A stretch of 64,000 nucleotides of DNA from Cryobacterium levicorallinum (lineage in GTDB: Bacteria; Actinomycetota; Actinomycetes; Actinomycetales; Microbacteriaceae). The stretch spans positions 1-64,000 of the forward strand of contig NZ_SOFE01000008.1 in assembly GCF_004402405.1 (NCBI RefSeq). Direction: 5' to 3'. A program made the position numbers and the translations under genes. The notes under the pieces are model-generated. The model worked only from the letters and a program-made list of their open reading frames with translations, was not told the origin of the DNA and ran no database searches. Below are positions 1 through 64,000 of the stretch, one piece after another; position 1 is the first letter of the stretch, and every line of letters starts with the position of its first letter.

Positions 1-898
1 CGAGCAGCCGCTGGGCATGCCGCAGGGAGATCTCCCCAGTGCGGAGAGCATCGAGGGTCTCGGGCCGGGACTCGACCAGCACCCGGCTCTCCCGCAACAG
101 GCCAGACGCGGTCCCGGCCGGGATGCGCAGCGCACAGGCCATTTCGGCGACCAGGCCCTGCTGAGCGGCGAAGGTCGCATCCCAGTCGTGCTCATGCTGC
201 GGACCGGCCTGCGGGCGGCCGGTCTCGGCACTGTTGGTGGTGTAATCCCACGCCTCAGTCAAGACCTCAGCCTTACTCGCCTGCGCCCACGCGATCACCT
301 TCTCCAGGTAAATCACCCGGTCGACGAACTGCGCCTGGTGCCGCTGGAACGGACTCAGCACATCCGCGGGGCTGTCGTCTTCCGAGTCGGGTTGGTCCGG
401 GTCAGCCTCAACCGGGTCAGCGTCAGCCGGGTCAGCCTCGCCACGGTCAGTGTCGGCAGGGTCAGTGTGACATTCGTCAGCGGTGCATCCGTCAGCGGTG
501 CACCCGTCCGGGATGAAATCGACCGGGAGAAAATTGTCCGCGAGGTAATTCGTATAGAGGAACTCCTCGCGGAGGTCCTCATCGAAGAGGTGCTCGGGCG
601 GCACCGCACCGAACACCTCGGTCAGATCGAGGCCTGCCGGAATGGTCGGGCCGTCAATCAGCTCCGGGCGGCCAGCCACCGGGCTCACTGCTGCCGGGCT
701 CACCGGTTCCAGGTCGAGGTCATCGTACGGGGCGCAGTCTCCGAGCCCCTCGGCAATTTCAAACCGCCAATCAGCCTGACACTGCGCCCAGAACACCTCG
801 AACTCGGCACGCTCCTCGGGTGTGGACGACCAGTAGCCGTGAGCCGCGAAGAACGGATCGACACGGCCCGGCTGGGGAGTATCGCCGCTCTGGCTCAT
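1..898 (-). CDS. DUF222-domain protein (HNH endonuclease family), 3' end outside window
   Basis: The frame is open without a stop from an ATG at 898 to the left edge, giving 299 visible residues. The start reads MSQSGDTPQPGRVDPFFAAH. Residues from about 200 on look like the DUF222 (13E12-type) helical domain, with segments such as ASKAEVLTEAWDYT and ETLDALRTGEISLRHAQRLL. In this family a C-terminal HNH nuclease domain usually follows, but it would lie outside the window. Around residues 138-160 there is an acidic low-complexity stretch of ADP-type units (ADPADADPVEADP), made by short DNA repeats at about 400-480. These genes are multicopy in Microbacteriaceae and their real role is not known. 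No close upstream partner is seen. Confidence 0.8.
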   Translation of the reverse strand, partial: MSQSGDTPQPGRVDPFFAAHGYWSSTPEERAEFEVFWAQCQADWRFEIAEGLGDCAPYDDLDLEPVSPAAVSPVAGRPELIDGPTIPAGLDLTEVFGAVPPEHLFDEDLREEFLYTNYLADNFLPVDFIPDGCTADGCTADECHTDPADTDRGEADPADADPVEADPDQPDSEDDSPADVLSPFQRHQAQFVDRVIYLEKVIAWAQASKAEVLTEAWDYTTNSAETGRPQAGPQHEHDWDATFAAQQGLVAEMACALRIPAGTASGLLRESRVLVESRPETLDALRTGEISLRHAQRLL

Positions 899-997
899 AG
901 AAGAAGTATACCAAAACCATGCGCCAGAGTCGAGAGATTCTCAAATATGTTTGGATTTCTGTGCGAATATGCATTCGGGCAGACCGCGCGTTGTCGA

Positions 998-1245
998 GAC
1001 CGGCTCAGGCCAGTCCATGGCGGTCTCGGCAAGCTCGACCAACGACAAATGGCCAGGTTCTCCAGACCACTCTGGCCAGTCCACAGCCGTCTCGGCAAGC
1101 TCAACCAACGACAAATGGCCGGGTTCTCCAGACCGCTCAGGCCAATCCACAGCGGTCTCGACGGGATCGACCAATGGAAGTCGCCGGGTTTCGCAAGTTG
1201 CCATCGTTGATCCCTGGGGGCCTCGATAGGCTCGACCAACGGGGG
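998..1245. repeat. Degenerate 66-bp tandem repeat in a 574-base gene-free gap
   Basis: Units start at 1021, 1087 and 1153, exactly 66 bp apart, each beginning C(G/C)GTCTCGGCAAGCTC-like and followed by an ACAAATGGCC block. A partial unit precedes at 998 and a diverged one follows near 1221 (CTCGATAGGCTCGACCAACG). Because 66 is a multiple of three, both strands stay open through the array and give repetitive peptides, but nothing suggests a protein. I see no gene anywhere between 899 and 1472. Confidence 0.75.
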
Positions 1246-1472
1246 ATGGCCAGGTTTCGCAGGCCACCCGCGTTGGTCAAAGGCGGTTTCGACGCGTCCG
1301 ACCGGCAGCCGCTCACCTGCTTCGCGCAGCAGATGACCGGCGCCTCCGACTAAAACGTCGGCGGCGGCCGAGGCGGCGGCATCCGTTCGTGCAGCAGTCG
1401 CCGCGTTCGTCAGGTCCTTAATCTGAAACAGGTCCCCGAATCCGTGAAACGGCAGGCTTCCGCCTCAGGACG

Positions 1473-2450
1473 CTAGTAGAGCAGGGCCGTCAGCCGGGAC
1501 CGAGTCGGCGGGACCCTGGGGTCATCCTGGCCGATGACCTCGAACAGTTCGAGGATGCGCTCGCGAATAGCGTTGCGGCCGGGAGCCGGCTGGGCCGGGA
1601 ACAGGCTCAGCAGTCGGTCGAAGGCGTCCTCGATGTGCCCACCGGACAGGTCGAGGTCGGCGACCAGCAACTGCGCGTCGAGATCGTCGGGAGAAGACGC
1701 GGCACCGTTCCGAATCTGGTCGATCGTTTTGCCCTGCAGGCGGGCCAGCAGGCTGACCTGGGCAAGGCCGGCGACGGCCATGGTGTCATTCGGGTTCTGG
1801 GCGATCGCCGTGCGGTATTCGCTCTGCGCGGTGGCATAATCGCCGGCCTCGATCGCGGCATAGGCCTCGACGTGGTGCGGCGGCAGGGGCTCTTCGACGA
1901 CCTCGGCCGGTTCTCCGTCTGCGGCGGCGGCCGGCGCCTCGGCCGTGCCGGTCACGCCCTGCTGGGCAGCAAGTTCGAGCACGCGGCCGAGCACGTCGCT
2001 GATCTGCTCCTCGGCCAGCGGACCGTTGAACAGCTGTACCGGCTGGCCGGTGATGACGGCCGCGACCGTGGGCACCGACTGGGCCTGAAACGCCTGGGCG
2101 AGTTGGGGGTTGGCGTCGATGTCGACGCGGGCCAGTACGAATCGGCCCGCTAGATCGGTGATCAGCTTCTCCAGCACGGTCATCAGCGCCGTGGACGGTT
2201 CGCTCCGCGAGGCCCAAAGACCGACGATAACCGGAACGCGCGAAGACAGCTCGAGCAGCTCACCGAAGTTCGCGTCGGTGCCGTCGAGCACGAGGCTCGG
2301 CACCGGCACGACACCGGCGGGCACGCCAGCAGCCGCTGGTGCCGCTGCGGCACCGGGTGTTGCGGGCGCTGCCGCCTGGCCACGGTTGACGAGCGAGGAA
2401 AGGTCAACCGCTCCGCGCAGGTTGGATCCGGACGGGGGCAGGTTGGTCAT
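1473..2450 (-). CDS. Tetratricopeptide protein with redox-dead thioredoxin fold (YbbN/CnoX-like)
   Basis: The protein has 325 residues. An Ala/Pro-rich N-terminus (to about 50) leads into a thioredoxin-like domain (about 55-165). Where thioredoxins have W-C-G-P-C, this protein has WASRSEP at 79-85, so both redox cysteines are absent. The cis-proline region SVPTV is kept. The C-terminal half (about 195-325) is helical and TPR-like (AYAAIEAGDYATAQSEYRTA). This architecture matches the YbbN co-chaperone group, which acts as a holdase rather than an oxidoreductase. Its ATG overlaps the stop of the preceding membrane-protein gene in an ATGA junction, so the two are probably cotranscribed. Exact substrates cannot be told from sequence. 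Confidence 0.8.
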   Translation of the reverse strand: MTNLPPSGSNLRGAVDLSSLVNRGQAAAPATPGAAAAPAAAGVPAGVVPVPSLVLDGTDANFGELLELSSRVPVIVGLWASRSEPSTALMTVLEKLITDLAGRFVLARVDIDANPQLAQAFQAQSVPTVAAVITGQPVQLFNGPLAEEQISDVLGRVLELAAQQGVTGTAEAPAAAADGEPAEVVEEPLPPHHVEAYAAIEAGDYATAQSEYRTAIAQNPNDTMAVAGLAQVSLLARLQGKTIDQIRNGAASSPDDLDAQLLVADLDLSGGHIEDAFDRLLSLFPAQPAPGRNAIRERILELFEVIGQDDPRVPPTRSRLTALLY

Positions 2451-4273
2451 GGAAGCTCCGCAGATTGGGTGAGGCCCTGGGCAAAGCCCAGGAGGATGAT
2501 TTTGTCGCTCGATCCGGCCGTCGGCACGTAGAACAAAAGCTGGTCGCTGTAGGTGTTGAGAATGCCCTTGGACGACGACGAGATTCCCGACAGTGCCTTG
2601 CTAGCAGCACCGCTCGGGCTGACCGTGGCACCGTCGTTGATCGGTTTGACGATCTCGGTCTCGTTGACGCTGACCGCCACGATGCTGCCCGAGTCGTTGG
2701 TGGCCAGGGCGACAGTGCTGCCGTCCCCCGCCGCCGTGCCGAATTCGATCGATGCGGTGGCGGGCAGGGTCGCCTGCCGGTCGGCGCGACTGGCGTCAAA
2801 CTGGGCGCGGAAGGCATCCACTTCGTCTTCGAACAGGTCGACGGACGGGCTCGCAGCGCCCTGCAGGAGCACATCGGCGTAGGCCGCGGCCAATTCGTTC
2901 GGCGGCAAGAGCAGGAGTTTGTTGTCGGGGGCGATCGCCGGCGCCCCGATCAGGGCCGGAGCAACTTCGGGCACCCGCGCAGCCGGCTCAAGCTGGAAGG
3001 CGTACTCGATGAGGTAATTCGCCCGCGGTGATTCCTGCTGCAGAATAATTGCGGTCGGTGGAATCTCGGCATCCGTTTCGTTCTGAATCACCGTCATCAC
3101 CACTCGCGGCCAGGAATTCGTCTGCTGCGGCAGCGTGAAGGTGAGTGGGGCTCCCGGCAAGGCCAGCAGTGGCGACACTGTCGCGTCGACCGCCCGAATC
3201 GCGTAGTTGGCCAGGCGCTGTTCCAGCGCGGGTCCGGTGAACCGGGTCGCGAGAGTGTCCGCGTTGAGGGTCGCATCGGCATCCGCTGTCAGGAGCGAAA
3301 TCTCGCCCATGATGATTTCAAGCTGCGGGACCGTGACGGCCGGCGGTGCCAGCTCGGCGGCCGCTTCGACCGAGTCGGTAGACACCGGAGTCGGGGTCGG
3401 GGTCGCTGTTTCCGTCGTCGTTGCGCTGAAATCCGGCCAGAGATCGGCCGAGCATCCGCTCAGAGCGAGACCGGACACCAAAATCATCGGCAAGATCGCG
3501 GTGCGACGGGCAATACCGCGGCGCGACGAGGTGATCTGACTGGCCTTGATGGCCTTCGGCCGGGGTGCGCGCGGCAGCCGCGGCAGGCGCGGTCCGCGCG
3601 GAACGTTGCGGCGCGGTCGCCGGGACCGGCGCAGGTGCAACAGGGCCAGCAGGTACAACACGAGTCCGAACAGCAGCAACAGGGCGCCACCGGCAAGCAG
3701 CGGGCCGGCCCACGGGGTGGAATTATCCGATGCCCACGACAAACGGATATTCGCGGGCGCCGGTTCGACTCCGTCCGAAGCAACGAGCACCGAGATGCCC
3801 TCCGGGAGGGTCTGCGTGGTCGTCAACGAATCCGTGTCGCTGACCTCCTCGAGCCACAGGTCGGAACCGGCCGGATTGACGATCAGGGGCTCGGCAGCAT
3901 CGGCGGCAACCGGCTCATCCGAGCTGTCGTCGTCCGTGTCGGGTTCGACGGCAGCCGTGACAGTGGAGGTCAGTTCGCCCGTTTTTTCGCTCAGCGCCAC
4001 GGTGGCGTAGGCGTCATCACCGATCCAGGCGGCCACGTCTTCGGAGCGCCCGTAGGCCAAAAAGATGGGTCCCTCGCCGCGTACGTTGATCGTCTGGCTC
4101 CCCGGGGAGGCCGCGAGGGCGCTCGGGTCGATCACGGTGTACAAAGTCTCGCCGGTGGCGGTCGAGGTTAGTGAGCTGAAGGCTGGTTCGAGCAGGATAG
4201 TTCGCTGCGCGATGCCGAGCACGATCATCACGGCGGCAAGCACGAATGCCACGATGGCTAGAACAAAACGCAC
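2447..4273 (-). CDS. Membrane-anchored protein with an internal lipobox-like segment, function unknown
   Basis: I do not recognise a named family. The 608-residue protein starts with a hydrophobic anchor (about 4-24), has an extracytoplasmic region (25-188) with an Asp-rich patch near 111-125, a second membrane segment (about 190-213) and a very basic Arg/Pro linker (214-258). It then has a third hydrophobic stretch ending LVSGLALSGC with Cys274, which looks exactly like a lipoprotein signal and lipobox. A Thr/Pro-rich spacer and a 300-residue domain follow. The likeliest reading is a fusion of a membrane protein to a former secreted lipoprotein. It overlaps the TPR/thioredoxin gene downstream by four bases. 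Confidence 0.6.
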   Translation of the reverse strand: MRFVLAIVAFVLAAVMIVLGIAQRTILLEPAFSSLTSTATGETLYTVIDPSALAASPGSQTINVRGEGPIFLAYGRSEDVAAWIGDDAYATVALSEKTGELTSTVTAAVEPDTDDDSSDEPVAADAAEPLIVNPAGSDLWLEEVSDTDSLTTTQTLPEGISVLVASDGVEPAPANIRLSWASDNSTPWAGPLLAGGALLLLFGLVLYLLALLHLRRSRRPRRNVPRGPRLPRLPRAPRPKAIKASQITSSRRGIARRTAILPMILVSGLALSGCSADLWPDFSATTTETATPTPTPVSTDSVEAAAELAPPAVTVPQLEIIMGEISLLTADADATLNADTLATRFTGPALEQRLANYAIRAVDATVSPLLALPGAPLTFTLPQQTNSWPRVVMTVIQNETDAEIPPTAIILQQESPRANYLIEYAFQLEPAARVPEVAPALIGAPAIAPDNKLLLLPPNELAAAYADVLLQGAASPSVDLFEDEVDAFRAQFDASRADRQATLPATASIEFGTAAGDGSTVALATNDSGSIVAVSVNETEIVKPINDGATVSPSGAASKALSGISSSSKGILNTYSDQLLFYVPTAGSSDKIILLGFAQGLTQSAELP

Positions 4274-4433
4274 GTATCACCCTTCAGCAATTGAGCTGGT
4301 TGGTACTGTTCAGTCACTTTGGCTGAACCACGTGACTGAAAGTCCTCAGACACGATTTTCAACGTTACTCCGTTCGCCTGAAAGGAGCCTAATAGCCGTT
4401 CAGCCTCCATTTGGCAGCCGGCGCGTACCGCGC

Positions 4434-4468
4434 GGGGCACCAACACACTAAAATTGGTCGGGTGCCCC
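4434..4468 (+). promoter_or_regulatory. Candidate promoter flanked by inverted repeat, before the hendecad protein
   Basis: GGGGCACC (4434-4441) and GGTGCCCC (4461-4468) form a perfect 8-bp inverted repeat. Between them lies TAAAAT (4449-4454), a good -10 hexamer pointing toward the gene at 4518. No convincing -35 was found. A repressor or activator site straddling the -10 is possible; this is inference. Confidence 0.35.
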
Positions 4469-4517
4469 GTAATGCACGATCCATTGAGGGGCCGGGCCCC
4501 GCGTGTAAGGAGTACAA

Positions 4518-6125
4518 GTGTCTGACGACGACGCCGATTTCACCCAGGTCTTTCGTGGCTATGACAAGGATGAGGTCGCCAAGGCTGTTCAATCCCTGCG
4601 CCGACAACTCATCCAGGCCAATACCCAAAATGCTGAGGCCGGCCGCGAGGTCAAACGATTGGCCGCCCGCATCGATGACCTCACCGCCGAGATCGAAGAG
4701 GTCGGCAGTCCCACGTTCTCCGGTCTGGGCACGAAACTGGAAAACACCCTTCGCGTCGCCGAGGAACAGTCCACCCGCGTCATCGCCCAGGCCGATATCG
4801 ACGCGGAGAAACTGCGCGCCACGACCAGCGACGAGGTCGAGCAGCTGCGACGGAATTCCACTGAGCAGGCCGAGCGCACCCTTTCCGACGCCGCCGTCAA
4901 AGCTCGCCGACTGCTCGACGATGCTCGCATTGAAACGGATGATTTACGCGCACGTACCCAGGACGAGCAGGCGAGGGTCATGCAGGACACTGCCCGGGAC
5001 GCCTCGCTGATTCGCGGCTCTGTCGCCACCGAGGCGGCCGAGGCCCGAGCCACAGTGAAACGTGAGGTGTCAGCCATCCGCTCTGAAGCGGATCGCGAAG
5101 CCGCCGAGGTGCGCGTCGTCGCGCAGCGTGAGGCCACCGAGGCTCGCGAAGAAGCGGCCGGCCTGACGCGCGAAACAGAACTTATTCGCGCCGAAGTAGC
5201 GCTGGAACTCGACCAGCAGCGCGCGACGCTCAACCAGGAAACCGACCAGGCCCGCGTAACACTGGCTGCCGAAACCGACCAGGCTCGTGTGGATCTCGCG
5301 CGCGACACCGAAGAAGCCCGCCTGAGCCGCGCACACGAAGCCGAGCAGGCACGCACCCTGCTCGCCGCCGAGGTGGAACAGGGCCGCATCGACGTGGCCC
5401 GCGAAATCGAGCAGGCCCGCGCAGTCGCCGAGGTCGAAAGCGCGCAGGCCCAGACTGACCTCGCCCGCGACCTCGAGCGCAAGCGCGTCACGGCCGATCG
5501 CGAGATCGAGCAGGCACGTGCCGCCCTGGCCGCCGACGTGGAACAGGCCGGCGCCGACCTGACCAGGGACAACCAGCAAGCCCGCCTCGAGGCCGAGGCC
5601 GAGGCCGAGCAGGCCCGCATCGACGTACAAACCGAGCTCGCCGCGACCCGGAAGACCGGCCAGCACGAGGCCGCCCAGCTGGCCAGAGAAATCGACCAGG
5701 CCCGAGCCGACTTCGATGTCGAGCTGAAAGCCCGCCGCGACGAAGCAGAGCAGGAACACCTCACCTCGCACCAAGAGGCGGTGGCACTGGCGCAGAAATT
5801 CCAGACGGATGCCGCCGGGCAGCTCGCCGAGACCACTGAGCGTACGCTCGAACTGCGTACGCTCAACGAGCAGCTGGACGCGGGAGCCCGGGCGGAGGCC
5901 AAGGCCAACAAGGACCACGCCGACGAGACTGCCGCACGCATTCTGCACGACGCCCAGACCAGCGCTTCGGCACTCGTCGAGGATGCGACGACACGGTCGC
6001 GTGCCCTGGTCGCTGACGCGGAAGATCGCATGGCGCAGATTAGAATTGAGCGCGATGCCGTGGCAGGGTACTTTGAAAGTCTGCGCAGCGTTTTGACCCA
6101 GGCAGAACGGGTCGCAGCCGAGTAA
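4518..6125 (+). CDS. Long hendecad coiled-coil protein with DivIVA-like N-terminus (Scy/FilP-like scaffold)
   Basis: The GTG start at 4518 follows AAGGAG at 4507-4512. The first 40 residues (FTQVFRGYDKDEVAKAVQSL) resemble the DivIVA N-terminus that binds curved membrane. Most of the remaining 535 residues is charged coiled coil. Residues 172-215 and 230-383 are built from exact 11-residue units, such as ETDQARVTLAA, ETDQARVDLAR and EIEQARAALAA: four units, a 14-residue break, then fourteen units. Hendecads give a right-handed or straight coil, as known for the Streptomyces polar scaffolds Scy and FilP. A role in polar growth or envelope assembly is inferred. It lies 23 bases before the AI-2E-type permease and reads in the same direction. 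Confidence 0.75.
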   Translation: MSDDDADFTQVFRGYDKDEVAKAVQSLRRQLIQANTQNAEAGREVKRLAARIDDLTAEIEEVGSPTFSGLGTKLENTLRVAEEQSTRVIAQADIDAEKLRATTSDEVEQLRRNSTEQAERTLSDAAVKARRLLDDARIETDDLRARTQDEQARVMQDTARDASLIRGSVATEAAEARATVKREVSAIRSEADREAAEVRVVAQREATEAREEAAGLTRETELIRAEVALELDQQRATLNQETDQARVTLAAETDQARVDLARDTEEARLSRAHEAEQARTLLAAEVEQGRIDVAREIEQARAVAEVESAQAQTDLARDLERKRVTADREIEQARAALAADVEQAGADLTRDNQQARLEAEAEAEQARIDVQTELAATRKTGQHEAAQLAREIDQARADFDVELKARRDEAEQEHLTSHQEAVALAQKFQTDAAGQLAETTERTLELRTLNEQLDAGARAEAKANKDHADETAARILHDAQTSASALVEDATTRSRALVADAEDRMAQIRIERDAVAGYFESLRSVLTQAERVAAE

Positions 6126-6148
6126 TTCCCTACTCCTGGAGACGACCC

Positions 6149-7198
6149 GTGAAAATTCAGAATGCGTTTAGGTTCGGACTCGTCGGCACCCTGGGCGTAG
6201 GCCTCGGCTTGTTGATCATCACTTCGGTGATCACCCTGCAGACGATCATCATCTACGTGGGAGCCGCGCTATTCATTGCGCTCGGCCTCGACCCGGCCGT
6301 CTCCTGGTTGGAGAAGAAGCGGTTTCCCCGCTGGGCGGCCATTCTGACCGTGGTCGCCGCCGTGCTCGGTGTGCTCACCGGTGTCGTGTTCGCAATCGCT
6401 CCGATCATCGTCGACCAGGTCTCCAAGCTGTCCCAGCTCATTCCGGATCTGGTCAAGGCGGTGAACAGTTCAACGTTTCTGAGTGATCTGCAAGAGCAGT
6501 TTCCCGGCCTCGACATCACGGGGATCACCAAGACCGTCACCGATTCTCTGGGCGGCAACCTCACCAACATCACGACCACGATCGTTCAGTCGGGCCTCGC
6601 GTTTGTCGGTGGCCTGTTCGGTGCCCTCATCATTCTCATTCTCACGCTGTACTTCACCGCCTCCCTCAACAGCATGAAGCGCGCCACCTACCAGCTGGTT
6701 CCCGCTTCAAAGCGGGAGCGCTTCACCGATATCAGTGAGCAGATCACCACGGCCGTCGGCCGCTACATCGTGGGACAGGCCGCGCTCGCCTCGGTGAACG
6801 GCGTGCTGAGCTTCATCTTTCTCTCGATCATCGGCGCACCGTTCCCGGCGTTGCTCGCCTTCATCGCTTTTCTGCTCTCGCTCGTTCCGCTCGTCGGAAC
6901 CATCTCGGGTTCGGTCATCATCGTGCTGACCTGTTTGATTCCCGAGATCGGCAGCTCACCCCAGACCGCGCTGGCCGCCGCCATCTACTACCTCATCTAT
7001 ATGCAGGTGGAAGCATACGTTCTCAGTCCAAACATCATGAGCCGCGCCGTGTCGGTTCCGGGCGCTGTCGTGGTGATTGCGGCCCTGGCCGGCGGCAGCC
7101 TGCTCGGCATTCTCGGCGCGCTGATCGCCATCCCGGTCGCCGCGTCGGTCATCATGATCGTCAAGCAGGTCGTCATCCCCCGCCAGAACGAGCTCTAG
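6149..7198 (+). CDS. AI-2E family transporter / PerM-like permease
   Basis: This 349-residue polytopic protein has about eight membrane segments: paired hydrophobic stretches near the N-terminus, an amphipathic middle (about 80-130), and a cluster of helices from about 145 to 335 ending in the family-typical glycine-rich LAGGSLLGILGALIAIPVAA. The family includes the E. coli autoinducer-2 exporter TqsA but also many members with unrelated or unknown substrates, so a signalling role should not be assumed. The GTG start at 6149 lies 23 bases after the stop of the hendecad scaffold gene, suggesting a two-gene operon. It converges with the hydrolase at 7213. Confidence 0.8.
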   Translation: MKIQNAFRFGLVGTLGVGLGLLIITSVITLQTIIIYVGAALFIALGLDPAVSWLEKKRFPRWAAILTVVAAVLGVLTGVVFAIAPIIVDQVSKLSQLIPDLVKAVNSSTFLSDLQEQFPGLDITGITKTVTDSLGGNLTNITTTIVQSGLAFVGGLFGALIILILTLYFTASLNSMKRATYQLVPASKRERFTDISEQITTAVGRYIVGQAALASVNGVLSFIFLSIIGAPFPALLAFIAFLLSLVPLVGTISGSVIIVLTCLIPEIGSSPQTALAAAIYYLIYMQVEAYVLSPNIMSRAVSVPGAVVVIAALAGGSLLGILGALIAIPVAASVIMIVKQVVIPRQNEL

Positions 7199-7212
7199 CT
7201 GCTACAACCGGC

Positions 7213-7971
7213 TTAGGACGGGTCGCGCAGGCCGTCCGTCCATTCGATGGGTAGTGGCAGCGCGGCGGGGTTAACGGTGGCGACGATCTCGCTGAGAACC
7301 CGCCGGGTCAGGTTTTCGCCGACCCAGAGGTGTTTGCCGCCCTCGACGGCGACGAACCGAAGGCTGGGCACACTCGCGAAGCGCAAGCGAGCGGCATCCG
7401 GTCGCAGGTAATCGTCGAATTCGGGAATGACCGCGACCAGCTGCCGCTCATTCCCGGCCCACGCGGCCAGTTCGGCCTTCGTCGTGCGGTGCAGCGGCGG
7501 GGACAGCAGAATGGCACCGCGGATCGGGTGCTCCAGCCCGTACTTGAGGGCGAGCTCAGTGCCGAAGGACCAGCCGACCAGCCACGGATTGGGCAGCTGG
7601 CGTTCGGCGACGAAGGCCATCGCCGCGGCCACGTCGGCGCGTTCGGTGATGCCCTCCCCGAAGTCACCGCCACTGGTGCCGCGCGGCGACGAGGTCCCGC
7701 GGGTGTTGAAGCGCAGTACGGCCAGATCGGCCATCGCCGGCAGGCGGTTGGCCGCCTTGCGCAGAATGTGCGAGTCCATGAATCCACCGGCCGTGGGCAG
7801 CGGATGCAGCGTCACGAGCGTCGCCACCGGCGTACGCCCGATCGGGGTCGCCAACTCCCCCACCAGGGTGAGGCCATCGCTGGTTTTCAGTTCAATGTGC
7901 TCGATGCTGGCGGGCAGTTCGATGCCGCCACGAATGCCGACCGGCAGGGTCACGGACGTCTCCTCGATCAT
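7213..7971 (-). CDS. Alpha/beta hydrolase
   Basis: The predicted product has 252 residues. A nucleophile elbow GWSFG, an acidic motif in PEFDDYLRP and a late histidine in GGKHLWVGE together make a plausible Ser-Asp-His triad. LHPLPTAGG near residue 58 is an oxyanion-loop-type motif of dienelactone-hydrolase or dipeptidyl-peptidase-like small hydrolases. The frame is open further upstream, but the ATG at 7971 is preferred because it overlaps the stop of the upstream zinc-ligand protein in an ATGA junction and the extra upstream residues are arginine-rich shadow sequence. Substrate unknown. Confidence 0.8.
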   Translation of the reverse strand: MIEETSVTLPVGIRGGIELPASIEHIELKTSDGLTLVGELATPIGRTPVATLVTLHPLPTAGGFMDSHILRKAANRLPAMADLAVLRFNTRGTSSPRGTSGGDFGEGITERADVAAAMAFVAERQLPNPWLVGWSFGTELALKYGLEHPIRGAILLSPPLHRTTKAELAAWAGNERQLVAVIPEFDDYLRPDAARLRFASVPSLRFVAVEGGKHLWVGENLTRRVLSEIVATVNPAALPLPIEWTDGLRDPS

Positions 7972-8270
7972 TTGATTCTCCAACAGTGAGTGTGCCAGTG
8001 CCGCCGGTTGGCCAGGTCGGCCGCATCGCCGAGCACTCCGTCGCCGCGCCAGGCGACCATGTGCGCCGTACCGGGCGCGATGTCGAGGGTGCAGCCGGGA
8101 CACAGATAGGTCTTCGCGGCCTGCATGGCCGGCACCGGTTGAACGTGCCACAGTCCGTCGCGGCGCACCTCGCTGCGGCGCCAACCCGCCAGCAGGTCGT
8201 TCAGGTCAGCACCTTCGCCATCGTCTCGCGGAGCGCTCTTGCGGCCTCGGGGTCGATTGCTGCGCGCCAT
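7968..8270 (-). CDS. Small conserved protein with CxxC...HxxC putative zinc site
   Basis: The product has 100 residues and an Arg/Lys-rich start. The body has CPGC, a later HMVAWRGD and a final RHWHTHCW, an arrangement that could bind one zinc ion. Related proteins are common in Actinobacteria and often carry an unsupported ATP/GTP-binding label; I see no Walker motif. The ATG at 8270 is used. A TAGACT -10-like hexamer ends six bases before it, so the mRNA may be leaderless, or GTG at 8273 could be the start. It overlaps the alpha/beta hydrolase by four bases. Confidence 0.7.
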   Translation of the reverse strand: MARSNRPRGRKSAPRDDGEGADLNDLLAGWRRSEVRRDGLWHVQPVPAMQAAKTYLCPGCTLDIAPGTAHMVAWRGDGVLGDAADLANRRHWHTHCWRIK

Positions 8271-8321
8271 CACAACAGTCTAATTGCTGCCCGACGACGC
8301 CGTAAATCAGAAGGGTAAGCG

Positions 8322-8981
8322 CTAATACCAGCCGGAAGCCTGGGACTTGGCCCAGGCACCGCACGGGGTGCCGTAGCGGCCGGTGATATAACTGAGGCCC
8401 CACTCGATCTGGGTTCCGGCGTTGGTCGCCCAGTCGTCACCGGCCGTGGCCATTTTGGAGCCGGGAAGCGCCTGCGGGATGCCGTAGGCTCCACTCGAAC
8501 TGTTCTCGGCGTTCACACGCCAGCCTGATTCCTTCTGCCACAGCGAGACCAGGCAGTTGTACTGGTCTTCGCCCCAGCCGCGACCCGCGACAGCATCGTA
8601 GGCGTAAGCCTGAGCCGAGCCGGGATCCGGCACAGCGGCAGACGGGGCGGTGACGCTTCGCTTCTTTTCCACGGCGACGACCACCGGAACTGGCTTGGGC
8701 TTCTCGGTGACGGTGAAGCCGTCGCGAGTGATGGTATTTGTGTAGCTGCCGGCCACGAGCACGGCCTGGGCCGGCCCCTCGTCGGTGGTGCTGCCGGCGA
8801 GTTGAAAGTAGGGGGATGCAGTGGCACCCGAGTAGGGATCGACGACGGTCACGAGCACGAACGCGAAGGCGGCGGTGAATCCGAACAGAAAGTGAGACGG
8901 CTTGGCCCGACGCCGAGTTCGACGAACCGGCGGCCGCGCCTTGGCCGGGACGGATTCGATTCGTTGCAGATGCCTACCCAT
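8322..8981 (-). CDS. Secreted or membrane-anchored lytic transglycosylase (SLT/Rpf-like fold)
   Basis: The protein has 219 residues. A basic N-terminus and one hydrophobic segment at about 31-48 give a signal anchor. A linker with Lys/Pro/Val repeats follows (to about 125), then a lysozyme-like domain at about 130-219. The catalytic acid is probably Glu151 in LWQKESGW, followed by SGAYGIPQALPGSKM, the usual goose-lysozyme-type AYGIPQ motif. The C-terminus WGLSYITGRYGTPCGAW is typical of small actinobacterial peptidoglycan hydrolases. It would cleave glycan strands during growth or division. Its promoter region holds the inverted and direct repeats at 9006-9035. Confidence 0.85.
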   Translation of the reverse strand: MGRHLQRIESVPAKARPPVRRTRRRAKPSHFLFGFTAAFAFVLVTVVDPYSGATASPYFQLAGSTTDEGPAQAVLVAGSYTNTITRDGFTVTEKPKPVPVVVAVEKKRSVTAPSAAVPDPGSAQAYAYDAVAGRGWGEDQYNCLVSLWQKESGWRVNAENSSSGAYGIPQALPGSKMATAGDDWATNAGTQIEWGLSYITGRYGTPCGAWAKSQASGWY

Positions 8982-9005
8982 TACTAGATGACCCTAGCCC
9001 ACATC

Positions 9006-9035
9006 TTTGGTAACGGCCAGATAACGGTCACCAAA
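9006..9035. promoter_or_regulatory. Inverted and direct repeats upstream of the lytic transglycosylase
   Basis: TTTGGTAAC (9006-9014) and GTCACCAAA (9027-9035) are an inverted repeat with one mismatch. Inside it TAACGG occurs twice, at 9011 and 9022, spaced 11 bp. Such GTAAC-type tandem boxes recall MtrA sites, which are known to control actinobacterial cell-wall hydrolases. It could equally be a 3' hairpin of the gene ending at 9036, but there is no T-run. Confidence 0.3.
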
Positions 9036-9680
9036 TCAACGTACCGCCAGCATCACGTCGACGACGCTGTCGAGCACCAGATCGACCTGGCCTTCGCGGT
9101 ATCCGCCCCGTTCAGGGCGAAAAACGGCGGTTCGTACTTCGTCGACGGTAAGCTCACGACCGTCCAGAAAATACTTCACCAGTTTGTTTGCGAACCGATC
9201 GACATCGACCCGTTTGTAGCCGACCGCGAGCACACTGGTACGGGTGAATCGATGCCCGGGCGCACGGCTGAGGCGGGCAACAAGTACCGTGGCCGCATTC
9301 TCGGCGCCGACCGTCCAGGCCTGCTCTCCCCCGGTGCGCGAGGCGTGATCGCGTTCCCGGGCGGCAAAGGCGTCCTCGAGTCGCTCCAGTGCGGCGTCGA
9401 CATGTTCCGGCGAATATCCGCCCTTGTGCATGGCGAAGGCGGTGTGTCGAATGGCTTCGGCTGTCAAGGTCGCGCCGGTTCGCTCGGCCTCCGCGGCTGC
9501 CTTGTCCGCGACGCTGGTGTGGATGGCCTCGGTCCCCTTCGCGCCGGTGTCGGCATCCGTTTCACTGTCGGTCAGGTCGTGCCGATCGTAGGCGCGTCGG
9601 GCCGCGGCCAGAAAAGTATCGACCTGACTCACGTTGTAGCCGAGAGTTTTCTTGGCCACTCGGGGAAATATGGTGCTCAT
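9036..9680 (-). CDS. DivIVA-domain repeat protein
   Basis: The 214-residue product carries several copies of the short DivIVA-type motif: GYNVSQVDTFL near the N-terminus, GGYSPEHVDAAL around 95, VGYKRVDVDRF around 160 and GGYREGQVDLVL around 195. This repeat arrangement is found in actinobacterial DivIVA-domain proteins of unknown role; it lacks the long C-terminal coil of a true polar DivIVA. The frame is open to 9734, but ATG 9680 starts the recognisable MSTIFPRV sequence and is preferred. It lies 46 bases after cdsA in the same direction and just before the lytic transglycosylase gene. Confidence 0.75.
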   Translation of the reverse strand: MSTIFPRVAKKTLGYNVSQVDTFLAAARRAYDRHDLTDSETDADTGAKGTEAIHTSVADKAAAEAERTGATLTAEAIRHTAFAMHKGGYSPEHVDAALERLEDAFAARERDHASRTGGEQAWTVGAENAATVLVARLSRAPGHRFTRTSVLAVGYKRVDVDRFANKLVKYFLDGRELTVDEVRTAVFRPERGGYREGQVDLVLDSVVDVMLAVR

Positions 9681-9726
9681 AGCCTCATTGTCTCGGTTGT
9701 GCTGACGGGGAGCGAATCGGTTCGGC

Positions 9727-10740
9727 TCACGCAAAGACCAGGTAGAGGGCGTAGGCCGCGGCGGCCGACGGGAGGATCGAGTCCAGCCGGTCCAGAAAAC
9801 CGCCGTGCCCGGGCAGCCAGGAGCTCATGTCCTTGATCCCGAGGTCGCGTTTGATCAGCGATTCGGCCAGATCGCCGAACGTCGCCGTGAGCAGAATCAC
9901 GAGGCCGAAGACCAGGCCGAACCACCACTCCTGATCCAGCATGAAGATGGACAGCAGAACGCCGGCGATCATGCAGATCAGGCCGGCACCGATAAAGCCT
10001 TCCCAGGTTTTCTTGGGGCTGATCGAGGGTGCCATCGGATGCTTGCCAAAATTGAGCCCGCTGACGTAGGCCCCGGTATCGGCGGAAATAACCAGGATCA
10101 GGAAGGCGAGCGCCCACCACTGCCCCTCGGGCTGGGCGACGAGTAGCACGGCGAAGCTCGCCAGGAACACGACATAGACCTGAATCAGGATGCCGCCGCC
10201 CACGTCGCCGACAATAGACCGGGCCGGGGCGCGATGGGACGGAATCACCAGAAGCGCCAGCCGCCACAGGGCGATCAGCACGATCCCGCCGAGCATCACG
10301 AGCCACTGGCCGGTCGCCTCGCCGTAGAACGCGGCCGGGACGATCGCGACGGCAGAGATGAGGACCGGGATGCGCGGAACATTACGTCCCGCGTGCCGCA
10401 GCGCCTGGGCCAGCTCGAAGGCACAGAAGGCGACGATCACGACCGCGAAGATCATGAACAGTTGCTTGACGATGATGAGGCTGACCAGCATCGAACCGCC
10501 GAGCACGAGCCCGATCAGTATCGCGAGAATGAGGTTGCGCCCGGTACGGGCTTCAATGCGCTCGTTGGTGGCATCGAGCTGGGCACGCGTCGCCTGCACC
10601 TGCCGCTCGAAATCAGCCTTGGTAGTTTGCACCTGACGTTCAAAATCGGCCCGCGTCGTCTTCACTTGCGCCCGAAACTCGGCACGACTGACACCGTGAC
10701 CGCGCTTGGGCGGCTGGTCGTTCCCGGGTTTCTCGGTCAT
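9727..10740 (-). CDS. cdsA: Phosphatidate cytidylyltransferase with N-terminal hendecad coil
   Basis: CdsA makes CDP-diacylglycerol from phosphatidic acid and CTP, the branch point for membrane phospholipids. The 337-residue protein has about eight membrane helices and the signature near its C-terminus: ESLIKRDLGIKD, then PGHGGFLDRLDS. Unusual is a soluble N-terminal extension in which residues 20-63 form four 11-residue units (AEFRAQVKTTR, ADFERQVQTTK, ADFERQVQATR, AQLDATNERIE), a predicted hendecad coiled coil directly before the first membrane helix. It follows frr by 11 bases, the usual actinobacterial order rpsB-tsf-pyrH-frr-cdsA. Confidence 0.93.
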   Translation of the reverse strand: MTEKPGNDQPPKRGHGVSRAEFRAQVKTTRADFERQVQTTKADFERQVQATRAQLDATNERIEARTGRNLILAILIGLVLGGSMLVSLIIVKQLFMIFAVVIVAFCAFELAQALRHAGRNVPRIPVLISAVAIVPAAFYGEATGQWLVMLGGIVLIALWRLALLVIPSHRAPARSIVGDVGGGILIQVYVVFLASFAVLLVAQPEGQWWALAFLILVISADTGAYVSGLNFGKHPMAPSISPKKTWEGFIGAGLICMIAGVLLSIFMLDQEWWFGLVFGLVILLTATFGDLAESLIKRDLGIKDMSSWLPGHGGFLDRLDSILPSAAAAYALYLVFA

Positions 10741-10751
10741 CTGAAGGCTCC

Positions 10752-11306
10752 CTAGATCTCGAGGAGTTCGGCTTCCTTGCGCTTGAACGCGTCATCAATG
10801 CCGTCCACGTGGCTCTTGGTGATCAGCTCCAGCTCTTTCTCGGCCCGACCGACCTCGTCGTCGCCGACCTCGCTCTTGAGCGCGTCGAGCTCATCCTTGG
10901 CCTTGCGACGGATGTTTCGCACCGAGATGCGGGCATCCTCTGCCTTGGCCTTGACGATTTTCACGAATTCCTTGCGGCGTTCCGTGGTGAGCTCTGGGAG
11001 GGTCGCGCGAATGGTGGTGCCGTCGTTGCCGACGTTGGCGCCCAGGTTCGGAGTGTCGCGAATGGCGATCTCGATGTCGCGCAGGGCCGCCTTGTCGTAC
11101 GGGCCAATCAGCATGGTGCGGGCTTCCTGGTTCTGCAGGGAAGCGAGCTGCTCCAGCGGGGTCATGGTGCCGTAGTAGCTCACCAGGATTTTCGCGAACA
11201 TCTGCGGGTTGGCACGTCCAGTGCGCACGGTTCCAAAATCATCTTTGGCGGCCTCGAGGGCCCGATTCATGCGCGCAGTGGCGTCGGAAAGAACATCCGC
11301 GATCAC
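10752..11306 (-). CDS. frr: Ribosome recycling factor
   Basis: At 184 residues this has the normal length and full-length similarity to [17 protein letters not shown] near the start, [43 protein letters not shown], and the long C-terminal helix with [12 protein letters not shown]. It splits post-termination ribosomes with EF-G. The start is GTG at 11306. It lies 30 bases after pyrH and immediately before cdsA, in an apparent operon. Confidence 0.96.
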
Positions 11307-11336
11307 GGTGACTCCTTTATTGGTGGTGGAATAATT

Positions 11337-12119
11337 CTAGTTGGAGACGCGCGTGCCCAGATCGGTGCCCAGAATGGCGGCGGTGACGTTGCCTTCCGGG
11401 GCCATGCCGAAGACCTGCATCGGCATGTGGTTGTCCATGCACAGGCTGAAAGCGGTGGAGTCGACCACCTTGAGCCCGCGCTGCAGCGCCTCGAGGTAGG
11501 TGATGTGGTGGATCTTCTGCGCATCGGGGTTGGTGCGAGGGTCGTCGGAATAGACGCCGTCGACACCGTTTTTTGCCACGAGCACAACGTCAGCATCGAT
11601 TTCGAGGGCGCGCTGGGCAGCGACGGTGTCGGTGGAAAAGTAGGGCAGTCCGGCGCCGGCACCGAAGATGACGACGCGGCCCTTCTCGAGGTGACGCTCG
11701 GCGCGGCGCGGAATATACAGCTCGGCGACCTGGGTCATCGAGATCGCGGACTGCACCCGGGTTTCAGCGCCGGCCTGCTCCAGGAAGTCCTGCAGGGCCA
11801 GAGCGTTCATGACTGTGCCGAGCATGCCCATATAGTCGGCGCGGCCACGGTCCATGCCGCGCTGGGAGAGCTCTGCGCCGCGGAAGAAGTTGCCGCCGCC
11901 GACGACGATGGCGACCTCGACCTGCTTGGCGCCCTCGGCGATTTCACGGGCCAGCGAGCTGACGACATCCGGGTTGACTCCGACGGCGCCGCCGCCAAAA
12001 GCCTCACCCGACAATTTCAGAAGCACTCGTCGTTTCTTGACGATAGCGGTGGGCCTGACCGGTACAGAAAAAGTACTGGCCGGGCTGTTATGGGTGTGCG
12101 TGCTGGCCGTGTCAGTCAT
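11337..12119 (-). CDS. pyrH: UMP kinase
   Basis: This is a bacterial hexameric UMP kinase (UMP + ATP to UDP) of 260 residues. The amino-acid-kinase-type start [16 protein letters not shown] at about 29-44 is followed by [27 protein letters not shown] and the ATP/UMP loop [15 protein letters not shown]. The N-terminal 28 residues are a Ser/Thr-rich extension compared with E. coli PyrH. ATG at 12119 is used; no better internal start is evident. A strong terminator hairpin separates it from tsf upstream, so pyrH probably has its own promoter in the gap at 12120-12190. Confidence 0.95.
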
Positions 12120-12192
12120 GGCGTGCGGGGCCTTCCGAAGTGGGGTGTTACCAAACTACCAAGAGCGTGCGCGTACCCCAGGGGGCACACAC

Positions 12193-12232
12193 AAAAACGG
12201 AGGCCGGATTGCTTTCGCAATCCGACCTCCGT
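12193..12232 (-). terminator. Rho-independent terminator of rpsB-tsf
   Basis: Bases 12197-12212 and 12217-12232 form a 16-bp stem with a single mismatch and, on the minus strand, a GAAA tetraloop. The stem is followed by five T (12197-12193 read on the minus strand). It starts 10 bases after the tsf stop and is a textbook intrinsic terminator. Confidence 0.92.
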
Positions 12233-12241
12233 CATTCGTTG

Positions 12242-13069
12242 TTAGGCGCCGACCTTGAACCGGGCGAAGCCCGACACGGTCAGTTTTGCATCGTCGAGGA
12301 CCTTCGCAACGGATACCTTGTTGTCCTTGGCGTAGTCCTGTTCGAGCAGGGCGACCTGCTTGAGGTACGCCTTGACGCGTCCCTCAACGATCTTGGGCAG
12401 TGCCGCTTCCGGCTTGCCCTCGTTCTTCGAGATCTCGGTGACGATCTTGCGCTCGGTCTCCACCAGGTCAGCAGGAACATCGCTGGCCGCGAGGTACTCG
12501 GGGTTGGCGAACGAGATGTGCTGGGCGACGCTGCGAGCGGTCTCCACGTCGGCTCCAGAGAAGCCGAGAACAACGCCGACCTGCGGGGGCAGGTCCTTGC
12601 TGGTCTTGTGCAGGTAAATCGAGAACGATTCGCCGGTGACGGCGGCAACACGGCGAAGTTCGAACTTCTCGCCGATGATGGCCGCTTCGCCGTCGATGAG
12701 CTCGGCAACGGTCTGGGTGCCGGCCGTTGCGGCCAGTCCAGCCTCAACCGTCGTCGCGCCAGCGGCGGCGATCGCGTCGAGCACCTTGTCGGCCAGAACG
12801 ACGAACTTGTCACCCTTGGCGACGAAGTCGGTCTCGCAGGCGAGTTCGATCATGTACGCGGTCGTGCCGACTTCCTTGGCAGCGACGAGTCCCTCAGAGG
12901 TGGAACGGTCAGCGCGCTTGGCGTTGCCCTTTGCACCCTTGAGACGCAGGATCTCGATGGCCTTGTCCATGTCGCCGTCGGCTTCAACGAGGGCGTTCTT
13001 GGTGTCGACCATTCCGGTGCCGAGGTTCTCGCGGAGAGCCTTGACGTTTTCGAGTGTGAAGTTTGCCAT
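12242..13069 (-). CDS. tsf: Translation elongation factor Ts
   Basis: EF-Ts exchanges GDP for GTP on EF-Tu. The 275-residue product starts MANFTLENVKALRENLGTGM, with the UBA-like N-terminal domain containing VDTKNALVEADGDMDKAI and the core motif ACETDFVAKGDKF. The frame is open to 13315, but the ATG at 13069 gives the family start; the extra part is shadow sequence over the rpsB tail. It follows rpsB by 10 bases and ends at the terminator at 12193-12232. Confidence 0.96.
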   Translation of the reverse strand: MANFTLENVKALRENLGTGMVDTKNALVEADGDMDKAIEILRLKGAKGNAKRADRSTSEGLVAAKEVGTTAYMIELACETDFVAKGDKFVVLADKVLDAIAAAGATTVEAGLAATAGTQTVAELIDGEAAIIGEKFELRRVAAVTGESFSIYLHKTSKDLPPQVGVVLGFSGADVETARSVAQHISFANPEYLAASDVPADLVETERKIVTEISKNEGKPEAALPKIVEGRVKAYLKQVALLEQDYAKDNKVSVAKVLDDAKLTVSGFARFKVGA

Positions 13070-13079
13070 ACCGGGTTCC

Positions 13080-14024
13080 TTACTTGGTCTCTTCGGCGGC
13101 AACGGTCGGCTCATCGGCGACGGCAGCCAGTACGGCGGCAACGTCGGAGTCGGCGACAGCGTCGGCGATGGTGACGGAGGGCTCTGCAACGACGGCCTCG
13201 TCGGCGACGACGGTAGCGTCGGCAACCTTCTCGGTCTCGGCAGAGGACTGCGCGGGGGTGGTTTCGGCGTCGGAGGCCTGAAGCAGTTCAGCTTCCCACG
13301 CGGCGAGGGGCTCAACTTCAGCCTCCGGCTTGGCGTGGCGCTGGATCAGGCCCTCGGCTGCAGCGTCCGCGATGATGCGGGTCAGCAGGCCAACGGAGCG
13401 GATGGCGTCGTCGTTGCCCGGGATCGGGTACTGCACGTCGTCGGGGTCGCAGTTGGTGTCGAGGATGGCGATGACGGGGATGCCGAGCTTGCGCGCCTCG
13501 TCAATAGCGAGGTGTTCCTTGTTGGTGTCAACAACCCACAGCGCAGACGGGGTCTTCGTGAGGTTGCGGATTCCGCCGAGGCTCTTGTGCAGCTTGACGA
13601 GTTCGCGCTTCTTGATGAGCATTTCCTTCTTCGTGAAACCGCTCTTGGCGGTGTCTTCGAAGTCGAGCTCTTCGAGTTCTTTCATGCGGGCCAGACGCTT
13701 GGAAACGGTCTGGAAGTTGGTGAGGAGTCCACCGAGCCAGCGCTGGTTGACGTAGGGCTGGCCTACGCGCTGCGCCTGCTCTGAAATGGATTCCTGGGCC
13801 TGCTTCTTGGTGCCAACGAAGAGGATGGTGCCGCCGTGGGCAACCGTCTCCTTGACGAAGTCATAGGCCTTGTCAACGAACCCGAGCGACTGCTGCAGGT
13901 CGATGATGTAGATGCCGGAACGCTCGGTGAAGATGAAGCGCTTCATCTTCGGGTTCCAACGGCGGGTCTGGTGCCCGAAGTGCACGCCGCTGTCAAGCAG
14001 CTGGCGAATGGTTACGACGGCCAT
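13080..14024 (-). CDS. rpsB: 30S ribosomal protein S2
   Basis: S2 starts [20 protein letters not shown] at the ATG at 14024. Family motifs continue with [43 protein letters not shown] and [14 protein letters not shown]. The last 60 or so of its 314 residues are an Ala/Val/Glu-rich acidic tail (about 255-314), longer than E. coli S2 but common in actinobacteria. Start extension to 14066 is rejected because it lacks similarity. It is the first gene of the rpsB-tsf unit. Confidence 0.96.
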
Positions 14025-14363
14025 GTGCCGTACTCCTGTTCTGATGCGCGCTCGCACGCACACCAATCGGTTTGTGCGATGATCGGTCGATCATCACTCC
14101 TGGTACCCGGCACATGTCCGCCCTGTACCTGCAAGATTCGCTGTGCATGAATCTGGCTGTACGGGACCGATTGGACATGGCGGCCAAATGGGCACGCGTA
14201 GTCAGCGCACGAAGCGCTGCTGTGGATAGCGTATCACCGTCGGCCGGGTGGTCGAGACCGGACCGTAGGAAAACAGCTCCTCCACCGCAGCGGTCCTTAT
14301 GTCCTCTGCACGAATGCGCCCACGAGCTGTTCGCCCGAGGCGCCACCCGGCCAGGCTGGCCCC
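14025..14363. other. Divergent intergenic region between rpsB and the M23 peptidase
   Basis: These 339 bases hold no convincing gene. They must contain the promoters of rpsB (leftward) and of the M23 gene (rightward). The only clear structure is a perfect 16-bp palindrome ATGATCGGTCGATCAT at 14079-14094, 55-70 bases before the rpsB start, which would lie in or near the rpsB leader. No -35/-10 pair was good enough to name. Confidence 0.5.
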
Positions 14364-14900
14364 ATGCATACGTTACGCAATCTCGCGATTCGCCGCCTGG
14401 CGGCATCCGCTGTGATGCTGCTCATTCTCCTCGGGAGTCCGTTTGCCACGGCGAGCGCGGTTCCCCCGGCGGTCGTGACGCCGGGAGTGGATGGCTGGCG
14501 CTGGCCGCTCCCGGAGCCGCACCGGGTGATCGCCCCGTTCATTGCGCCGGTCATGCCCTATGCTGCCGGTCATCGCGGCATCGACCTGACGGCGCAGACC
14601 GGCGATACCGTGCTGGCTCCGCACGACGGCGTCGTATCATTCGCCGGCGTGGTCGTTGATCGACCGGTGCTCTCCATCACCCAGGTCGGTGATCTGATCA
14701 CAACGGTGGAGCCGGTGTTGGCGCTCGTGGCCGAGGGCGACCGGGTGCAGGGCGGGCAGCAGATCGGAACTGTGGCGACGGGCGGTCATTGCCCGCCGGG
14801 CTGCCTGCACTTGGGGGTACGCCTGCACGGGAACTACGTGTCGCCGCTGCTCTATCTCGGCGGCTTGCAGCGAGCCGTGTTACTTCCGGCCGGCCCGTGA
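14364..14900 (+). CDS. Secreted M23-family peptidase-like protein
   Basis: The 178-residue protein has a signal peptide (basic LRNLAIRRLAA, hydrophobic core to about 30, cleavage near ASA-VPP). The mature part has WPLPEPHRVIAPF and a LytM fold: HRGIDL supplies the first His and Asp of the zinc site, APHDGVVSFAG is the usual strand, and the last His is in CLHLGV. Canonical M23 enzymes have H-x-H in the last motif; here HLG leaves only one histidine, so activity may be reduced. Lying between rpsB and xerC is the conserved actinobacterial position for this gene. Confidence 0.8.
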   Translation: MHTLRNLAIRRLAASAVMLLILLGSPFATASAVPPAVVTPGVDGWRWPLPEPHRVIAPFIAPVMPYAAGHRGIDLTAQTGDTVLAPHDGVVSFAGVVVDRPVLSITQVGDLITTVEPVLALVAEGDRVQGGQQIGTVATGGHCPPGCLHLGVRLHGNYVSPLLYLGGLQRAVLLPAGP

Positions 14901-14957
14901 CGGTGCGCCGTACTGGCAGGTCAGCGCGACGTCGAAACGAGGAACCAACGCTGGCGG

Positions 14958-15971
14958 TCAGGCGCGGGGGTGTGCCAGTCCGTAGCTGGCCTTGAGCCGT
15001 TCGGCGGAGACGTGCGTGTAGATCTGGGTGGTGCCGAGGCTGACGTGTCCGAGCAGCTCCTGCACGGCCCGCAGGTCGGCGCCGCCGTCGAGAAGGTGGG
15101 TGGCCGCGGTGTGTCGCAAGGCGTGGGGACCCGCCGGACCGGTTCCGGGAACCTCGGCGAGCAGGGTGGCAACCAGTCGGTAGACCCCGCGTGTGCCCAG
15201 ACGCTGACCCTGGCGGCCAAGAAACAACGCGGTGGTGCCGGGTGCTGTGGCGCCGGGCGCTGACGTCGGGCCCGAGCTCGACGCGTGTTCCACGAGCGAG
15301 CGGCGGGCCTGGCCGAGGTAGTGCACGATCGCACGCTGCGCCGGCACGCCGAACGGCACCACGCGCTCCTTGGAGCCCTTGCCCGTGACCCGCACGGTCA
15401 GCCGGTCGAGGTCGACGTCGGCGACGTCGAGTCCGACGAGTTCGGAAACACGCAGGGCCGAAGCGTAGAGCAGTTCGACGATCGCCAGATCACGCGCGGC
15501 CAGATCACGCACGGCAGGTTCGCGATCGATGCGGGTCCCGGACTCGGCGCCATCTGGCCTACCGCCGGCCTCCACTTCCCCGTGCGCGCGGGTCGTGAGC
15601 AGTTCAAGCAACTCGTTCATCTGGGTGTGGGTGATCACGCGGGGAAGCGTGTGGCCAGGCTTCGGCGAGCGCAGGCGAGCGGCCGGATCCACGCTGTCGT
15701 CGCGGGCCCGCGCCAGCCAGGCGGTGAAGCTGCGCGCCGACGCCGACCGACGGGCGAGCGTCGCGCGGGCGAGGCCGGCCTGGGTACCCACCCACAGCCA
15801 TTCCCGGAGCAGCTCCAGGGTCAGATCAGCGGATGCCGCGCTACCACGTTCCGCAGCAAACGCGGCCAGCTGCGCCAGATCGGTGCGGTACGCCCGAACG
15901 GTGTGCGCCGAGTAGCCACGCTCCGCGCTCAGGTATCGCAGAAACGCGTCGATGTCGTCGGTCAGGGGCAC
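14958..15971 (-). CDS. xerC: Tyrosine recombinase (XerC type)
   Basis: A chromosome-dimer-resolving integrase-fold recombinase. The N-terminal core-binding domain starts DAFLRYLSAERGYSAHTVRAY. The catalytic domain has Arg in ALRVSELVGLD, Lys in TGKGSKERVVPF, HALRHTAATHLL, and LGHVSLGTTQIYTHV with the nucleophile Tyr. The frame is open to a GTG at 16088, but the first 39 residues are Arg/Cys-rich and unlike the family, so the GTG at 15971 (337 residues) is preferred; no strong ribosome site decides. An insert near 195-215 and a Gly/Ala-rich insert near 300 make it longer than E. coli XerC. Confidence 0.88.
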   Translation of the reverse strand: MPLTDDIDAFLRYLSAERGYSAHTVRAYRTDLAQLAAFAAERGSAASADLTLELLREWLWVGTQAGLARATLARRSASARSFTAWLARARDDSVDPAARLRSPKPGHTLPRVITHTQMNELLELLTTRAHGEVEAGGRPDGAESGTRIDREPAVRDLAARDLAIVELLYASALRVSELVGLDVADVDLDRLTVRVTGKGSKERVVPFGVPAQRAIVHYLGQARRSLVEHASSSGPTSAPGATAPGTTALFLGRQGQRLGTRGVYRLVATLLAEVPGTGPAGPHALRHTAATHLLDGGADLRAVQELLGHVSLGTTQIYTHVSAERLKASYGLAHPRA

Positions 15972-16097
15972 GGGTTCAGTTTCGTCTCGGCAGCGAGCGT
16001 CCCGCGCGCGACCCGCGGCACGGGGGCAGAATTGGCGGGCCGAACGGCATCCGTTCGTGGTCGAGTTGGTCTGCTGGCGCTGGGACACTTCGCGTGA

Positions 16098-17066
16098 TCA
16101 TTGTTGGCGGGAAAAGGCTTCGAGTCGGGCTTCGGGTGACAGGATGGCCAGTCGATCGACATAGTCGGCCGGAAAATGGGTGGCCGTATCGAAGGCGCCG
16201 ATCGGTACCTGCGAGTGCGTGATCTGGTCGGCGTAGACGTGCAGCAGGTTGACGGTGCGGCCGCCTTTGACGCCGGTCAGTTCACGCTCGGGAGCGCTGA
16301 GATCCATCGTGTAGCAGGTGGCCGCGGCCACGGAGACTGGAATTCCGGCGAACAGGCCCTGGGTCGCATAGTGCAGGTGACCACCGAGAATCGCGCGTAC
16401 GTCGCTGCCGTCCAGCACCGCCGCCAAGCGCGGCTGTTCCTGCAGTTCGAGCAGGCTCATCAACGGCAGCGGGGTGGGAATCGGCGGGTGGTGCAGCGCC
16501 AGAATGGAGCCGTGACGGGCGGGCGTGCTGAGCACCGTGCGCAGCCACTCCAGCTGCGCGTCGGTCACCTCACCGTGGTGATAGCCCGGCACGCTGGTGT
16601 CGAGGGCAATGATTCGCAGGCCGTCGAGGTCGTGCACCTGGTCGACGGGGTCCTGGTCGACGGGGTCCTGGTCGACGCGGCCTTGGTCGACAGTGCCTTG
16701 ATCAGCTGCGCGCGCCGCTTCGCCCGGCTGATCCTGCCCGAGTAGGACGCTCCGAAAAGCGGCGCGCTGGTCGTGGTTGCCCATCACCCAGATGACCTTC
16801 GCTTGCCACTGGGCCGCGACGGCTTCGACGATGCCGCGGATGCGGCGGTAGGCATCCGCTTCGCCACGATCGGCGACATCACCGGTGATTATGAGGGCAT
16901 CGGGGCGGATGCCCGACCGGTGCAGCTGTTCGAGGGCACGATGCACCGTGGTGTCGGTGTCGACGGTGCCGTACAGCGCCGCGGCATCCGCTAGAAAATG
17001 GGTGTCGCTGAGGTGAACCAGAATCTTGTCGGCGGGCGCATACTGGCCCCACTGCATGCTCGCCAT
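16098..17066 (-). CDS. Metallophosphoesterase, CpdA-like cyclic nucleotide phosphodiesterase
   Basis: This 322-residue calcineurin-type enzyme shows all metal motifs in order: LSDTHF, TGDVADRG, MGNHDQ, LHHPPIP and GGHLHY. That pattern matches the class III 3',5'-cAMP phosphodiesterase/CpdA group, though other phosphoesters are possible. Between the GNHD motif and the next strand lies a low-complexity insert with repeated VDQ units (VDQGRVDQDPVDQDPVDQ), made by 15-bp repeats near 16636-16690. ATG at 17066 is used; ATG 17057 is also possible. Divergent from the decarboxylase pseudogene, 74 bases apart. Confidence 0.82.
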   Translation of the reverse strand: MASMQWGQYAPADKILVHLSDTHFLADAAALYGTVDTDTTVHRALEQLHRSGIRPDALIITGDVADRGEADAYRRIRGIVEAVAAQWQAKVIWVMGNHDQRAAFRSVLLGQDQPGEAARAADQGTVDQGRVDQDPVDQDPVDQVHDLDGLRIIALDTSVPGYHHGEVTDAQLEWLRTVLSTPARHGSILALHHPPIPTPLPLMSLLELQEQPRLAAVLDGSDVRAILGGHLHYATQGLFAGIPVSVAAATCYTMDLSAPERELTGVKGGRTVNLLHVYADQITHSQVPIGAFDTATHFPADYVDRLAILSPEARLEAFSRQQ

Positions 17067-17140
17067 TTCCCGTCCCGTCGTTGGGATCCACCCTACGGGC
17101 TGCCACCGACAGGCCGGTCACCCAGGGCTATCACGGCGGC

Positions 17141-18178
17141 ATGTCTGCCCACCCGGACTCCTACACCCAGGCTTTGGACCGTGCACTGTTGCACGCCCAA
17201 GCTTTGCTTACGTCACTCCCTTCGCGGAACCCGGACTGATGGCACTGCCGTCCGGCCGCTTCGTCGGCTGGGTGATTGGGGGGACCCTGCCCGCAGCCCT
17301 CGCCGCCGACTGGTTGGTGACCGCGTGGGACCAGAACGCCGGAATGCGCTTCGCCACTCCCGCGACTGCCGTACTTGAGGAGAACGCTGCGGGCTGGATC
17401 CTCGATATGCTCGGGCTTCCTCTCGGATCCGATGTCGGATTCACGACGGGCGCGACGATGGCCAATTTCGTCGGTCTTGCCGCGGGTCGGCAGTGGGTTC
17501 TGGAGCATCCGACCCGATTGGTGCAGCGATCGACGTGGCGAAGCGGCAGGGAGCCTGGGTGCACGTGCACGGGGCTTTCGGCCTGTGGGTAGCGGCCGAC
17601 GGCACGCCGGCAACATTGGCCCGGGCGACCCGTTCGAGAAGGTGCCGGAGCTGTCCCGTCGGGCGCGAGGCGTTCCAGTCTGGGCGGCGCTCCGATCCCT
17701 CGGTCGTGATGGCACGATCGCGCTGGTCGACCGTCTCGCGGCCGATGCGCGTGCCCTGGCCGATGGACTGCGGTCGATGCCGGGGGTCAAGGTCCTCAAC
17801 GAGGTGGTGTTCACGCAGGTGTGCGTGAGTTTCGACCGCGACGCTCGCACCCGGCGGGTGACGCAACAGCTCATTGCCCACGGCTCAGCGTGGATGTCGG
17901 GGTCGCTCTGGCACGACCTTGACATTCTGCGCATCTCGGTGAGGAACTGGTCGACGGATGCCGCGGACGTCGCGTTCTCCCTCGCCGCCGTGAAGCGAGC
18001 CTGCGCGACCATGGACGGGGCCGAGGACATAGCGGTGGTCCCGGACTTGGAGGCAGCGATGGGCGCAGTTGTGGACGCAGCCAACGACATAGTGCAGCGC
18101 CGGCCGGACGCCACGTGCCCTGCTCCGCACCCACACCCGCACGCGATCCATAGCCCCGCAACGGACGATCGAAATTGA
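17141..18178 (+). pseudogene. Decayed pyridoxal-phosphate-dependent decarboxylase (group II type)
   Basis: Four pieces of one protein lie in order but in three frames. 17141-17223 encodes SYTQALDRALLHAQALL. 17224-17505 encodes EPGLMALPSGRF and the conserved AADWLVTAWDQNAG with GFTTGATMANFVGLA. 17517-17612 encodes GAWVHVHGAFGLWVAA. 17627-18178 encodes EKVPELSRRARGVPVWAAL to the C-terminus with WMSGSLWHDLDILRIS. Family members in actinobacteria are about 460-480 residues. Here the stretch carrying the Schiff-base lysine, expected between the third and fourth pieces, is missing, as are about 100 residues before the third piece. It cannot make an active enzyme. Confidence 0.88.
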
Positions 18179-18280
18179 CCCTGCGGATCTAACGGCCGCA
18201 TCCGACCACCATCCAGTGACGCCGCACGCCCGGCCACGGGAGCGCCGCTCCAGCCGGCTCCTGGTAGCCCCATACGCGCC

Positions 18281-19810
18281 TTACGCGCGGCGCACCCAGC
18301 CAGCCTCGCGTTCCTGGGCGGCCCCGTCGAGGTCGAGGCCGCCCAGGGCGCCGCGCACGGCCGCACTCGACAGCCCGGCTCGGCGTGACAGGTCGGCGAC
18401 CGTGCGCGGCGAGCGACCGCTGAGAGCATCAAACACGCGCACCTGGTCGCTCGTGCGGGGAATCGGACCGGGGCCCGCATCGGTGTTGGGCCCCGCTTCC
18501 AGGTGGAAATTGGCCAAGGGCACCTGAATCGACCGATCGCCGACCAGCTCGGCCATTTCGGTCGGGTTGGTCACGCACACCGCGGCGAACTCCCGGATGA
18601 GGCGGTGGCAGCCAGCCGAGGTCGGGCTCGTGATCGGGCCGGGCACCGCGCCAAGCGGGCGACCGAGCGCGGAGGCATGGCCGGCTGTGTTGAGCGAGCC
18701 GGACCGCCAGCCGGCCTCAAGCACGACCGTCGCCGCACTGGACGCGGCGATGAGCCGGTTTCGTTGCAGAAACCTCCATTTCGTGGGTGCTGCGCCGCAG
18801 GGAAGCTCGGAGACGACCGCGCCGGAGGCCACGATGCGGGTGAGCAGGGAGTCGTGGCCACTCGGGTAAAACCGGTCGACTCCCCCGGCGAGAAAGGCCA
18901 CGGTCAGACCGTCACTGGCCAGGGCGGCCCGGTGGGCCATCCCGTCGATGCCGTACGCGGCACCGGAAACGATGGCGAAGCCACGGTCGACCAGCCCCGC
19001 CGAAGCTTCCATGGCGATGTGCTCGCCGTATCCGGTGGCGGCCCGCGCCCCGACCAGTGCGATGGAGTTGGGCAGCGCGGCGAGGGCACCGGGTCCGCCA
19101 CGCCACCACAGGGCAAGCGGGGCGTGCTTCTCGAGGTCATTGAGAGCCGCCGGCCAGAGGGAATCCGTGGCCAGCAGCAAACGAGCCTCGACGCGGGCCG
19201 CCTGTTGCAGCGAGCGGATGACCTCGGTCGAGTTGAGCCGCGGGCGCCAGCGCTGCAGCCCCTGGTCTAACGCGGCCTCGAGTTCGGCGCTGGTGTCGGC
19301 ATCCGCTTCGCTGAAATCGATGGACGGACTCACTGCGAACAGCACACTCGGGCCGACCGTCGTGTCGCCGGAGAGCGCGTCGCGCACCAGGGCACCGAGG
19401 CGCACCGGGCTCCACGCCTCGAGAATAGCGGTCAGGGCGACGCTGGCACCGAGGCTCGCCACGAGCACTCCCGCCATGCCGTCGCCCGGCTCAGCGATGC
19501 CCGACCACGCGGCGCGGGCGAACACCTCGGCGACCATTGCGGTCTCGATTTCCATGGCGGCGCCGTTGGTCGTGCCGCTCCTGTCTGCACCGTCGGCCCG
19601 ATCTGCACCGACGGCCCGATCTGTGCTATCGGCTACGCCTGCGCTGCCGGCCAGACCTGGTGTCTTGGCGCTCGAAATCGGGACCAGGTTCTGGCCTGCA
19701 GCCGCGGTGCCGTCGCAGGTCTGCGGTCCGTCACCGGCCGCTGGCATCCCACCGCGCACACCGGCGGTGAGTGCCCTGACCCGGGATTCGTCCAGACCAA
19801 ACAGCTTCAT
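18281..19810 (-). CDS. dprA: DNA-processing protein DprA
   Basis: DprA loads RecA on incoming single-stranded DNA. The Rossmann-like domain shows GARAATGYGEHIAMEAS, FLAGGVDRFYPSGHDSLL, VSELPCGAAPTKWRFLQRNR and GHASALGRPLGAVPGPITS; a C-terminal winged helix (about 445-505) follows. The product has 509 residues, long for DprA, because of an N-terminal extension with a low-complexity stretch (GADRADGADRSG) near 72-85. ATG at 19810 is chosen because it overlaps the comM stop as ATGA. DprA is widespread in species with no known competence, so it is not proof of transformation. Confidence 0.93.
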   Translation of the reverse strand: MKLFGLDESRVRALTAGVRGGMPAAGDGPQTCDGTAAAGQNLVPISSAKTPGLAGSAGVADSTDRAVGADRADGADRSGTTNGAAMEIETAMVAEVFARAAWSGIAEPGDGMAGVLVASLGASVALTAILEAWSPVRLGALVRDALSGDTTVGPSVLFAVSPSIDFSEADADTSAELEAALDQGLQRWRPRLNSTEVIRSLQQAARVEARLLLATDSLWPAALNDLEKHAPLALWWRGGPGALAALPNSIALVGARAATGYGEHIAMEASAGLVDRGFAIVSGAAYGIDGMAHRAALASDGLTVAFLAGGVDRFYPSGHDSLLTRIVASGAVVSELPCGAAPTKWRFLQRNRLIAASSAATVVLEAGWRSGSLNTAGHASALGRPLGAVPGPITSPTSAGCHRLIREFAAVCVTNPTEMAELVGDRSIQVPLANFHLEAGPNTDAGPGPIPRTSDQVRVFDALSGRSPRTVADLSRRAGLSSAAVRGALGGLDLDGAAQEREAGWVRRA

Positions 19811-21342
19811 GATGTCATTCCTTTGCGTAGGTAAAGGGCTTGACCGACCTGGTCGGCGCCGGGACTGGTGAGACCGTCGTAGTCGGCGAGGGTCCAGGCG
19901 ATGCGCAGCACCCGGTCGTAGCCGCGCATGGTGATTCCGCCACGTTCGAGGGCGCGATCCAGGCCCGCCGTGCATGCCGGGGCCAGCCGCACCGGGGCAC
20001 CGCGCAGCCACGGGCCGGGCACCTGGGAGTTCACGGTCCACGGCGTGCTGCCCAGCCGTTCGGCTGCTGCAGCCCGAGCGGCCACCACCCGATCCCGGGC
20101 GCTAATGCTCGTGACGCGCTGGGTGCCGGCGGCGAGGCGCAGCTGGGCGGCGGTAATGCGCTTGACGTTGAGTTGGATGTCGATGCGGTCGAGCAGCGGA
20201 CCGGAGATGCGCGCAAGATAGCGGCGGCGCGCGTTCGGCGGGCAGGTGCAGCTCAGGTCGCCGGCCCCGTACTGCCCGCAGGGGCACGGATTGGCCGCCA
20301 TCACCAGTTGGAAACTGGCCGGGAAGTGGGCGACGGCATTGGCCCGGTGGATGCTGATCCAGCCGGATTCCAACGGTTGGCGCAGCGCGTCAAGCACCGG
20401 CGAAGCGAATTCGGGGGCTTCATCGAGAAACAGCACTCCGTGCGAGGCTTGCGAGGCAGCACCGGGACGAATCTGCCCGTTGCCGCCGCCGACCATGGCT
20501 GCGGCCGTTGCGGTGTGATGGGGCGCTTCCCACGGCGGCCGGGTAATCAGGGCATCGCCGAGTCCGAGACCGCTGAGCGAGCGCAGGGAGCTGACTTCGA
20601 GCGAGCTGGCCGGGTCGAGATCGGGCAACAGCCCGGGCAGTCGGGCCGCGAGCATTGTCTTGCCGGCGCCGGGCGGGCCGAGCAGAAAAACGTGGTGCCC
20701 ACCGGCGGCGGCGATCTGCAGCGCCAGGATGGCGTCGTCGTTGCCGATCACGTCGGCGAGGTCGGGTTCGGCAGCCAGACTGCTCGGTACGGTCGTCGCC
20801 AGGATCGGCTCGACCGGAATCGTCGGGAGGTTTGCCCCATGCCAGATCGCCGCATCGCGCAGCGATGCGACGCCGATCACTCGAATATCGGGAACGAGTC
20901 GCGCCTCCGCCTCATTGCCGATGGGTACCATCACCGTCGTGTGACCGAGGCGGGCGGCGGTCATCACGCCCGGCAGGATTCCCGGGGTCGGTCGCAGCCG
21001 CCCGTCGAGGGCAAGCTCGCCGAAGTGCACGACCTTGCCCACCGACACCTGCGAAATGGTGCTGTCGGCGGCGAGGCAAGCCAGGGCGATCGCGAGGTCG
21101 AACCCGGCACCGTGTTTGGGCAGCGCGGCCGGCGACAGATTGATGGTGAGGCGGTGAACAGTGAGGGGGCATCCACTGTTGGCGGCCGCAGCACGCACCC
21201 GCTGGGTCGCCTGGGACAGGGCAGCGTCGGGCAGGCCGATCAGAATCATGCCGGGCAGTTGCGCCGAGATATCGGCCTCGACCTCGACGAGCGCTCCGGT
21301 CAGGCCGAGCAGCGCCACGGCATGGGTGCGGGCGATCCCCAT
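19807..21342 (-). CDS. comM: YifB/ComM-family Mg-chelatase-like AAA ATPase
   Basis: The 511-residue protein begins with the Lon-like subdomain I (GIARTHAVALLGLTGALVEV). A AAA+ module follows with Walker A GPPGAGKTM, Walker B-type FLDEAPEF and arginine-containing DRIDI. The C-terminal helical domain includes RGYDRVLRIAWTLADYDG. A cysteine cluster at CPCGQYGAGDLSCTCPP is typical for the family. ComM is a hexameric branch-migration helicase that aids integration of transforming DNA. It overlaps dprA by four bases and yraN by one base (TGATG), the usual yraN-comM-dprA operon. Confidence 0.94.
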   Translation of the reverse strand: MGIARTHAVALLGLTGALVEVEADISAQLPGMILIGLPDAALSQATQRVRAAAANSGCPLTVHRLTINLSPAALPKHGAGFDLAIALACLAADSTISQVSVGKVVHFGELALDGRLRPTPGILPGVMTAARLGHTTVMVPIGNEAEARLVPDIRVIGVASLRDAAIWHGANLPTIPVEPILATTVPSSLAAEPDLADVIGNDDAILALQIAAAGGHHVFLLGPPGAGKTMLAARLPGLLPDLDPASSLEVSSLRSLSGLGLGDALITRPPWEAPHHTATAAAMVGGGNGQIRPGAASQASHGVLFLDEAPEFASPVLDALRQPLESGWISIHRANAVAHFPASFQLVMAANPCPCGQYGAGDLSCTCPPNARRRYLARISGPLLDRIDIQLNVKRITAAQLRLAAGTQRVTSISARDRVVAARAAAAERLGSTPWTVNSQVPGPWLRGAPVRLAPACTAGLDRALERGGITMRGYDRVLRIAWTLADYDGLTSPGADQVGQALYLRKGMTS

Positions 21343-21698
21343 CAGAACACGCCCTCGAGGTGTTCGATGACCGGTTCGCGGCCCCGCGGGGCGATCACGG
21401 CGATGACGTCAAGCCTAATCTGGCGCGGCCACCGCTCGGCCTGCACACACCAGGCCGCGGCGAGGCGGCGCATGCGGGCAAGTTTTTTCACGGTGATGGC
21501 TTCAAACGGATGCCCAAAGCTCAGGCTGCTGCGCGTCTTCACCTCGACAAAAACCACCGCAGAACCGCGTTGTGCGACGAGGTCGATCTCTCCCTCGGCG
21601 CACCGCCAGTTGCGGGTCAGAATTGTGTAGCCGGCACCCTCCAGAAAGCGAGCGGCCTGCTCTTCACCGAGTTTGCCGACTTCGTCTTTGCGCGCCAC
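21342..21698 (-). CDS. yraN: YraN family protein (UPF0102), nuclease-like fold
   Basis: This 118-residue protein belongs to UPF0102. Motifs GKLGEEQAARFLEGAGYTIL, NWRCAEGEIDLVA and VFVEVKTRSS form a PD-(D/E)xK-like core, with the Asp of GEIDLV and the Glu/Lys of EVK. Its substrate is not established, though the fold and constant link to comM and dprA suggest DNA. First gene of yraN-comM-dprA; no gene is seen in the 150 bases before it. Confidence 0.9.
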   Translation of the reverse strand: MARKDEVGKLGEEQAARFLEGAGYTILTRNWRCAEGEIDLVAQRGSAVVFVEVKTRSSLSFGHPFEAITVKKLARMRRLAAAWCVQAERWPRQIRLDVIAVIAPRGREPVIEHLEGVF

Positions 21699-21848
21699 GA
21701 GTGCCTCCGAGAACCAGAGTGACCGCTCGCGGGGCGCCGTGGCCGGGCCGCCACCGCATTGGTCCAGAATGCGGCGATCCGGGCGCTGTGGAGGAGGCTA
21801 CCCGCAGCAGGAGCAGGCTGCGTCGGGGTGCAGAACAGACCGGGGCGG

Positions 21849-22988
21849 CTACTCGTCCTGCAGCACGAACAAGCGGCGCACGACCTCGCCGGCGACGAGC
21901 GCATCCAGGCTCTCGTTGAGGTCGGCGAGCGGACGCGTATCGGTGTGCAACAGCTCGACCGGCAGCTTGCCGTCGCGCCAGAGCTGCAGGTAGGCCGGAA
22001 TGTCCCGGCTCGGCACGGCGTCGCCCATATAGGAGCCGAGCAGCCGGCGACCGAGCCCCGCGAACTGCAGCGCGGGCGTTGTGATGGTCTGCTCGGGGTG
22101 CGGCAGGCCGACCGAGACGAGCGCGCCGCCGCGGGTGAGCAGGGCGAGGCTCGCCTCCATGACCCGGGCGCTGCCGACCGCCTCGATGGCGAGATCAACA
22201 CCGTCGCCGGCATGCGTGTTCACGAGCTCCGCTGCTTGCTCGGGCGATCCGGCGTGGTCGGCGCCGCACCGCACGGCGAGGGCTTGTTTTTCGGGCAGCG
22301 GATCGATGGCGATCACGGTCGTGCCGTCGACCTGCGCGGCGGCCATGACCGCCATCAGGCCGACCGCGCCGAGACCGAACACGATCACCGACTGGCCGGG
22401 CGCGAGGGCGCCGGTGCCCAGCACGGCGCCGATGCCGGTCAGGGCCGCGCAGCCGAACATTGCAGCAACCTCGAACGGAACATCCTGGTCGATCACCACG
22501 ACGGATTCGCGGGCGACGACGGCGTACTGGGAGAACGCCGAGACGCCCAGGTGGTGGTTGATACGCTCCCCCGCTCCGCCCACCAGCACGGCCGAGCCGT
22601 GCAGCAGGTCGCCGGTTCCATTGGCCTCGGCGCCGCGGTGGCAGAGTGCTGGCCGCCCGGCCCGGCAGGCGCGGCAGTCGCCGCAGCTCGGCACGAACAC
22701 GAGAACGACCCGGTCGCCGAGCTCGAGATCATCGATGCCGTCGCCGAGACCGGCAACGGTTCCCGCGGCTTCGTGGCCGAGCGCCATCGGCAGGGGGCGC
22801 TGGCGCGAACCGTCAATGACCGACAGGTCCGAGTGGCAGAGGCTGGCCCGTTCGATGCGCACGAGCACCTCGCCGGCGCGCGGGACCGGCACCGGAATCT
22901 GCTCAAACGTCAGCGGGCGGCTGTCGGCGTAGGGGCGCGCCGAGCCCGCTTCGCGAAGAATCGTGCTGAGCATCATTGTTGGAGTCAT
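21849..22988 (-). CDS. Zinc-dependent alcohol dehydrogenase, MDR superfamily
   Basis: The 379-residue protein has both zinc sites of classical medium-chain dehydrogenases. The catalytic site uses Cys of ASLCHSDLS and GHEAAGTV; the structural site is CGDCRACRAGRPALC. The cofactor domain has VFGLGAVGLMAV, followed by VIAIDPLPEK, where the aspartate after the second strand favours NAD over NADP. Overall it is nearest to class-III-like/AdhE2-type alcohol dehydrogenases. Substrate cannot be assigned. It is transcribed divergently from the Ddn-like gene at 23028, with 39 bases between them. Confidence 0.85.
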   Translation of the reverse strand: MTPTMMLSTILREAGSARPYADSRPLTFEQIPVPVPRAGEVLVRIERASLCHSDLSVIDGSRQRPLPMALGHEAAGTVAGLGDGIDDLELGDRVVLVFVPSCGDCRACRAGRPALCHRGAEANGTGDLLHGSAVLVGGAGERINHHLGVSAFSQYAVVARESVVVIDQDVPFEVAAMFGCAALTGIGAVLGTGALAPGQSVIVFGLGAVGLMAVMAAAQVDGTTVIAIDPLPEKQALAVRCGADHAGSPEQAAELVNTHAGDGVDLAIEAVGSARVMEASLALLTRGGALVSVGLPHPEQTITTPALQFAGLGRRLLGSYMGDAVPSRDIPAYLQLWRDGKLPVELLHTDTRPLADLNESLDALVAGEVVRRLFVLQDE

Positions 22989-23027
22989 TCCTTCAACCTA
23001 TCGCCAGTGGCCACGTACGCTGGGCTT

Positions 23028-23471
23028 ATGACCACGCTGCGCAACCGGGTGACCGATTTCACAATGCGCGCCATGAATGGTGTGCACCGGATGCTTCTGG
23101 CCCTCACGGGCGGACGCCTCGGCTGGACCATCGGCACCATGCAGACCGTTGAACTGCACACGATCGGCCGCAGCAGCGGGCTTCCTCGGTCGACGATGCT
23201 CACGGCGCCGATTCATGAGAGCGGGCGGTATGTGCTGGTGGCGTCCAAGGGCGGCGACGACCGGCATCCGTTCTGGTACAGCAACCTCGTGGCGCAGCCG
23301 GACGTAGACCTGACCATTCGCGGGGTGACGCGGCCTTTTCGGGCGCGCACCGCGACATCCGCTGAGAAAGCCGCGCTGTGGCCGCGCATCGTGGCCGCCT
23401 ACCCCGGCTATGGCGCCTACCAGGCAAAAACCGACCGCGACATTCCCGTGGTCATCTGCGAGCCGCGCTAA
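23028..23471 (+). CDS. Deazaflavin (F420)-dependent nitroreductase family protein (Ddn-like)
   Basis: This 147-residue split-barrel protein shows the family pattern VELHTIGRSSGLPRSTMLTAP, YVLVASKGGDDRHPFWYSNLVAQPDV and AYPGYGAYQAKTDRDIPVVI. Relatives such as mycobacterial Ddn use coenzyme F420 to reduce quinones or nitro compounds. With the LLM enzyme at 38138 it suggests that the organism makes F420. The frame stays open far upstream over the antisense of the dehydrogenase; the ATG at 23028 gives the family start. Confidence 0.87.
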   Translation: MTTLRNRVTDFTMRAMNGVHRMLLALTGGRLGWTIGTMQTVELHTIGRSSGLPRSTMLTAPIHESGRYVLVASKGGDDRHPFWYSNLVAQPDVDLTIRGVTRPFRARTATSAEKAALWPRIVAAYPGYGAYQAKTDRDIPVVICEPR

Positions 23472-23599
23472 CCCGGTGTTGAGGTTACGCTACGCGAAAG
23501 CGGCGGCGGCGGGCTTCCCTGCTTACCCTCGATGTCTGAGCGAGGAGCGGGTGACCCGCCGACTCCGCGGACCGCCAGCGGAACGCGAGCACATCCCCC

Positions 23600-23662
23600 G
23601 GCCCACCTTAGGAAGCTGGGCCCGTGATAGATCATGGGCCCACTTTCCGGGCCCGGGCCCGG
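23600..23662 (+). repeat. GGGCCC palindromic element, copy 1 (likely bidirectional terminator)
   Basis: First of three near-identical elements (others 39146-39234, inverted, and 43109-43175). It contains GGGCCC-centred arms around GTGATAGATCAT and ends with a GGGCCCGGGCCCGG palindrome. It lies between the 3' ends of convergent genes (23471 and 23677), so it could stop transcription from both sides. Confidence 0.8.
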
Positions 23663-23676
23663 TGCAAATCACATTG

Positions 23677-25176
23677 CTAGGCGACGGGCTCGAGGGCCTC
23701 AGCGGCGAGGATGGCCGGGAAGATGGGCGCGTGCACGCCGGCCATCTCCTCGAGTACCCGAATGACCTGGCAGCTGTAGCCGAATTCGTTGTCGTACCAG
23801 ACGTACAGCACGGCCTTCTGCTCGGTGACGATGGTGGCCAGCCCGTCGACGATACCGGCGCGACGCGAGCCGAGAAAGTCGCTGGAGACGACCTCGGGCG
23901 AGTCAATGTAGTCGATCTGCCGGTGCAGCGAAGAGTGCAGCGACATGGTGCGCAGGTAGGTGTTGAGTTCGTCCTTATCGGTGGCTCCGGCCAGGTTGAG
24001 GTTGAGGATGGCCATCGACACGTCGGGCGTGGGCACGCGAATCGCGTTGCCGGTGAGTTTGCCGGCGAGCTCGGGCAGAGCCTTGGCGACGGCCTTCGCC
24101 GCACCGGTCTCGGTGATCACCATGTTGAGCGCGGCCGAGCGACCACGGCGGTCGCCGGAGTGGAAGTTGTCGATCAGGTTCTGGTCGTTGGTGAAGGAGT
24201 GCACCGTTTCGACGTGGCCGTCGATGATGCCGTAGCGGTCATTGATCGCCTTGAGCACCGGGGTGATCGCGTTCGTGGTGCAGGACGCAGCGGTGATGAT
24301 GCGGTCGCTCGCCAGGATGTCGCCGTGGTTGATGCCGTGCACGATGTTCTTGAGCGCGCCCTTGCCCGGCGCGGTCAACAGCACCCGGGACACTCCGGGG
24401 CATTTCAGGTGCTGCGACAGGCCTTCTTCGTCGCGCCATTTGCCGGTGTTGTCGACGACGATGGCGTCGTGAATGCCGTACTGCGTGTAGTCGACGCTGG
24501 CCGGGTCGCCGGAGTAGATCACCTGGATGAGCGTGCCGTTGGCGAGGATGGTGTTGTTCTCTTCGTCGATGGTGATCGTGCCCTCGAAGGGGCCGTGCAC
24601 CGAGTCGCGGCGCAGCAGGCTCGCGCGCTTCACCAGGTCATTGGCGGATCCGCGCCGCACGACGATGGCCCGCAGACGGAGCCCCTGGCCACCACCGGCG
24701 TGCTCGATCAGGATGCGCGCGAGCAGTCGGCCGATCCGGCCGAACCCGTAGAGCACCACGTCGGTGCTGGAGCGACCGTCCCGTCCGTGCTGGCCGACCA
24801 CATCGGCGAGTTCGCCGCGCAGGTATTCCTCGAGGGTGACTCGGTCGTTCTGCTCGCGAAAGCCGAGGGCGAGGCGGGCCAGGTCGACCGAGGCAGCACC
24901 GAGACCCAACCCGTCGAGGGCCTGCAGAATCGGCAGCGTCTCGTCGAGCGGCAACTCAACATCCGCTATATGACGCGCGAAGCGGTGTGCCTTGATTAGG
25001 CCGATGACCGACTTGTTGACCAGGCCGCGCCCGTAGACGCTCGTCACCACGTTGTTGTCGCGGTAGAGGCGGCCGATCAGGGGAATCATCGCCTCGGCGA
25101 GAGCCTCGCGGTTGCTCCACGTTGCACGGGCACGATCAGCGTCCTGGATCACAGGGTTGCCTTCCTTAACCTTCAT
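23677..25176 (-). CDS. Glyceraldehyde-3-phosphate dehydrogenase, long type
   Basis: The protein has 499 residues. An extra N-terminal region of about 140 residues precedes a normal GAPDH core: NAD(P) fold VVLYGFGRIGRLLARILIEH, catalytic AASCTTNAITPVLKAI with the nucleophile Cys, VHSFTNDQNLID, RRGRSAALNMVITETGAAKAV and WYDNEFGYSCQVIRVL. This about 480-residue form is known in actinobacteria; in Corynebacterium glutamicum a second GAPDH (GapB) of this kind works mainly in gluconeogenesis. It is probably not the main glycolytic enzyme, but that is inferred. It ends next to the palindromic element. Confidence 0.87.
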   Translation of the reverse strand: MKVKEGNPVIQDADRARATWSNREALAEAMIPLIGRLYRDNNVVTSVYGRGLVNKSVIGLIKAHRFARHIADVELPLDETLPILQALDGLGLGAASVDLARLALGFREQNDRVTLEEYLRGELADVVGQHGRDGRSSTDVVLYGFGRIGRLLARILIEHAGGGQGLRLRAIVVRRGSANDLVKRASLLRRDSVHGPFEGTITIDEENNTILANGTLIQVIYSGDPASVDYTQYGIHDAIVVDNTGKWRDEEGLSQHLKCPGVSRVLLTAPGKGALKNIVHGINHGDILASDRIITAASCTTNAITPVLKAINDRYGIIDGHVETVHSFTNDQNLIDNFHSGDRRGRSAALNMVITETGAAKAVAKALPELAGKLTGNAIRVPTPDVSMAILNLNLAGATDKDELNTYLRTMSLHSSLHRQIDYIDSPEVVSSDFLGSRRAGIVDGLATIVTEQKAVLYVWYDNEFGYSCQVIRVLEEMAGVHAPIFPAILAAEALEPVA

Positions 25177-25225
25177 TAGTCAGTATGGCGATATCCCCGG
25201 CCACCCAGGGCACCGGAGTCGTTCC

Positions 25226-25549
25226 TTACTCGTCGAGCGCAAGTTCCTTGGGAAGTTCGAAGTCCTTCGACGCGAGCTCTTCCACGTTGACGTCCTTGAA
25301 GGTCAGCACGCGTACCGACTTCACGAACCGGTCGGAGCGGTAAACGTCCCAGACCCAGACGTCCTTCATAGTCAGTTCGAAATAAAAGTCGTGCTCAGTG
25401 TCACGGCGCACCAACTCGACCTCGTTCGCGAGGTAGAAGCGTCGTTCGGTTTCGACAACGTACTGGAACTGGCCAACGACGTCTCGATATTCCCGGTACA
25501 GGGCCAACTCGACCTCTCGGTCGTAGTCCTCGATTTCGTCTTCTTCCAT
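25226..25549 (-). CDS. DUF2469 family protein
   Basis: This 107-residue acidic protein, EDYDREVELALYREYRDVVG at the start, belongs to DUF2469, a family restricted to Actinobacteria and nearly always found just after rnhB, as here (12-base gap). It has a tyrosine- and charge-rich middle (RRFYLANEVELVRRDTEHDF) and no cysteine or known catalytic motif. No function has been established. ATG at 25549. Confidence 0.92.
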   Translation of the reverse strand: MEEDEIEDYDREVELALYREYRDVVGQFQYVVETERRFYLANEVELVRRDTEHDFYFELTMKDVWVWDVYRSDRFVKSVRVLTFKDVNVEELASKDFELPKELALDE

Positions 25550-25561
25550 GGTGACCTCATC

Positions 25562-26206
25562 TTACAATGAGATTTTCAGCCACGATTTTCGATGTAAAGG
25601 GCTCGGTCCGAGCAGGTCGATCGCGCTCATGTGCGCCGCGCTGCCATAGCCCTTATTCGACGCCCAGCCGTAGCCAGGTTCGTCATCGTGCGCCGCGATC
25701 ATCAGACGGTCGCGGTATACCTTCGCAATAACGGATGCCGCCGCGACCGACCCGCAATCCCGGTCGGCTTTGATGCGGGTCACGACGTTCAGCGGGGTGG
25801 CCAGCGCCTTATTCAACCAGTCGTCACTGCCGTCGAGCAGCACGATGCTGCCGGCCACGTCGACGCCCTGCGCATACAGGTCGGACAGGGCACGCTTGCC
25901 GGCCAGGCCGAGGCAGGCGATGATGCCGAGTTCGTCGACCTCCGCGGCCGAGGCGAGTCCGACAGCCGAGAACGTCGCCCAGGCCGCGGCGAGCGGCGCA
26001 AGAAGTTCGCGGCGCGGCTCGCTGAGCATCTTCGAATCGCGCAGTCCAAGGGGCATGGTCAGAACCGATGCGTTCACCGCGGCGAATCCGACGGCCACCG
26101 GCCCGGCGAGGGCACCGCGGCCGACCTCGTCGCACCCGATGACGAAGCTCGCGCCGCGGTGCAGCAGGTCGAACTCCACGTCGAGGGTGGGATCAGATAC
26201 TGCCAC
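25562..26206 (-). CDS. rnhB: Ribonuclease HII
   Basis: RNase HII removes single ribonucleotides and RNA primers from DNA. The active-site start CDEVGRGALAGPV carries the DE pair; RDSKMLSEPRR and IKADRDCGSVAAASVIAKVYRD contain the remaining acidic residues and the SxxAK motif. Length 214, normal. The GTG start at 26206 shares one base with the lepB stop (TAGTG-like junction), so translation is coupled. Confidence 0.95.
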   Translation of the reverse strand: MAVSDPTLDVEFDLLHRGASFVIGCDEVGRGALAGPVAVGFAAVNASVLTMPLGLRDSKMLSEPRRELLAPLAAAWATFSAVGLASAAEVDELGIIACLGLAGKRALSDLYAQGVDVAGSIVLLDGSDDWLNKALATPLNVVTRIKADRDCGSVAAASVIAKVYRDRLMIAAHDDEPGYGWASNKGYGSAAHMSAIDLLGPSPLHRKSWLKISL

Positions 26207-27003
26207 TACTCGGTGCCCTGCTCGGCCTGCTCGACCTCGCGGAAGACGTCGGGGTAGTCATCGAGCCAGGCCCAATGGGCCAGCGGCCAGCTCACGACCA
26301 GAGCCCGCCCGACGACGTTCTCGACGGGCACATAGCCCTGACCGGCGGTCTCGCCGTTGAACCGGGAATCCTTGGAGTTGTAGCGGTTGTCCCCCATCAT
26401 CCAGAGCGAGTCGTCCGGGATGGTCACGTCGAAGTCGATGTCGGAGACCTTGGCCTCGCCGGCCGGCAGCAGCACGTAGGCGGATTCGTCGAGCGGAACG
26501 TCGTTCACACTCATCTGGCCGAGGGCGTTGCAGCAGACGACGTGGTCGCCGGGCAGGCCGATGACCCGTTTGATCAGGTGGTCGTTACTGTCGGGGGCAG
26601 ACAGGCCCACGACCGAGAGCAGCCAGTCGGCCCCGGCAACGATCGGGTTTTGCACGATCTCGGCCTGCGGCAGCAGCCATCCGCCCGGATCTTTGAATAC
26701 GACGACATCGCCGCGCGTGATCGGGATGAGCTCGGGTTCGAGCTGGTTCACGATGATGCGATCGTCCACCTGCAGGGTGTTCTCCATCGACCCGGACGGG
26801 ATGTAGAACGACCGAATCAGAAAGGTCTTGATCAAAAACGAGATCAGCAAAGCCACCACGAAAATGATCAACAGGTCGCGAATGAACAGCAAGACGCTGC
26901 GCTTCTTGCTGGGCGCCTTCGTACTTCGTGCCATTTTGCTTCGGGACCTCTTCGACTCTGACACCCGATGATCGGACCTGGAGGTGAGCACTTCATCTGT
27001 CAT
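26206..27003 (-). CDS. lepB: Signal peptidase I
   Basis: Membrane serine-lysine peptidase that cleaves signal peptides of exported proteins. The 265-residue protein has a cytoplasmic basic N-terminus (about 1-38), one membrane helix (about 39-62), the catalytic serine in YIPSGSMENTL, IVNQL, the catalytic lysine in LIKRVIGLPGD and a final box GDNRYNSKDSRF. Only one membrane segment is visible. It lies in the conserved rplS-lepB-rnhB-DUF2469 order, but a strong hairpin separates it from rplS. Confidence 0.95.
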   Translation of the reverse strand: MTDEVLTSRSDHRVSESKRSRSKMARSTKAPSKKRSVLLFIRDLLIIFVVALLISFLIKTFLIRSFYIPSGSMENTLQVDDRIIVNQLEPELIPITRGDVVVFKDPGGWLLPQAEIVQNPIVAGADWLLSVVGLSAPDSNDHLIKRVIGLPGDHVVCCNALGQMSVNDVPLDESAYVLLPAGEAKVSDIDFDVTIPDDSLWMMGDNRYNSKDSRFNGETAGQGYVPVENVVGRALVVSWPLAHWAWLDDYPDVFREVEQAEQGTE

Positions 27004-27011
27004 TTAACCGC

Positions 27012-27048
27012 CTGAGCTCCCCATCAGTTTAGGTGATGGGGAGCTCAG
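27012..27048 (-). terminator. Perfect 15-bp hairpin between rplS and lepB
   Basis: CTGAGCTCCCCATCA (27012-27026) pairs perfectly with TGATGGGGAGCTCAG (27034-27048), leaving a 7-base loop. Downstream on the minus strand the bases are GGCGGTTAAATG, so there is no real T-run. It may be a Rho-assisted terminator, an attenuator limiting lepB expression, or an mRNA-end stabiliser for rplS. Confidence 0.6.
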
Positions 27049-27083
27049 TAAGAATCCGGTTGAACCTTGGGTCAGCGCGAAAG

Positions 27084-27425
27084 TTAGCGCTTTTCCTTGA
27101 TCTTGGCCTTCTTGCCACGCAGGTCGCGCAGGTAGTACAGCTTCGCGCGACGAACGTCACCGCGGGTCACGATCTCGATGTGGTCGATGACCGGGGAGTG
27201 CACCGGGAAGGTACGCTCGACGCCGATCTGAAAGCTGACCTTGCGAACGCAGAACGTTTCGCGCACGCCTTCGCCGGAGCGGCCGATGACGACTCCCTGG
27301 AAGACCTGGATACGAGAGCGGGTTCCCTCAATGATGTTGACGTGAACCTTGACGGTGTCGCCGGCACGGAAGTCAGGAAGATCCTTCTTCAGTGATGGGG
27401 CGTCTACCGCGTCGAGAATATGCAT
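27084..27425 (-). CDS. rplS: 50S ribosomal protein L19
   Basis: The 113-residue product matches L19 through its whole length: [73 protein letters not shown] and the basic C-terminus. It is usually the last gene of rpsP-khpA-rimM-trmD-rplS; here a membrane-protein gene lies between it and trmD, and a hairpin follows. Confidence 0.96.
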
Positions 27426-27600
27426 GTTGTTTCGCTCTCTGTACCCGCCACAGGTCGACTACGCTAGGTGCTTCATTCGAAGCAATCAGTATGAGTTGTG
27501 CGCCGCACAAAGCAGGTTCCCCTGTGGCAGAGTCCTGCAGCGGCACAATCGCCTATTCTGCCATGAACGAGGCCCGGCTGCAAAGTCGGGCTCGATTGAG

Positions 27601-28143
27601 TTAGATGCGGTCGCGCTTTTCTTCGATGACGATGACCTCCGGGGTGCCCGTACGGCCAAAGCCGGGCGTTGGCCTGGTCGTCTTCGGCGACACATGGGGC
27701 AGTGGATGCCCCGGCGCGGCCGGTGCAGACTGCCCGCGTGCCGTCTGCTCCACCAGGTCGACCATCGCGCGCATTCGACGCTTGGCGGAGTCGAACAGCT
27801 CCCAGAGTGCAAACCAGAACACGGCCAGCCCGCCGACGATGACCAACACGCTGAGCCAGCCGGCGGCATCCGCGGAAAAGGGGATCGCGATGATGAGGGT
27901 GTGCCAGAGGGTGAGAACGCCGACGTCGGCGTAGGAGACGGCGCGGGTTTCGCGCACCTCTTTGCGCGCAAAGAAAAGGAGGGCGACGAGGAGAAGCCCG
28001 AGGCCGATGAGCACGGCTCCGAAGAAGATGCCCAGAACGGCCCAGGCGCCCGATCCAAAGATCGAGGACCCGACGAGGAGCCAGAGCGGCAGGGCTCCGG
28101 CGGCAATGAATTGCCAGTGGTAGAAGGCGCGGCGGATGATCAC
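27601..28143 (-). CDS. Small polytopic membrane protein, function unknown
   Basis: I do not recognise a family. The 180-residue protein has four probable membrane helices: about 12-32, 36-58, 72-92 and 96-115. A basic loop (DSAKRRMRAMVDLVEQ) and a Pro/Gly-rich cytoplasmic tail ending in EVIVIEEKRDRI follow. It lies 9 bases after trmD and upstream of rplS, so it may be cotranscribed with trmD. The 175 bases between it and rplS contain the rplS start region and no other gene that I can see. Confidence 0.6.
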   Translation of the reverse strand: MIIRRAFYHWQFIAAGALPLWLLVGSSIFGSGAWAVLGIFFGAVLIGLGLLLVALLFFARKEVRETRAVSYADVGVLTLWHTLIIAIPFSADAAGWLSVLVIVGGLAVFWFALWELFDSAKRRMRAMVDLVEQTARGQSAPAAPGHPLPHVSPKTTRPTPGFGRTGTPEVIVIEEKRDRI

Positions 28144-28152
28144 CGCGCCAGT

Positions 28153-28986
28153 TTATCGACGGCGGCTGGGGCTTTGCTTGGCGTTCGCTGGGGGCAGAAG
28201 ATCGGGTGGCATCAGGTCGGGGCGCACCCGTTCGGTGCGTTCGATCTGCTGCTGACGGCGCCAGGTGCTGATGGCGCCGTGGTTGCCGCTGAGCAGCACG
28301 GGCGGTACGTCGAGGCCGCGCCAGCTGGACGGTTTGGTGTAGCTCGGGTATTCGAGCAGGCCGTCTTCGTGAGATTCCTCGACGAGGCTTTCCGGGTTGC
28401 CGACGACGCCGGGGATGAGGCGTCCGATGGCTTCGATCATGGCCATCACGGCAACCTCTCCCCCGTTGAGCACGTAGTCGCCGAGGCTAACCAGGCGCAC
28501 CCGGCCGCGGGCTTCATAGTGGTCGACGACGCGCTGGTCGATGCCCTCGTACCGGCCGCAGCCGAAAATGAGGTGCTGCTCGAGCGAGAGTTCGCGGGCC
28601 ATCGCCTGGGTGAACTGAGCGCCGGCCGGGGAGGGAAAGATGAGGATCGGGCCGTCGTCGGCGGCGTTGACGGCGGTCGGCGTTTCAGTTGCGGCAGCCT
28701 CGGTCGCTACGGCCGCGGCGTCGGTCGCTACAGCTTCGGTCGCTACGGCCTCGGGAGCGGCGCCGAGGATGGCGTCGAGGGCTGCGCCCCACGGTTCGGC
28801 CTTCATGACCATGCCGGCACCGCCGCCATAGGGAGTGTCGTCGACCGAGTGGTGCCGGTCGTGGGTGTGGTCGCGCAGGTTATGCACGCCGAGTTCGATC
28901 AGTCCGCTCTGGCGAGCCTTGCCGAGCAGCGACAGATCGAGCACATCGAAGAATTCGGGAAAAATGGTGACAATGTCGATGCGCAT
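28153..28986 (-). CDS. trmD: tRNA (guanine(37)-N1)-methyltransferase
   Basis: TrmD makes m1G37 in tRNAs and prevents +1 frameshifts; it is essential in most bacteria. The SPOUT fold starts [20 protein letters not shown], with [18 protein letters not shown], the trefoil-knot region [20 protein letters not shown] and the C-terminal [12 protein letters not shown]. Between about 85 and 115 there is an added Ala/Thr/Val stretch ([20 protein letters not shown]) encoded by near-perfect GGTCGCTAC repeats at 28700-28750. ATG 28986 is chosen; an in-frame TTG at 28992 gives no better start. It lies right behind the sirB-like gene instead of rimM. Confidence 0.94.
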
Positions 28987-28992
28987 GGTCAA

Positions 28993-28998
28993 ATTCTA
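28993..28998 (-). promoter_or_regulatory. Possible -10 element for a leaderless trmD transcript
   Basis: TAGAAT on the minus strand lies 6 bases before the trmD ATG; its first three bases are the TAG stop of the sirB-like gene. A leaderless mRNA would result. No good -35 is seen at 16-18 bases. Confidence 0.35.
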
Positions 28999-29850
28999 GA
29001 AGAGTCCGGCGTGCGCTTTCGCCTCAAGGTACCGGCCGACGACCAAATCGACCAGCGGAGCGGGGGCTGGTTCGCCCGGCACCAGCAGTGGAGAGGTGAC
29101 CGACTCGGCACCGGCGCTCTGGGCGCGGGTCAGGTCGAAGAAAAATCCCGGTGCCATCAAGTAGGTACTCACGGTGACGCTGTCGCTGCGGAGGCGGGCC
29201 TCGGTGACGGCGCACGCCAGTCGGGGCGAGGCGGCGGACAAAAAACCGACCGTGACGCGCACGCCGAGGCGCTGCGCCAGCATCTCGCCGATTCGGCGGC
29301 AGTCCTCGACCGCGCGTGTGTCGCTGGAACCGGCAGCGGCGAGGACGACCTCGCGGCCGGGCTGGGCGGTGAATCCGGCGGCGGCGAGCCGGTGCTCGAG
29401 CACATCGATGAGGCGATCATCGGGGCCGAGGGCCCGGGAGACGGTGGTCACGCGGCCGGGCACGCGGGACTCGCGTTGCAGATCGACGTGCACGTGATAG
29501 CCGGCGGAAAGCAGCAGGGGCACCACCACTGCGGCGCGATTCGGGCGCAGCGCGCCGAGGCTGGCCGCGATATCCGGTTGTTGCACGTCAACGAAACCGC
29601 CGGTCACGCTCAGATCGGGGCGCGCGAGCGCGACGGCATCGACGAGGGCGGCAATGGCGGCCTGCCCGTCAGCAGAACTCGTGCCGTGCGAGATGGCGAC
29701 GAGCGCGGCGGGTAGTGCCGTCTGGGGCGCGGCATCCGCTTGATTGCTGCGGGGTCGATCCGCTCGCACCTGGTCGGTGCGAGCCTGGGGGGCGCGAGCC
29801 GGAATGGTTCGCACCTGGTCGGTTCTGAGTCGTTCGCCGAGCAGGGTCAT
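28996..29850 (-). CDS. Sirohydrochlorin chelatase (CbiX/SirB type)
   Basis: Probably inserts Fe(II) into sirohydrochlorin, the last step of siroheme synthesis. The 284-residue protein shows two chelatase halves: the N-terminal LVAISHGTSSADGQ with the metal-binding His, VVVPLLLSAGYHVHVDL with further histidines, and a C-terminal half with LAAAGSSDTRAVEDC. The first 45 residues are an Arg/Asp-rich extension with a duplicated RTDQVR unit. ATG at 29850 overlaps the nirD stop (ATGA), so it is expressed with nirD. A cobalt chelatase role is possible, but nirB, nirD and cobA beside it favour siroheme. Confidence 0.82.
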   Translation of the reverse strand: MTLLGERLRTDQVRTIPARAPQARTDQVRADRPRSNQADAAPQTALPAALVAISHGTSSADGQAAIAALVDAVALARPDLSVTGGFVDVQQPDIAASLGALRPNRAAVVVPLLLSAGYHVHVDLQRESRVPGRVTTVSRALGPDDRLIDVLEHRLAAAGFTAQPGREVVLAAAGSSDTRAVEDCRRIGEMLAQRLGVRVTVGFLSAASPRLACAVTEARLRSDSVTVSTYLMAPGFFFDLTRAQSAGAESVTSPLLVPGEPAPAPLVDLVVGRYLEAKAHAGLF

Positions 29851-30260
29851 GCGGCACTGAGTAGTTCGGGGGCGTGCCGTTTAGTCTCGACGGCGACCTC
29901 GATGAAACCGCCGACCACGCGGGTTTCGTAGGTGTTCAGTACGAGCGTCGGGTTGGTGAAGCATTCTCCGGTGCCGAGATCATAGACCTCTTTGTGCAGC
30001 GGGGAGGCGATGGTGGGGCGGTCGCCCTTGGAGCCGACGATGCCGCGGGCCATGACGTGGGCCTCGGTGTGCGGGTCGCGGTGGTCGACGGCGTAGATTT
30101 CGGTGGGCGAGAGCAGAAACAGGGCGATCTGGTTTTCGCGGATGAGGGCCGCTTCGCCCCAGCTGAGTTCCAGATCGGCCACGGCGCAGGCGCGCTCCCA
30201 GACCAGGGTGGGGCGGGTCAGTGCAACGGTAGGGCGAAACTCGGCGGTTGTCATCGTCAT
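29847..30260 (-). CDS. nirD: Nitrite reductase (NADH) small subunit
   Basis: NirD partners NirB in assimilatory reduction of nitrite to ammonium. The 137-residue protein has the Rieske-like fold (WERACAVADLELSWGEAALI, IYAVDHRDPHTEAHVMARGIVG, IASPLHKEVYDLGTGEC), but the Cys and His pairs that bind a 2Fe-2S cluster are absent, as is usual for NirD. ATG 30260 follows AGGGAG by seven bases. It is transcribed divergently from nirB, in contrast to the usual nirBD order. Confidence 0.9.
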   Translation of the reverse strand: MTMTTAEFRPTVALTRPTLVWERACAVADLELSWGEAALIRENQIALFLLSPTEIYAVDHRDPHTEAHVMARGIVGSKGDRPTIASPLHKEVYDLGTGECFTNPTLVLNTYETRVVGGFIEVAVETKRHAPELLSAA

Positions 30261-30315
30261 GGTGCGCTCCCTGGGTTGTCGCGTTTGTGCGTTGATCCCA
30301 CGGTAGGCGGGCCAT

Positions 30316-30353
30316 ATTTCAACCAGACGCCCCCTATGTTTCCTCGCCGTGAA
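30316..30353 (-). promoter_or_regulatory. Candidate GlnR-type box in the nirD/nirB intergenic region
   Basis: Read on the minus strand: TTCAC-6-GAAAC-6-GGCGT-6-GAAAT. The two GAAA(C/T) half-sites are exactly 22 bases apart, as in the published a-box/b-box layout of actinobacterial GlnR sites (gTnAC-n6-GaAAC). GlnR is known to activate nirB in Streptomyces and Mycobacterium. The second a-box is poor, so this is a candidate only. Confidence 0.5.
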
Positions 30354-30361
30354 ACTCGCCT

Positions 30362-30384
30362 CACAGCGGGGGTGCGCCGCTGTG
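30362..30384. promoter_or_regulatory. Perfect 8-bp inverted repeat, possible operator of nirB
   Basis: CACAGCGG (30362-30369) and CCGCTGTG (30377-30384) flank a 7-base spacer. The site lies 92-114 bases before the nirB start and next to the GlnR-like box, where the NnaR-like regulator encoded downstream could bind. Confidence 0.4.
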
Positions 30385-30475
30385 GGGCTTTCGACCAGCA
30401 CGGGACACACGAGCGACACGAGGGGGAAACTGCCCCGAACTACGCTCACAATTGCCCCGCTTCGAAAGGATGCTG

Positions 30476-33190
30476 ATGCCAGCTTCGAATGAAACCGCTT
30501 CCGCGTATTCTGCCCCAGACCCTGCAACAACCGCTGGGACTGCGACACACGCCGTCACATCGACGAGCAAAGTGGATGCCGCTATTCCCGCTGCCGAGAC
30601 GCCGCGCCGGGTCATCGTGATCGGCGGCGGACCCGCTGCCCACCGCCTCACCGACGCCCTGCACTCCCGCGACACCGAGCACACCCTGTCGATCGTCGTG
30701 CTGGCCGAGGAGAACCACCGCCCCTACGACCGGGTCGCGCTGAGCCAGCGGCTCGCCGGAATGATCGACCTCACTCTGGAGCCCACCGCGCCGTGGGACA
30801 GCGAACGGATCGCCCTGCGCATCAACGAACGCGCCACCCGCATCGACCGGGTCAACCAGACAGTCACAACCGGGGCCGGAGCCGTGCTCGAGTATGACGA
30901 CCTCGTGCTCGCCACCGGGTCAAGCGCGCCCGTTCCGGAGATGCCCGGTCGCGATCACATTCGGGTGTACCGCACCGTCGACGACGTCGACGCCCTCGTC
31001 GACGAACTCGCCGCCCTCACGGCCTCACTCGGCCGCACCCCCAAGGTCGTCGTGGCCGGCGGCGGATTGCTCGGCCTCGAAGCGGCCGGCGGACTGCACA
31101 AACTCGGCGCCGAATCCGCCATCGTACACTCCGGCGGCTGGCTGATGTCGGCCCAGCTCGATGAGGGCGGCGGACAGGCCCTCGGCCGGCTCATCGTGGC
31201 CCAGGGCATCGAGCTGCACCTCGGCACTCGGGCCCGCACCATTCTCACGAACGACGACAACACCGCAGTGACCGGCCTGCAACTCGGCAACGGCCGTACG
31301 ATCGCCGCCGATATGGTCGTCTACGCGATCGGCATCTCCCCGCGCGACGAGCTCGCCCGGGACGCCGGACTCGCCGTCGGTACCCGCGGCGGCGTCACGA
31401 TCGGCAACGACTGCCGCACGAGCGATGCGAATATTTGGGCCATCGGCGAGGTTGCCAGCTGGAACGACCGCTGCGTCGGCCTCGTCGCCCCGGCCAACGC
31501 CATGGCCGAGGTCGTGGCCGACCGGCTGCTCGGTGGCAGCGCCGAGTTCACAACCGTCGACGAGGCCACCAAGCTCAAGCTCTCCGGCGTCGACGTCGCG
31601 AGTTTCGGCGACGCACTTGCCACCACGGCGGGGTCGCTCGAAATCGTCTACGCCGACCCGGCCCGCGGCCTGTACCAAAAGCTCGTCATGACCGACGACG
31701 CCAAGACCCTGCTCGGCGGCATCTTCGTCGGCGACGCCACGCCCTACTCGGCCCTGCGCCCCATGGTCGGCCGCGAGCTCAGCAGCGAACCCGCCGCCTA
31801 CCTCTCGGCCGCCGGCACCGAGGCTCCGGCCGGCGACGAACTGCCCGACGACGCGCTGGTCTGTTCCTGCAACATGGTCTCGGCCGGAACGGTGCGGAGC
31901 GCCGTGCGCGGCGACGATGTGAACAATGAACACCAAACGGAAGCTTGCACCGAACTCGGCGCGCTCAAGGTGTGCACCCGGGCCGGCACCCAGTGCGGGT
32001 CGTGCGTGCCGCTGGTCAAGAAGATCCTCGAGGCCGAGCTGACGGCATCCGGTCAAACCGTGTCGCACGCGCTGTGCGAACACTTCGAGTTAAGCCGGCA
32101 GGAACTATTCGAATCGGTGCGGGTGCTCGGCCTCACGTCGAGCGATGAGATCTTCTCCCGCTTTGGAACCGGCCGCGGCTGCGATGTCTGCAAGCCCGCC
32201 GTCGGCTCGGTTCTGGCCAGTCAGAACACCGCCTACATTTTGGATGCCGGCCGCGGCACCCTGCAGGACACCAACGACCGCGCCATGGCCAATATGCAAA
32301 AAGACGGCACCTACTCCGTCGTTCCGCGCGTTCCGGGCGGCGAGATCACTCCGACCAAACTCGCCGTGATCGCGCAGGTCGCTCTCGATTTCGACCTTTA
32401 CACCAAGATCACCGGCGGCCAGCGAATCGACCTGTTCGGTGCGCGGTTGGAGCAGCTGCCGGACATCTGGCGAATCCTGGTCGACGCCGGATTCGAATCC
32501 GGGCAGGCCTACGGCAAGGCGCTGCGCAACGTGAAATCGTGCGTCGGGTCAACCTGGTGCCGATTCGGAGTACAGGATGCCGTCGGCCTCGCGATCCGCC
32601 TGGAACTGCGTTACCGCGGGCTGCGCGCGCCGCACAAGTTCAAGTTCGGGGTCTCGGGCTGCGCCCGCGAGTGTGCAGAGGCCCGCGCCAAGGATGTCGG
32701 CATCATCGCGAGCGACAACGGCTGGAACATGCATGTCGGCGGCAATGGCGGCTTTCAGCCGGCCCACGGGCAGCTACTCGCGACCGACCTCGACGAAGAA
32801 ACCTTGATCAAGTACATCGACCGCTACCTGATGTATTACATTCGCACGGCCGATCGGATGCAGCGCACCGCCCGTTGGATGGAAGACCTCGAGGGCGGCC
32901 TGGAGCACGTGCGCGACGTGGTTATCAATGATTCGCTCGAATTGGCCGAGGAACTCGAACAGGCCATGCTCGCCCACGTCGACAACTATGAGGACGAGTG
33001 GGCGGCGACGCTCGCTGATCCGGAGCGGTTGCGCCGGTTCCGTTCCTTCGTGAACGCGCCGACCGAACCCGACCCGAGCATCGTGCTCGTTACGGAGCGT
33101 GACCAAATCCGGCCGGCGACCCCGGCCGAGCGAGCCTCGTCGAGTACTGTTCTCCTAAGCGGAAGCCGCATTCCTGTACGAAAAGAGTAA
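30476..33190 (+). CDS. nirB: Nitrite reductase (NADH) large subunit
   Basis: NirB reduces nitrite to ammonium with NAD(P)H through FAD, Fe-S and siroheme. Of 904 residues, about 40-320 form the FAD/NAD oxidoreductase part (VIVIGGGPAAHRL; VVVAGGGLLGLEAAGGLHKLG). Two BFD-like 2Fe-2S regions follow (CSCNMVSAGTVRSAV with CGSC; GCDVCKPAVG). The C-terminal part binds siroheme and 4Fe-4S through CVGSTWC and CARECAEARAKDVG. ATG 30476 is preferred, with GAAAGGA five bases upstream. The cobA gene starts five bases after the stop, so siroheme synthesis is coupled to the enzyme. Confidence 0.95.
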   Translation: MPASNETASAYSAPDPATTAGTATHAVTSTSKVDAAIPAAETPRRVIVIGGGPAAHRLTDALHSRDTEHTLSIVVLAEENHRPYDRVALSQRLAGMIDLTLEPTAPWDSERIALRINERATRIDRVNQTVTTGAGAVLEYDDLVLATGSSAPVPEMPGRDHIRVYRTVDDVDALVDELAALTASLGRTPKVVVAGGGLLGLEAAGGLHKLGAESAIVHSGGWLMSAQLDEGGGQALGRLIVAQGIELHLGTRARTILTNDDNTAVTGLQLGNGRTIAADMVVYAIGISPRDELARDAGLAVGTRGGVTIGNDCRTSDANIWAIGEVASWNDRCVGLVAPANAMAEVVADRLLGGSAEFTTVDEATKLKLSGVDVASFGDALATTAGSLEIVYADPARGLYQKLVMTDDAKTLLGGIFVGDATPYSALRPMVGRELSSEPAAYLSAAGTEAPAGDELPDDALVCSCNMVSAGTVRSAVRGDDVNNEHQTEACTELGALKVCTRAGTQCGSCVPLVKKILEAELTASGQTVSHALCEHFELSRQELFESVRVLGLTSSDEIFSRFGTGRGCDVCKPAVGSVLASQNTAYILDAGRGTLQDTNDRAMANMQKDGTYSVVPRVPGGEITPTKLAVIAQVALDFDLYTKITGGQRIDLFGARLEQLPDIWRILVDAGFESGQAYGKALRNVKSCVGSTWCRFGVQDAVGLAIRLELRYRGLRAPHKFKFGVSGCARECAEARAKDVGIIASDNGWNMHVGGNGGFQPAHGQLLATDLDEETLIKYIDRYLMYYIRTADRMQRTARWMEDLEGGLEHVRDVVINDSLELAEELEQAMLAHVDNYEDEWAATLADPERLRRFRSFVNAPTEPDPSIVLVTERDQIRPATPAERASSSTVLLSGSRIPVRKE

Positions 33191-33194
33191 GCAA

Positions 33195-34004
33195 ATGACA
33201 GCCCAGAATTCCCGAACGACTGGGTCAGTCAGCACCGGATCAGTCACACTCGTGGGCGGGGGCCCCGGCGCCGCCGGACTGCTGACCGTCGCAGCAGTGA
33301 CGGCCATCGCTCAAGCGGATGTCGTGTTGTTCGACCGTCTCGCCCCGAACGACGAACTCGCCCTGCTCGCGCCCCACGCGGTCCTCATCGACGTCGGCAA
33401 GCGCGCCGGCAGCCATCCGGTCTCGCAGACCGGCATCGAAGAACTCATTGTCGAACATGCCCTGGCTGGCAAGCGCGTGGTGCGGCTCAAGGGAGGCGAC
33501 CCCTATGTCTTCGGGCGCGGCAGCGAAGAAGTTCTGGCTTGCCACCGCAACGGCATTCCAGTGACCGTGATTTCCGGCGTCACCAGTGCGATCGCCGTTC
33601 CGGCGGCGGCGGGAATCCCGCTCACCCACCGCGGCATCAGCCACGCGTTCACCGTGATCAGCGGCCACGCGCCGCTCACCGACAACGAGCTCGAGGGTCT
33701 CACTCTGCTCGGCAGCACCATCGTCGTGCTGATGGGAGTCGGCACGTTGCCGACCCTGAGCCAGGGCCTGCTCCGCCACGGCATGCCAGTCGGCATGCCG
33801 GTGGCGATTATCGAGCGCGGCTTCAGTGCCACCCAGCGCACGACCGTGAGCACGCTCGGGACGGTGCTGGCCGATGCGGCCGCGGCCGGCGTACGCAGCC
33901 CCGCCGTGCTGGTCGTCGGCGAGGTCGTACGCCTCGCGTTCAGCGGTGACGCGGCCGCGAACGACCTCGTGGCCCGCGCCGCCGAATTTTCGGTGACCGA
34001 CTGA
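33195..34004 (+). CDS. cobA: Uroporphyrinogen-III C-methyltransferase
   Basis: Adds two methyl groups from SAM to uroporphyrinogen III, giving precorrin-2, the first committed step to siroheme. The 269-residue protein has all family motifs: VGGGPGAAGLLTVAA, ADVVLFDRLAPNDELALL, LIDVGKRAGSHPVSQTGI, VVRLKGGDPYVFGRGSEE, VTVISGVTSAIAVPAAAGIP and GISHAFTVISGH. It has no fused dehydrogenase or chelatase part, unlike E. coli CysG. It shares one base with the nnaR-like gene (TGATG). Confidence 0.94.
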   Translation: MTAQNSRTTGSVSTGSVTLVGGGPGAAGLLTVAAVTAIAQADVVLFDRLAPNDELALLAPHAVLIDVGKRAGSHPVSQTGIEELIVEHALAGKRVVRLKGGDPYVFGRGSEEVLACHRNGIPVTVISGVTSAIAVPAAAGIPLTHRGISHAFTVISGHAPLTDNELEGLTLLGSTIVVLMGVGTLPTLSQGLLRHGMPVGMPVAIIERGFSATQRTTVSTLGTVLADAAAAGVRSPAVLVVGEVVRLAFSGDAAANDLVARAAEFSVTD

Positions 34005-35242
34005 TGGCGGCGACGAACGACGGGGCCGAGGCTGCTTCGGGAGGCGAGCCGGCGGAATCCGCTTCGCAGCTGCCGGCACCGGACCGGCAGGCGCAGCACG
34101 TACGCCTGCCGGGAGCGACCGAGCCCATTGAGGTCGCTGCCCCGTTTCTGCAGCCAAACCAGCTCGAGGGATTTCGCATCGGCGTGACCAGTGATCGCCG
34201 CTCAAGCGACCTGATCGACGCCTTCGAACGACGCGGCGCGCGGGTCGTTCACGCACCGACGCTGCGCATCGCCCACTCGCAGCAGGATGGCCCGCTGCTC
34301 GACGATACCCGCACCATGATCGCCGCGCGGCCCGATCTACTGCTCGCGACGACCGGCTACGGCGTACGGCGCTGGTTCGAGGTGGCCGAGGCCGACGGAA
34401 TCGGCTCCGAACTGACCGATGCGCTCGCCGACACCACGATTCTGGTGCGAGGGCCCAAGGCCCGCGGCGGCATTCGCGCAACCGGGCTCAATGACTCTGG
34501 AATGAGCGATTCAGAGACGACCGCCTCGCTCGTTGACAAGGTTTTGGCCGAGTATCCGCCGGGACTGACCATCGGAATTCAGGTGCACGGGGCCACCGAT
34601 GAGGTACAACTCGACCGGCTGCGCGCCGTGCATCAGCGTGTGCTCGTCGTGGCGCCGTACCGCTGGATTGCCATGGACGACAGCGACGCGCGCGTCTACA
34701 AGCTTGTCGAGGCCATCTGCTCCCGTCAGCTGGACTGCGTCACCTTCACGAGCGCCCCGGCCGTGCACGCCCTGTTCACCGCGGCAGAGGGAATGGATGT
34801 CTACCCCGAGCTGATTGCAGCGTTACAGACTCAGGTCTGCGCGGCCGCCGTCGGACCGGTGACCAGTGCGCCGCTGATTGCCGCGGGGATCGCGCCGATT
34901 CAACCGACCCGGTTTCGCATGGGCGCGTTGATTCGCCTGGTTTGCGAACACCTGGAACAGAACATGGTCGAGCGCATCGAAACCCAGAACGGACTCTTGC
35001 AGTTGCGTGGTTCGATCGTGCAGATCGGCGAGGAACGCGTGCAGCTTCCCCCGACGGCACTCGCCATTCTGCGCGCTCTCGTGCGGGCGCGCGGAGCGGT
35101 CGTCTCCCGCGAAGACCTCGCGCTGGCCGGCTACTCCGACGATCACGCCATGGAGGTATCGCTCAGCCGCCTGCGGCAGACGCTCGCCGTGCCCGGACTG
35201 GTTGCAACCGTGGTCAAACGAGGCTACCGGCTCAACGTGTAG
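34004..35242 (+). CDS. nnaR: HemD-like/winged-helix regulator, NnaR type
   Basis: The 412-residue protein joins a uroporphyrinogen-III-synthase-like region (about 50-315; FRIGVTSDRRSSDLIDAFER, APTLRI, VQVHGATDE-like GIQVHGATDEVQLDRL, DCVTFTSAPAVHALF, AAVGPVTSAPL) to an OmpR-type DNA-binding domain (about 325-412; LPPTALAILRALVRARGAVV, SLSRLRQTL, VVKRGYRLNV). This architecture is that of NnaR, shown in Streptomyces and Mycobacterium to act with GlnR on nirB and other nitrate/nitrite genes. Last gene of nirB-cobA-nnaR. Whether the HemD part keeps synthase activity cannot be told; it may act as an autoregulator sensing a pathway intermediate. Confidence 0.82.
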   Translation: MAATNDGAEAASGGEPAESASQLPAPDRQAQHVRLPGATEPIEVAAPFLQPNQLEGFRIGVTSDRRSSDLIDAFERRGARVVHAPTLRIAHSQQDGPLLDDTRTMIAARPDLLLATTGYGVRRWFEVAEADGIGSELTDALADTTILVRGPKARGGIRATGLNDSGMSDSETTASLVDKVLAEYPPGLTIGIQVHGATDEVQLDRLRAVHQRVLVVAPYRWIAMDDSDARVYKLVEAICSRQLDCVTFTSAPAVHALFTAAEGMDVYPELIAALQTQVCAAAVGPVTSAPLIAAGIAPIQPTRFRMGALIRLVCEHLEQNMVERIETQNGLLQLRGSIVQIGEERVQLPPTALAILRALVRARGAVVSREDLALAGYSDDHAMEVSLSRLRQTLAVPGLVATVVKRGYRLNV

Positions 35243-35280
35243 GCCGGGCGGTACCACTCGTGACCGGCGCCTCGCCCTGC

Positions 35281-35338
35281 GCGGGAACTGCGCCAGTACG
35301 CGGGAGTTGCGCCTCCCGCGCAGCGGCGCAAGTCCCGC
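35281..35338. repeat. Cluster of GCGGGAnTTGCGCC units between convergent genes
   Basis: GCGGGAACTGCGCC (35281), GCGGGAGTTGCGCC (35300) and the inverted GGCGCAAGTCCCGC (35325) lie between the 3' ends of nnaR and rimM. The second and third copies can pair and would form a stem, so the cluster may act as a terminator. Related units occur at 39023-39121. Confidence 0.6.
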
Positions 35339-35357
35339 GCCCTGTGAATGGAGCGCG

Positions 35358-36014
35358 TTACGGGCGGTCGGTCTCGAGAGCGGATGCCGCGGCATCCGTT
35401 TCAGAGACCGGTTCGGCCACGGCGTCGGCTGCAGCATCGGCCGGGTCCTCGGGCAGCTCTTCGAGCAGTCCGGGCGGCGGGGTGATGGTGACGATGCCGG
35501 CCTTCACATCGACGCTCGGCACGATGGCCTTCACGAAGGGGATCATGACGTCGCCGGTGGGCGTCTTCACGATCAGCAGATCTTGCGCGGGCATGTGCTC
35601 GAGGCGACCGATGGTGCCGATGCGCACACCGTCACGCATGACGGCGAGCCCGACGAGCTGGTGGTCGTACCAGGCGTCTTCTTCATCCGACTGCTCGGCG
35701 ACGTCCGCGTCGATCCAGAGGATCGCCTTGGCGAGCGTTTCTGCCGTGGAGCGGTCGGGAACATCCTTAAAAAAACCGACCGCGTGCTGGTTATACCAGC
35801 GCAGCTCGACGAGTTCAATCGTCTTGCCGTGCCAGGCCGACCCGGTCGGAACCTGCAGGGTGAACACGGCGCCCGGGACGAAACGTCGTCCCGGGTCATC
35901 CGTGAACAGTTCGAGCTTGATTGCTCCCTTGAGGCCGTGAGCCTTAGTCAGGCGCCCCACCCGTAATTGCTGGGTGCGGTCCTTCTCGCTATCGTTCACC
36001 GTCGTGTCGTTCAC
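35358..36014 (-). CDS. rimM: Ribosome maturation factor RimM
   Basis: Needed for late assembly of the 30S subunit head, where it binds S19. Family motifs: QLRVGRLTKAHGLKGAIKL, FTLQVPTG, WIDADVAEQSDEEDAWYDHQL, GTIGRLEHMPAQDLLIV and MIPFVKAIVPSVDVKAGIVTI. The start is probably the GTG at 36014, five bases after the khpA stop; longer readings run over khpA. The 218-residue product has an Ala/Asp/Glu-rich C-terminal tail (about 182-218), whose DNA contains the perfect 18-bp palindrome CGGATGCCGCGGCATCCG at 35381-35398. It follows khpA and rpsP, but trmD is displaced by the nitrite block. Confidence 0.92.
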   Translation of the reverse strand: MNDTTVNDSEKDRTQQLRVGRLTKAHGLKGAIKLELFTDDPGRRFVPGAVFTLQVPTGSAWHGKTIELVELRWYNQHAVGFFKDVPDRSTAETLAKAILWIDADVAEQSDEEDAWYDHQLVGLAVMRDGVRIGTIGRLEHMPAQDLLIVKTPTGDVMIPFVKAIVPSVDVKAGIVTITPPPGLLEELPEDPADAAADAVAEPVSETDAAASALETDRP

Positions 36015-36018
36015 TGAA

Positions 36019-36255
36019 CTAGAAATCGGTGTCGACGACGTCGACACGTACGCGTCGACCATCGGCCAGAGCCGCAACGAGGGTGCGCAGGGCCTTGGCT
36101 GTGCGACCGGCACGACCAATGACCCGGCCGAGATCCTCGGGGTTCACACGAACCTCGAGCACCTCGCCTCGGGGCGAGTTCTTTTCTGCAACGTGCACAT
36201 CATCGGGGTGATCAACGATCCCCTTGACGAGGTGTTCGAGCGCGGGAGCAAGCAA
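36019..36255 (-). CDS. khpA: KH-domain RNA-binding protein KhpA
   Basis: A 78-residue single KH domain protein: LEHLVKGIVDHPDDVHV, LEVRVNPEDLGRVIGRAGRTAKALRT with the GxxG loop (GRAG), then VRVDVVDTDF. KhpA binds RNA and, in Gram-positive bacteria, works with KhpB (Jag/EloR) in cell elongation. It lies between rpsP (3 bases upstream) and rimM (5 bases downstream), the conserved place. Confidence 0.93.
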   Translation of the reverse strand: MLAPALEHLVKGIVDHPDDVHVAEKNSPRGEVLEVRVNPEDLGRVIGRAGRTAKALRTLVAALADGRRVRVDVVDTDF

Positions 36256-36258
36256 CAG

Positions 36259-36663
36259 TTACGCCTCTTCGGTTGCTTCGGCAGCAACCTCGGGGGCCTT
36301 GACGACCGGCTTCTCGGCCTTGGGCTTGAGAACCGGCTTCTTCTTCTCGTCAGCGACGAAAGCGACCTTCGGTTCCTTCACCTTGACGGTGTTCTTAGCG
36401 TTCTTGTCGCCCTTGAAGATGCCCCAGTCGCCCGTGAGCTTGAGGAGTGCAGCAACCTGCTCGGTCGGCTGAGCGCCGACGCTCAGCCAGTACTGCGCAC
36501 GCTCGGACTTGACCTCGATGACCGAGGGCTCCTCCGTGGGGTGGTAGATGCCGATTTCTTCGATGACACGACCGTCGCGCTTGGTGCGCGCGTCGGCAAC
36601 GACAATGCGGTAGTACGGTGCACGGATCTTGCCCATGCGCTTCAGACGGATTTTGACAGCCAC
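36259..36663 (-). CDS. rpsP: 30S ribosomal protein S16
   Basis: [20 protein letters not shown] begins a typical S16, followed by [21 protein letters not shown] and [16 protein letters not shown]. The core ends near residue 90; the rest is a Lys/Ala/Glu-rich tail ([20 protein letters not shown]) common in actinobacteria. First gene of rpsP-khpA-rimM; its promoter must lie in 36664-36800. Confidence 0.96.
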
Positions 36664-36794
36664 AATTCTCCAGTGTTAATTCGTTGTTTGGCGAACCTTG
36701 GGCCGTGAGCGTGGGGGCACACTCGGCATAAGCTCTATAGGATCACGTTGCACCGAGATAGAGGGTCGGGCACAACGGATCGCGACTAATCATT

Positions 36795-36823
36795 CTGTCA
36801 GAGATTGCGGGCATTGTGATAAT
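36795..36823 (+). promoter_or_regulatory. Sigma-A-like promoter of the GCS2 gene
   Basis: CTGTCA (36795-36800, 4/6 to TTGACA), a 17-base spacer and GATAAT (36818-36823, 5/6 to TATAAT, preceded by TGT like an extended -10). The start codon lies 41 bases downstream. Confidence 0.55.
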
Positions 36824-36864
36824 CGGACCTCAACGACTTTTACCGGCCCACTCAAGGAGCCCCC

Positions 36865-38001
36865 GTGCCACTGGAATTCGCCCGATCCGCCCGATCCACC
36901 GTGGGCATCGAGTGGGAGGTCGCCCTCGTCGACCGCTCGACCGGCGATTTGGTCAATATCGCCGACGTAGTGCTCGACGCCCTGCGCGGCCCCGACGGCT
37001 CGGCCCACCCAACGATCACCGGCGAGCTGCTGCTCAATACGGTCGAGCTGGTTTCGGGCGTGCACACCACCGTAGGCGGTGCGGTAGCGGATGTCGCCGA
37101 CCAGCTCGGCGAGGTGCGCCGCGTGCTTTCGGGACGCGAGGTCGACCTGATCTGCAGCGGATCGCATCCGTTTGCGCAGTGGTTCGACCAGACCGTCACC
37201 GACAAAGCCCGCTATCACAAGCTCATCGACCGCACCCAGTGGTGGGGCCGCAATATGATGATCTGGGGAATCCACGTGCACGTCGGCATCGAGGACAAGG
37301 CCAAGGTCATTCCGATCATGAACGGCCTGCTCACCTACGTGCCACACCTGCAGGCGCTGAGCGCGTCGAGCCCGTTTTGGGCCGGGGTCGACACGGGCTA
37401 TGCCAGCAACCGCTCGCTCATGTTCCAGCAGCTGCCGACCGCTGGATTGCCCTGGGACCTGCCCGATTGGGAAGCCTGGGAGCGCTACGTCGACGACATG
37501 GCCGTGACCGGCATCATCGAGGACGTCACCGAGGTGCGCTGGGATATTCGCCCGTCGCCGCGCTGGGGCACAATCGAGATTCGAGTCTGCGACGGCGTCT
37601 CGACGTCCGTGGAGCTCGGCGCGATCGCCGCGTTCATCCAGTGCCTGGTCGAGTGGATGTCCACCCGCCTCGACGCGGGGGAAGACGTTCCGCGCATGCA
37701 GCCGTGGTTCGTGCGCGAGAACAAGTGGCGGGCCGCCCGCTACGGGCTCGACGCCGAGATCATCCTCGATGCTGCGGGCGCCGAATGCCTGGTAACGGAT
37801 GATGTGCGTCGCCTCATCGAGACCCTCTCCCCCGTCGCCGAGCGGCTCGGCTGCCTGCCGGAGCTGCTCGGACTGCACCGCATCATCGATGAGGGCGGGA
37901 GCTACCAGCGGCAGCTCGCCGTCGCGGCCACGCATGACGGCAGCCTGCCGGCGGTGGTTGCGGCGCTCAGCCACGAGCTCGCGGAGGGGCTCGGGAGCTA
38001 G
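36865..38001 (+). CDS. Carboxylate-amine ligase, GCS2 family (YbdK/EgtA-like glutamate-cysteine ligase)
   Basis: The 378-residue protein starts at a GTG preceded by AAGGAG and has the GCS2 fold: STVGIEWEVALVDRSTGDLV, ITGELLLNTVELVSGVHT, CSGSHPFAQWFDQTV, the active-site strand WGIHVHVGIED and GTIEIRVCDGVSTSVELGAI. Such enzymes join glutamate to cysteine with ATP, though many YbdK homologues have weak activity, and related genes serve ergothioneine synthesis. No partner gene is adjacent, so the product is uncertain. Confidence 0.82.
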   Translation: MPLEFARSARSTVGIEWEVALVDRSTGDLVNIADVVLDALRGPDGSAHPTITGELLLNTVELVSGVHTTVGGAVADVADQLGEVRRVLSGREVDLICSGSHPFAQWFDQTVTDKARYHKLIDRTQWWGRNMMIWGIHVHVGIEDKAKVIPIMNGLLTYVPHLQALSASSPFWAGVDTGYASNRSLMFQQLPTAGLPWDLPDWEAWERYVDDMAVTGIIEDVTEVRWDIRPSPRWGTIEIRVCDGVSTSVELGAIAAFIQCLVEWMSTRLDAGEDVPRMQPWFVRENKWRAARYGLDAEIILDAAGAECLVTDDVRRLIETLSPVAERLGCLPELLGLHRIIDEGGSYQRQLAVAATHDGSLPAVVAALSHELAEGLGS

Positions 38002-38137
38002 CGCGTTGGCTGCACGCGCGCCCAAGCCGTGCGGTCGCCACGCGCCGGTTCGCTGCACGGGCGCCCCTTGTTGGCTCGCGCGCGGCGCACACCAGCCGCG
38101 CAAGCAGCGCGGGGCCGCGCAGCAGCATCCGCTCGGG

Positions 38138-38926
38138 TCAGGCGTTCTTGCTGTCGCGCCAGGCCAGCCAGTCGGTGGCCTGGCCGAGGTCGTAGTCGGG
38201 GCCAAAGATTCCTACGGTGAACAGGCGCGTGCCGAGGTCGTAGAGCGCGTCAGCGTCGTCCACCGTGCGGCCGCGCAGCTCGGTGGAGATCTCGATCTCG
38301 CTCAGGTCGCGGCCGACCTCGTCGCACCAGGCGCCGAGTACTCCGAGCTTGTGCTCGAGCACCTCGGGGTTGGAGAACGAGTGCCAGATATCGGCGTGCT
38401 GGGCGACGATGCGCAGGGTTTTCTTTTCGCCGCCACCGCCGATGAGCACCGGGATGTCGCGGGTGGGCGGCGGGTTGAGCCTGGCCCAGCGGGCCTCGAT
38501 GCGGCCCAGGCTGGCATCGAGGGCGTTCAGCCGAGTGCCGGGAGTGCCGAACTCGTAGCCGTATTCCTGGTAGTCGCGCTCGAACCAGCCCGCGCCGGTG
38601 CCGAAGATGAAGCGACCGCCGCTGATGTGGTCGATCGTGCGCGCCATGTCAGCCTGCAGGTCGGCGTTCCGGTAGCTGTTGCAGTTGACCAGGGCGCCGA
38701 ACTCGAGGGTCGTGGTCTGCTCGGCCCAGGCGGCGAGGATGGTCCACGACTCGAAGTGCAGACCATCGGGCTCGCCCGTGAGCGGAAAGAAGTGGTCCCA
38801 GTTGAAGGCGATGTCGGCGCCTCGGGCCTCGACCTCGGTGAGGGTGTCGCGAATCTTGGAGTATTGGGCGTGCTGCGGGGCGATCTGCACACCGATGCGC
38901 ACGTTGTGGTTCGCCGTCGAAGTCAT
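38138..38926 (-). CDS. LLM-class F420-dependent oxidoreductase
   Basis: This 262-residue TIM-barrel protein of the luciferase-like monooxygenase superfamily starts VRIGVQIAPQHAQYSKIRDT and has ADIAFNWDHFFPL, GALVNCNSYRNADLQADMART, IDHISGGRFIFGTGAGWFERD, PVLIGGGGEKKTLRIVAQHADIWH-type segments and a late WLAWRDS. The pattern fits the actinobacterial F420-dependent branch rather than the FMN luciferases. Substrate unknown. The 330 bases upstream to 39256 carry only repeats. Confidence 0.85.
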   Translation of the reverse strand: MTSTANHNVRIGVQIAPQHAQYSKIRDTLTEVEARGADIAFNWDHFFPLTGEPDGLHFESWTILAAWAEQTTTLEFGALVNCNSYRNADLQADMARTIDHISGGRFIFGTGAGWFERDYQEYGYEFGTPGTRLNALDASLGRIEARWARLNPPPTRDIPVLIGGGGEKKTLRIVAQHADIWHSFSNPEVLEHKLGVLGAWCDEVGRDLSEIEISTELRGRTVDDADALYDLGTRLFTVGIFGPDYDLGQATDWLAWRDSKNA

Positions 38927-39022
38927 GCGTCCAGCCTAAGACCGCCCACGGTTCGTGCCCCGGCGCCCAGGCCCCCGGCCTCCAGGCCTCCAGGCCTCCA
39001 GCGCCGACCGAAGGCCACTGCA

Positions 39023-39121
39023 CGCGCACAACTCCTGCCATTTCTTCGGCGATCACCGCAGATCCCAGTAATTTGCACGGAACGGGCTTCTGGCGCTCAC
39101 GATTTGCAGGAGTTACGCGCG
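39023..39121. repeat. Long-spaced inverted repeat of a CGCGC..AACTCCTGC unit
   Basis: In the 330-base gap 38927-39256, CGCGCACAACTCCTGC (39023-39038) is repeated in inverse orientation at 39106-39121 with 14 of 16 bases matching, 67 bases apart. It resembles the GCGGGAnTTGCGCC units at 35281-35338. No gene is seen in the gap. Confidence 0.6.
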
Positions 39122-39145
39122 GTCCACGGACTCAGCGAGCAGATT

Positions 39146-39234
39146 GGGCCCACCTTCTGCGACCGGGCCCGGGCCCGGAAACTGGGCCCATGATCCATCA
39201 AGGGCCCGCTTCCGTAAGGCGGGCCCGGCCCACC
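39146..39234 (-). repeat. GGGCCC palindromic element, copy 2 (inverted), downstream of ffh
   Basis: Reverse complement of the elements at 23600 and 43109, slightly longer, with GGGCCCACC at one end and its near-inverse GGGCCCGGCCCACC at the other. It lies 22 bases after the ffh stop and can fold into several GGGCCC-paired stems, so it probably terminates ffh. Confidence 0.8.
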
Positions 39235-39256
39235 AAAGGCTTTCCCCAAACGGATA

Positions 39257-40846
39257 CTACCGGCCGAGCATTTTCTGCAGCGCGGCCATTTCCTCTTCGG
39301 TGGGGCCGCCGGCCTTGCCCTTACCCGGCTGGGCGCCGGAGCCGAGGCCGAAACCGGAGCCGGCGGCATCCGCTTTGGAAGACTCACCGGCAGACTTAAC
39401 GCCCGAGGCAATCGCGGCGTTCTCGGCAGCGCGCTTGGCTGGGTTGCCCGACTTGGAGCCCTTCTTCTTGGCCACCTGCTTGGGCTTGCCGCCGTAGCCG
39501 GCACCGGGAATGGGGCCCATGCCGGGGATATTGGGCATACCACCCTTGGCGACTGTCTTCATCATCTTGGCGGCCTGTTCGAAGCGCTGCACAAGCTGGT
39601 TCACCTCGGTGACGGTCATGCCCGAACCCTTCGCGATGCGCATGCGGCGCGATCCGTTGAGCAGTTTCGGGGTGGTGCGTTCAAGCTTGGTCATCGACTG
39701 GATGATGGCCTCGGTGCGCACGATCTCGCGCTCGTCGAAGTTCTCGAGCTGCGCCTTCATGGCGCCGGCGCCGGGCAGCATGCTCATCATCTTCTTGATC
39801 GAACCCATGTTGCGCAGCTGCTGCATCTGGCCGAGGAAGTCGTCGAGGGTGAAGGAGTCGGTCGCGAACTTCTCGGCGACCTTGCGGGCCTCGTCCTCAT
39901 CGAAGGCACCCTGCGCCTGCTCGATCAGGGTGAGGATGTCACCGAGGTCAAGGATGCGACCGGCCATGCGGTCCGGGTGGAACGGCTCGAAGTCGTCGAG
40001 TCCTTCACCGGTCGAGGCGAACATGATCGGGCGTCCAGTGAGCGAAGCGACCGACAGGGCGGCGCCACCGCGGGCGTCACCGTCGAGCTTGGTGAGCACG
40101 ACGCCGGTGAAGTCGACGCCGTCCTGGAAGGCCTTCGCCGTGGCGACGGCGTCCTGGCCGATCATGGCGTCGATGACGAAGAGCACCTCGTCTGGATCGA
40201 TCGCCTTGCGAATGTTGGCGGCCTGCTTCATGAGCTCCGCGTCGACACCGAGACGTCCGGCGGTGTCGACGATGACGACGTCGTGAACCTTCTGCAGGGC
40301 GTACTTCACGCCGTCGCGGGCGACCTTGACCGGGTCGCCGACACCGTTTCCGGGCTCGGGCGCGTAGACGGCGACACCGGCCTGTTTAGCGACGACCTCG
40401 AGCTGGGTGACCGCGTTGGGGCGCTGCAGGTCGGCGGCGACGAGCAGCGGGGTGTGGCCGTCTTTGGCGAGCCACTTCGCGAGCTTGCCGGCGAGGGTGG
40501 TCTTACCGGCACCCTGCAGGCCCGCGAGCATGATGATGGTCGGCGGCTTCTTGGCGAATTCCAGCCGGCGCTGCTGGCCGCCGAGAATCGTAATGAGCTC
40601 GTCGTTGACGATCTGCACAACCTGCTGGGCCGGGTTCAGCGCCTTGCTGACCTCGTCGCCGAGGGCGCGCTCGCGCACCTTGCCGGTGAAATCCTTGACG
40701 ACCTCGAGGGCGACGTCGGCGTCGAGCAGGGCGCGACGGATCTCACGAACGGTGCCGTCGACATCCGCTGCGCTGAGCTTGCCCTTGGTGCGGAGGTTTT
40801 TGAACGTCTCGGCAAGACGATCTGAGAGGTTTCCAAAAGTTGCCAT
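39257..40846 (-). CDS. ffh: Signal recognition particle protein Ffh
   Basis: GTPase of the signal recognition particle that targets nascent membrane proteins. The 529-residue protein has the N domain, the G domain (GLQGAGKTTLAGKLAKWL, VIVDTAGRLGVDAELM, LTKLDGDARGGAALS, TGEGLDDFEPFHPDRMAGRI) and a methionine-rich M domain (MGSIKKMMSMLPG, IAKGSGMTVTEVNQLVQRFEQ). The C-terminus is extended by a Lys/Gly/Ala-rich tail (about 460-529), usual in actinobacteria. Its receptor gene ftsY lies about 3 kb away. It ends at palindromic element copy 2. Confidence 0.96.
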   Translation of the reverse strand: MATFGNLSDRLAETFKNLRTKGKLSAADVDGTVREIRRALLDADVALEVVKDFTGKVRERALGDEVSKALNPAQQVVQIVNDELITILGGQQRRLEFAKKPPTIIMLAGLQGAGKTTLAGKLAKWLAKDGHTPLLVAADLQRPNAVTQLEVVAKQAGVAVYAPEPGNGVGDPVKVARDGVKYALQKVHDVVIVDTAGRLGVDAELMKQAANIRKAIDPDEVLFVIDAMIGQDAVATAKAFQDGVDFTGVVLTKLDGDARGGAALSVASLTGRPIMFASTGEGLDDFEPFHPDRMAGRILDLGDILTLIEQAQGAFDEDEARKVAEKFATDSFTLDDFLGQMQQLRNMGSIKKMMSMLPGAGAMKAQLENFDEREIVRTEAIIQSMTKLERTTPKLLNGSRRMRIAKGSGMTVTEVNQLVQRFEQAAKMMKTVAKGGMPNIPGMGPIPGAGYGGKPKQVAKKKGSKSGNPAKRAAENAAIASGVKSAGESSKADAAGSGFGLGSGAQPGKGKAGGPTEEEMAALQKMLGR

Positions 40847-40925
40847 GATGCGTTTAGTTTAACCGGTGGCTGCTGCTACTTCGAAACGGATGCTGAGGCG
40901 CGGTTCCGTCAAATTCGGGCGAGCG

Positions 40926-41525
40926 TCAGTTCTGCGCCGCCACACTCGGTGCAATCAGCCGCTCGACCGCACGAACGACGTTGGCTCGGCGAACCGCGAT
41001 TGCCGTCACGTCCGGAGGAGGGCCCCCGTGCGCGAGCACCGCCCCGGGCTCGTGAACCCAGGCTGAGGCGATGCCGAAGATGAGCGTCATGAGCTGCACC
41101 GGTTGCCAGGAAGCATCGACCCGACCGGCTGTCTGTGCCAAGCGGATGCGCCGCACCTGTTCGTCCCGATAGCCCAGCATGACCTCGAGGGCCGGCAGCC
41201 AGGTACCATCGGTCTCGAGGCGGGCCCAGTCGATCATGCGCAGGTGGTCACCGTGCAGCATTCCGTGATCGAACAGCGCTCCGGCGAAGGCCGGCACGTC
41301 ATTGTCGGTGAGCACGGCATCGCTCGCGAACTCGCGCAGGTTGAGCTCCAACACCTCGAGGAACAGCTGCTGCTTGTCGGAGTAGTAGGCGTAGAGGCGT
41401 TCCTTGCTCGCCGCGGCGCTCTTGGCGATGCGGTCGATGCGGGCCCCGGCTAGTCCGTAGGCGGCGAATTCGGTGCGCGCCGCCTCAAGAATGCGGGTCT
41501 GGGGGTCTGCTCCGTCGCGTGCCAT
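40926..41525 (-). CDS. TetR-family transcriptional repressor
   Basis: The 199-residue protein has the TetR helix-turn-helix at about 8-55 (TRILEAARTEFAAYGLAGAR, IAKSAAASKERLYAYYSDKQ) and a ligand-binding helical C-terminal domain with a WARLE segment. ATG 41525 gives the family start; longer readings are shadows over the MFS gene. It is divergent from the MFS exporter at 41587 and an inverted repeat lies between the starts, so it most likely represses the exporter and itself. Confidence 0.88.
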   Translation of the reverse strand: MARDGADPQTRILEAARTEFAAYGLAGARIDRIAKSAAASKERLYAYYSDKQQLFLEVLELNLREFASDAVLTDNDVPAFAGALFDHGMLHGDHLRMIDWARLETDGTWLPALEVMLGYRDEQVRRIRLAQTAGRVDASWQPVQLMTLIFGIASAWVHEPGAVLAHGGPPPDVTAIAVRRANVVRAVERLIAPSVAAQN

Positions 41526-41535
41526 GTTTTCACTA

Positions 41536-41554
41536 TAGTTTACAAAACAAACTA
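41536..41554. promoter_or_regulatory. Probable TetR operator
   Basis: TAGTTT (41536-41541) and AAACTA (41549-41554) form an inverted repeat with a 7-base A-rich spacer. It lies 10 bases from the regulator start and 33 bases from the exporter start, in the only AT-rich patch of the gap. Confidence 0.6.
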
Positions 41555-41586
41555 GTTCGTTCGGTTTGCACGATAGAGTCATTGTT

Positions 41587-43080
41587 ATGCCCGGTATCAG
41601 TACAAACCAGTCCAGTTCTGCCCCGCCCGCGTCGGCGGCCACCGCGCCCCACCCACGAAAGTGGTTGCTGCTGGCCATCGTGGCGCTCGCCCAGCTCACC
41701 GTCGTACTCGACGGAACCATCGTGAACATCGCGCTCCCCCAGGCACAGACCGCGCTCGGCATGAGCGACGGCGAGCGCACCTGGGTCGTCACGCTGTACT
41801 CGCTTGTCTTCGGCGCGCTGCTGCTGCTCGGCGGGCGTATTGCCGACTTCTGGGGCCGCAAACGCTCCTTCATCGTGGGCATGGCCGGGTTCGCCATTGC
41901 CTCGGCCCTCGGCGGCGCCGCCCAGAGCACCTGGGAGCTACTCACCGCCCGCGGCCTGCAGGGCCTGTTCGCCGCGCTGCTCGCGCCAGCCTCGCTCGCC
42001 CTGCTCACGGTCAACTTTCCCGGCGGCAAGGACCGCATCAAAGCCTTCGCCGTCTACGGCGCGATCGCCGGCGGCGGCGCGGCGGTCGGCCTCATCCTCG
42101 GCGGCGTGCTCACCGAGTACGCAAGCTGGCGCTGGTGCCTCTACGTGAACGTGCCGATCGCCATCGTGGCGATTGCGGCCGCCATCCCGGTCGTTCGCGA
42201 GAGCAAGGCACACGGAAATACCCGATATGACGTGCCGGGGAGTATTCTCGTGGCACTCGGCCTCGGATCCCTGGTATTCGGCTTCGCGCAGGCCGAGAGT
42301 GGGTGGGCCAGCTCGCCCGTGCTCGTTTGCCTCCCGCTCGGACTGGTGTTGCTCGTGCTGTTCGTGCTGGTGGAAAAGCGGTCGAATCATCCGCTGCTGC
42401 CGCTACGCATTATGGCAAACAAGGTACGCGGCGGAGCCTTCCTCACGGCGCTGCTCTCGGGTGCTGCGCTGCTCGGAGGGCTGCTGTTTCTCACCCTGTA
42501 CTTTCAAATCGTGCTGGGCTACACCCCGATTCAGTCCGGGCTGGCTTCCCTGCCGATGACCGCGACGATCATGATCGGTGCCGGCGTGCTGTCGAAGTTT
42601 CTGGCGCGTACCGGCGTGCGCATTCCGATGACCGTCGGACCGATCGTCGGCGCGGCCGGGCTGCTCTGGATGACTCAGATCACGGTGAACGGCAACTATT
42701 CGCTCGAGGTGCTGCCGGGGCTCATTCTGCTCGGCGCCGGACTCGCCATGATCTTCGTGCCGCTGCAGAACGTGGCTCTGTCGGGAATTGCCGAGCATGA
42801 TGCCGGTGCGGCGAGCGCTGCCGTGACTGCGATGCAGCAGATCGGCGGTTCGCTCGGAACCGCCCTGTTCACCGCGCTGTACACCGCTGCCGTGAGTTCG
42901 TACCTGATCGGTAAGGTTCCCACCGAAGTCGTTCAGCTGGGCGCTCTCGTGAGCGGATACCAGTCCGCCTTCCTGTGGGCGGCCATCATTATCTTCGCGG
43001 CGGGGCCCATCGCCTTCTTCCTGGTGCGCCCGCGCAAGGAAGACCTGCTCGGCGCGGGGCAGGCCGCACACCTCGGGTAG
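41587..43080 (+). CDS. MFS drug exporter, DHA2 (14-helix, EmrB/QacA) type
   Basis: The 497-residue protein has about fourteen membrane segments. Conserved MFS motif A-like GGRIADFWGRKRSFI lies after helix 2. The DHA2 start LDGTIVNIALPQAQTAL carries the membrane-embedded Asp of motif D1, and the motif-C-like GAIAGGGAAVGLILGGVL marks an antiporter. It should export cationic or amphiphilic toxic compounds with proton influx. ATG 41587 is preferred over an in-frame ATG at 41566. It is controlled by the adjacent TetR gene by inference and ends near palindromic element copy 3. Confidence 0.88.
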   Translation: MPGISTNQSSSAPPASAATAPHPRKWLLLAIVALAQLTVVLDGTIVNIALPQAQTALGMSDGERTWVVTLYSLVFGALLLLGGRIADFWGRKRSFIVGMAGFAIASALGGAAQSTWELLTARGLQGLFAALLAPASLALLTVNFPGGKDRIKAFAVYGAIAGGGAAVGLILGGVLTEYASWRWCLYVNVPIAIVAIAAAIPVVRESKAHGNTRYDVPGSILVALGLGSLVFGFAQAESGWASSPVLVCLPLGLVLLVLFVLVEKRSNHPLLPLRIMANKVRGGAFLTALLSGAALLGGLLFLTLYFQIVLGYTPIQSGLASLPMTATIMIGAGVLSKFLARTGVRIPMTVGPIVGAAGLLWMTQITVNGNYSLEVLPGLILLGAGLAMIFVPLQNVALSGIAEHDAGAASAAVTAMQQIGGSLGTALFTALYTAAVSSYLIGKVPTEVVQLGALVSGYQSAFLWAAIIIFAAGPIAFFLVRPRKEDLLGAGQAAHLG

Positions 43081-43108
43081 CCCGGTTCGGGGCTGCCGGC
43101 GCTCACCT

Positions 43109-43175
43109 GGGCCCACCCTAAGGAACCGGGCCCACGATAGATCATGGGCCCGGTTTCCGGGCCCGGGCCCGGAAA
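43109..43175 (+). repeat. GGGCCC palindromic element, copy 3 between convergent genes
   Basis: It can fold into two stems: GGAACCGGGCCC pairs across ACGATAGATCAT with GGGCCCGGTTTCC, and a perfect 22-bp palindrome centred on GGGCCC-GGGCCC follows at 43154-43175. It lies between the stops of the exporter (43080) and the DUF2004 gene (43183) and probably terminates both. Confidence 0.82.
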
Positions 43176-43182
43176 TGATGGG

Positions 43183-43686
43183 TTAGCTGTCCAGGGTTAC
43201 CTGGACGGTGTCGCCGTGTACGTCGATTGTCACGACTAGCAGGCCGTCGGTGTCGTCGGGGCTGATGGCGTATTCGAGCACCGCGAAGTGCGCTTCGCTG
43301 CCGGCGCGGTGCGGGTGAAAGCCGATGCGCTGCAGGCGCAGCGAACGCAGGAAGTCAATCTGCTGGTCGCCGGAATCCCAGATGATGGCGTTTTCGATCG
43401 CTTCCTGGTCCATTTCGTCGAGCTGCTCGGCGATGTACTGGCTGGTCACGGAGACCTCGGCCGACAGATCAGCGACGAGGGATTCCCGCACCTGGGAGTC
43501 GAGGTCCTCCATCGACCCGATCATGGCCGCGGCGATATCGAGCGCTTCGGCGGTGACCGAATCTTCGTCGGGCGAGCTGAGGTCGATCTCGACGCTCTGG
43601 TCTCCGAGCTCAGCCGACTCCGACCAGTACACCTCGCCCTCGTCTTCGTCCCCGAGAATTCCGAAGAAATCGTGTTCGATGCTCAT
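43183..43686 (-). CDS. DUF2004 domain protein
   Basis: A 167-residue acidic protein starting MSIEHDFFGILGDEDEGEVY, with the DUF2004 pattern YWSESAELGDQSVEIDLSSP, IAAAMIGSMEDLDSQVRESL and a late DGLLVVTIDVHGDTVQVTL. No catalytic motif can be named; function unknown. The frame runs open to 43851, but ATG 43686 gives the family start. The ftsY gene ends 22 bases upstream, so the two may be cotranscribed. Confidence 0.85.
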   Translation of the reverse strand: MSIEHDFFGILGDEDEGEVYWSESAELGDQSVEIDLSSPDEDSVTAEALDIAAAMIGSMEDLDSQVRESLVADLSAEVSVTSQYIAEQLDEMDQEAIENAIIWDSGDQQIDFLRSLRLQRIGFHPHRAGSEAHFAVLEYAISPDDTDGLLVVTIDVHGDTVQVTLDS

Positions 43687-43708
43687 AGTGCTCCTCTTAA
43701 ATTCTTCA

Positions 43709-44584
43709 TCAGCCGACGAGTTTTTGCGCGAACACGTGCGGGGTGAAACCGGTGAGGTCGTTGATGCCCTCACCCTGCCCGACCAGCTTGATCGGAATGC
43801 CGGTCTTTTCCTGCACGGCGAGCACGAAGCCGCCACGCGCTGAGCCGTCAAGTTTGGTCAGCACGAGCCCGGTCACCCCGGCGTGCTCGATGAACGCCTC
43901 GGCCTGGGCAAGCCCGTTCTGACCAGTCGTGGCATCGAGCACGAGCAGCACCTCGGCGATCGGTCCCTGCTTTTCGACGACCCGACGAATCTTGGTCAGC
44001 TCGTCCATCAGTCCGCCCTTGGTCTGCAACCGCCCGGCGGTGTCGATGAGCACGATCTCGATGCCCTCGTTCTTCGCCTTCTCGACCGTCTGAAAGGCGA
44101 CGGAGGCCGGATCCTGGCCGGTCATCTGCGGCTTCACGATCTGCGCCCCGGCTCGTTCGGCCCAGGTCGCCAGCTGCTCGACCGCCCCCGCCCGAAAAGT
44201 GTCGGCCGCGCCGATAACGACGCTGCGACCGTAGGTGTGCAGAAACTTGGCGAATTTGCCGATCGTGGTGGTCTTCCCCACGCCATTGACGCCGACGACG
44301 AGCACGATGGCCGGCCGTTCGGAGAGGGTCAGGGTGGAGTCGAGAACGGACAGCCGCTCTTCAATTCCTTCGCGCAGCATCCGCTGTAAATCGGCAGGGT
44401 CGGTCGTGTTGTACTTGGCGACCTTGGCACGCAGGTCGGCGATGACCGACTCGGTGATATTCGGGCCGAAATCGGCCTGCAGCAGGGCGTCCTCGAGGTC
44501 GTCCCAGGTCTGCGCGTCGATGGTCTTCTTCGTGAACATTCCGCGCAGTGCGCCGGAGAGGGACCAGGGGGTGCGTTCAGCCAT
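43709..44584 (-). CDS. ftsY: Signal recognition particle receptor FtsY
   Basis: GTPase receptor that docks Ffh-ribosome complexes at the membrane. NG domain motifs: VVGVNGVGKTTTIGKFAKFL, ADTFRAGAVEQLATWAER, VLIDTAGRLQTKGGLMDEL, LTKLDGSARGGFVLAVQ and GQGEGINDLTGF. At 291 residues it has almost no acidic A domain, so membrane binding would rely on the short N-terminal helix (WSLSGALRGMF). It lies far from smc, which is next to ftsY in many actinobacteria; the sulfur operon is between them. Confidence 0.95.
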   Translation of the reverse strand: MAERTPWSLSGALRGMFTKKTIDAQTWDDLEDALLQADFGPNITESVIADLRAKVAKYNTTDPADLQRMLREGIEERLSVLDSTLTLSERPAIVLVVGVNGVGKTTTIGKFAKFLHTYGRSVVIGAADTFRAGAVEQLATWAERAGAQIVKPQMTGQDPASVAFQTVEKAKNEGIEIVLIDTAGRLQTKGGLMDELTKIRRVVEKQGPIAEVLLVLDATTGQNGLAQAEAFIEHAGVTGLVLTKLDGSARGGFVLAVQEKTGIPIKLVGQGEGINDLTGFTPHVFAQKLVG

Positions 44585-44754
44585 GTCCCTAGCCTACGGG
44601 GGCGCCGCCGCCTTGCGCGCGGCGAGCGGCACCAGCTTGTCCCCGTGGCAGCAATGGCCGGTGAGCGGCACCAACCAAGCGGATGTCCGCGACACCACTC
44701 AGGCGCCGCCGTCATCCACTGCCCGGAAGGCGCGCCGAGTACCCGGCGGTCTGT

Positions 44755-44789
44755 GTGACGCTGCGTGACAGTGTGTGACAGCACGTGAC
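44755..44789 (+). promoter_or_regulatory. Four GTGAC boxes at exact 10-bp spacing before the sulfur operon
   Basis: GTGAC occurs at 44755, 44765, 44775 and 44785, preceded by GT, GC, GT and AC. All lie on one face of the helix, 96-130 bases before the sulfite reductase start, in a 300-base gap (44585-44884) with no other gene visible. A cooperative regulator site is the likely reading. Confidence 0.55.
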
Positions 44790-44884
44790 CCTCGGCTGCG
44801 ACATTGCACCGTGGTCGCAGTAGCGTTGGCGGGGTCGCTGCGATCGAAATCATTGGAGCGGCGCCGCAAACCGAGGGAGCCGAC

Positions 44885-46642
44885 GTGCCGAACGAAACCG
44901 AGACGGTGCCCACCGTCACGACGGGGGCCGAGAACGCTCCGGCGGCAGCCACCAAGCTGGCAGCAGCTCGCTCGCCGCGGCCATCCACCCGTCCGAACGG
45001 CCAGTGGAAGATCGACGGCACCGAACCGCTCAACGGCAACGAGGTCTGGAAACAGGTCGACAATGGCCTCGCCGTGCGCGGCCGCATCGAGCAGATCTAT
45101 TCCAAGCAGGGTTTCGACTCGATCGACGGCACCGACCTGCACGGCCGTTTTCGCTGGTGGGGCCTCTACACGCAGCGCAAGCCCGGCATCGACGGCGGCA
45201 AGACCGCCACCCTGGAACCGGAAGAGCTCGAAGACCGCTACTTCATGCTTCGGGTGCGCATCGACGGCGGCCAGCTCACGACCGAACAGGCCCGTGTGAT
45301 TGGTGAGGTGTCCCGCGACTTCGGCCGCGACACCGCCGACCTGACCGACCGCCAGAACATTCAGCTGCACTGGATCCAGATCGAGGACATGCCCGAAATC
45401 TGGCGCCGCCTCGAAGCCGTCGGACTCGAAACCACCCAGGCCTGCGGTGATGTGCCGCGCGTGTTCCTCGGCTCCCCCGTGGCCGGCATCGCCGCCGATG
45501 AACTCATCGACCCGACCGAGTCGATCAACGAGCTTGCCCGCAAATATCTCGGCACCGACGAATTCGCCAACCTGCCGCGCAAGTTCAAGACCGCCATCAC
45601 CGGTCACCCCAGCCAGGACGTCGTGCACGAGATCAACGACATCGGCCTCGTGGCCGTGGAGCACCCCGAACTCGGCATCGGCTACGATCTCTGGGTCGGC
45701 GGCGCGCTCAGCACCACCCCGCGTCTGGCCGAACGGCTCGGAGCCTTCGTCGCTCCCGACCAGGTGTCCGAGGTTTGGCGCGGCGTCGTCTCCATCTTTC
45801 GGGACTACGGCTACCGCCGCCTGCGCGGCAAGGCCCGCCTCAAGTTTCTGCTCGCCGAGTGGGGCACCGACAAGTTCCGTCGTATTCTCGAAGACGAATA
45901 TCTCGGTTATACCCTGCCCGACGGCCCTGCCGCACCGCGCCCGAAGACGCAGGGCGACCACATCGGTGTGCACAAGCAGAAGGACGGCCGCTTCTACATC
46001 GGGCTGGCCCCCTTCGTCGGTCGTATCTCCGGTCAGACCCTCACCCGTGTCGCCGACCTGCTCGAAGCCCACGGTTCGAGCCGACTGCGCACCACGCCGC
46101 ACCAGAAGCTCGTCGTGCTCGACATCGCCGAAGAACACGTCGAACCCCTGATCGCGGCCCTCGACGAGATCGGGCTGTCGGCCCGCCCGAGCCTGTTCCG
46201 CCGCTCGACCATCGCCTGCACCGGCATTGAATTCTGCAAGCTAGCCATCGTCGAGACCAAGCAGACGGCAACGGATGCCATCCTCGAGCTGGAGAAACGG
46301 CTCGCCGGAATCGATGCCCCGCACCCGATCAGCCTGCACGTGAACGGATGCCCCAACTCCTGCGCCCGCATTCAGACTGCGGACATCGGGCTCAAGGGCC
46401 AGCTGCTGCCCGACGGCAACGGCGGGTCCACCCCCGGCTTCCAGGTGCACCTCGGCGGCGGCCTGGTCTCCGCTGACCGTGACGAGGCCGGCCTCGGCCG
46501 TACCGTGCGCGGCCTCAAGGTAACCGCCGAGAACCTCGCCGACTATGTCGAGAGCCTCGTGCTGCGTTTCCTGGCCGCCCGCACCGACGACGAAACCTTT
46601 GCCCAGTGGGCGCACCGCGCCGACGAGGAGGACCTCAAATGA
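44885..46642 (+). CDS. Ferredoxin-dependent sulfite reductase
   Basis: Reduces sulfite to sulfide with six electrons from ferredoxin through siroheme and a 4Fe-4S cluster. The 585-residue protein has the two-fold sulfite/nitrite reductase repeat: RFRWWGLYTQRKPGIDG, LTDRQNIQLHWIQIEDMPE, ACGDVPRVFLGSPVAG, RIRTTPHQ-like SRLRTTPHQKLVVL, and the cluster ligands ACTGIEFCKLA and NGCPNSCARIQ. Very close to the NirA/SirA type of Mycobacterium. GTG 44885 is chosen with GAGGGAG six bases before it; an in-frame start at 44804 lacks one. The cys genes behind it argue for sulfite rather than nitrite. Confidence 0.92.
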   Translation: MPNETETVPTVTTGAENAPAAATKLAAARSPRPSTRPNGQWKIDGTEPLNGNEVWKQVDNGLAVRGRIEQIYSKQGFDSIDGTDLHGRFRWWGLYTQRKPGIDGGKTATLEPEELEDRYFMLRVRIDGGQLTTEQARVIGEVSRDFGRDTADLTDRQNIQLHWIQIEDMPEIWRRLEAVGLETTQACGDVPRVFLGSPVAGIAADELIDPTESINELARKYLGTDEFANLPRKFKTAITGHPSQDVVHEINDIGLVAVEHPELGIGYDLWVGGALSTTPRLAERLGAFVAPDQVSEVWRGVVSIFRDYGYRRLRGKARLKFLLAEWGTDKFRRILEDEYLGYTLPDGPAAPRPKTQGDHIGVHKQKDGRFYIGLAPFVGRISGQTLTRVADLLEAHGSSRLRTTPHQKLVVLDIAEEHVEPLIAALDEIGLSARPSLFRRSTIACTGIEFCKLAIVETKQTATDAILELEKRLAGIDAPHPISLHVNGCPNSCARIQTADIGLKGQLLPDGNGGSTPGFQVHLGGGLVSADRDEAGLGRTVRGLKVTAENLADYVESLVLRFLAARTDDETFAQWAHRADEEDLK

Positions 46643-47424
46643 GCGCCATCAATCTGAACGCGGTCAAACAGGCCGCGGCATCCGTTGCCCGTGACCTGCC
46701 GCCGCGCCGACCTGCCGCCGAACTGCAGGCCCTCGCCGAAGCTGGCTCAGCCGAACTCGAAGCGGCCGCAGCAGCCAACGGGCGCGAGGCCACCGCTGCG
46801 GAGGTCGTGGCCTGGGTCGCGCGCAACTTCGGCGCCGACAGTGTCGCCGTCGCCTGCTCCATGGCCGACGCGGTACTCCCCGAGATCGTGTCGAAGCAGC
46901 TGCCCGACGTCGACGTGCTCTTTCTCGATACCGGCTACCACTTCGCCGAAACCTACGAGACCCGCGACGCTGTCGCCGCCGCCCTTCCGGTGACTGTCGT
47001 TGACGTGCTGCCGCTCACGACAGTTCCGGAGCAGGACGCCCTGCACGGCGCCGAACTGTTCGCCCGCGACCCCAACTCCTGCTGCGCCATGCGCAAGGTG
47101 GAACCGCTACAGCGTTCGCTCGGCGACTACGAACTGTGGTTCACCGGTGTGCGCCGCGACGAAGCCCCTACCCGCGCCAACACGCCCCTGGTCACCTGGG
47201 ACGAACGCAATGGCCTGGTCAAGGTCAACCCGGTCGCCGCCTGGAGCTACGACGAACTGATGGATTACGCCACCGAGAATCACGTGCCGGTGAACGTACT
47301 CCTGTCGCAGGGCTACCCCTCCATCGGCTGTGCCCCGTGCACCCAGCCCGTCGCGGCGGGAGCCGATCCCCGTTCCGGCCGTTGGGCCACCCTCGAGAAG
47401 ACAGAATGCGGGCTCCACCTATGA
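46639..47424 (+). CDS. cysH: APS reductase (CysH family, Fe-S type)
   Basis: Reduces adenylyl sulfate to sulfite with thioredoxin. The 261-residue protein has CSMADAVLPEIV, LFLDTGYHFAETYETRD, and the 4Fe-4S cysteines SCCAMRKVEPL and GCAPCTQPV, plus the catalytic ECGLH at the C-terminus. The CC...CxxC ligands mark the APS-using branch, which fits the absence of a cysC kinase in this operon. ATG 46639 overlaps the sulfite reductase stop (ATGA), and its own stop overlaps cysD in the same way. Confidence 0.93.
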   Translation: MSAINLNAVKQAAASVARDLPPRRPAAELQALAEAGSAELEAAAAANGREATAAEVVAWVARNFGADSVAVACSMADAVLPEIVSKQLPDVDVLFLDTGYHFAETYETRDAVAAALPVTVVDVLPLTTVPEQDALHGAELFARDPNSCCAMRKVEPLQRSLGDYELWFTGVRRDEAPTRANTPLVTWDERNGLVKVNPVAAWSYDELMDYATENHVPVNVLLSQGYPSIGCAPCTQPVAAGADPRSGRWATLEKTECGLHL

Positions 47425-48332
47425 CTACCACGACGGCACACCGCCTTTCCGAACTCGACGTGCTCGAGAGCGAAGCCATCCACATTATTCGTGAGGTCGT
47501 CGCCGAGTTCGAGCGGCCCGTGCTCATGTTCAGCGGCGGCAAGGACTCCGTCGTGGTGCTGCACCTCGCCGCGAAGGCCTTTTGGCCGGGCAAGATTCCC
47601 TTCTCGCTGCTGCACGTGGACACCGGCCACAACTTCCCCGAGGTGCTGGAGTTTCGCGACAAGACCGTCGCAGCGCACGGGGTGCGCCTCACGGTCGCCA
47701 AGGTCGAGGATTACGTCGCCGACGGCCGTCTCGCCGAACGCGCCGACGGCACCCGCAACCCGCTGCAGACCCTCCCGCTACTCGACGCCATCGCCGCCGG
47801 CCGGCACGACGCTGTCTTCGGTGGCGCCCGCCGCGACGAAGACAAAGCCCGCGCCAAGGAACGCATCCTCTCCCTGCGCGACGAATTCGGCCAGTGGGAC
47901 CCGCGCAACCAGCGCCCCGAACTGTGGAACCTCTACAACGGCCGCCACACCGTCGGCCAGCACGTGCGCGCCTTCCCGATCAGCAACTGGACCGAACTCA
48001 ACGTCTGGCGCTACATCGAACGCGAAAACATCGAGCTGCCCCCGCTTTACTACGCCCACGAGCGTGAGGTCTACCGCCGCGACAATATGTGGCGCTCGGT
48101 CAGCCCGGTCAGCCTGCCCCGTGCCGACGAAACCGTCGAAACGCGCACGGTTCGGTACCGCACGGTGGGTGATATGAGCTGCACCGGTGCGGTCGACTCG
48201 ACCGCAGCATCCGTCGCCGATGTCGTGCGCGAAGTGGGCGTTTCCACCATCACCGAACGAGGCGCAACCCGCGCCGACGACCGCATTTCAGAGGCCGCCA
48301 TGGAAGACCGCAAGAAGGAAGGATACTTCTGA
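47421..48332 (+). CDS. cysD: Sulfate adenylyltransferase subunit 2
   Basis: With CysN it forms APS from sulfate and ATP. The 303-residue PP-loop enzyme has MFSGGKDSVVVLHLA, LLHVDTGHNFPEVLEFRD, FGGARRDEDKARAKERI, RAFPISNWTELNVWRYIE and the C-terminal SEAAMEDRKKEGYF, which is the family end. ATG 47421 overlaps the cysH stop. A binding-protein gene, not cysN, follows directly (TGATG). Confidence 0.95.
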   Translation: MTTTTAHRLSELDVLESEAIHIIREVVAEFERPVLMFSGGKDSVVVLHLAAKAFWPGKIPFSLLHVDTGHNFPEVLEFRDKTVAAHGVRLTVAKVEDYVADGRLAERADGTRNPLQTLPLLDAIAAGRHDAVFGGARRDEDKARAKERILSLRDEFGQWDPRNQRPELWNLYNGRHTVGQHVRAFPISNWTELNVWRYIERENIELPPLYYAHEREVYRRDNMWRSVSPVSLPRADETVETRTVRYRTVGDMSCTGAVDSTAASVADVVREVGVSTITERGATRADDRISEAAMEDRKKEGYF

Positions 48333-49378
48333 TGCGCGTCCCCATCTCCGCGGTCGGCGTCACCCTGGCCGTGACGCTGCTGCTGAGCGGATGCTCCGGC
48401 GCGGCCTCCGCCACCGGGCCGGTCCAGGAAATCCGACTCGGCTACTTCGACAACCTCACCCATGCCCCGGCCTTGGTCGGCATCGAGCAGGGATTCTTCG
48501 CCGACGCCCTCGGCGAAACGACCCTGACCGCCCAGGCTTTCGGTGCCGGTCCGGCCGCGATCGAGGCGCTCAGCGCCGGTGCTATCGATGCCGCCTACGT
48601 CGGTCCGAGCCCGGCCATCAACACGTTTGTTCAGAGCAAGGGGCAGAGCGCGGTGATCGTGGCGGGTGCCACAATCGGCGGCGCCGCCCTCGTCGTGCGC
48701 GACGGCATCGACTCCCCCGCCGACCTCGCCGGCACGACTCTCGCCTCCCCTCAGCTCGGCAACACGCAGGACATTGCCCTCCGCTCCTGGCTCGAGGACG
48801 AGGGTTACGAGACCAGCACGACCGGTGGCGGCGACGTGACGGTCACCCCGACCGACAACGCCCGCGCGCTCACCCTGCTGCAGAGTGGGCAGATCGACGG
48901 CGCCTGGCTGCCCGAACCTTGGGTCTCTCGGCTGGTGCTCGAAGCGGATGCTCACGTGCTCGTCGAAGAATCATCCCGGTGGCCGAAGGGCGAATTCCCC
49001 ACGACCGTGCTGCTTGTCGGTGCTGATTTCAATCGCGACCACCCGGAAACGGTGCGGGCGCTGCTCGAGGGACACACGGCATCCATTGCCTGGCTGAACG
49101 AGCACCAGGCCGAGGCGGCCGGCGTGATCAACGCGAAGCTGACCGCCGACACCGGCAAGCCGCTCGCCGACGCGGTCATCGAACGCGCATTGGTCGGCCT
49201 GCACTTCACCAATGACCCCCTGGCCGGCACTTTTCCGGTCTCGCTGAAACGAGCAGTCTCTGCCGGCCTCGCAAAAGACGGCGACCTCAATGGCTTGTTT
49301 GACCTGACCCAGCTCAACGGCATTCTCGCCGCAGCGCAAGGCGCGCCTGTTTCGGCCGCCGGACTCGGAACGGAGTAA
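48332..49378 (+). CDS. Sulfonate/taurine-type ABC substrate-binding lipoprotein, between cysD and cysN
   Basis: The 348-residue protein has a lipoprotein signal (VTLAVTLLLSGCSG, lipid Cys at about 21) and an SsuA/NMT1-like fold: IRLGYFDNLTHAPALVGIEQGFF, IEALSAGAIDAAYVGPSPAIN, LASPQLGNTQDIALRSWL, LQSGQIDGAWLPEPWVSRLV. Such proteins bind aliphatic sulfonates, taurine or related molecules. It shares one base with cysD and lies four bases before cysN; its ATPase and permease come after cysN. A sulfonate or sulfate ester is the best guess at ligand. Confidence 0.85.
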   Translation: MRVPISAVGVTLAVTLLLSGCSGAASATGPVQEIRLGYFDNLTHAPALVGIEQGFFADALGETTLTAQAFGAGPAAIEALSAGAIDAAYVGPSPAINTFVQSKGQSAVIVAGATIGGAALVVRDGIDSPADLAGTTLASPQLGNTQDIALRSWLEDEGYETSTTGGGDVTVTPTDNARALTLLQSGQIDGAWLPEPWVSRLVLEADAHVLVEESSRWPKGEFPTTVLLVGADFNRDHPETVRALLEGHTASIAWLNEHQAEAAGVINAKLTADTGKPLADAVIERALVGLHFTNDPLAGTFPVSLKRAVSAGLAKDGDLNGLFDLTQLNGILAAAQGAPVSAAGLGTE

Positions 49379-49382
49379 TCGC

Positions 49383-50810
49383 ATGACCCTCACCATTGAC
49401 ACCCAGGACCTCACCACGGAAGCCGCCGTCGCCGCCCCCGAAGGCACCCTGTTCCGCTTCGCGACGGCCGGTTCGGTCGACGACGGCAAGTCCACCCTGG
49501 TGGGCCGGCTGCTGCACGATTCGAAGGCGATCCTCGCCGACCAGCTCGAAGCCGTCACCCGCACGTCCACCGAGCGTGGCTTCGGCGGCGAGAGCGGTGG
49601 CATCGACTTCGCCCTGCTGACCGACGGCCTGCGCGCCGAACGCGAACAGGGCATCACCATCGACGTGGCCTACCGCTACTTCGCGACTCCCGCCCGCTCG
49701 TTCATTCTCGCCGACTGCCCCGGCCACGTGCAGTACACCCGCAACATGGTCACCGGCGCCACCACAGCGGATGCCGTCATCATGCTCATCGACGCCCGCA
49801 AGGGCGTGCTCGAGCAGACCCGCCGGCACCTCAGCGTTGTCGCCCTGTTGCGCGTGCCGCACGTAATCGTCGCGGTCAACAAGATCGACCTCCTCGATTA
49901 CAACGAGGCCTCCTTCCGTGAGGTGGAGGCGAGCGTTCGCTTGGTCACCGCCGAACTCGGCCTCGGTTTTGACTCGCGTGCGGAGGTCCACGTCATTCCG
50001 GTGTCGGCCCTGGTCGGCGACAACGTCGTCGACCGCTCCGAGCGCACCCCCTGGTATGCCGGTCCGAGCCTGCTCGAACTGCTCGAAACCCTCACCGTGA
50101 TCGACGACCTCGACGATTCCGGGCGCGCCACCGAGGCGTTCCGCCTGCCGGTTCAGCTCGTGCTGCGGCCGCAGGGCGCGGTCGTCGTCTCCCCGGAACT
50201 GGCCGATTCCTACCGCGACTACCGGGCATACGCCGGGCAGGTCGCGAGCGGCAGCATCAAGGTCGGCGACATGGTGAGCGTCGAGCCCGGCGGCGGCACC
50301 AGCACCGTCACCGGTATCGACTTCGCCGGAGTGCAGCTCGACGAGGCCTTCGCGCCCCAGTCGATCGCGCTGCGCCTGGCCGACGACCTCGACATCGCCC
50401 GAGGGGCCGTCATCGCGGCCGCAGGCAGCCTGCCCCCGGTCACCCGCGCCCTCGAAGCCGATTTGTTCTGGCTCGACCCGCGTCCGCTCGCACCGGGAGC
50501 CCGCGTGCTCCTGAAGTTCGGCACGACCGTCGTGCAGGCCCTGATTCGCGAGGTCACCGGCCGCCTCGACCTCACGACCCTCGGCGTCGAACCCGCCACC
50601 AGCCTGGCCGTGAACGATATCGGGCAGGCCAACATCCGTTTGTCGCGCGATTTGCCGGTGGAACGCTATGCGCAGAATCGTCGCTCCGGGGCGTTCCTCG
50701 TCATTCACCCGCAGGACGGCGCAACCCTGGCCGCCGGTATCGTCACCGCGCCGGGCGAGCCCACCCGCGCCGGCGACGGCTCGGGTGCCGGGTCGGACGT
50801 GTCGCCGTGA
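49383..50810 (+). CDS. cysN: Sulfate adenylyltransferase subunit 1 (GTPase)
   Basis: EF-Tu-like GTPase that drives CysD. G motifs: GSVDDGKSTLVGRLL, ADCPGHVQYTRNM, VAVNKIDLLDY, with switch I GITIDVAYRYF. Domains 2 and 3 follow to residue 475. There is no fused APS kinase at the C-terminus, unlike mycobacterial CysNC, in keeping with use of APS directly by CysH. Its end overlaps the ABC ATPase gene (GTGA). Confidence 0.95.
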   Translation: MTLTIDTQDLTTEAAVAAPEGTLFRFATAGSVDDGKSTLVGRLLHDSKAILADQLEAVTRTSTERGFGGESGGIDFALLTDGLRAEREQGITIDVAYRYFATPARSFILADCPGHVQYTRNMVTGATTADAVIMLIDARKGVLEQTRRHLSVVALLRVPHVIVAVNKIDLLDYNEASFREVEASVRLVTAELGLGFDSRAEVHVIPVSALVGDNVVDRSERTPWYAGPSLLELLETLTVIDDLDDSGRATEAFRLPVQLVLRPQGAVVVSPELADSYRDYRAYAGQVASGSIKVGDMVSVEPGGGTSTVTGIDFAGVQLDEAFAPQSIALRLADDLDIARGAVIAAAGSLPPVTRALEADLFWLDPRPLAPGARVLLKFGTTVVQALIREVTGRLDLTTLGVEPATSLAVNDIGQANIRLSRDLPVERYAQNRRSGAFLVIHPQDGATLAAGIVTAPGEPTRAGDGSGAGSDVSP

Positions 50811-51592
50811 CCTCCCTGACCAGCGTGTCTGTCGCCCCGGCCCCGACCGCGCTCGAACCCGTCGCGATCACGATCGATGGCCTCGGTAAGCGCTACGGCA
50901 CCGGTCCGCTCGTGCTCGATGACATCAACCTGTCGATCGAAGCCGGCCAGTTCGTCTGCCTGCTCGGGGCAAGCGGATGCGGAAAGTCCACGCTGCTCAA
51001 CATCATTGCCGGCCTGGAGAAACCCACCGAGGGCGCCGTCACCGTGGCGAGCGGCAAGGCCGCCGTCATGTTCCAGGACGCAGCGCTGTTTCCGTGGCTG
51101 ACGGCCGGCCGCAACGTGGAGCTGGCCCTGAAACTGCGCGGGGTTCCGCGCAAGGACCGCCGAGCGGATTCCCTCGAACTGCTCGACCTGGTCAACCTCG
51201 CCGATGCCGCCGACAAACGCCCGCACGAACTCTCCGGGGGTATGCGGCAGCGGGTCGCCCTGGCCCGCTCGCTTGCGCAGGACCGCAAGGTGCTGCTGAT
51301 GGACGAACCCTTCGCCGCGCTCGACGCCATCACCCGCGACCTGCTGCACGAAGAACTCGAACGGGTCTGGCGCCAGACCGGCCGCACGATCGTGTTCGTC
51401 ACCCACAACGTGCGCGAGGCCGCACGGCTGGGACAGCGCATTCTGCTGATGTCCTCACGCCCAGGCCGCATCGTCAACGAATGGACCATCACCGACACCG
51501 GCTCCCGCCGGATCGAGTCCCCCGAGGTCGCCCGCCTCGGTGACGAAATCACTGACCAGCTGCGCGAGGAGATCCGCCGCAATGCCGCTTGA
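50807..51592 (+). CDS. ABC transporter ATPase, SsuB/TauB type
   Basis: The 261-residue ATPase has Walker A LLGASGCGKSTLLN, the Q-loop VMFQDAALFPWLT, the signature LSGGMRQRVALARSL, Walker B VLLMDEPFAALDA and H-loop FVTHNVREA. LFPWLT and REAARLG are typical for the sulfonate/nitrate/taurine subfamily. The GTG start at 50807 overlaps the cysN stop, and the permease start lies inside its last codons. It should power uptake with the binding protein at 48332. Confidence 0.9.
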   Translation: MTSLTSVSVAPAPTALEPVAITIDGLGKRYGTGPLVLDDINLSIEAGQFVCLLGASGCGKSTLLNIIAGLEKPTEGAVTVASGKAAVMFQDAALFPWLTAGRNVELALKLRGVPRKDRRADSLELLDLVNLADAADKRPHELSGGMRQRVALARSLAQDRKVLLMDEPFAALDAITRDLLHEELERVWRQTGRTIVFVTHNVREAARLGQRILLMSSRPGRIVNEWTITDTGSRRIESPEVARLGDEITDQLREEIRRNAA

Positions 51593-52502
51593 TGCTCGCA
51601 CCGACACCATTCGTGGCGGAGCAACCAACGACCCGAGCCACGACGAACTGCGCCGCCTCGAAGCCGGTTTGGATTCGCTGCAGGCCGTTCCCGAAACGCC
51701 CCGCGGCGCCTTTCGCCGCACCCTCGACGGTGTCCTTCCCCCGATTCTGCTGCTCATTGCGCTGGTCGCGGCCTGGCAGGTTTACATTCTCATCGTCAAA
51801 CCCCGGCCCGACCTCACTCCCGGCCCCTTAGACGTATTCGATTCCCTCGTGAGTGCCTGGTCGAGCGACCGCCTGCAACTCGCGGTATCGACGAGCCTCG
51901 AGCGCGGCGGTCTCGGCTTTCTCATCGCCATCGCCATCGGCACCCCGATCGGGCTGCTAATCGCGGAGTGCCGCCCGGTGCGGCGTGCGCTCGGACCGCT
52001 GCTCTCCGGCTTGCAGGTGCTCCCCTCGGTCGCCTGGGTTCCCGCCGCGATCATGTGGTTCGGCCTCACCGACGCCACGGTGTACTTCGTCATTCTGATG
52101 GGCGCTGTCCCCTCGATTGCCAATGGGCTCGTCTCGGGCGTCGACCAGATTCCACCGCAGCTGCGCCGCGTCGGCACGGTACTCGGCGCCTCGCACCTGC
52201 AGATGGCGACCCTCGTGGTGTTGCCCGCCGCCCTGCCCGGCTATTTCTCCGGCCTCAAGCAGGGCTGGGCCTTCGCCTGGCGCTCACTCATGGCCGCCGA
52301 GATCATCACCATGGGTGGCACGATCGGCTTCGGTCTCGGTTCCATGCTGCACCAAAGCCGCGAGCTCGCCGACCTGTCCGGGGTGCTCGCCACGATCCTG
52401 GTGATTCTGTTCGTCGGAATCCTGGTGGAACTCGTGATCTTCGCCCCGATCGAGCGTCGCCTGCTGCGCCGCCGCGGACTGATGGCCGCTGGCCTGCGCT
52501 GA
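51582..52502 (+). CDS. ABC transporter permease, SsuC/TauC type
   Basis: The 306-residue inner-membrane protein has about six helices (first at about 55-75) and the EAA-like loop GVDQIPPQLRRVGTVLGASHLQMATLVVLPAALPGYFSGLKQ. VLPSVAWVPAAIMWFGLTDATVYFVI is the family-typical stretch. The N-terminal 45 residues are cytoplasmic and charged. ATG 51582 overlaps the ATPase gene by 11 bases, which supports that start; the frame opens earlier at 51540. Confidence 0.9.
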   Translation: MPLDARTDTIRGGATNDPSHDELRRLEAGLDSLQAVPETPRGAFRRTLDGVLPPILLLIALVAAWQVYILIVKPRPDLTPGPLDVFDSLVSAWSSDRLQLAVSTSLERGGLGFLIAIAIGTPIGLLIAECRPVRRALGPLLSGLQVLPSVAWVPAAIMWFGLTDATVYFVILMGAVPSIANGLVSGVDQIPPQLRRVGTVLGASHLQMATLVVLPAALPGYFSGLKQGWAFAWRSLMAAEIITMGGTIGFGLGSMLHQSRELADLSGVLATILVILFVGILVELVIFAPIERRLLRRRGLMAAGLR

Positions 52503-52546
52503 CCCGCCCGCATCCACTCTTCTTCCCTTTGTTTGAAAGGCTCCTT

Positions 52547-53947
52547 ATGACCCCCGCTCCCTGTGCACTGCGCGTTGCCATTATCGGCGCCGGCCCGGCC
52601 GGAATCTACGCCGGCAATATTCTCAACCGACTCGTGCTCGAAACCGGTCACACCGTGGCCATCGACCTGTTCGATGCGCTGCCGGCCCCCTACGGACTCA
52701 TTCGCTACGGCGTCGCCCCCGACCACCCGCGCATCAAGGGCATCGTCAAGTCGTTGCAGGAGATGCTCGACGCAGGCATCATTCGTTTCATCGGCAACGT
52801 CACCTACGGCACCGACCTGACCCTGGCTGATCTGCGAGAGCACTACCACGCGGTCATCTTCGCCACCGGCGCCATTCTCGACGCCCCGCTCGTCATTCCC
52901 GGCATCGACCTGCCCGGCTCGTTCGGCGCCGCCGACTTCGTCTCCTGGTACGACGGCCACCCCGATGTGCCGCTGGAATGGCCGCTCGACGCGACGGACG
53001 TGGCCGTCATCGGAAACGGCAACGTCGCCCTCGACGTGGCCCGCATCCTGGCCAAGCACGCCGACGATCTGCTCAGCACCGACATTCCCGCCTCGGTCTA
53101 CGCCGGGCTCGACGGATCCCCGGTGACCGACGTGCACGTGTTCGGCCGCCGCGGGCCGTCACAGGTGAAATTCACCCCGATCGAACTGCGCGAACTCGCC
53201 GATATTCCCGACGTCGACCTCGTCGTCTACGCCGAAGACTTCACTCCCGATTCGCACAGCGAACAGCTCGTCGCCAGCAACAACCAGGTCAAGATCATGA
53301 CCCGCACGCTGAACGGATGGCTCACCAAGGCTCCGCTCGGCGCCTCACGTCGCCTGCACCTCCACTTTCTGCACTCGCCGGTCGAGGTCTACGGCGATGG
53401 ACGAGTGGAAGGCATCCGCTTTGAACGTACCGAACACACCGGAGACGGTGGCGTGCGGTCGACCGGCCAGATCGTCGACTACCCGGTGCAGGCCGTCTAT
53501 CGCGCGGTCGGCTATCGGGGCAGCGCTCTGACCGAGGTGCCGTTCGACGCCGTGCGCGGCGTCATTCCGAACGACGGCGGGCGGGTGCTTGATGCCGCCG
53601 GCGAGCCTCTTTCCGGGCTCTACGCCACCGGGTGGATCAAGCGCGGCCCGGTCGGCCTGATCGGCCATACCAAGGGCGACGCCCTCGAGACGGTGACCCG
53701 GCTCGTGGCCGACCTGCCCGCGCTCGTCTCCGGCGAAACGGCTGACGAATCAGCGGAGGCGATTCTGACCCTGCTGGCGGAGCGCGGCGTCGAGTTCACG
53801 ACCTGGGCGGGCTGGCGCACCCTGGACGCGCACGAGCAGCTGCTCGGCGCGCAGGACCTGGTCACTCCCGGTCGGGAGCGAGTCAAAGTCGTCTCTCGGG
53901 CCGAACAGGTTGCGATCTCTCGCACGGAAGCGTTGCTGACACTGTGA
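52547..53947 (+). CDS. Ferredoxin/adrenodoxin-type NADP+ reductase (FprA-like)
   Basis: Passes electrons from NADPH to ferredoxin. The 466-residue protein has the FAD motif [41 protein letters not shown] motif [15 protein letters not shown], the long FprA-specific [21 protein letters not shown] and the end [25 protein letters not shown] 52547 follows GAAAGG by six bases. It is coupled to the ferredoxin gene (GTGA overlap) and, after sulfite reductase, is the obvious electron supply. Confidence 0.92.
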
Positions 53948-54261
53948 CCTATGTGATTGCGCTGCCCTGCGTCGATGTCAAAGATCGTGCCTGCATCGAC
54001 GAATGCCCGGTGGACTGCATCTATGAAGGCGAACGCTCCCTCTATATTCACCCCGATGAGTGCGTCGACTGCGGCGCCTGCGAACCGGTCTGCCCGGTCG
54101 AGGCCATCTACTACGAAGACGACCTGCCCGAACAGTGGGCCGACTATTACAAGGCCAACGTCGAATTCTTCGACGACCTCGGCTCCCCGGGCGGCGCGGC
54201 CAAGGTCGGCGTGCTCGCCAAGGACCACGCGGTGATCAGCGCGCTGCCGCCACAGGGGTAA
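53944..54261 (+). CDS. fdxA: 7Fe ferredoxin
   Basis: The 105-residue protein carries the ligands of one 3Fe-4S and one 4Fe-4S cluster: the pattern [17 protein letters not shown] and [17 protein letters not shown], followed by [17 protein letters not shown]. It is probably the direct electron donor to the sulfite reductase at the head of the operon. The GTG start overlaps the reductase stop. Confidence 0.95.
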
Positions 54262-54315
54262 CGGCGCGACTGATATTCTGCACGCTATGGATAAGGCTCG
54301 GGCTTGAGGCCGGCA

Positions 54316-54429
54316 ATGTGGGTAGCACTGCTCATTGCAGGAGCACTTCTCATCGCGCTCGTGATTCTGTATGCCGCAGGCTTGCTCGGCAACGAAGCGG
54401 TGGCGAATGCCGCAACAGCATCCGCTTAG
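54316..54429 (+). CDS. Possible 37-residue single-pass membrane peptide
   Basis: ATG 54316 to TAG 54429 encodes MWVALLIAGALLIALVILYA, then AGLLGNEAVANAATASA. One clean membrane helix (about 2-24) is followed by a small Ala/Asn tail. TTGAGG eight bases before the ATG could be the ribosome site. It lies 54 bases after fdxA in the same direction and overlaps the 3' end of hutD (opposite strand) by four bases. No known family is recognised. Confidence 0.4.
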   Translation: MWVALLIAGALLIALVILYAAGLLGNEAVANAATASA

Positions 54430-54983
54430 GTCGGAACCGCTTCCAGGGTGATGACGGCGAGGAATCCCCGTCCGAGAACTTCCGGGGCTGGATCGTCGCC
54501 GCGCACGGTATCGAGGGCACCCAGCTTGGCCTCCTCGCCGCCGGCGGTCACGACGGCGTACCCCTTCAGCAGTAGGGCGAATTGGTCGTCGAACACCGGG
54601 TGGGCGCGTTTCTTCGACAGCTCGACGATCGACAGAAAGCCCTTGAATGCTCCGCGCCTCGTCATCACATTCAGGTCTCTGGTATCGCCGACCGGCAGGG
54701 CGCAGCTCGTCGCGCTGTCACCGGAAAACCGGAATGGCCGGTATTGCTCCATGGCGTGCTCTTCGCCATCGACGATCACGACCATCAGCTCGCCCTCGAT
54801 CACCGTGAGGATGCGGTCGACCCCTGGAAAACTCGAGAAATCACCGGCCGCGGTCACGTCGGCGATGCTGATGCGCCAGTCGAAGTCCACCGCGCCGGCG
54901 GGGAAGGACGCCACCTCGCGGGTGGTCCCTCCGCCGTTACGCCAGGGGGCGGGTCGAAGAGAGTCAAGTCGAATAATGTGCAT
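54426..54983 (-). CDS. HutD/Ves family cupin protein
   Basis: The 185-residue protein starts MHIIRLDSLRPAPWRNGGGTT, the HutD signature, then FDWRISIADVTAAGDFSSFPGVDRIL and GELMVV. HutD is a double cupin associated with histidine use in Pseudomonas; E. coli Ves is another member. No hut gene is nearby, and the molecular role is not settled. It converges with the sulfur operon and is downstream of smc on the same strand, 40 bases after it. Confidence 0.85.
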   Translation of the reverse strand: MHIIRLDSLRPAPWRNGGGTTREVASFPAGAVDFDWRISIADVTAAGDFSSFPGVDRILTVIEGELMVVIVDGEEHAMEQYRPFRFSGDSATSCALPVGDTRDLNVMTRRGAFKGFLSIVELSKKRAHPVFDDQFALLLKGYAVVTAGGEEAKLGALDTVRGDDPAPEVLGRGFLAVITLEAVPT

Positions 54984-55023
54984 GATTTCAGGCTCAGGTT
55001 AGCAGACGGCAGACGCCGAGCGG

Positions 55024-58000
55024 TCAGGACGCCGCCGGTTCCCGGTCGCGCTCTCGTTGGTCAGCACGAGTCCCCACGCGCTGACCGACGACGGCGCTGA
55101 CCCCGTCTTGCCGCATACTGACGCCATAGAGGGCATCCGCTATTTCCATGGTGCGTTTCTGGTGCGTGATGACGATGAGCTGGCTGGTTTCGCGCAGATC
55201 TTCGAAGATGGTCAGCAGCCGGCCGAGGTTGGCGTCGTCAAGGGCCGCTTCCACTTCGTCCATAATGTAGAACGGGCTGGGGCGGGCCTTGAAAATGGCG
55301 ATCAGCAGAGCGACCGCGGCGAGGGAACGTTCACCGCCCGAGAGCAGCGAGAGCCGTTCGATCTTCTTGCCGGCCGGTTTGACCGACACCTCGATGCCGG
55401 TCGTCAGCAGATCATCGGGGTCGGTGAGCCAGATACTGCCGCTGCCGCCGGGAAACAGCACCGGGAACACCTCGGCGAAGGCCGCCTGGGTGTCGTCGAA
55501 GGCGTCGGAGAAGATGGCCTGCATCTTCTCGTCGATGTCGGCGATGATGGTGAGCAGGTCGCTGCGAGTTTCGGTGAGGTCGGTGAGCTGTTCGGTGAGA
55601 AATCGGTGCCGCTGCTCGAGCGCGGCGAATTCTTCGAGCGCGAGCGGGTTGACCCTGCCCAACTGGCCGAGCTTGCGTTCGGCGGCCGCGAACCGCTTCT
55701 GCTGTTCAGCCCGATTAAAGCGGATGCCGTCGGCTCTGCGGCCCGCGATGTCGCGATCGCTCGCGGTGCGGTTGTCGCTGTCGCGCTCACCGGCAGCGCG
55801 TTCACTGGCCCCACTGGCGTGCGGGGTGCTGTCGGCGCCTGAGTCGTCAGAGACGATCATGCCGTCGGTCGGGATCAGCTGATCGGGCCCGTACTCGGCC
55901 ACAAGCACGTCTTCGGTCAGGCCCAGTTCGCTGCCGGCCCGTTCGAGCAGAGCCGAGAGGTGCAGCTTCTTCTCGTAGATCTCGAGTTCGAGACCGTGCA
56001 CGTTCTCGGTGATCGCGGCCAGCCGCTCACGCCAGGCGCTCTCGTCGAGGCGAAGCTGCTGCAGTTCGGTGTTCTGACTGGTGCGTTCGGCCTCGGCGCT
56101 GGCCAGACGCAGCCGGGCCTCGGCGACCGAGCGGTCGGCCGCGGCGAGCACGGCCGGGAGCGCCTCGGCAACGCGGGAAGCGGCATCCACTTGGCGGCGG
56201 CGAATGACGGCGCGCCGGGCCGCGGCCTCGGCGGCCGTATGCTCGGCCGCGAGCTGCTCGGTCAGGGCGACGACGTGTGCCTCACCGGCCCGCACCCGTT
56301 CGCGGGCCGTTTCAACTTGGAGGCGAGCTTCCACCTCACGATCCCGGGCGACCTCCAGCTCACGGTAGAGCGCATCGCGCACGGTCGCATCGAGGAGGGG
56401 TCGTGGCCGGGACTGGGCGGTGACCAGCGTGGCGGACGCCTCGGCGACGACGGCTTCGACCTCTTCGACGGCGCGGGTCGCGAGTGTCAGGGCGGCGCTG
56501 ACCCGGGCGAGGTCGGCGGTCGCGGCGTCGGCCTGCACCGTGAGGCGGCCGCGGCGTTCCGTCTGAGTGGCGAGCTGCGTTTCGAGGGCGCGCACGGCCG
56601 CCCGCGCGCTGACCGACTGCTCTTTGTGCGCGTGCAGCAGGGTACGCTGATCGCCGAGGTCGAAGCGCACCCGCTCGATCAGTGCTGTGACGGTGGTTAG
56701 CTTTTCGGCGGCGGTGTCGCGTTCGGCGACGAGTTCGAGTTTGCTCGGCCGGGCGCCGGATCCGCCGCGCACGACCCACGGGCCCAGCACCTCACCGACG
56801 AGTGTGATGATCGTCACGGTGTCGGTCAGCTGGGCGGCGCGGGCTACGGCGAGATCGTCGGCGATCACGGTCTGGGCGAGCAGAGCACGCACTCCGGCCG
56901 GCCCGTCGACGACCGACGTCGCCCAACGGATGCCCGCGCCCAGATCAACGCTGGAATCAACGCCCGGAGCCAGGGTGTCGGCACCGTCCGCGATGAGGAG
57001 TTCGACCCGGCCGAGATCGTCGGTGTGGGCGTGGCCGATGGCTTCCAGTGCTGCCTCGCGGTTGTCGGCCAGCACCGCGTCGGCGAGAGACCCGAGCGCG
57101 GCGGCGATCGCCGCCTCGAACCCGGGTTGCACGCGCACCCGATCGGCCACCAGGCCACGGATACCGGGGAGCTGCGCGCCGAGGAGTGCGGAGGAACCGT
57201 CTTTCTGGTCGAGTGCGAGGGAAAATGCACCCTGCCGGGCCGCCTGGGCGTCGCGCTCGCGTTCGTGCTGGTGCAGCTCATCGCGCAGTCGTTCCACGTC
57301 GGCCTCGACGCGCTGCACTGCGGTCTGCGCCAGTGCGAGTGCCTCGGACAGGTCGTCGGAGTCTGGTTCTTCGGCGGCCTCGGTCACGGCCGTTTCGAGC
57401 TCGGCCAGCTGACTTTGTGCCTTCTCGCTGCGATCGAACGCCGCGTCGAGGGCGTTCTGCTGCCGTAGTTGTTCGCCGCGTACAGCGGCCAGCCGCGACC
57501 GGGCCGTCTCGGACTGGCCGGTCAGCTGCGAGATTTCGAGATCATGCCGGGTGACGAGCGCAGCCTGAGCGGCGATGTCGTCGTCGACGGCATCCAGCTG
57601 CGACCGTGCCGCCGCGCTCTGCTCCCGGGCGGTGCCCCAGGCCGTCTCGGCCGTCCCGATGCTTGCGCGCAGTTGTTCAACCTCGGCAGCAGCATCCGTC
57701 AGCATGGCGGGCGTGACGCTGAAGGCCGGACCGGTCGGCTCAGCCTGCGAACCGAGCAGGGCCAGTCGCTGGTTGGCGAGAGTGAACAGGCCGCGCAGGC
57801 GTTCCTGCACCGACTCCAGGCCAAAACTGGTGCGGCGGGCCAGATCGACGGCGTCGCCGACCTGGGCCAGTTCGAGCCGCTGCACCCGACCCTGCTTCTG
57901 CGCGAGCTGCTCCTGCAGCACGACCCGTTCGGTGTGCCGTTCGCTCTCGGTGTGATTATGGGCGTCGAGCGCGGCGCGCAGCAGCACAACGTCGTCAGCG

Positions 58001-58689
58001 AGCAAGCGCGCGCGGGCATCGCGCACCACGGCGGCGATGGTCTGCGCCTCGCGGGCGATGTCGGCCTGACGGCCGAGCGGTTTGAGCTGGCGGCGAATTT
58101 CCCCGGCGAGGTCGCTCAGCCGGGTGAGGTTGGTCTGCATGGCGTCGAGCTTGCGCAGCGTTTTCTCTTTGCGACGTCGGTGTTTAAGAATGCCCGCGGC
58201 TTCTTCGATGAAGCCGCGACGCTCTTCGGGGGTCGCACGCAGCACGGCGTCGAGCTGACCCTGACCGACGATGACGTGCATCTCCCGGCCGAGACCGGAA
58301 TCGCTGAGCAGCTCTTGCACATCGAGCAGCCGACAGGTGCGCCCGTTGATGGCGTATTCACTCGCGCCATTGCGAAACAGCGTGCGGGAGATGGTGACCT
58401 CGGAGTACTCGATCGGCAGGGCGCCGTCGGAGTTGTCGATGGTGAGGATGACTTCGGCCCGACCGAGCGGCCCGCGCGTCGATGTGCCGGCGAAGATGAC
58501 GTCTTCCATCTTGCCGCCGCGCAGGGTTTTCACACCCTGCTCCCCCATCACCCAGGCGAGCGCGTCGACCACGTTGGACTTGCCCGACCCGTTCGGGCCG
58601 ACCACGCACGTAACGCCGGGCTCGAAGGCGAACGTCGTCGGCTGCGCGAACGATTTGAACCCCTTGAGGGTGAGGCTCTTCAGATACAA
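55024..58689 (-). CDS. smc: Chromosome segregation ATPase SMC
   Basis: Condensin core subunit of 1221 residues. The family start LYLKSLTLKGFKSFAQPT falls at a TTG codon (58689) with AAAGGG seven bases upstream; upstream ATG-type starts give unrelated sequence. Walker A GPNGSGKSNVVDALAWV is near the N-terminus, the hinge lies in the middle (about 490-640), long coiled coils flank it, and the C-terminal ABC part has LLSGGERSLAAVALL and YIMDEVEAALDDANL. A Ser/Asp/Arg-rich insert (about 960-1000) interrupts the C-terminal coil. Confidence 0.95.
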   Translation of the reverse strand: MYLKSLTLKGFKSFAQPTTFAFEPGVTCVVGPNGSGKSNVVDALAWVMGEQGVKTLRGGKMEDVIFAGTSTRGPLGRAEVILTIDNSDGALPIEYSEVTISRTLFRNGASEYAINGRTCRLLDVQELLSDSGLGREMHVIVGQGQLDAVLRATPEERRGFIEEAAGILKHRRRKEKTLRKLDAMQTNLTRLSDLAGEIRRQLKPLGRQADIAREAQTIAAVVRDARARLLADDVVLLRAALDAHNHTESERHTERVVLQEQLAQKQGRVQRLELAQVGDAVDLARRTSFGLESVQERLRGLFTLANQRLALLGSQAEPTGPAFSVTPAMLTDAAAEVEQLRASIGTAETAWGTAREQSAAARSQLDAVDDDIAAQAALVTRHDLEISQLTGQSETARSRLAAVRGEQLRQQNALDAAFDRSEKAQSQLAELETAVTEAAEEPDSDDLSEALALAQTAVQRVEADVERLRDELHQHERERDAQAARQGAFSLALDQKDGSSALLGAQLPGIRGLVADRVRVQPGFEAAIAAALGSLADAVLADNREAALEAIGHAHTDDLGRVELLIADGADTLAPGVDSSVDLGAGIRWATSVVDGPAGVRALLAQTVIADDLAVARAAQLTDTVTIITLVGEVLGPWVVRGGSGARPSKLELVAERDTAAEKLTTVTALIERVRFDLGDQRTLLHAHKEQSVSARAAVRALETQLATQTERRGRLTVQADAATADLARVSAALTLATRAVEEVEAVVAEASATLVTAQSRPRPLLDATVRDALYRELEVARDREVEARLQVETARERVRAGEAHVVALTEQLAAEHTAAEAAARRAVIRRRQVDAASRVAEALPAVLAAADRSVAEARLRLASAEAERTSQNTELQQLRLDESAWRERLAAITENVHGLELEIYEKKLHLSALLERAGSELGLTEDVLVAEYGPDQLIPTDGMIVSDDSGADSTPHASGASERAAGERDSDNRTASDRDIAGRRADGIRFNRAEQQKRFAAAERKLGQLGRVNPLALEEFAALEQRHRFLTEQLTDLTETRSDLLTIIADIDEKMQAIFSDAFDDTQAAFAEVFPVLFPGGSGSIWLTDPDDLLTTGIEVSVKPAGKKIERLSLLSGGERSLAAVALLIAIFKARPSPFYIMDEVEAALDDANLGRLLTIFEDLRETSQLIVITHQKRTMEIADALYGVSMRQDGVSAVVGQRVGTRADQRERDREPAAS

Positions 58690-58923
58690 CGGGCACCCTT
58701 TCGGTCGGTCGGCCGCGAGTCCTGGTCTCGGGGCTGGTTCAACGGTACCCTGCGCCACCGACAGCGGCCGGGACATCCGCTTATTGGGAAGAGTTGCGTG
58801 CAGAACCGCGGAGACGTTTCGGCGGCCTCGGCACTCAGATCGGGGCTGCGGGCGAAATTATCCGCGGTTCTATGCGGGGCCGGCCGCACGGACTGGTGCT
58901 GTTCGGATTACTGTGGCGCAGCA

Positions 58924-60008
58924 TGAGCGACTTCTCAATCGACGAACTCGTCATTCCCGCTACACCGCACGCGCCCAGCTGGCCCGACTTCGTGGCGGTG
59001 GCCGCGCTGCGAAACCTCGTCGAGGCTGAGGGGTTTGGTACGAACGCACTCAACTATTCGGCTGCCGAGCTGCTGCCCGGATGGCTCAATCCGAAATACG
59101 ACCCTAAGCGCATGTTCGTTGCTCGGGTTGAGGGCACAGTGGTGGCCCGCGCCACCTATGAAACCCTGCTCGACGCAAACGACGACCATGCCTGGCTGGG
59201 CGTGCAGGTGCTGCCAGCCTGGCGCAGGTGCGGCATCGGCACGGCCCTCGCCGACCGGGTCGAACACCTTGTCGGGACCGAGAATCGGCACGAGCTGATC
59301 GTGTACACGGTGTCTGCGGATACCCCCGGAGAACGCCTGACCGCACCGATCGGCTTCGGGTCGGTCCCACAAGACAACGCCGAGGTGCGTTTTCTGCTCG
59401 CGCGCGGCTACCGGCTAGAACAGGTCGAGCGCGGCAGCCGACTCGCACTACCCGCCGACGAGGGCGTGATCCGCCGCTTTCAAGCGGATGCAGCAGCGCA
59501 CGCCGGCGGCGACTACACCGTTCACTATTGGAGCGCGGGCACTCCCCCGCGCTGGCGCGACGACCTCGCCGTCCCCTATACCCGGATGAGCACCGACGCC
59601 CCGACTGCGGGCCTTACGGAACCCGAAGACGTCTGGACCGCCGACCGGCTGGTCGACGAGGAGACCTCCCGTGGCTCCAGCCCCCGGAGAATGCTCACCG
59701 CCGCCGCGCTGCACGAGCCGAGCGGTCACCTGGTCGCCTTCACCCAGCTGTCGGTACCGGCCGAACGCGAGCGGTCCGTCAGCCAGGAGGACACCCTGGT
59801 CTTGCGGGAACACCGCGGGCACCGCCTCGGCATGCTACTGAAGACGGCGAATTTGGAGTATCTTGCGCAGGAAAGCCCGGGGCATCCGTCGGTGACGACC
59901 TTCAACGCCGAAGAGAACCGGCACATGCTCGTGGTCAACGAGGCGCTCGGCTTCGTGCCGATGGGCTATGAGGGTGCCTGGAAACGGGTCGTGCCGGCCG
60001 AAAAATGA
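58924..60008 (+). CDS. GNAT acetyltransferase with two GNAT domains
   Basis: The 361-residue protein shows an N-terminal GNAT domain with the acetyl-CoA motif VQVLPAWRRCGIGTALADRV and a C-terminal one with DTLVLREHRGHRLGMLLKTANL, then FNAEENRHMLVVNEALGF. Double-GNAT proteins of this type occur in actinobacteria; mycothiol synthase is one example, but I see no basis to assign that. ATG 58924; the frame is open to 58794. It is divergent from smc and convergent with mutM. Confidence 0.82.
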
Positions 60009-60037
60009 TCCGGAAAACCGAGGGCTCCGACCGGCAG

Positions 60038-60949
60038 TCAGCGCAGGCGCTGGCAGCGCGGGCAGAAGTGCGAGCCGCGGTTCATGAACTGCTCGCGCAC
60101 GATCAGGGTCCCGCAACGGGAGCACGGCGTGCCCTGCCGACCGTAGGCCTCGAGGCTGTGCGCGAAGTAGCCGGACTGCCCGTTCACGTTGACGTACTGG
60201 GCGTCGAAGCTGGTGCCGCCCTCGGCGAGGGCACGCTGCAGAATGGTGCGCACGGCCGCGAGCAACGTTCTGGCCTTCGCCGCCGACAGCGATGCTGCGG
60301 GCTGCTCGTAGTGGATCCGCGCGGCAAAGAGCGCCTCGTCCGCGTAAATATTGCCGATGCCGCTGATCAGGTTCTGGTCGAGCAGCGCCCGCTTGATGCC
60401 GGTGTTCTTGCGCGCGAGAGCGGCGAAGAAGGCGTTCGAAGCAAACGAGGGGTCGATCGGGTCGCGAGCAATGTGCGCTACCTGTGAGGGAATGCGGTTC
60501 TGCCAGGCGGCATCCGCTTGGGGCTGACCCGAATATCCGCCCGGCAGGCTGTCACGGGTCGGGCCCATCGCGTCGACGGCCATGCTGCCGAAGATGCGCT
60601 GGTCGACGAAATTGACCCACAGCTCGCCGTGGGTCGGGTGTTCCAGCGTCAAGCGGATGCGCAACATGCGATCCTCCGCGGCACCCGGTGTGCGCAGCAG
60701 CACCTGGCCGCTCATACCGAGGTGAACGACCAGGGCGCGATCGCTGTCGAGGGGCAACCAGAGGAATTTGCCGCGACGCACGGCGGCGAGAATTCGCCGC
60801 CCCGTGAGCTGCTCGGCGAAGGATCCGGCCGCCGGAACGTGCCGACGCAGGGAGCGCTCGTCGAAGATTTCAACCCCGGTGACGAGAGCGCCGGTGACGG
60901 CCGGCTGGAGACCGGCACGCACGACCTCAACCTCGGGGAGCTCCGGCAT
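60038..60949 (-). CDS. mutM: Formamidopyrimidine-DNA glycosylase
   Basis: Removes 8-oxoguanine and cuts the abasic site. The 303-residue protein starts MPELPEVEVVRAGL with catalytic Pro2 and Glu3, has the Lys of RRGKFLWL, LGMSGQVL, KRALLDQNLISGIGNIYADEAL (H2TH region) and the C-terminal zinc finger CSRCGTLI...CPRC. It follows rnc by five bases in the conserved rnc-mutM-smc order, though a GNAT gene on the other strand lies between it and smc. Confidence 0.96.
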   Translation of the reverse strand: MPELPEVEVVRAGLQPAVTGALVTGVEIFDERSLRRHVPAAGSFAEQLTGRRILAAVRRGKFLWLPLDSDRALVVHLGMSGQVLLRTPGAAEDRMLRIRLTLEHPTHGELWVNFVDQRIFGSMAVDAMGPTRDSLPGGYSGQPQADAAWQNRIPSQVAHIARDPIDPSFASNAFFAALARKNTGIKRALLDQNLISGIGNIYADEALFAARIHYEQPAASLSAAKARTLLAAVRTILQRALAEGGTSFDAQYVNVNGQSGYFAHSLEAYGRQGTPCSRCGTLIVREQFMNRGSHFCPRCQRLR

Positions 60950-60954
60950 AGAAG

Positions 60955-61647
60955 TTAGAGCGCGTTGAGCTGGTCGATTGCGTCACGAGCCGCAGCCATT
61001 TCGGCGAACTTCTTGCTGGGGCCGACGCCCTGGGCGGTCACGGCCGAACCAATAACGACCGTCGCGACATACACCTTGGAGTGGTCGGGGCCACTACCTT
61101 CGAGTGTGTACACGGGAACGCCGACGCCAGCGCTCGCTGCGAGCTCCTGCAGGCTCGTTTTCGGGTCCATCGACACACCAAAATGGCCAGGTTCAGCCAG
61201 CAGTGGCTCGATCAAGCGCAGCACGAACGCGGTGGCAGCTTCGCCACCGGCATCCAAAAACGTGGCGCCGATGAGCGCCTCGACGGTATCGGCGAGAATG
61301 GATGCCTTATCGCGGCCGCCGGTGAGGGTCTCGCCCCGACCGAGCAGAATGTAGTCGCCCAGGCCGAGGCCGCGGGCAATCTGCGCGAGAGCGGCCGTGG
61401 ACACCAGGCTGGCCCGACGCTTCGCGAGGTGACCCTCGTCGAGGTTCGGGTAGGTACGGTAAAGCATGACCGTGACGGCTTGCCCCAGAATCGAGTCGCC
61501 GAGAAATTCCAGGCGCTCGTTTGTGGGAATGCCGCCGTTTTCGTACGCAAAAGACCGGTGGGTCAGAGCTAGCTCCAGAATCACCGGTTCAATCTGCACG
61601 CCGAGGGTCGCCAACAGGGGCGACCGCTCGGTATTAACTCTTTTCAT
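60955..61647 (-). CDS. rnc: Ribonuclease III
   Basis: Cuts double-stranded RNA in rRNA and mRNA processing. The 230-residue protein has the signature NERLEFLGDSILGQAV with the metal-binding acids, DTVEALIGATFLDAG, and a C-terminal dsRNA-binding domain from about 155 (SLQELAASAGVGVPVYTLE; GPSKKFAEMAAARDAI). ATG 61647. It follows rpmF by 33 bases and precedes mutM. Confidence 0.96.
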   Translation of the reverse strand: MKRVNTERSPLLATLGVQIEPVILELALTHRSFAYENGGIPTNERLEFLGDSILGQAVTVMLYRTYPNLDEGHLAKRRASLVSTAALAQIARGLGLGDYILLGRGETLTGGRDKASILADTVEALIGATFLDAGGEAATAFVLRLIEPLLAEPGHFGVSMDPKTSLQELAASAGVGVPVYTLEGSGPDHSKVYVATVVIGSAVTAQGVGPSKKFAEMAAARDAIDQLNAL

Positions 61648-61680
61648 CGACCGAGTTCTGGTCTGGAGAGAAGAGGCGAC

Positions 61681-61884
61681 TTAAATGTCGGCGACTTTAC
61701 GGCCCTTGTATTCCATGAACAACGGAGTGCCGGTGGAGTCGGTGACAACCTTGGCACGGTGCGGCAGGCTGTAGACAACCTTGCCGCCCTCCATGGTCTT
61801 TACGAGGGTGGGAGGCGTGGCCTTCCACTGCGCGCGACGCGAGTGGGTGTTGGAACGCGACATCTTGCGCTTCGGTACTGCCAT
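61681..61884 (-). CDS. rpmF: 50S ribosomal protein L32, cysteine-free form
   Basis: The 67-residue product starts [20 protein letters not shown] and continues with an actinobacterial C-terminus ([13 protein letters not shown]). The four zinc-binding cysteines of the C+ form are absent, so it needs no zinc. It follows the DUF177 gene by two bases, the usual pairing. Start at ATG 61884; an in-frame open stretch before it belongs to the DUF177 overlap. Confidence 0.95.
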
Positions 61885-61886
61885 GA

Positions 61887-62456
61887 CTACTTCTCTTCTC
61901 TGTCTGAAACATGGATGTCCGCATCCATGTCTTTGTCTGTGGAAGCCGTAAACCCCGCAAGCGCTGACCACCGGGGATCGTAGCTCTCGTCGGAAACGAG
62001 TTCGGGCAGTTCGGCAAGCGGCAGCCCGGTCTCACTGTCAAGACCAGGGCAATCACGCCGACATACCGGCTGGAACGGAAGTGATAACACTACCGCGTCC
62101 CGGATCAAAGATTCCAAATCGACATGGTCGTCCGAAATCTCAAACTCGAAGGCTTCCTCCTGAGGATAACCGAAAAGCTCGGCAAAATGAACTCGGACCG
62201 GCAGGTCGATGTCTTTCAGGCATCGACCGCACTCACCGAGTGCCCGCGCATAGACCTCGACGCTTACCAGAATTCCCTCGTGCATCGCCTCGAGGCGCAG
62301 CTCAGTCGACAGGGTCGACCCGGCTTTCACCGCCACGAGGCCAGCGCCGAGGTCGTCGGGTACGTCAATGCCGAGGTGGCGTTCGTGCATGGTGCCCGGG
62401 CGGTTAATGAGGTCACGCACGTCGACCGTGTACGGCGTCTTCTTGAACTTAGTCAC
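61887..62456 (-). CDS. DUF177 (YceD-like) protein
   Basis: The 189-residue protein starts at GTG 62456 ([20 protein letters not shown]). The DUF177 core has [16 protein letters not shown] and, later, [20 protein letters not shown], whose four cysteines could bind zinc. The family is linked to 23S rRNA accumulation and always lies before rpmF. The gene has no ribosome site: a TAGAAT element ends eight bases before the GTG, so the mRNA may be leaderless. Confidence 0.9.
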
Positions 62457-62464
62457 GGTCGTAA

Positions 62465-62470
62465 ATTCTA
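62465..62470 (-). promoter_or_regulatory. Likely -10 element for a leaderless DUF177-rpmF-rnc transcript
   Basis: TAGAAT (minus strand) lies eight bases before the GTG. The same hexamer precedes trmD six bases from its start. The -35 is unclear. Confidence 0.45.
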
Positions 62471-62493
62471 CGCTTTCTGCGTGGGTACTCCGT

Positions 62494-64000
62494 TCAGGGG
62501 GCGATCGGGGCGGCTCGACGTTCCCCGCGCAGCACCGCTCCCAGCACGGTGAACAGCGATCGCGGCGCAAACAGGGCTCGCAAACGGATGCCGACACTCG
62601 CGCCGACGTGCAGCCCGCGCACCACCAGGGCCAGATCGTCGACGAGGGTTTCCGCTTGGCCCGACGATCGGTCAAACCGGGACCGTTCCACCGCCAGCAG
62701 CACTCGTTCGAGCGCTGCCGCCGACGCCGGGTCGAGGGGGCCGAGCCGCTCCAGGCGCACGGCGAACGCGCGCGGCGTCTCGGTGACGCGCACAGGCACC
62801 CCGAGATCGAGACTGGTGTGCTGCACTTCGAGCCAGGCGAGGCTCGCGCCGGCATTTTTGGAGCGGATGTGGCGCACCCGCCAGCGCCGCAGCATCCGTC
62901 TCGCCGCACCCGGAACCAGAAGCAGGAGCAGACCCAGTGCGCTGAATCCGACGATGCCGAGCCGGTTACCGGCGTCGCCGGTTTGCGCCGACGCGCCGCG
63001 TTCCAGGGCGGAATCGTCGGCGAGCCGATCGGGGCTCAGGCCTGGTGCGTTCGTGGAGCCGGGCGCACCGGGCTCGGTCGACGGCGTGCCGGTAACCTCG
63101 GCCTGCTCGTAGTTGGGCACGATGCCCCGGCCAGGCGTCGGCTCAAATTTCACCCAGCCGATGCCGACGAAGTACAGTTCCGGCCAGGCGTGCAGGTCGT
63201 GCGAATCAACGTTGTAGCGGCCCAGCCCCTGTTCGAGATCCTGCGACTTGACGCCGGGCAGATAGCCGAGCGACACCCGCGAGGGAATGCCGAGGGTGCG
63301 GGCCATCGCGGCCATGGTGGCGGCGAAGTGCACGCAGTAGCCGCGCTTGGCTTCTAGAAACTGCCCGATCACGTCGACGCCGCCGCCGTCGTAGCCGTCC
63401 TCGACCGGGGCATCGGTGTCGTAGGCGAAAACGCTGCTGCGCAGGTACTTTTGCATGGCGACCGCCGCGTCATAGTTCGACGTGGTGTCGGCTGAGACTC
63501 GCCGGGCCGTCTCCTCGATGATGGGCGGCGAGTCTACCGGCAGTTGCAGGTTGCCCTGCACGCTCGCCGGAAAGTTCGTGCTCGAACTGCGCAGTTGCAA
63601 GGCCGTTGGCTTGAGCTCCAACGCCGACACCGTGTATTCCTGGCCGACGGTGTTCGAGGAACGACTGGTAATCGCCCGGGTGCGGCTATCCCAATACCAT
63701 CGGCCGCTCAGCCCGTCGATGCTCGTGGCACGGGCCGGCGCTGGCAGCCATCGGCTGGTGACGCCGTCGATGACGACCGTGGTCGATGCCGGGGCGGTCT
63801 CCACGTTGGCGTCGAGACCGAAGGGTCGCGGAATGCGATCGACGGTGTTTTGCACGTCGGCTGCGTCGATGCGCGCCGTCCAATTCAGGCCGATCACTTC
63901 GTCGAGGGTCAGTAGTGTGAAATAGGGCTGCTCGGTGCCGGTCGAGGTGTAATGGAAGGCCGGACCGGCCTTGGGCCGACGCAGATCCTGCCCCAGGTTG
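62494..64000 (-). CDS. Transglutaminase-like membrane protein (TgpA family), 5' end outside window
   Basis: The frame is open to the right edge; 501 codons are visible. An extracytoplasmic region leads to the transglutaminase core: AKRGYCVHFAATMAAMARTL with catalytic Cys, SHDLHAWPELYFVGIGW with His, and VKFEPTPGRG. A linker, one membrane helix (FSALGLLLLLVPGAA) and a cytoplasmic C-terminal domain follow. The missing N-terminus probably has several membrane helices (DUF3488 type). In actinobacteria this gene often follows MoxR and DUF58 genes; these would lie to the right. Function unproven. Confidence 0.85.
   Translation of the reverse strand, partial: NLGQDLRRPKAGPAFHYTSTGTEQPYFTLLTLDEVIGLNWTARIDAADVQNTVDRIPRPFGLDANVETAPASTTVVIDGVTSRWLPAPARATSIDGLSGRWYWDSRTRAITSRSSNTVGQEYTVSALELKPTALQLRSSSTNFPASVQGNLQLPVDSPPIIEETARRVSADTTSNYDAAVAMQKYLRSSVFAYDTDAPVEDGYDGGGVDVIGQFLEAKRGYCVHFAATMAAMARTLGIPSRVSLGYLPGVKSQDLEQGLGRYNVDSHDLHAWPELYFVGIGWVKFEPTPGRGIVPNYEQAEVTGTPSTEPGAPGSTNAPGLSPDRLADDSALERGASAQTGDAGNRLGIVGFSALGLLLLLVPGAARRMLRRWRVRHIRSKNAGASLAWLEVQHTSLDLGVPVRVTETPRAFAVRLERLGPLDPASAAALERVLLAVERSRFDRSSGQAETLVDDLALVVRGLHVGASVGIRLRALFAPRSLFTVLGAVLRGERRAAPIAP

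Follow-up and report, generated by a model that had tools for sequence, protein, structure and literature searches.

The REP, BIME and REPIN elements of E. coli and Pseudomonas are short intergenic palindromes, present in dozens of copies, that favour gaps after genes or between convergent or codirectional genes. The spread of REP repeats is usually attributed to RAYT enzymes, and gene conversion was reportedly proposed for it by Higgins, McLaren and Newbury in 1988. PATEs and other palindromic elements derived from IS200-IS605 have hairpins close to their ends and an unpaired foot that is conserved. MITEs are small, non-coding, dispersed elements with inverted-repeat ends, and stem-only or clustered-hairpin terminators are stable hairpins that lie directly 3' of stop codons. 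In PMC3733652 a REP is described as a 20-40 bp palindrome with a GTAG or CGTC tetranucleotide foot, and a bias of REPs towards convergent and unidirectional gaps is reported.

How does the repeat found here in Cryobacterium levicorallinum compare? It resembles the REP, BIME and REPIN elements in its short palindromes, its dozens of intergenic copies and the gaps that it favours. However, its unit is longer and built of two palindromes, close pairs of copies in related species share one orientation, two subfamilies (A and B) are interchangeable, and neither a RAYT nor a GTAG or CGTC foot was found. In the window, by which we mean the whole stretch of 64,000 nucleotides analysed, the initial annotation had placed three elements, two between convergent genes and one directly after ffh. 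All three are present, and in that setting:

23022..23471, plus strand: 3' part of an F420H2_quin_red gene, 5' of copy 1 (PF04075, E 6.5e-35 over 23022-23468)
23595..23670, plus strand: copy 1 of subfamily A, flanked by two convergent genes, one of the F420H2-dependent quinone reductase family and GAPDH
23677-25176, minus strand: GAPDH, the convergent partner at copy 1
39142..39186, plus strand: partial forward tail GGGCCCACCTTC, joined to copy 2 (33.2 bits with model R1; 39139-39218 gives 37.4 bits with model R2)
39155..39230, minus strand: copy 2, subfamily A, about 30 bp past the ffh stop codon
39257..40846, minus strand: ffh (SRP54; PF00448/PF02978/PF02881)
ending at 43080, plus strand: MFS transporter gene, 5' of copy 3
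43105..43180, plus strand: copy 3, subfamily A, between the MFS transporter gene and a minus-strand gene, which are convergent
43109..43121, plus strand: conserved 5' tail of copy 3, GGGCCCACCCTAA (alignment A3, columns 8-20)
43127..43152, plus strand: palindrome 1 of copy 3, CGGGCCC...GGGCCCG flanking ACGATAGATCAT (A3 columns 26-51, pair counts)
43153..43176, plus strand: palindrome 2 of copy 3, GTTTCCGGGCCCGGGCCCGGAAAT (A3 columns 52-75)
43183-43686, minus strand: gene that gave no Pfam hit at E <= 0.001, 3' of copy 3

The span originally given for copy 2, 39146-39234, does contain a full reverse copy, but its left part, 39146-39162, belongs to the partial forward tail, which looks like what is left of a copy in forward orientation. 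Model R2 returned 43102-43181 on the plus strand (86.4 bits), 23592-23671 on the plus strand (75.9 bits) and 39154-39233 on the minus strand (75.7 bits), with the next-best match in the window at 12.2 bits (E 0.33). Such high scores are expected, because all three copies were among the rows from which the model was built, and the independent support for them is copy number and folds. The sequence GGGCCCGGGCCC, with at most one mismatch, is found at four places in the window, where 1.11 are expected, a count reached in none of 100 shuffles. Each of the three copies folds better than all 200 of its shuffles, whichever strand is taken, with z from -3.0 to -5.3.

The unit is approximately 65-75 bp long and consists of the conserved tail GGGCCCACCTTA, which serves as its foot, followed by two overlapping palindromes. 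The left arm of palindrome 2 is shared with palindrome 1 and can alternatively pair with the stretch that precedes palindrome 1. Subfamily B has the length and layout of A, with hairpin sequences that are altered yet still palindromic, and 80 copies align gap-free (alignment A3). In this alignment both the covariation score (0.242 versus 0.090 shuffled) and the number of double-changed cells (195 versus 86) exceed the shuffled and the slid controls. There is no excess of pairs with double changes (9 versus 9.1; 8 versus 8.2 in a second pairing analysis) or of further pair types (30 versus 30.0; 32 versus 29.8 in the second analysis). Among the 27 A copies of C. levicorallinum itself, only the score (0.100 versus 0.076 shuffled) and, weakly, two cell counts rise above the shuffles, and the covariation term of RNAalifold is -0.02. 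The covariation evidence is thus partly unconvincing; because several of its measures do not exceed shuffles, the contrast between A and B may reflect very few events.

How far has the family spread? The C. levicorallinum genome holds 59 non-overlapping places, merged from 101 matches, which rules out the refuting case named at the outset, a genome with the window's three copies alone; at E <= 1 there are at least 109 matches, a count that includes both strands of palindromes and comes from scoring 150 of 2650 first-look candidates. The earlier view of an amplified unit rather than a set of independent terminators therefore holds, in the form of a dispersed palindromic family. Matches occur in 36 of 57 Cryobacterium genomes, where the per-genome counts are to be read as "at least", with at most 84 candidates scored. 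All 13 loci with an exact subfamily-A pattern in a collection of genome contigs are Cryobacterium. Nineteen more distant genomes of the genus carry 1-39 weaker matches each, and when 38 loci taken from more distant genomes of the genus were scanned with model R2, none gave a match at E <= 0.1. Outside the genus there are two single, structure-like matches, both in one other genus; a further match, in G442, was rejected as spurious on its alignment. Viral contigs, phages and plasmids gave no match at the sensitivity used, and Rfam gave none in the window at gathering scores. Judged by these matches, the family is largely confined to Cryobacterium, and the amplification to dozens of copies per genome is seemingly that of one clade.

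Copies are concentrated in intergenic DNA, at gene 3' ends and in convergent gaps. Among gaps of at least 30 bp, 22 of 48 convergent gaps hold a copy, compared with 28 of 192 other gaps (odds ratio 4.96, p 1.2e-5), while divergent gaps are depleted (4 of 54; odds ratio 0.24, p 0.004). This background was taken from 37 sources, namely the window and 36 stretches each chosen for holding a match. Forty-seven of the 59 places are no more than 100 bp away from the 3' end of a gene, and only three lie mostly within a called gene, so that the proposed placement at gene 3' ends and in convergent gaps is borne out. Genes were called with a codon-usage script that overlooked the quinone reductase gene at 23022-23471; copy 1 consequently entered the counts as a codirectional case, and the true share of convergent gaps is probably higher.

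Comparison of orthologous sites was based on 28 of the 59 places, those outside the window with a full tail and a long enough flank. At 80 syntenic sites we found 15 A copies, 19 B copies, 12 remnants, 7 possible remnants (from 34 sites previously classed as having none) and 27 sites with none. One site aligns well: G274 carries A there and G254, G297, G279 and G283 carry B, and the two subfamilies replace one another in exact register, across 116 gap-free columns that include the flanks on both sides. In these five genomes a C replaces the first G of the tail, a change seen in 7 of the 80 rows of A3, six of which belong to this site. A or B is present there in 16 of 17 species, and the tree requires at least five changes against a shuffled mean of 5.5, with subfamily labels set by eye, the solo palindromes of G259, G274 and G262 entered as B, degenerate copies in G282, G291 and G272, and branch supports of 60-100. 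The evidence for replacement in place at other sites is thinner: in an ungapped and insensitive comparison, left flanks agreed in at least 16 of 24 bases in 3 of 16 orthologous pairs of different subfamily and in 4 of 18 of the same subfamily. Both copies share unusual variants, as judged by eye, in six of eight close same-orientation pairs.

We somewhat favour the view that this is a genus-restricted, RAYT-less, REP-like repeat that is tolerated after genes and kept partly by gene conversion. We infer conversion from the comparisons of sites; the same picture could arise if insertions recurred at a single base, or if an ancestral A+B tandem had suffered losses. Ectopic conversion between copies would both maintain and rewrite them, perhaps triggered by hairpin cutting or by replication stalling at hairpins. 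Copies would persist chiefly 3' of genes because, we propose, they do least harm there, and effects on transcript 3' ends such as pausing, protection or weak termination would be secondary and optional. A bolder version, which we consider rather doubtful, is that the family spreads and persists transposase-free, by host recombination at hairpins alone, the subfamilies overwriting each other in place at set positions 3' of genes so that sites are inherited while their occupant changes. A large REP-like family whose A and B forms can exchange in exact register at an orthologous site, in a genus where the RAYT search was negative, offers a natural system in which to test the old gene-conversion idea. 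It is also a caution against taking every strong hairpin 3' of a gene in GC-rich actinobacteria for a conserved terminator.

The initial annotation had considered a REP-like element that doubles as a bidirectional terminator. The resemblance to REPs holds in the way the family works, with 59 places that lie almost wholly in extragenic space and a convergent and unidirectional bias that matches the one given in PMC3733652; it does not extend to membership. The RAYT-type transposase whose search had been suggested was sought as Y1_Tnp (PF01797), which is absent from the C. levicorallinum genome and from all 57 genomes of the genus, whereas the control search was positive in 5 of 14 known genomes. 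Moreover, CGTC lies within the stem in B and is lacking in A, and close pairs in relatives share orientation in eight of eight cases, unlike the inverted REPIN unit. A classical REP or REPIN moved by RAYT (TnpA-REP) is thus largely refuted and highly improbable. The same missing enzyme separates the repeat from the PATEs, which it resembles in having hairpins near the ends and a foot that is conserved and unpaired. A MITE, left by an insertion sequence whose non-Y1 transposase acts on GGGCCC-type ends, would account for a defined unit with GGGCCC at each end, for the two orientations and for presence and absence among species. The palindromes leave these ends ambiguous as terminal inverted repeats. 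No target duplication or clean empty site was readable in four relatives, nor a precise empty site among those listed of the 80 syntenic sites. With no parent insertion sequence seen in a transposase search that covered PF01797, and no copy in the viral, phage and plasmid collections, we regard a MITE as rather unlikely. Dispersal through an RNA copy, as in eukaryotic short retro-elements, would suit the fixed internal polarity, the RNA-like structure with alternative pairings and the A-rich 3' flank; no target duplications were read, however, and DNA gene conversion better explains replacement in exact register, which leaves this reading with almost no probability.

Could the hairpins instead be intrinsic terminators that end both convergent transcripts and are kept and spread by selection? 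The 3'-end and convergent bias, the GC-rich hairpin directly 3' of a gene and the very stable folds on both strands agree with this, as do the unrelated hairpins seen by eye at matching sites in some more distant members of the genus. Hairpin clusters have also been proposed as terminators in PMC8355165, where one section is entitled "Presence of poly A/U trails is not necessary in genomes". Yet neither direction shows a T-tract (U-tract in the transcript) past the stem, the outer flank that is A/purine-rich lies on the wrong side, at the double-GGGCCC end, and a scan of 38900-43400 returned no terminator-like site on copies 2 and 3. Clustered-hairpin terminators also differ from the Cryobacterium repeat, a sequence-conserved amplified family that is missing at many orthologous sites, mostly without a substitute hairpin. 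The mean fold z is -0.29 at 24 orthologous sites classed as empty (two below -2), compared with -3.67 in 28 elements of C. levicorallinum and -0.06 in 24 coding controls, and it is -0.27 (a hand average; one below -2) at the 17 sites still empty after reclassing. In one relative, by eye, convergent stop codons lie 7 bp apart with the element absent. With the T-tract missing and a substitute hairpin absent from most of the empty orthologous sites, the idea of a bidirectional terminator is weakened, and we consider it doubtful.

Several smaller observations concern orientation. By hand count, the strand of the repeat relative to the genes shows a tendency in convergent gaps and no clear trend in codirectional ones, and we make no claim of strand polarity. 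Inverted copies approximately 1.24 kb apart are listed in G193, G274 and G294; the possibility that such copies enclose a transposase was rejected for G274, the one of the three whose ORFs were listed, where an ordinary ORF of 377 aa lies between them. Finally, at locus L121 of the C. levicorallinum genome, close copies are present in both orientations.

How widely is the element distributed beyond the window? The three copies described in the initial annotation were confirmed, scoring 75.7–86.4 bits with our final covariance model R2, whose own rows include all three; the next-best R2 match in the window reaches 12.2 bits.

23595..23670, plus strand: copy 1, GAPDH site
39155..39230, minus strand: copy 2, ffh site, a reverse-oriented copy joined to a partial forward tail
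43105..43180, plus strand: copy 3, between the MFS transporter gene and a minus-strand gene (43183-43686)

A first covariance model, R1, built on 27 copies from the C. levicorallinum genome, finds 109 matches there (E ≤ 1), and in the stretches fetched from this genome 101 matches (E ≤ 0.01) merge into 59 non-overlapping places, far beyond the window's three and in agreement with the earlier proposal of an amplified family. Covariance-model matches (E ≤ 0.001) occur in 36 of 57 Cryobacterium genomes, and two Cryobacterium genomes hold at least 84 matches each. Family-wide, 7 of 249 genomes match, five of them in the host genus; order-wide, 4 of 396 match, three being of the host genus, and the fourth match was rejected as spurious by its own alignment. 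All 13 loci returned by an exact-pattern search are named Cryobacterium. In g64, another genus of the same family, R1 gives one ungapped match in each of two genomes:

L341:264-339 (G063): single nested hairpin, size and layout like the element
L342:273-348 (G182): single nested hairpin, size and layout like the element

Their scores fall from 43.6 and 45.0 bits with R1 to 34.2 and 20.3 bits with R2. Both fold strongly as nested hairpins (z −9.3 and −4.9), and neither has the double GGGCCC. The G063 match sits between two open frames that converge on it, and the G182 match overlaps open frames. These hairpins could be distantly related to the element, perhaps as a family of their own in g64, or could simply resemble it in size.

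The element comes in two subfamilies, A (GGGCCCACCTTA-NGGAANCGGGCCCATGATNNATCATGGGCCCGNTTTCC-GGGCCCGGGCCCGG) and B (GGGCCCACCTTATG-ANCACGGGCCCAGTTTATAAACTGGGCCCGTG-GACGGGGCCCGGGCCCCGTCC). Alignment A3, ungapped over 80 columns, holds 56 A and 24 B copies (26 and 5, respectively, from C. levicorallinum). The two-hairpin fold is formed in 89.8% of its cells, with 195 double-changed cells versus 86 in shuffles, and the alternative nested fold in 90.5%, with 148 versus 61. Double-changed pairs (9 versus 9.1 and 8 versus 8.2, respectively) and pair types (30 versus 30.0 and 32 versus 29.8) are not clearly above shuffles for either fold, and much of the A3 signal is the A/B contrast, which may amount to few events. 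The 27 C. levicorallinum copies alone give a covariation score of 0.100 versus 0.076, beating 500 of 500 shuffles, but four double-changed pairs versus 3.1 and an RNAalifold covariation term of −0.02. Columns 53 and 54 covary with 24 and 23 and also with 74 and 73; thus, one arm can serve either palindrome.

We compared 28 C. levicorallinum copies with four relatives. Of these 112 comparisons, 17 had no alignable flank, 15 were non-syntenic on the far side and 80 were syntenic, the last holding A (15), B (19), a remnant (12), a possible remnant (7) or nothing (27). On a tree from three coding stretches (17 species, supports 60–100), A or B occupies the copy 3 site in 16 species, with at least five changes versus a shuffled mean of 5.5; the GAPDH site in 13, with four changes versus 4.65; and the ffh site in 13, with two versus 1.93. 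Which subfamily occupies a site thus does not detectably track descent. At the copy 3 site A is found in G274 and B in G254, G297, G279 and G283, and these five sequences align ungapped over 116 columns, both flanks included. All five carry C in place of the usual first tail G, a change seen in 7 of the 80 A3 rows, six of them from this site.

For the copy 3 site, the simplest reading of this alignment is ectopic gene conversion between A and B. Loss from an ancestral A+B tandem could also produce the pattern, as could repeated insertion at one base. The flanks weigh against in-place exchange: when a C. levicorallinum copy is paired with a relative's copy, the 24-base stretch preceding the tail agrees at 16 or more positions in only 3 of 16 pairs of unlike subfamily, hardly different from the 4 of 18 of equal subfamily, by an ungapped measure at sites whose flanks change fast. 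At the ffh site the C. levicorallinum A and the relatives' B are oppositely oriented, and so this is not an in-register exchange. The GAPDH site of G274 and G259 (L178, L181) holds a solo hairpin, palindrome 2 of type B only.

The initial annotation placed the elements at gene 3' ends and suggested bidirectional terminators. In 420 kb of C. levicorallinum DNA (86% coding; a biased sample, its stretches chosen for holding a match), counting gaps of at least 30 bp between called genes, copies occupy 22 of 48 convergent gaps versus 28 of 192 others (OR 4.96, p 1.2e-5) and 4 of 54 divergent gaps (OR 0.24, p 0.004). A gene 3' end lies within 100 bp of 47 of the 59 places, and three of the 59 are mostly within a called gene. 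Whichever way the element is read, the stem is not followed by a T-tract, and the flank beyond the double-GGGCCC end is A/purine-rich (A 35–55% over the first 8 positions, 56 A copies). Stem-only termination is possible (compare PMC8355165). Mean fold z is −3.67 in 28 C. levicorallinum elements, −0.06 in 24 coding controls, −0.29 at 24 orthologous sites classed empty, some with remnants, and −0.27 (hand average) at the 17 still empty after the remnant check. In more distant members of the genus (L159, L161, L192, L195), ffh or GAPDH gene-end sites without the element carry unrelated long hairpins, as judged by eye.

The RAYT-type transposase sought for a REP-like element was not found: a profile search for the Y1_Tnp family was negative in all 57 host-genus genomes and positive in 5 of 14 control genomes. 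The element had no match among viral, phage and plasmid collections at the search sensitivity applied. Convergent and unidirectional placement is reported for GTAG/CGTC REPs in PMC3733652. The element does not appear in the titles and abstract openings searched on REPs in Microbacteriaceae, palindromic repeats in Cryobacterium or REPs and RAYTs in Actinobacteria; both mentions of palindromes in the excerpts of PMC7381226 concern CRISPR, and the RepRanger paper (PMC12306157) tabulates three Actinomycetota genomes, its main text containing neither 'Cryobacterium' nor 'GGGCCC'.

A second, unrelated inverted-repeat family, with arms like CGCATAACTCCTGCAATTT and AAATTGCAGGAGTTATGCG flanking a variable middle, occupies at least six places in the 420 kb and adjoins ffh in two relatives:

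window 39023-39121: repeat
L110:6060-6157, L115:5586-5684, L137:1827-1913: repeat, C. levicorallinum
L123, L136: single arms, C. levicorallinum
L094, L147, L148: repeat, relatives

GCGGATGC/GCATCCGC occurs at 28 places in the window versus 4.8 expected from base content, an approximately six-fold excess, and within called genes GCGGATGC lies mainly in frame 0 (71 of 95). Four tandem 19-bp units, GGGCCCACCCTCGGGAACC, built from the element's tail, lead into one copy, and eight same-orientation copy pairs, 103–160 bp apart, occur in relatives:

L113:15270-15400 (C. levicorallinum C21:118271-118394): tandem GGGCCCACCCTCGGGAACC units
L139 (four pairs) and L142 (G193), L146 (G254), L154 (G279), L333 (G078): same-orientation pairs

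In six of the eight close pairs, judged by eye, both copies have uncommon variants in common, and the spacers are mostly unlike.
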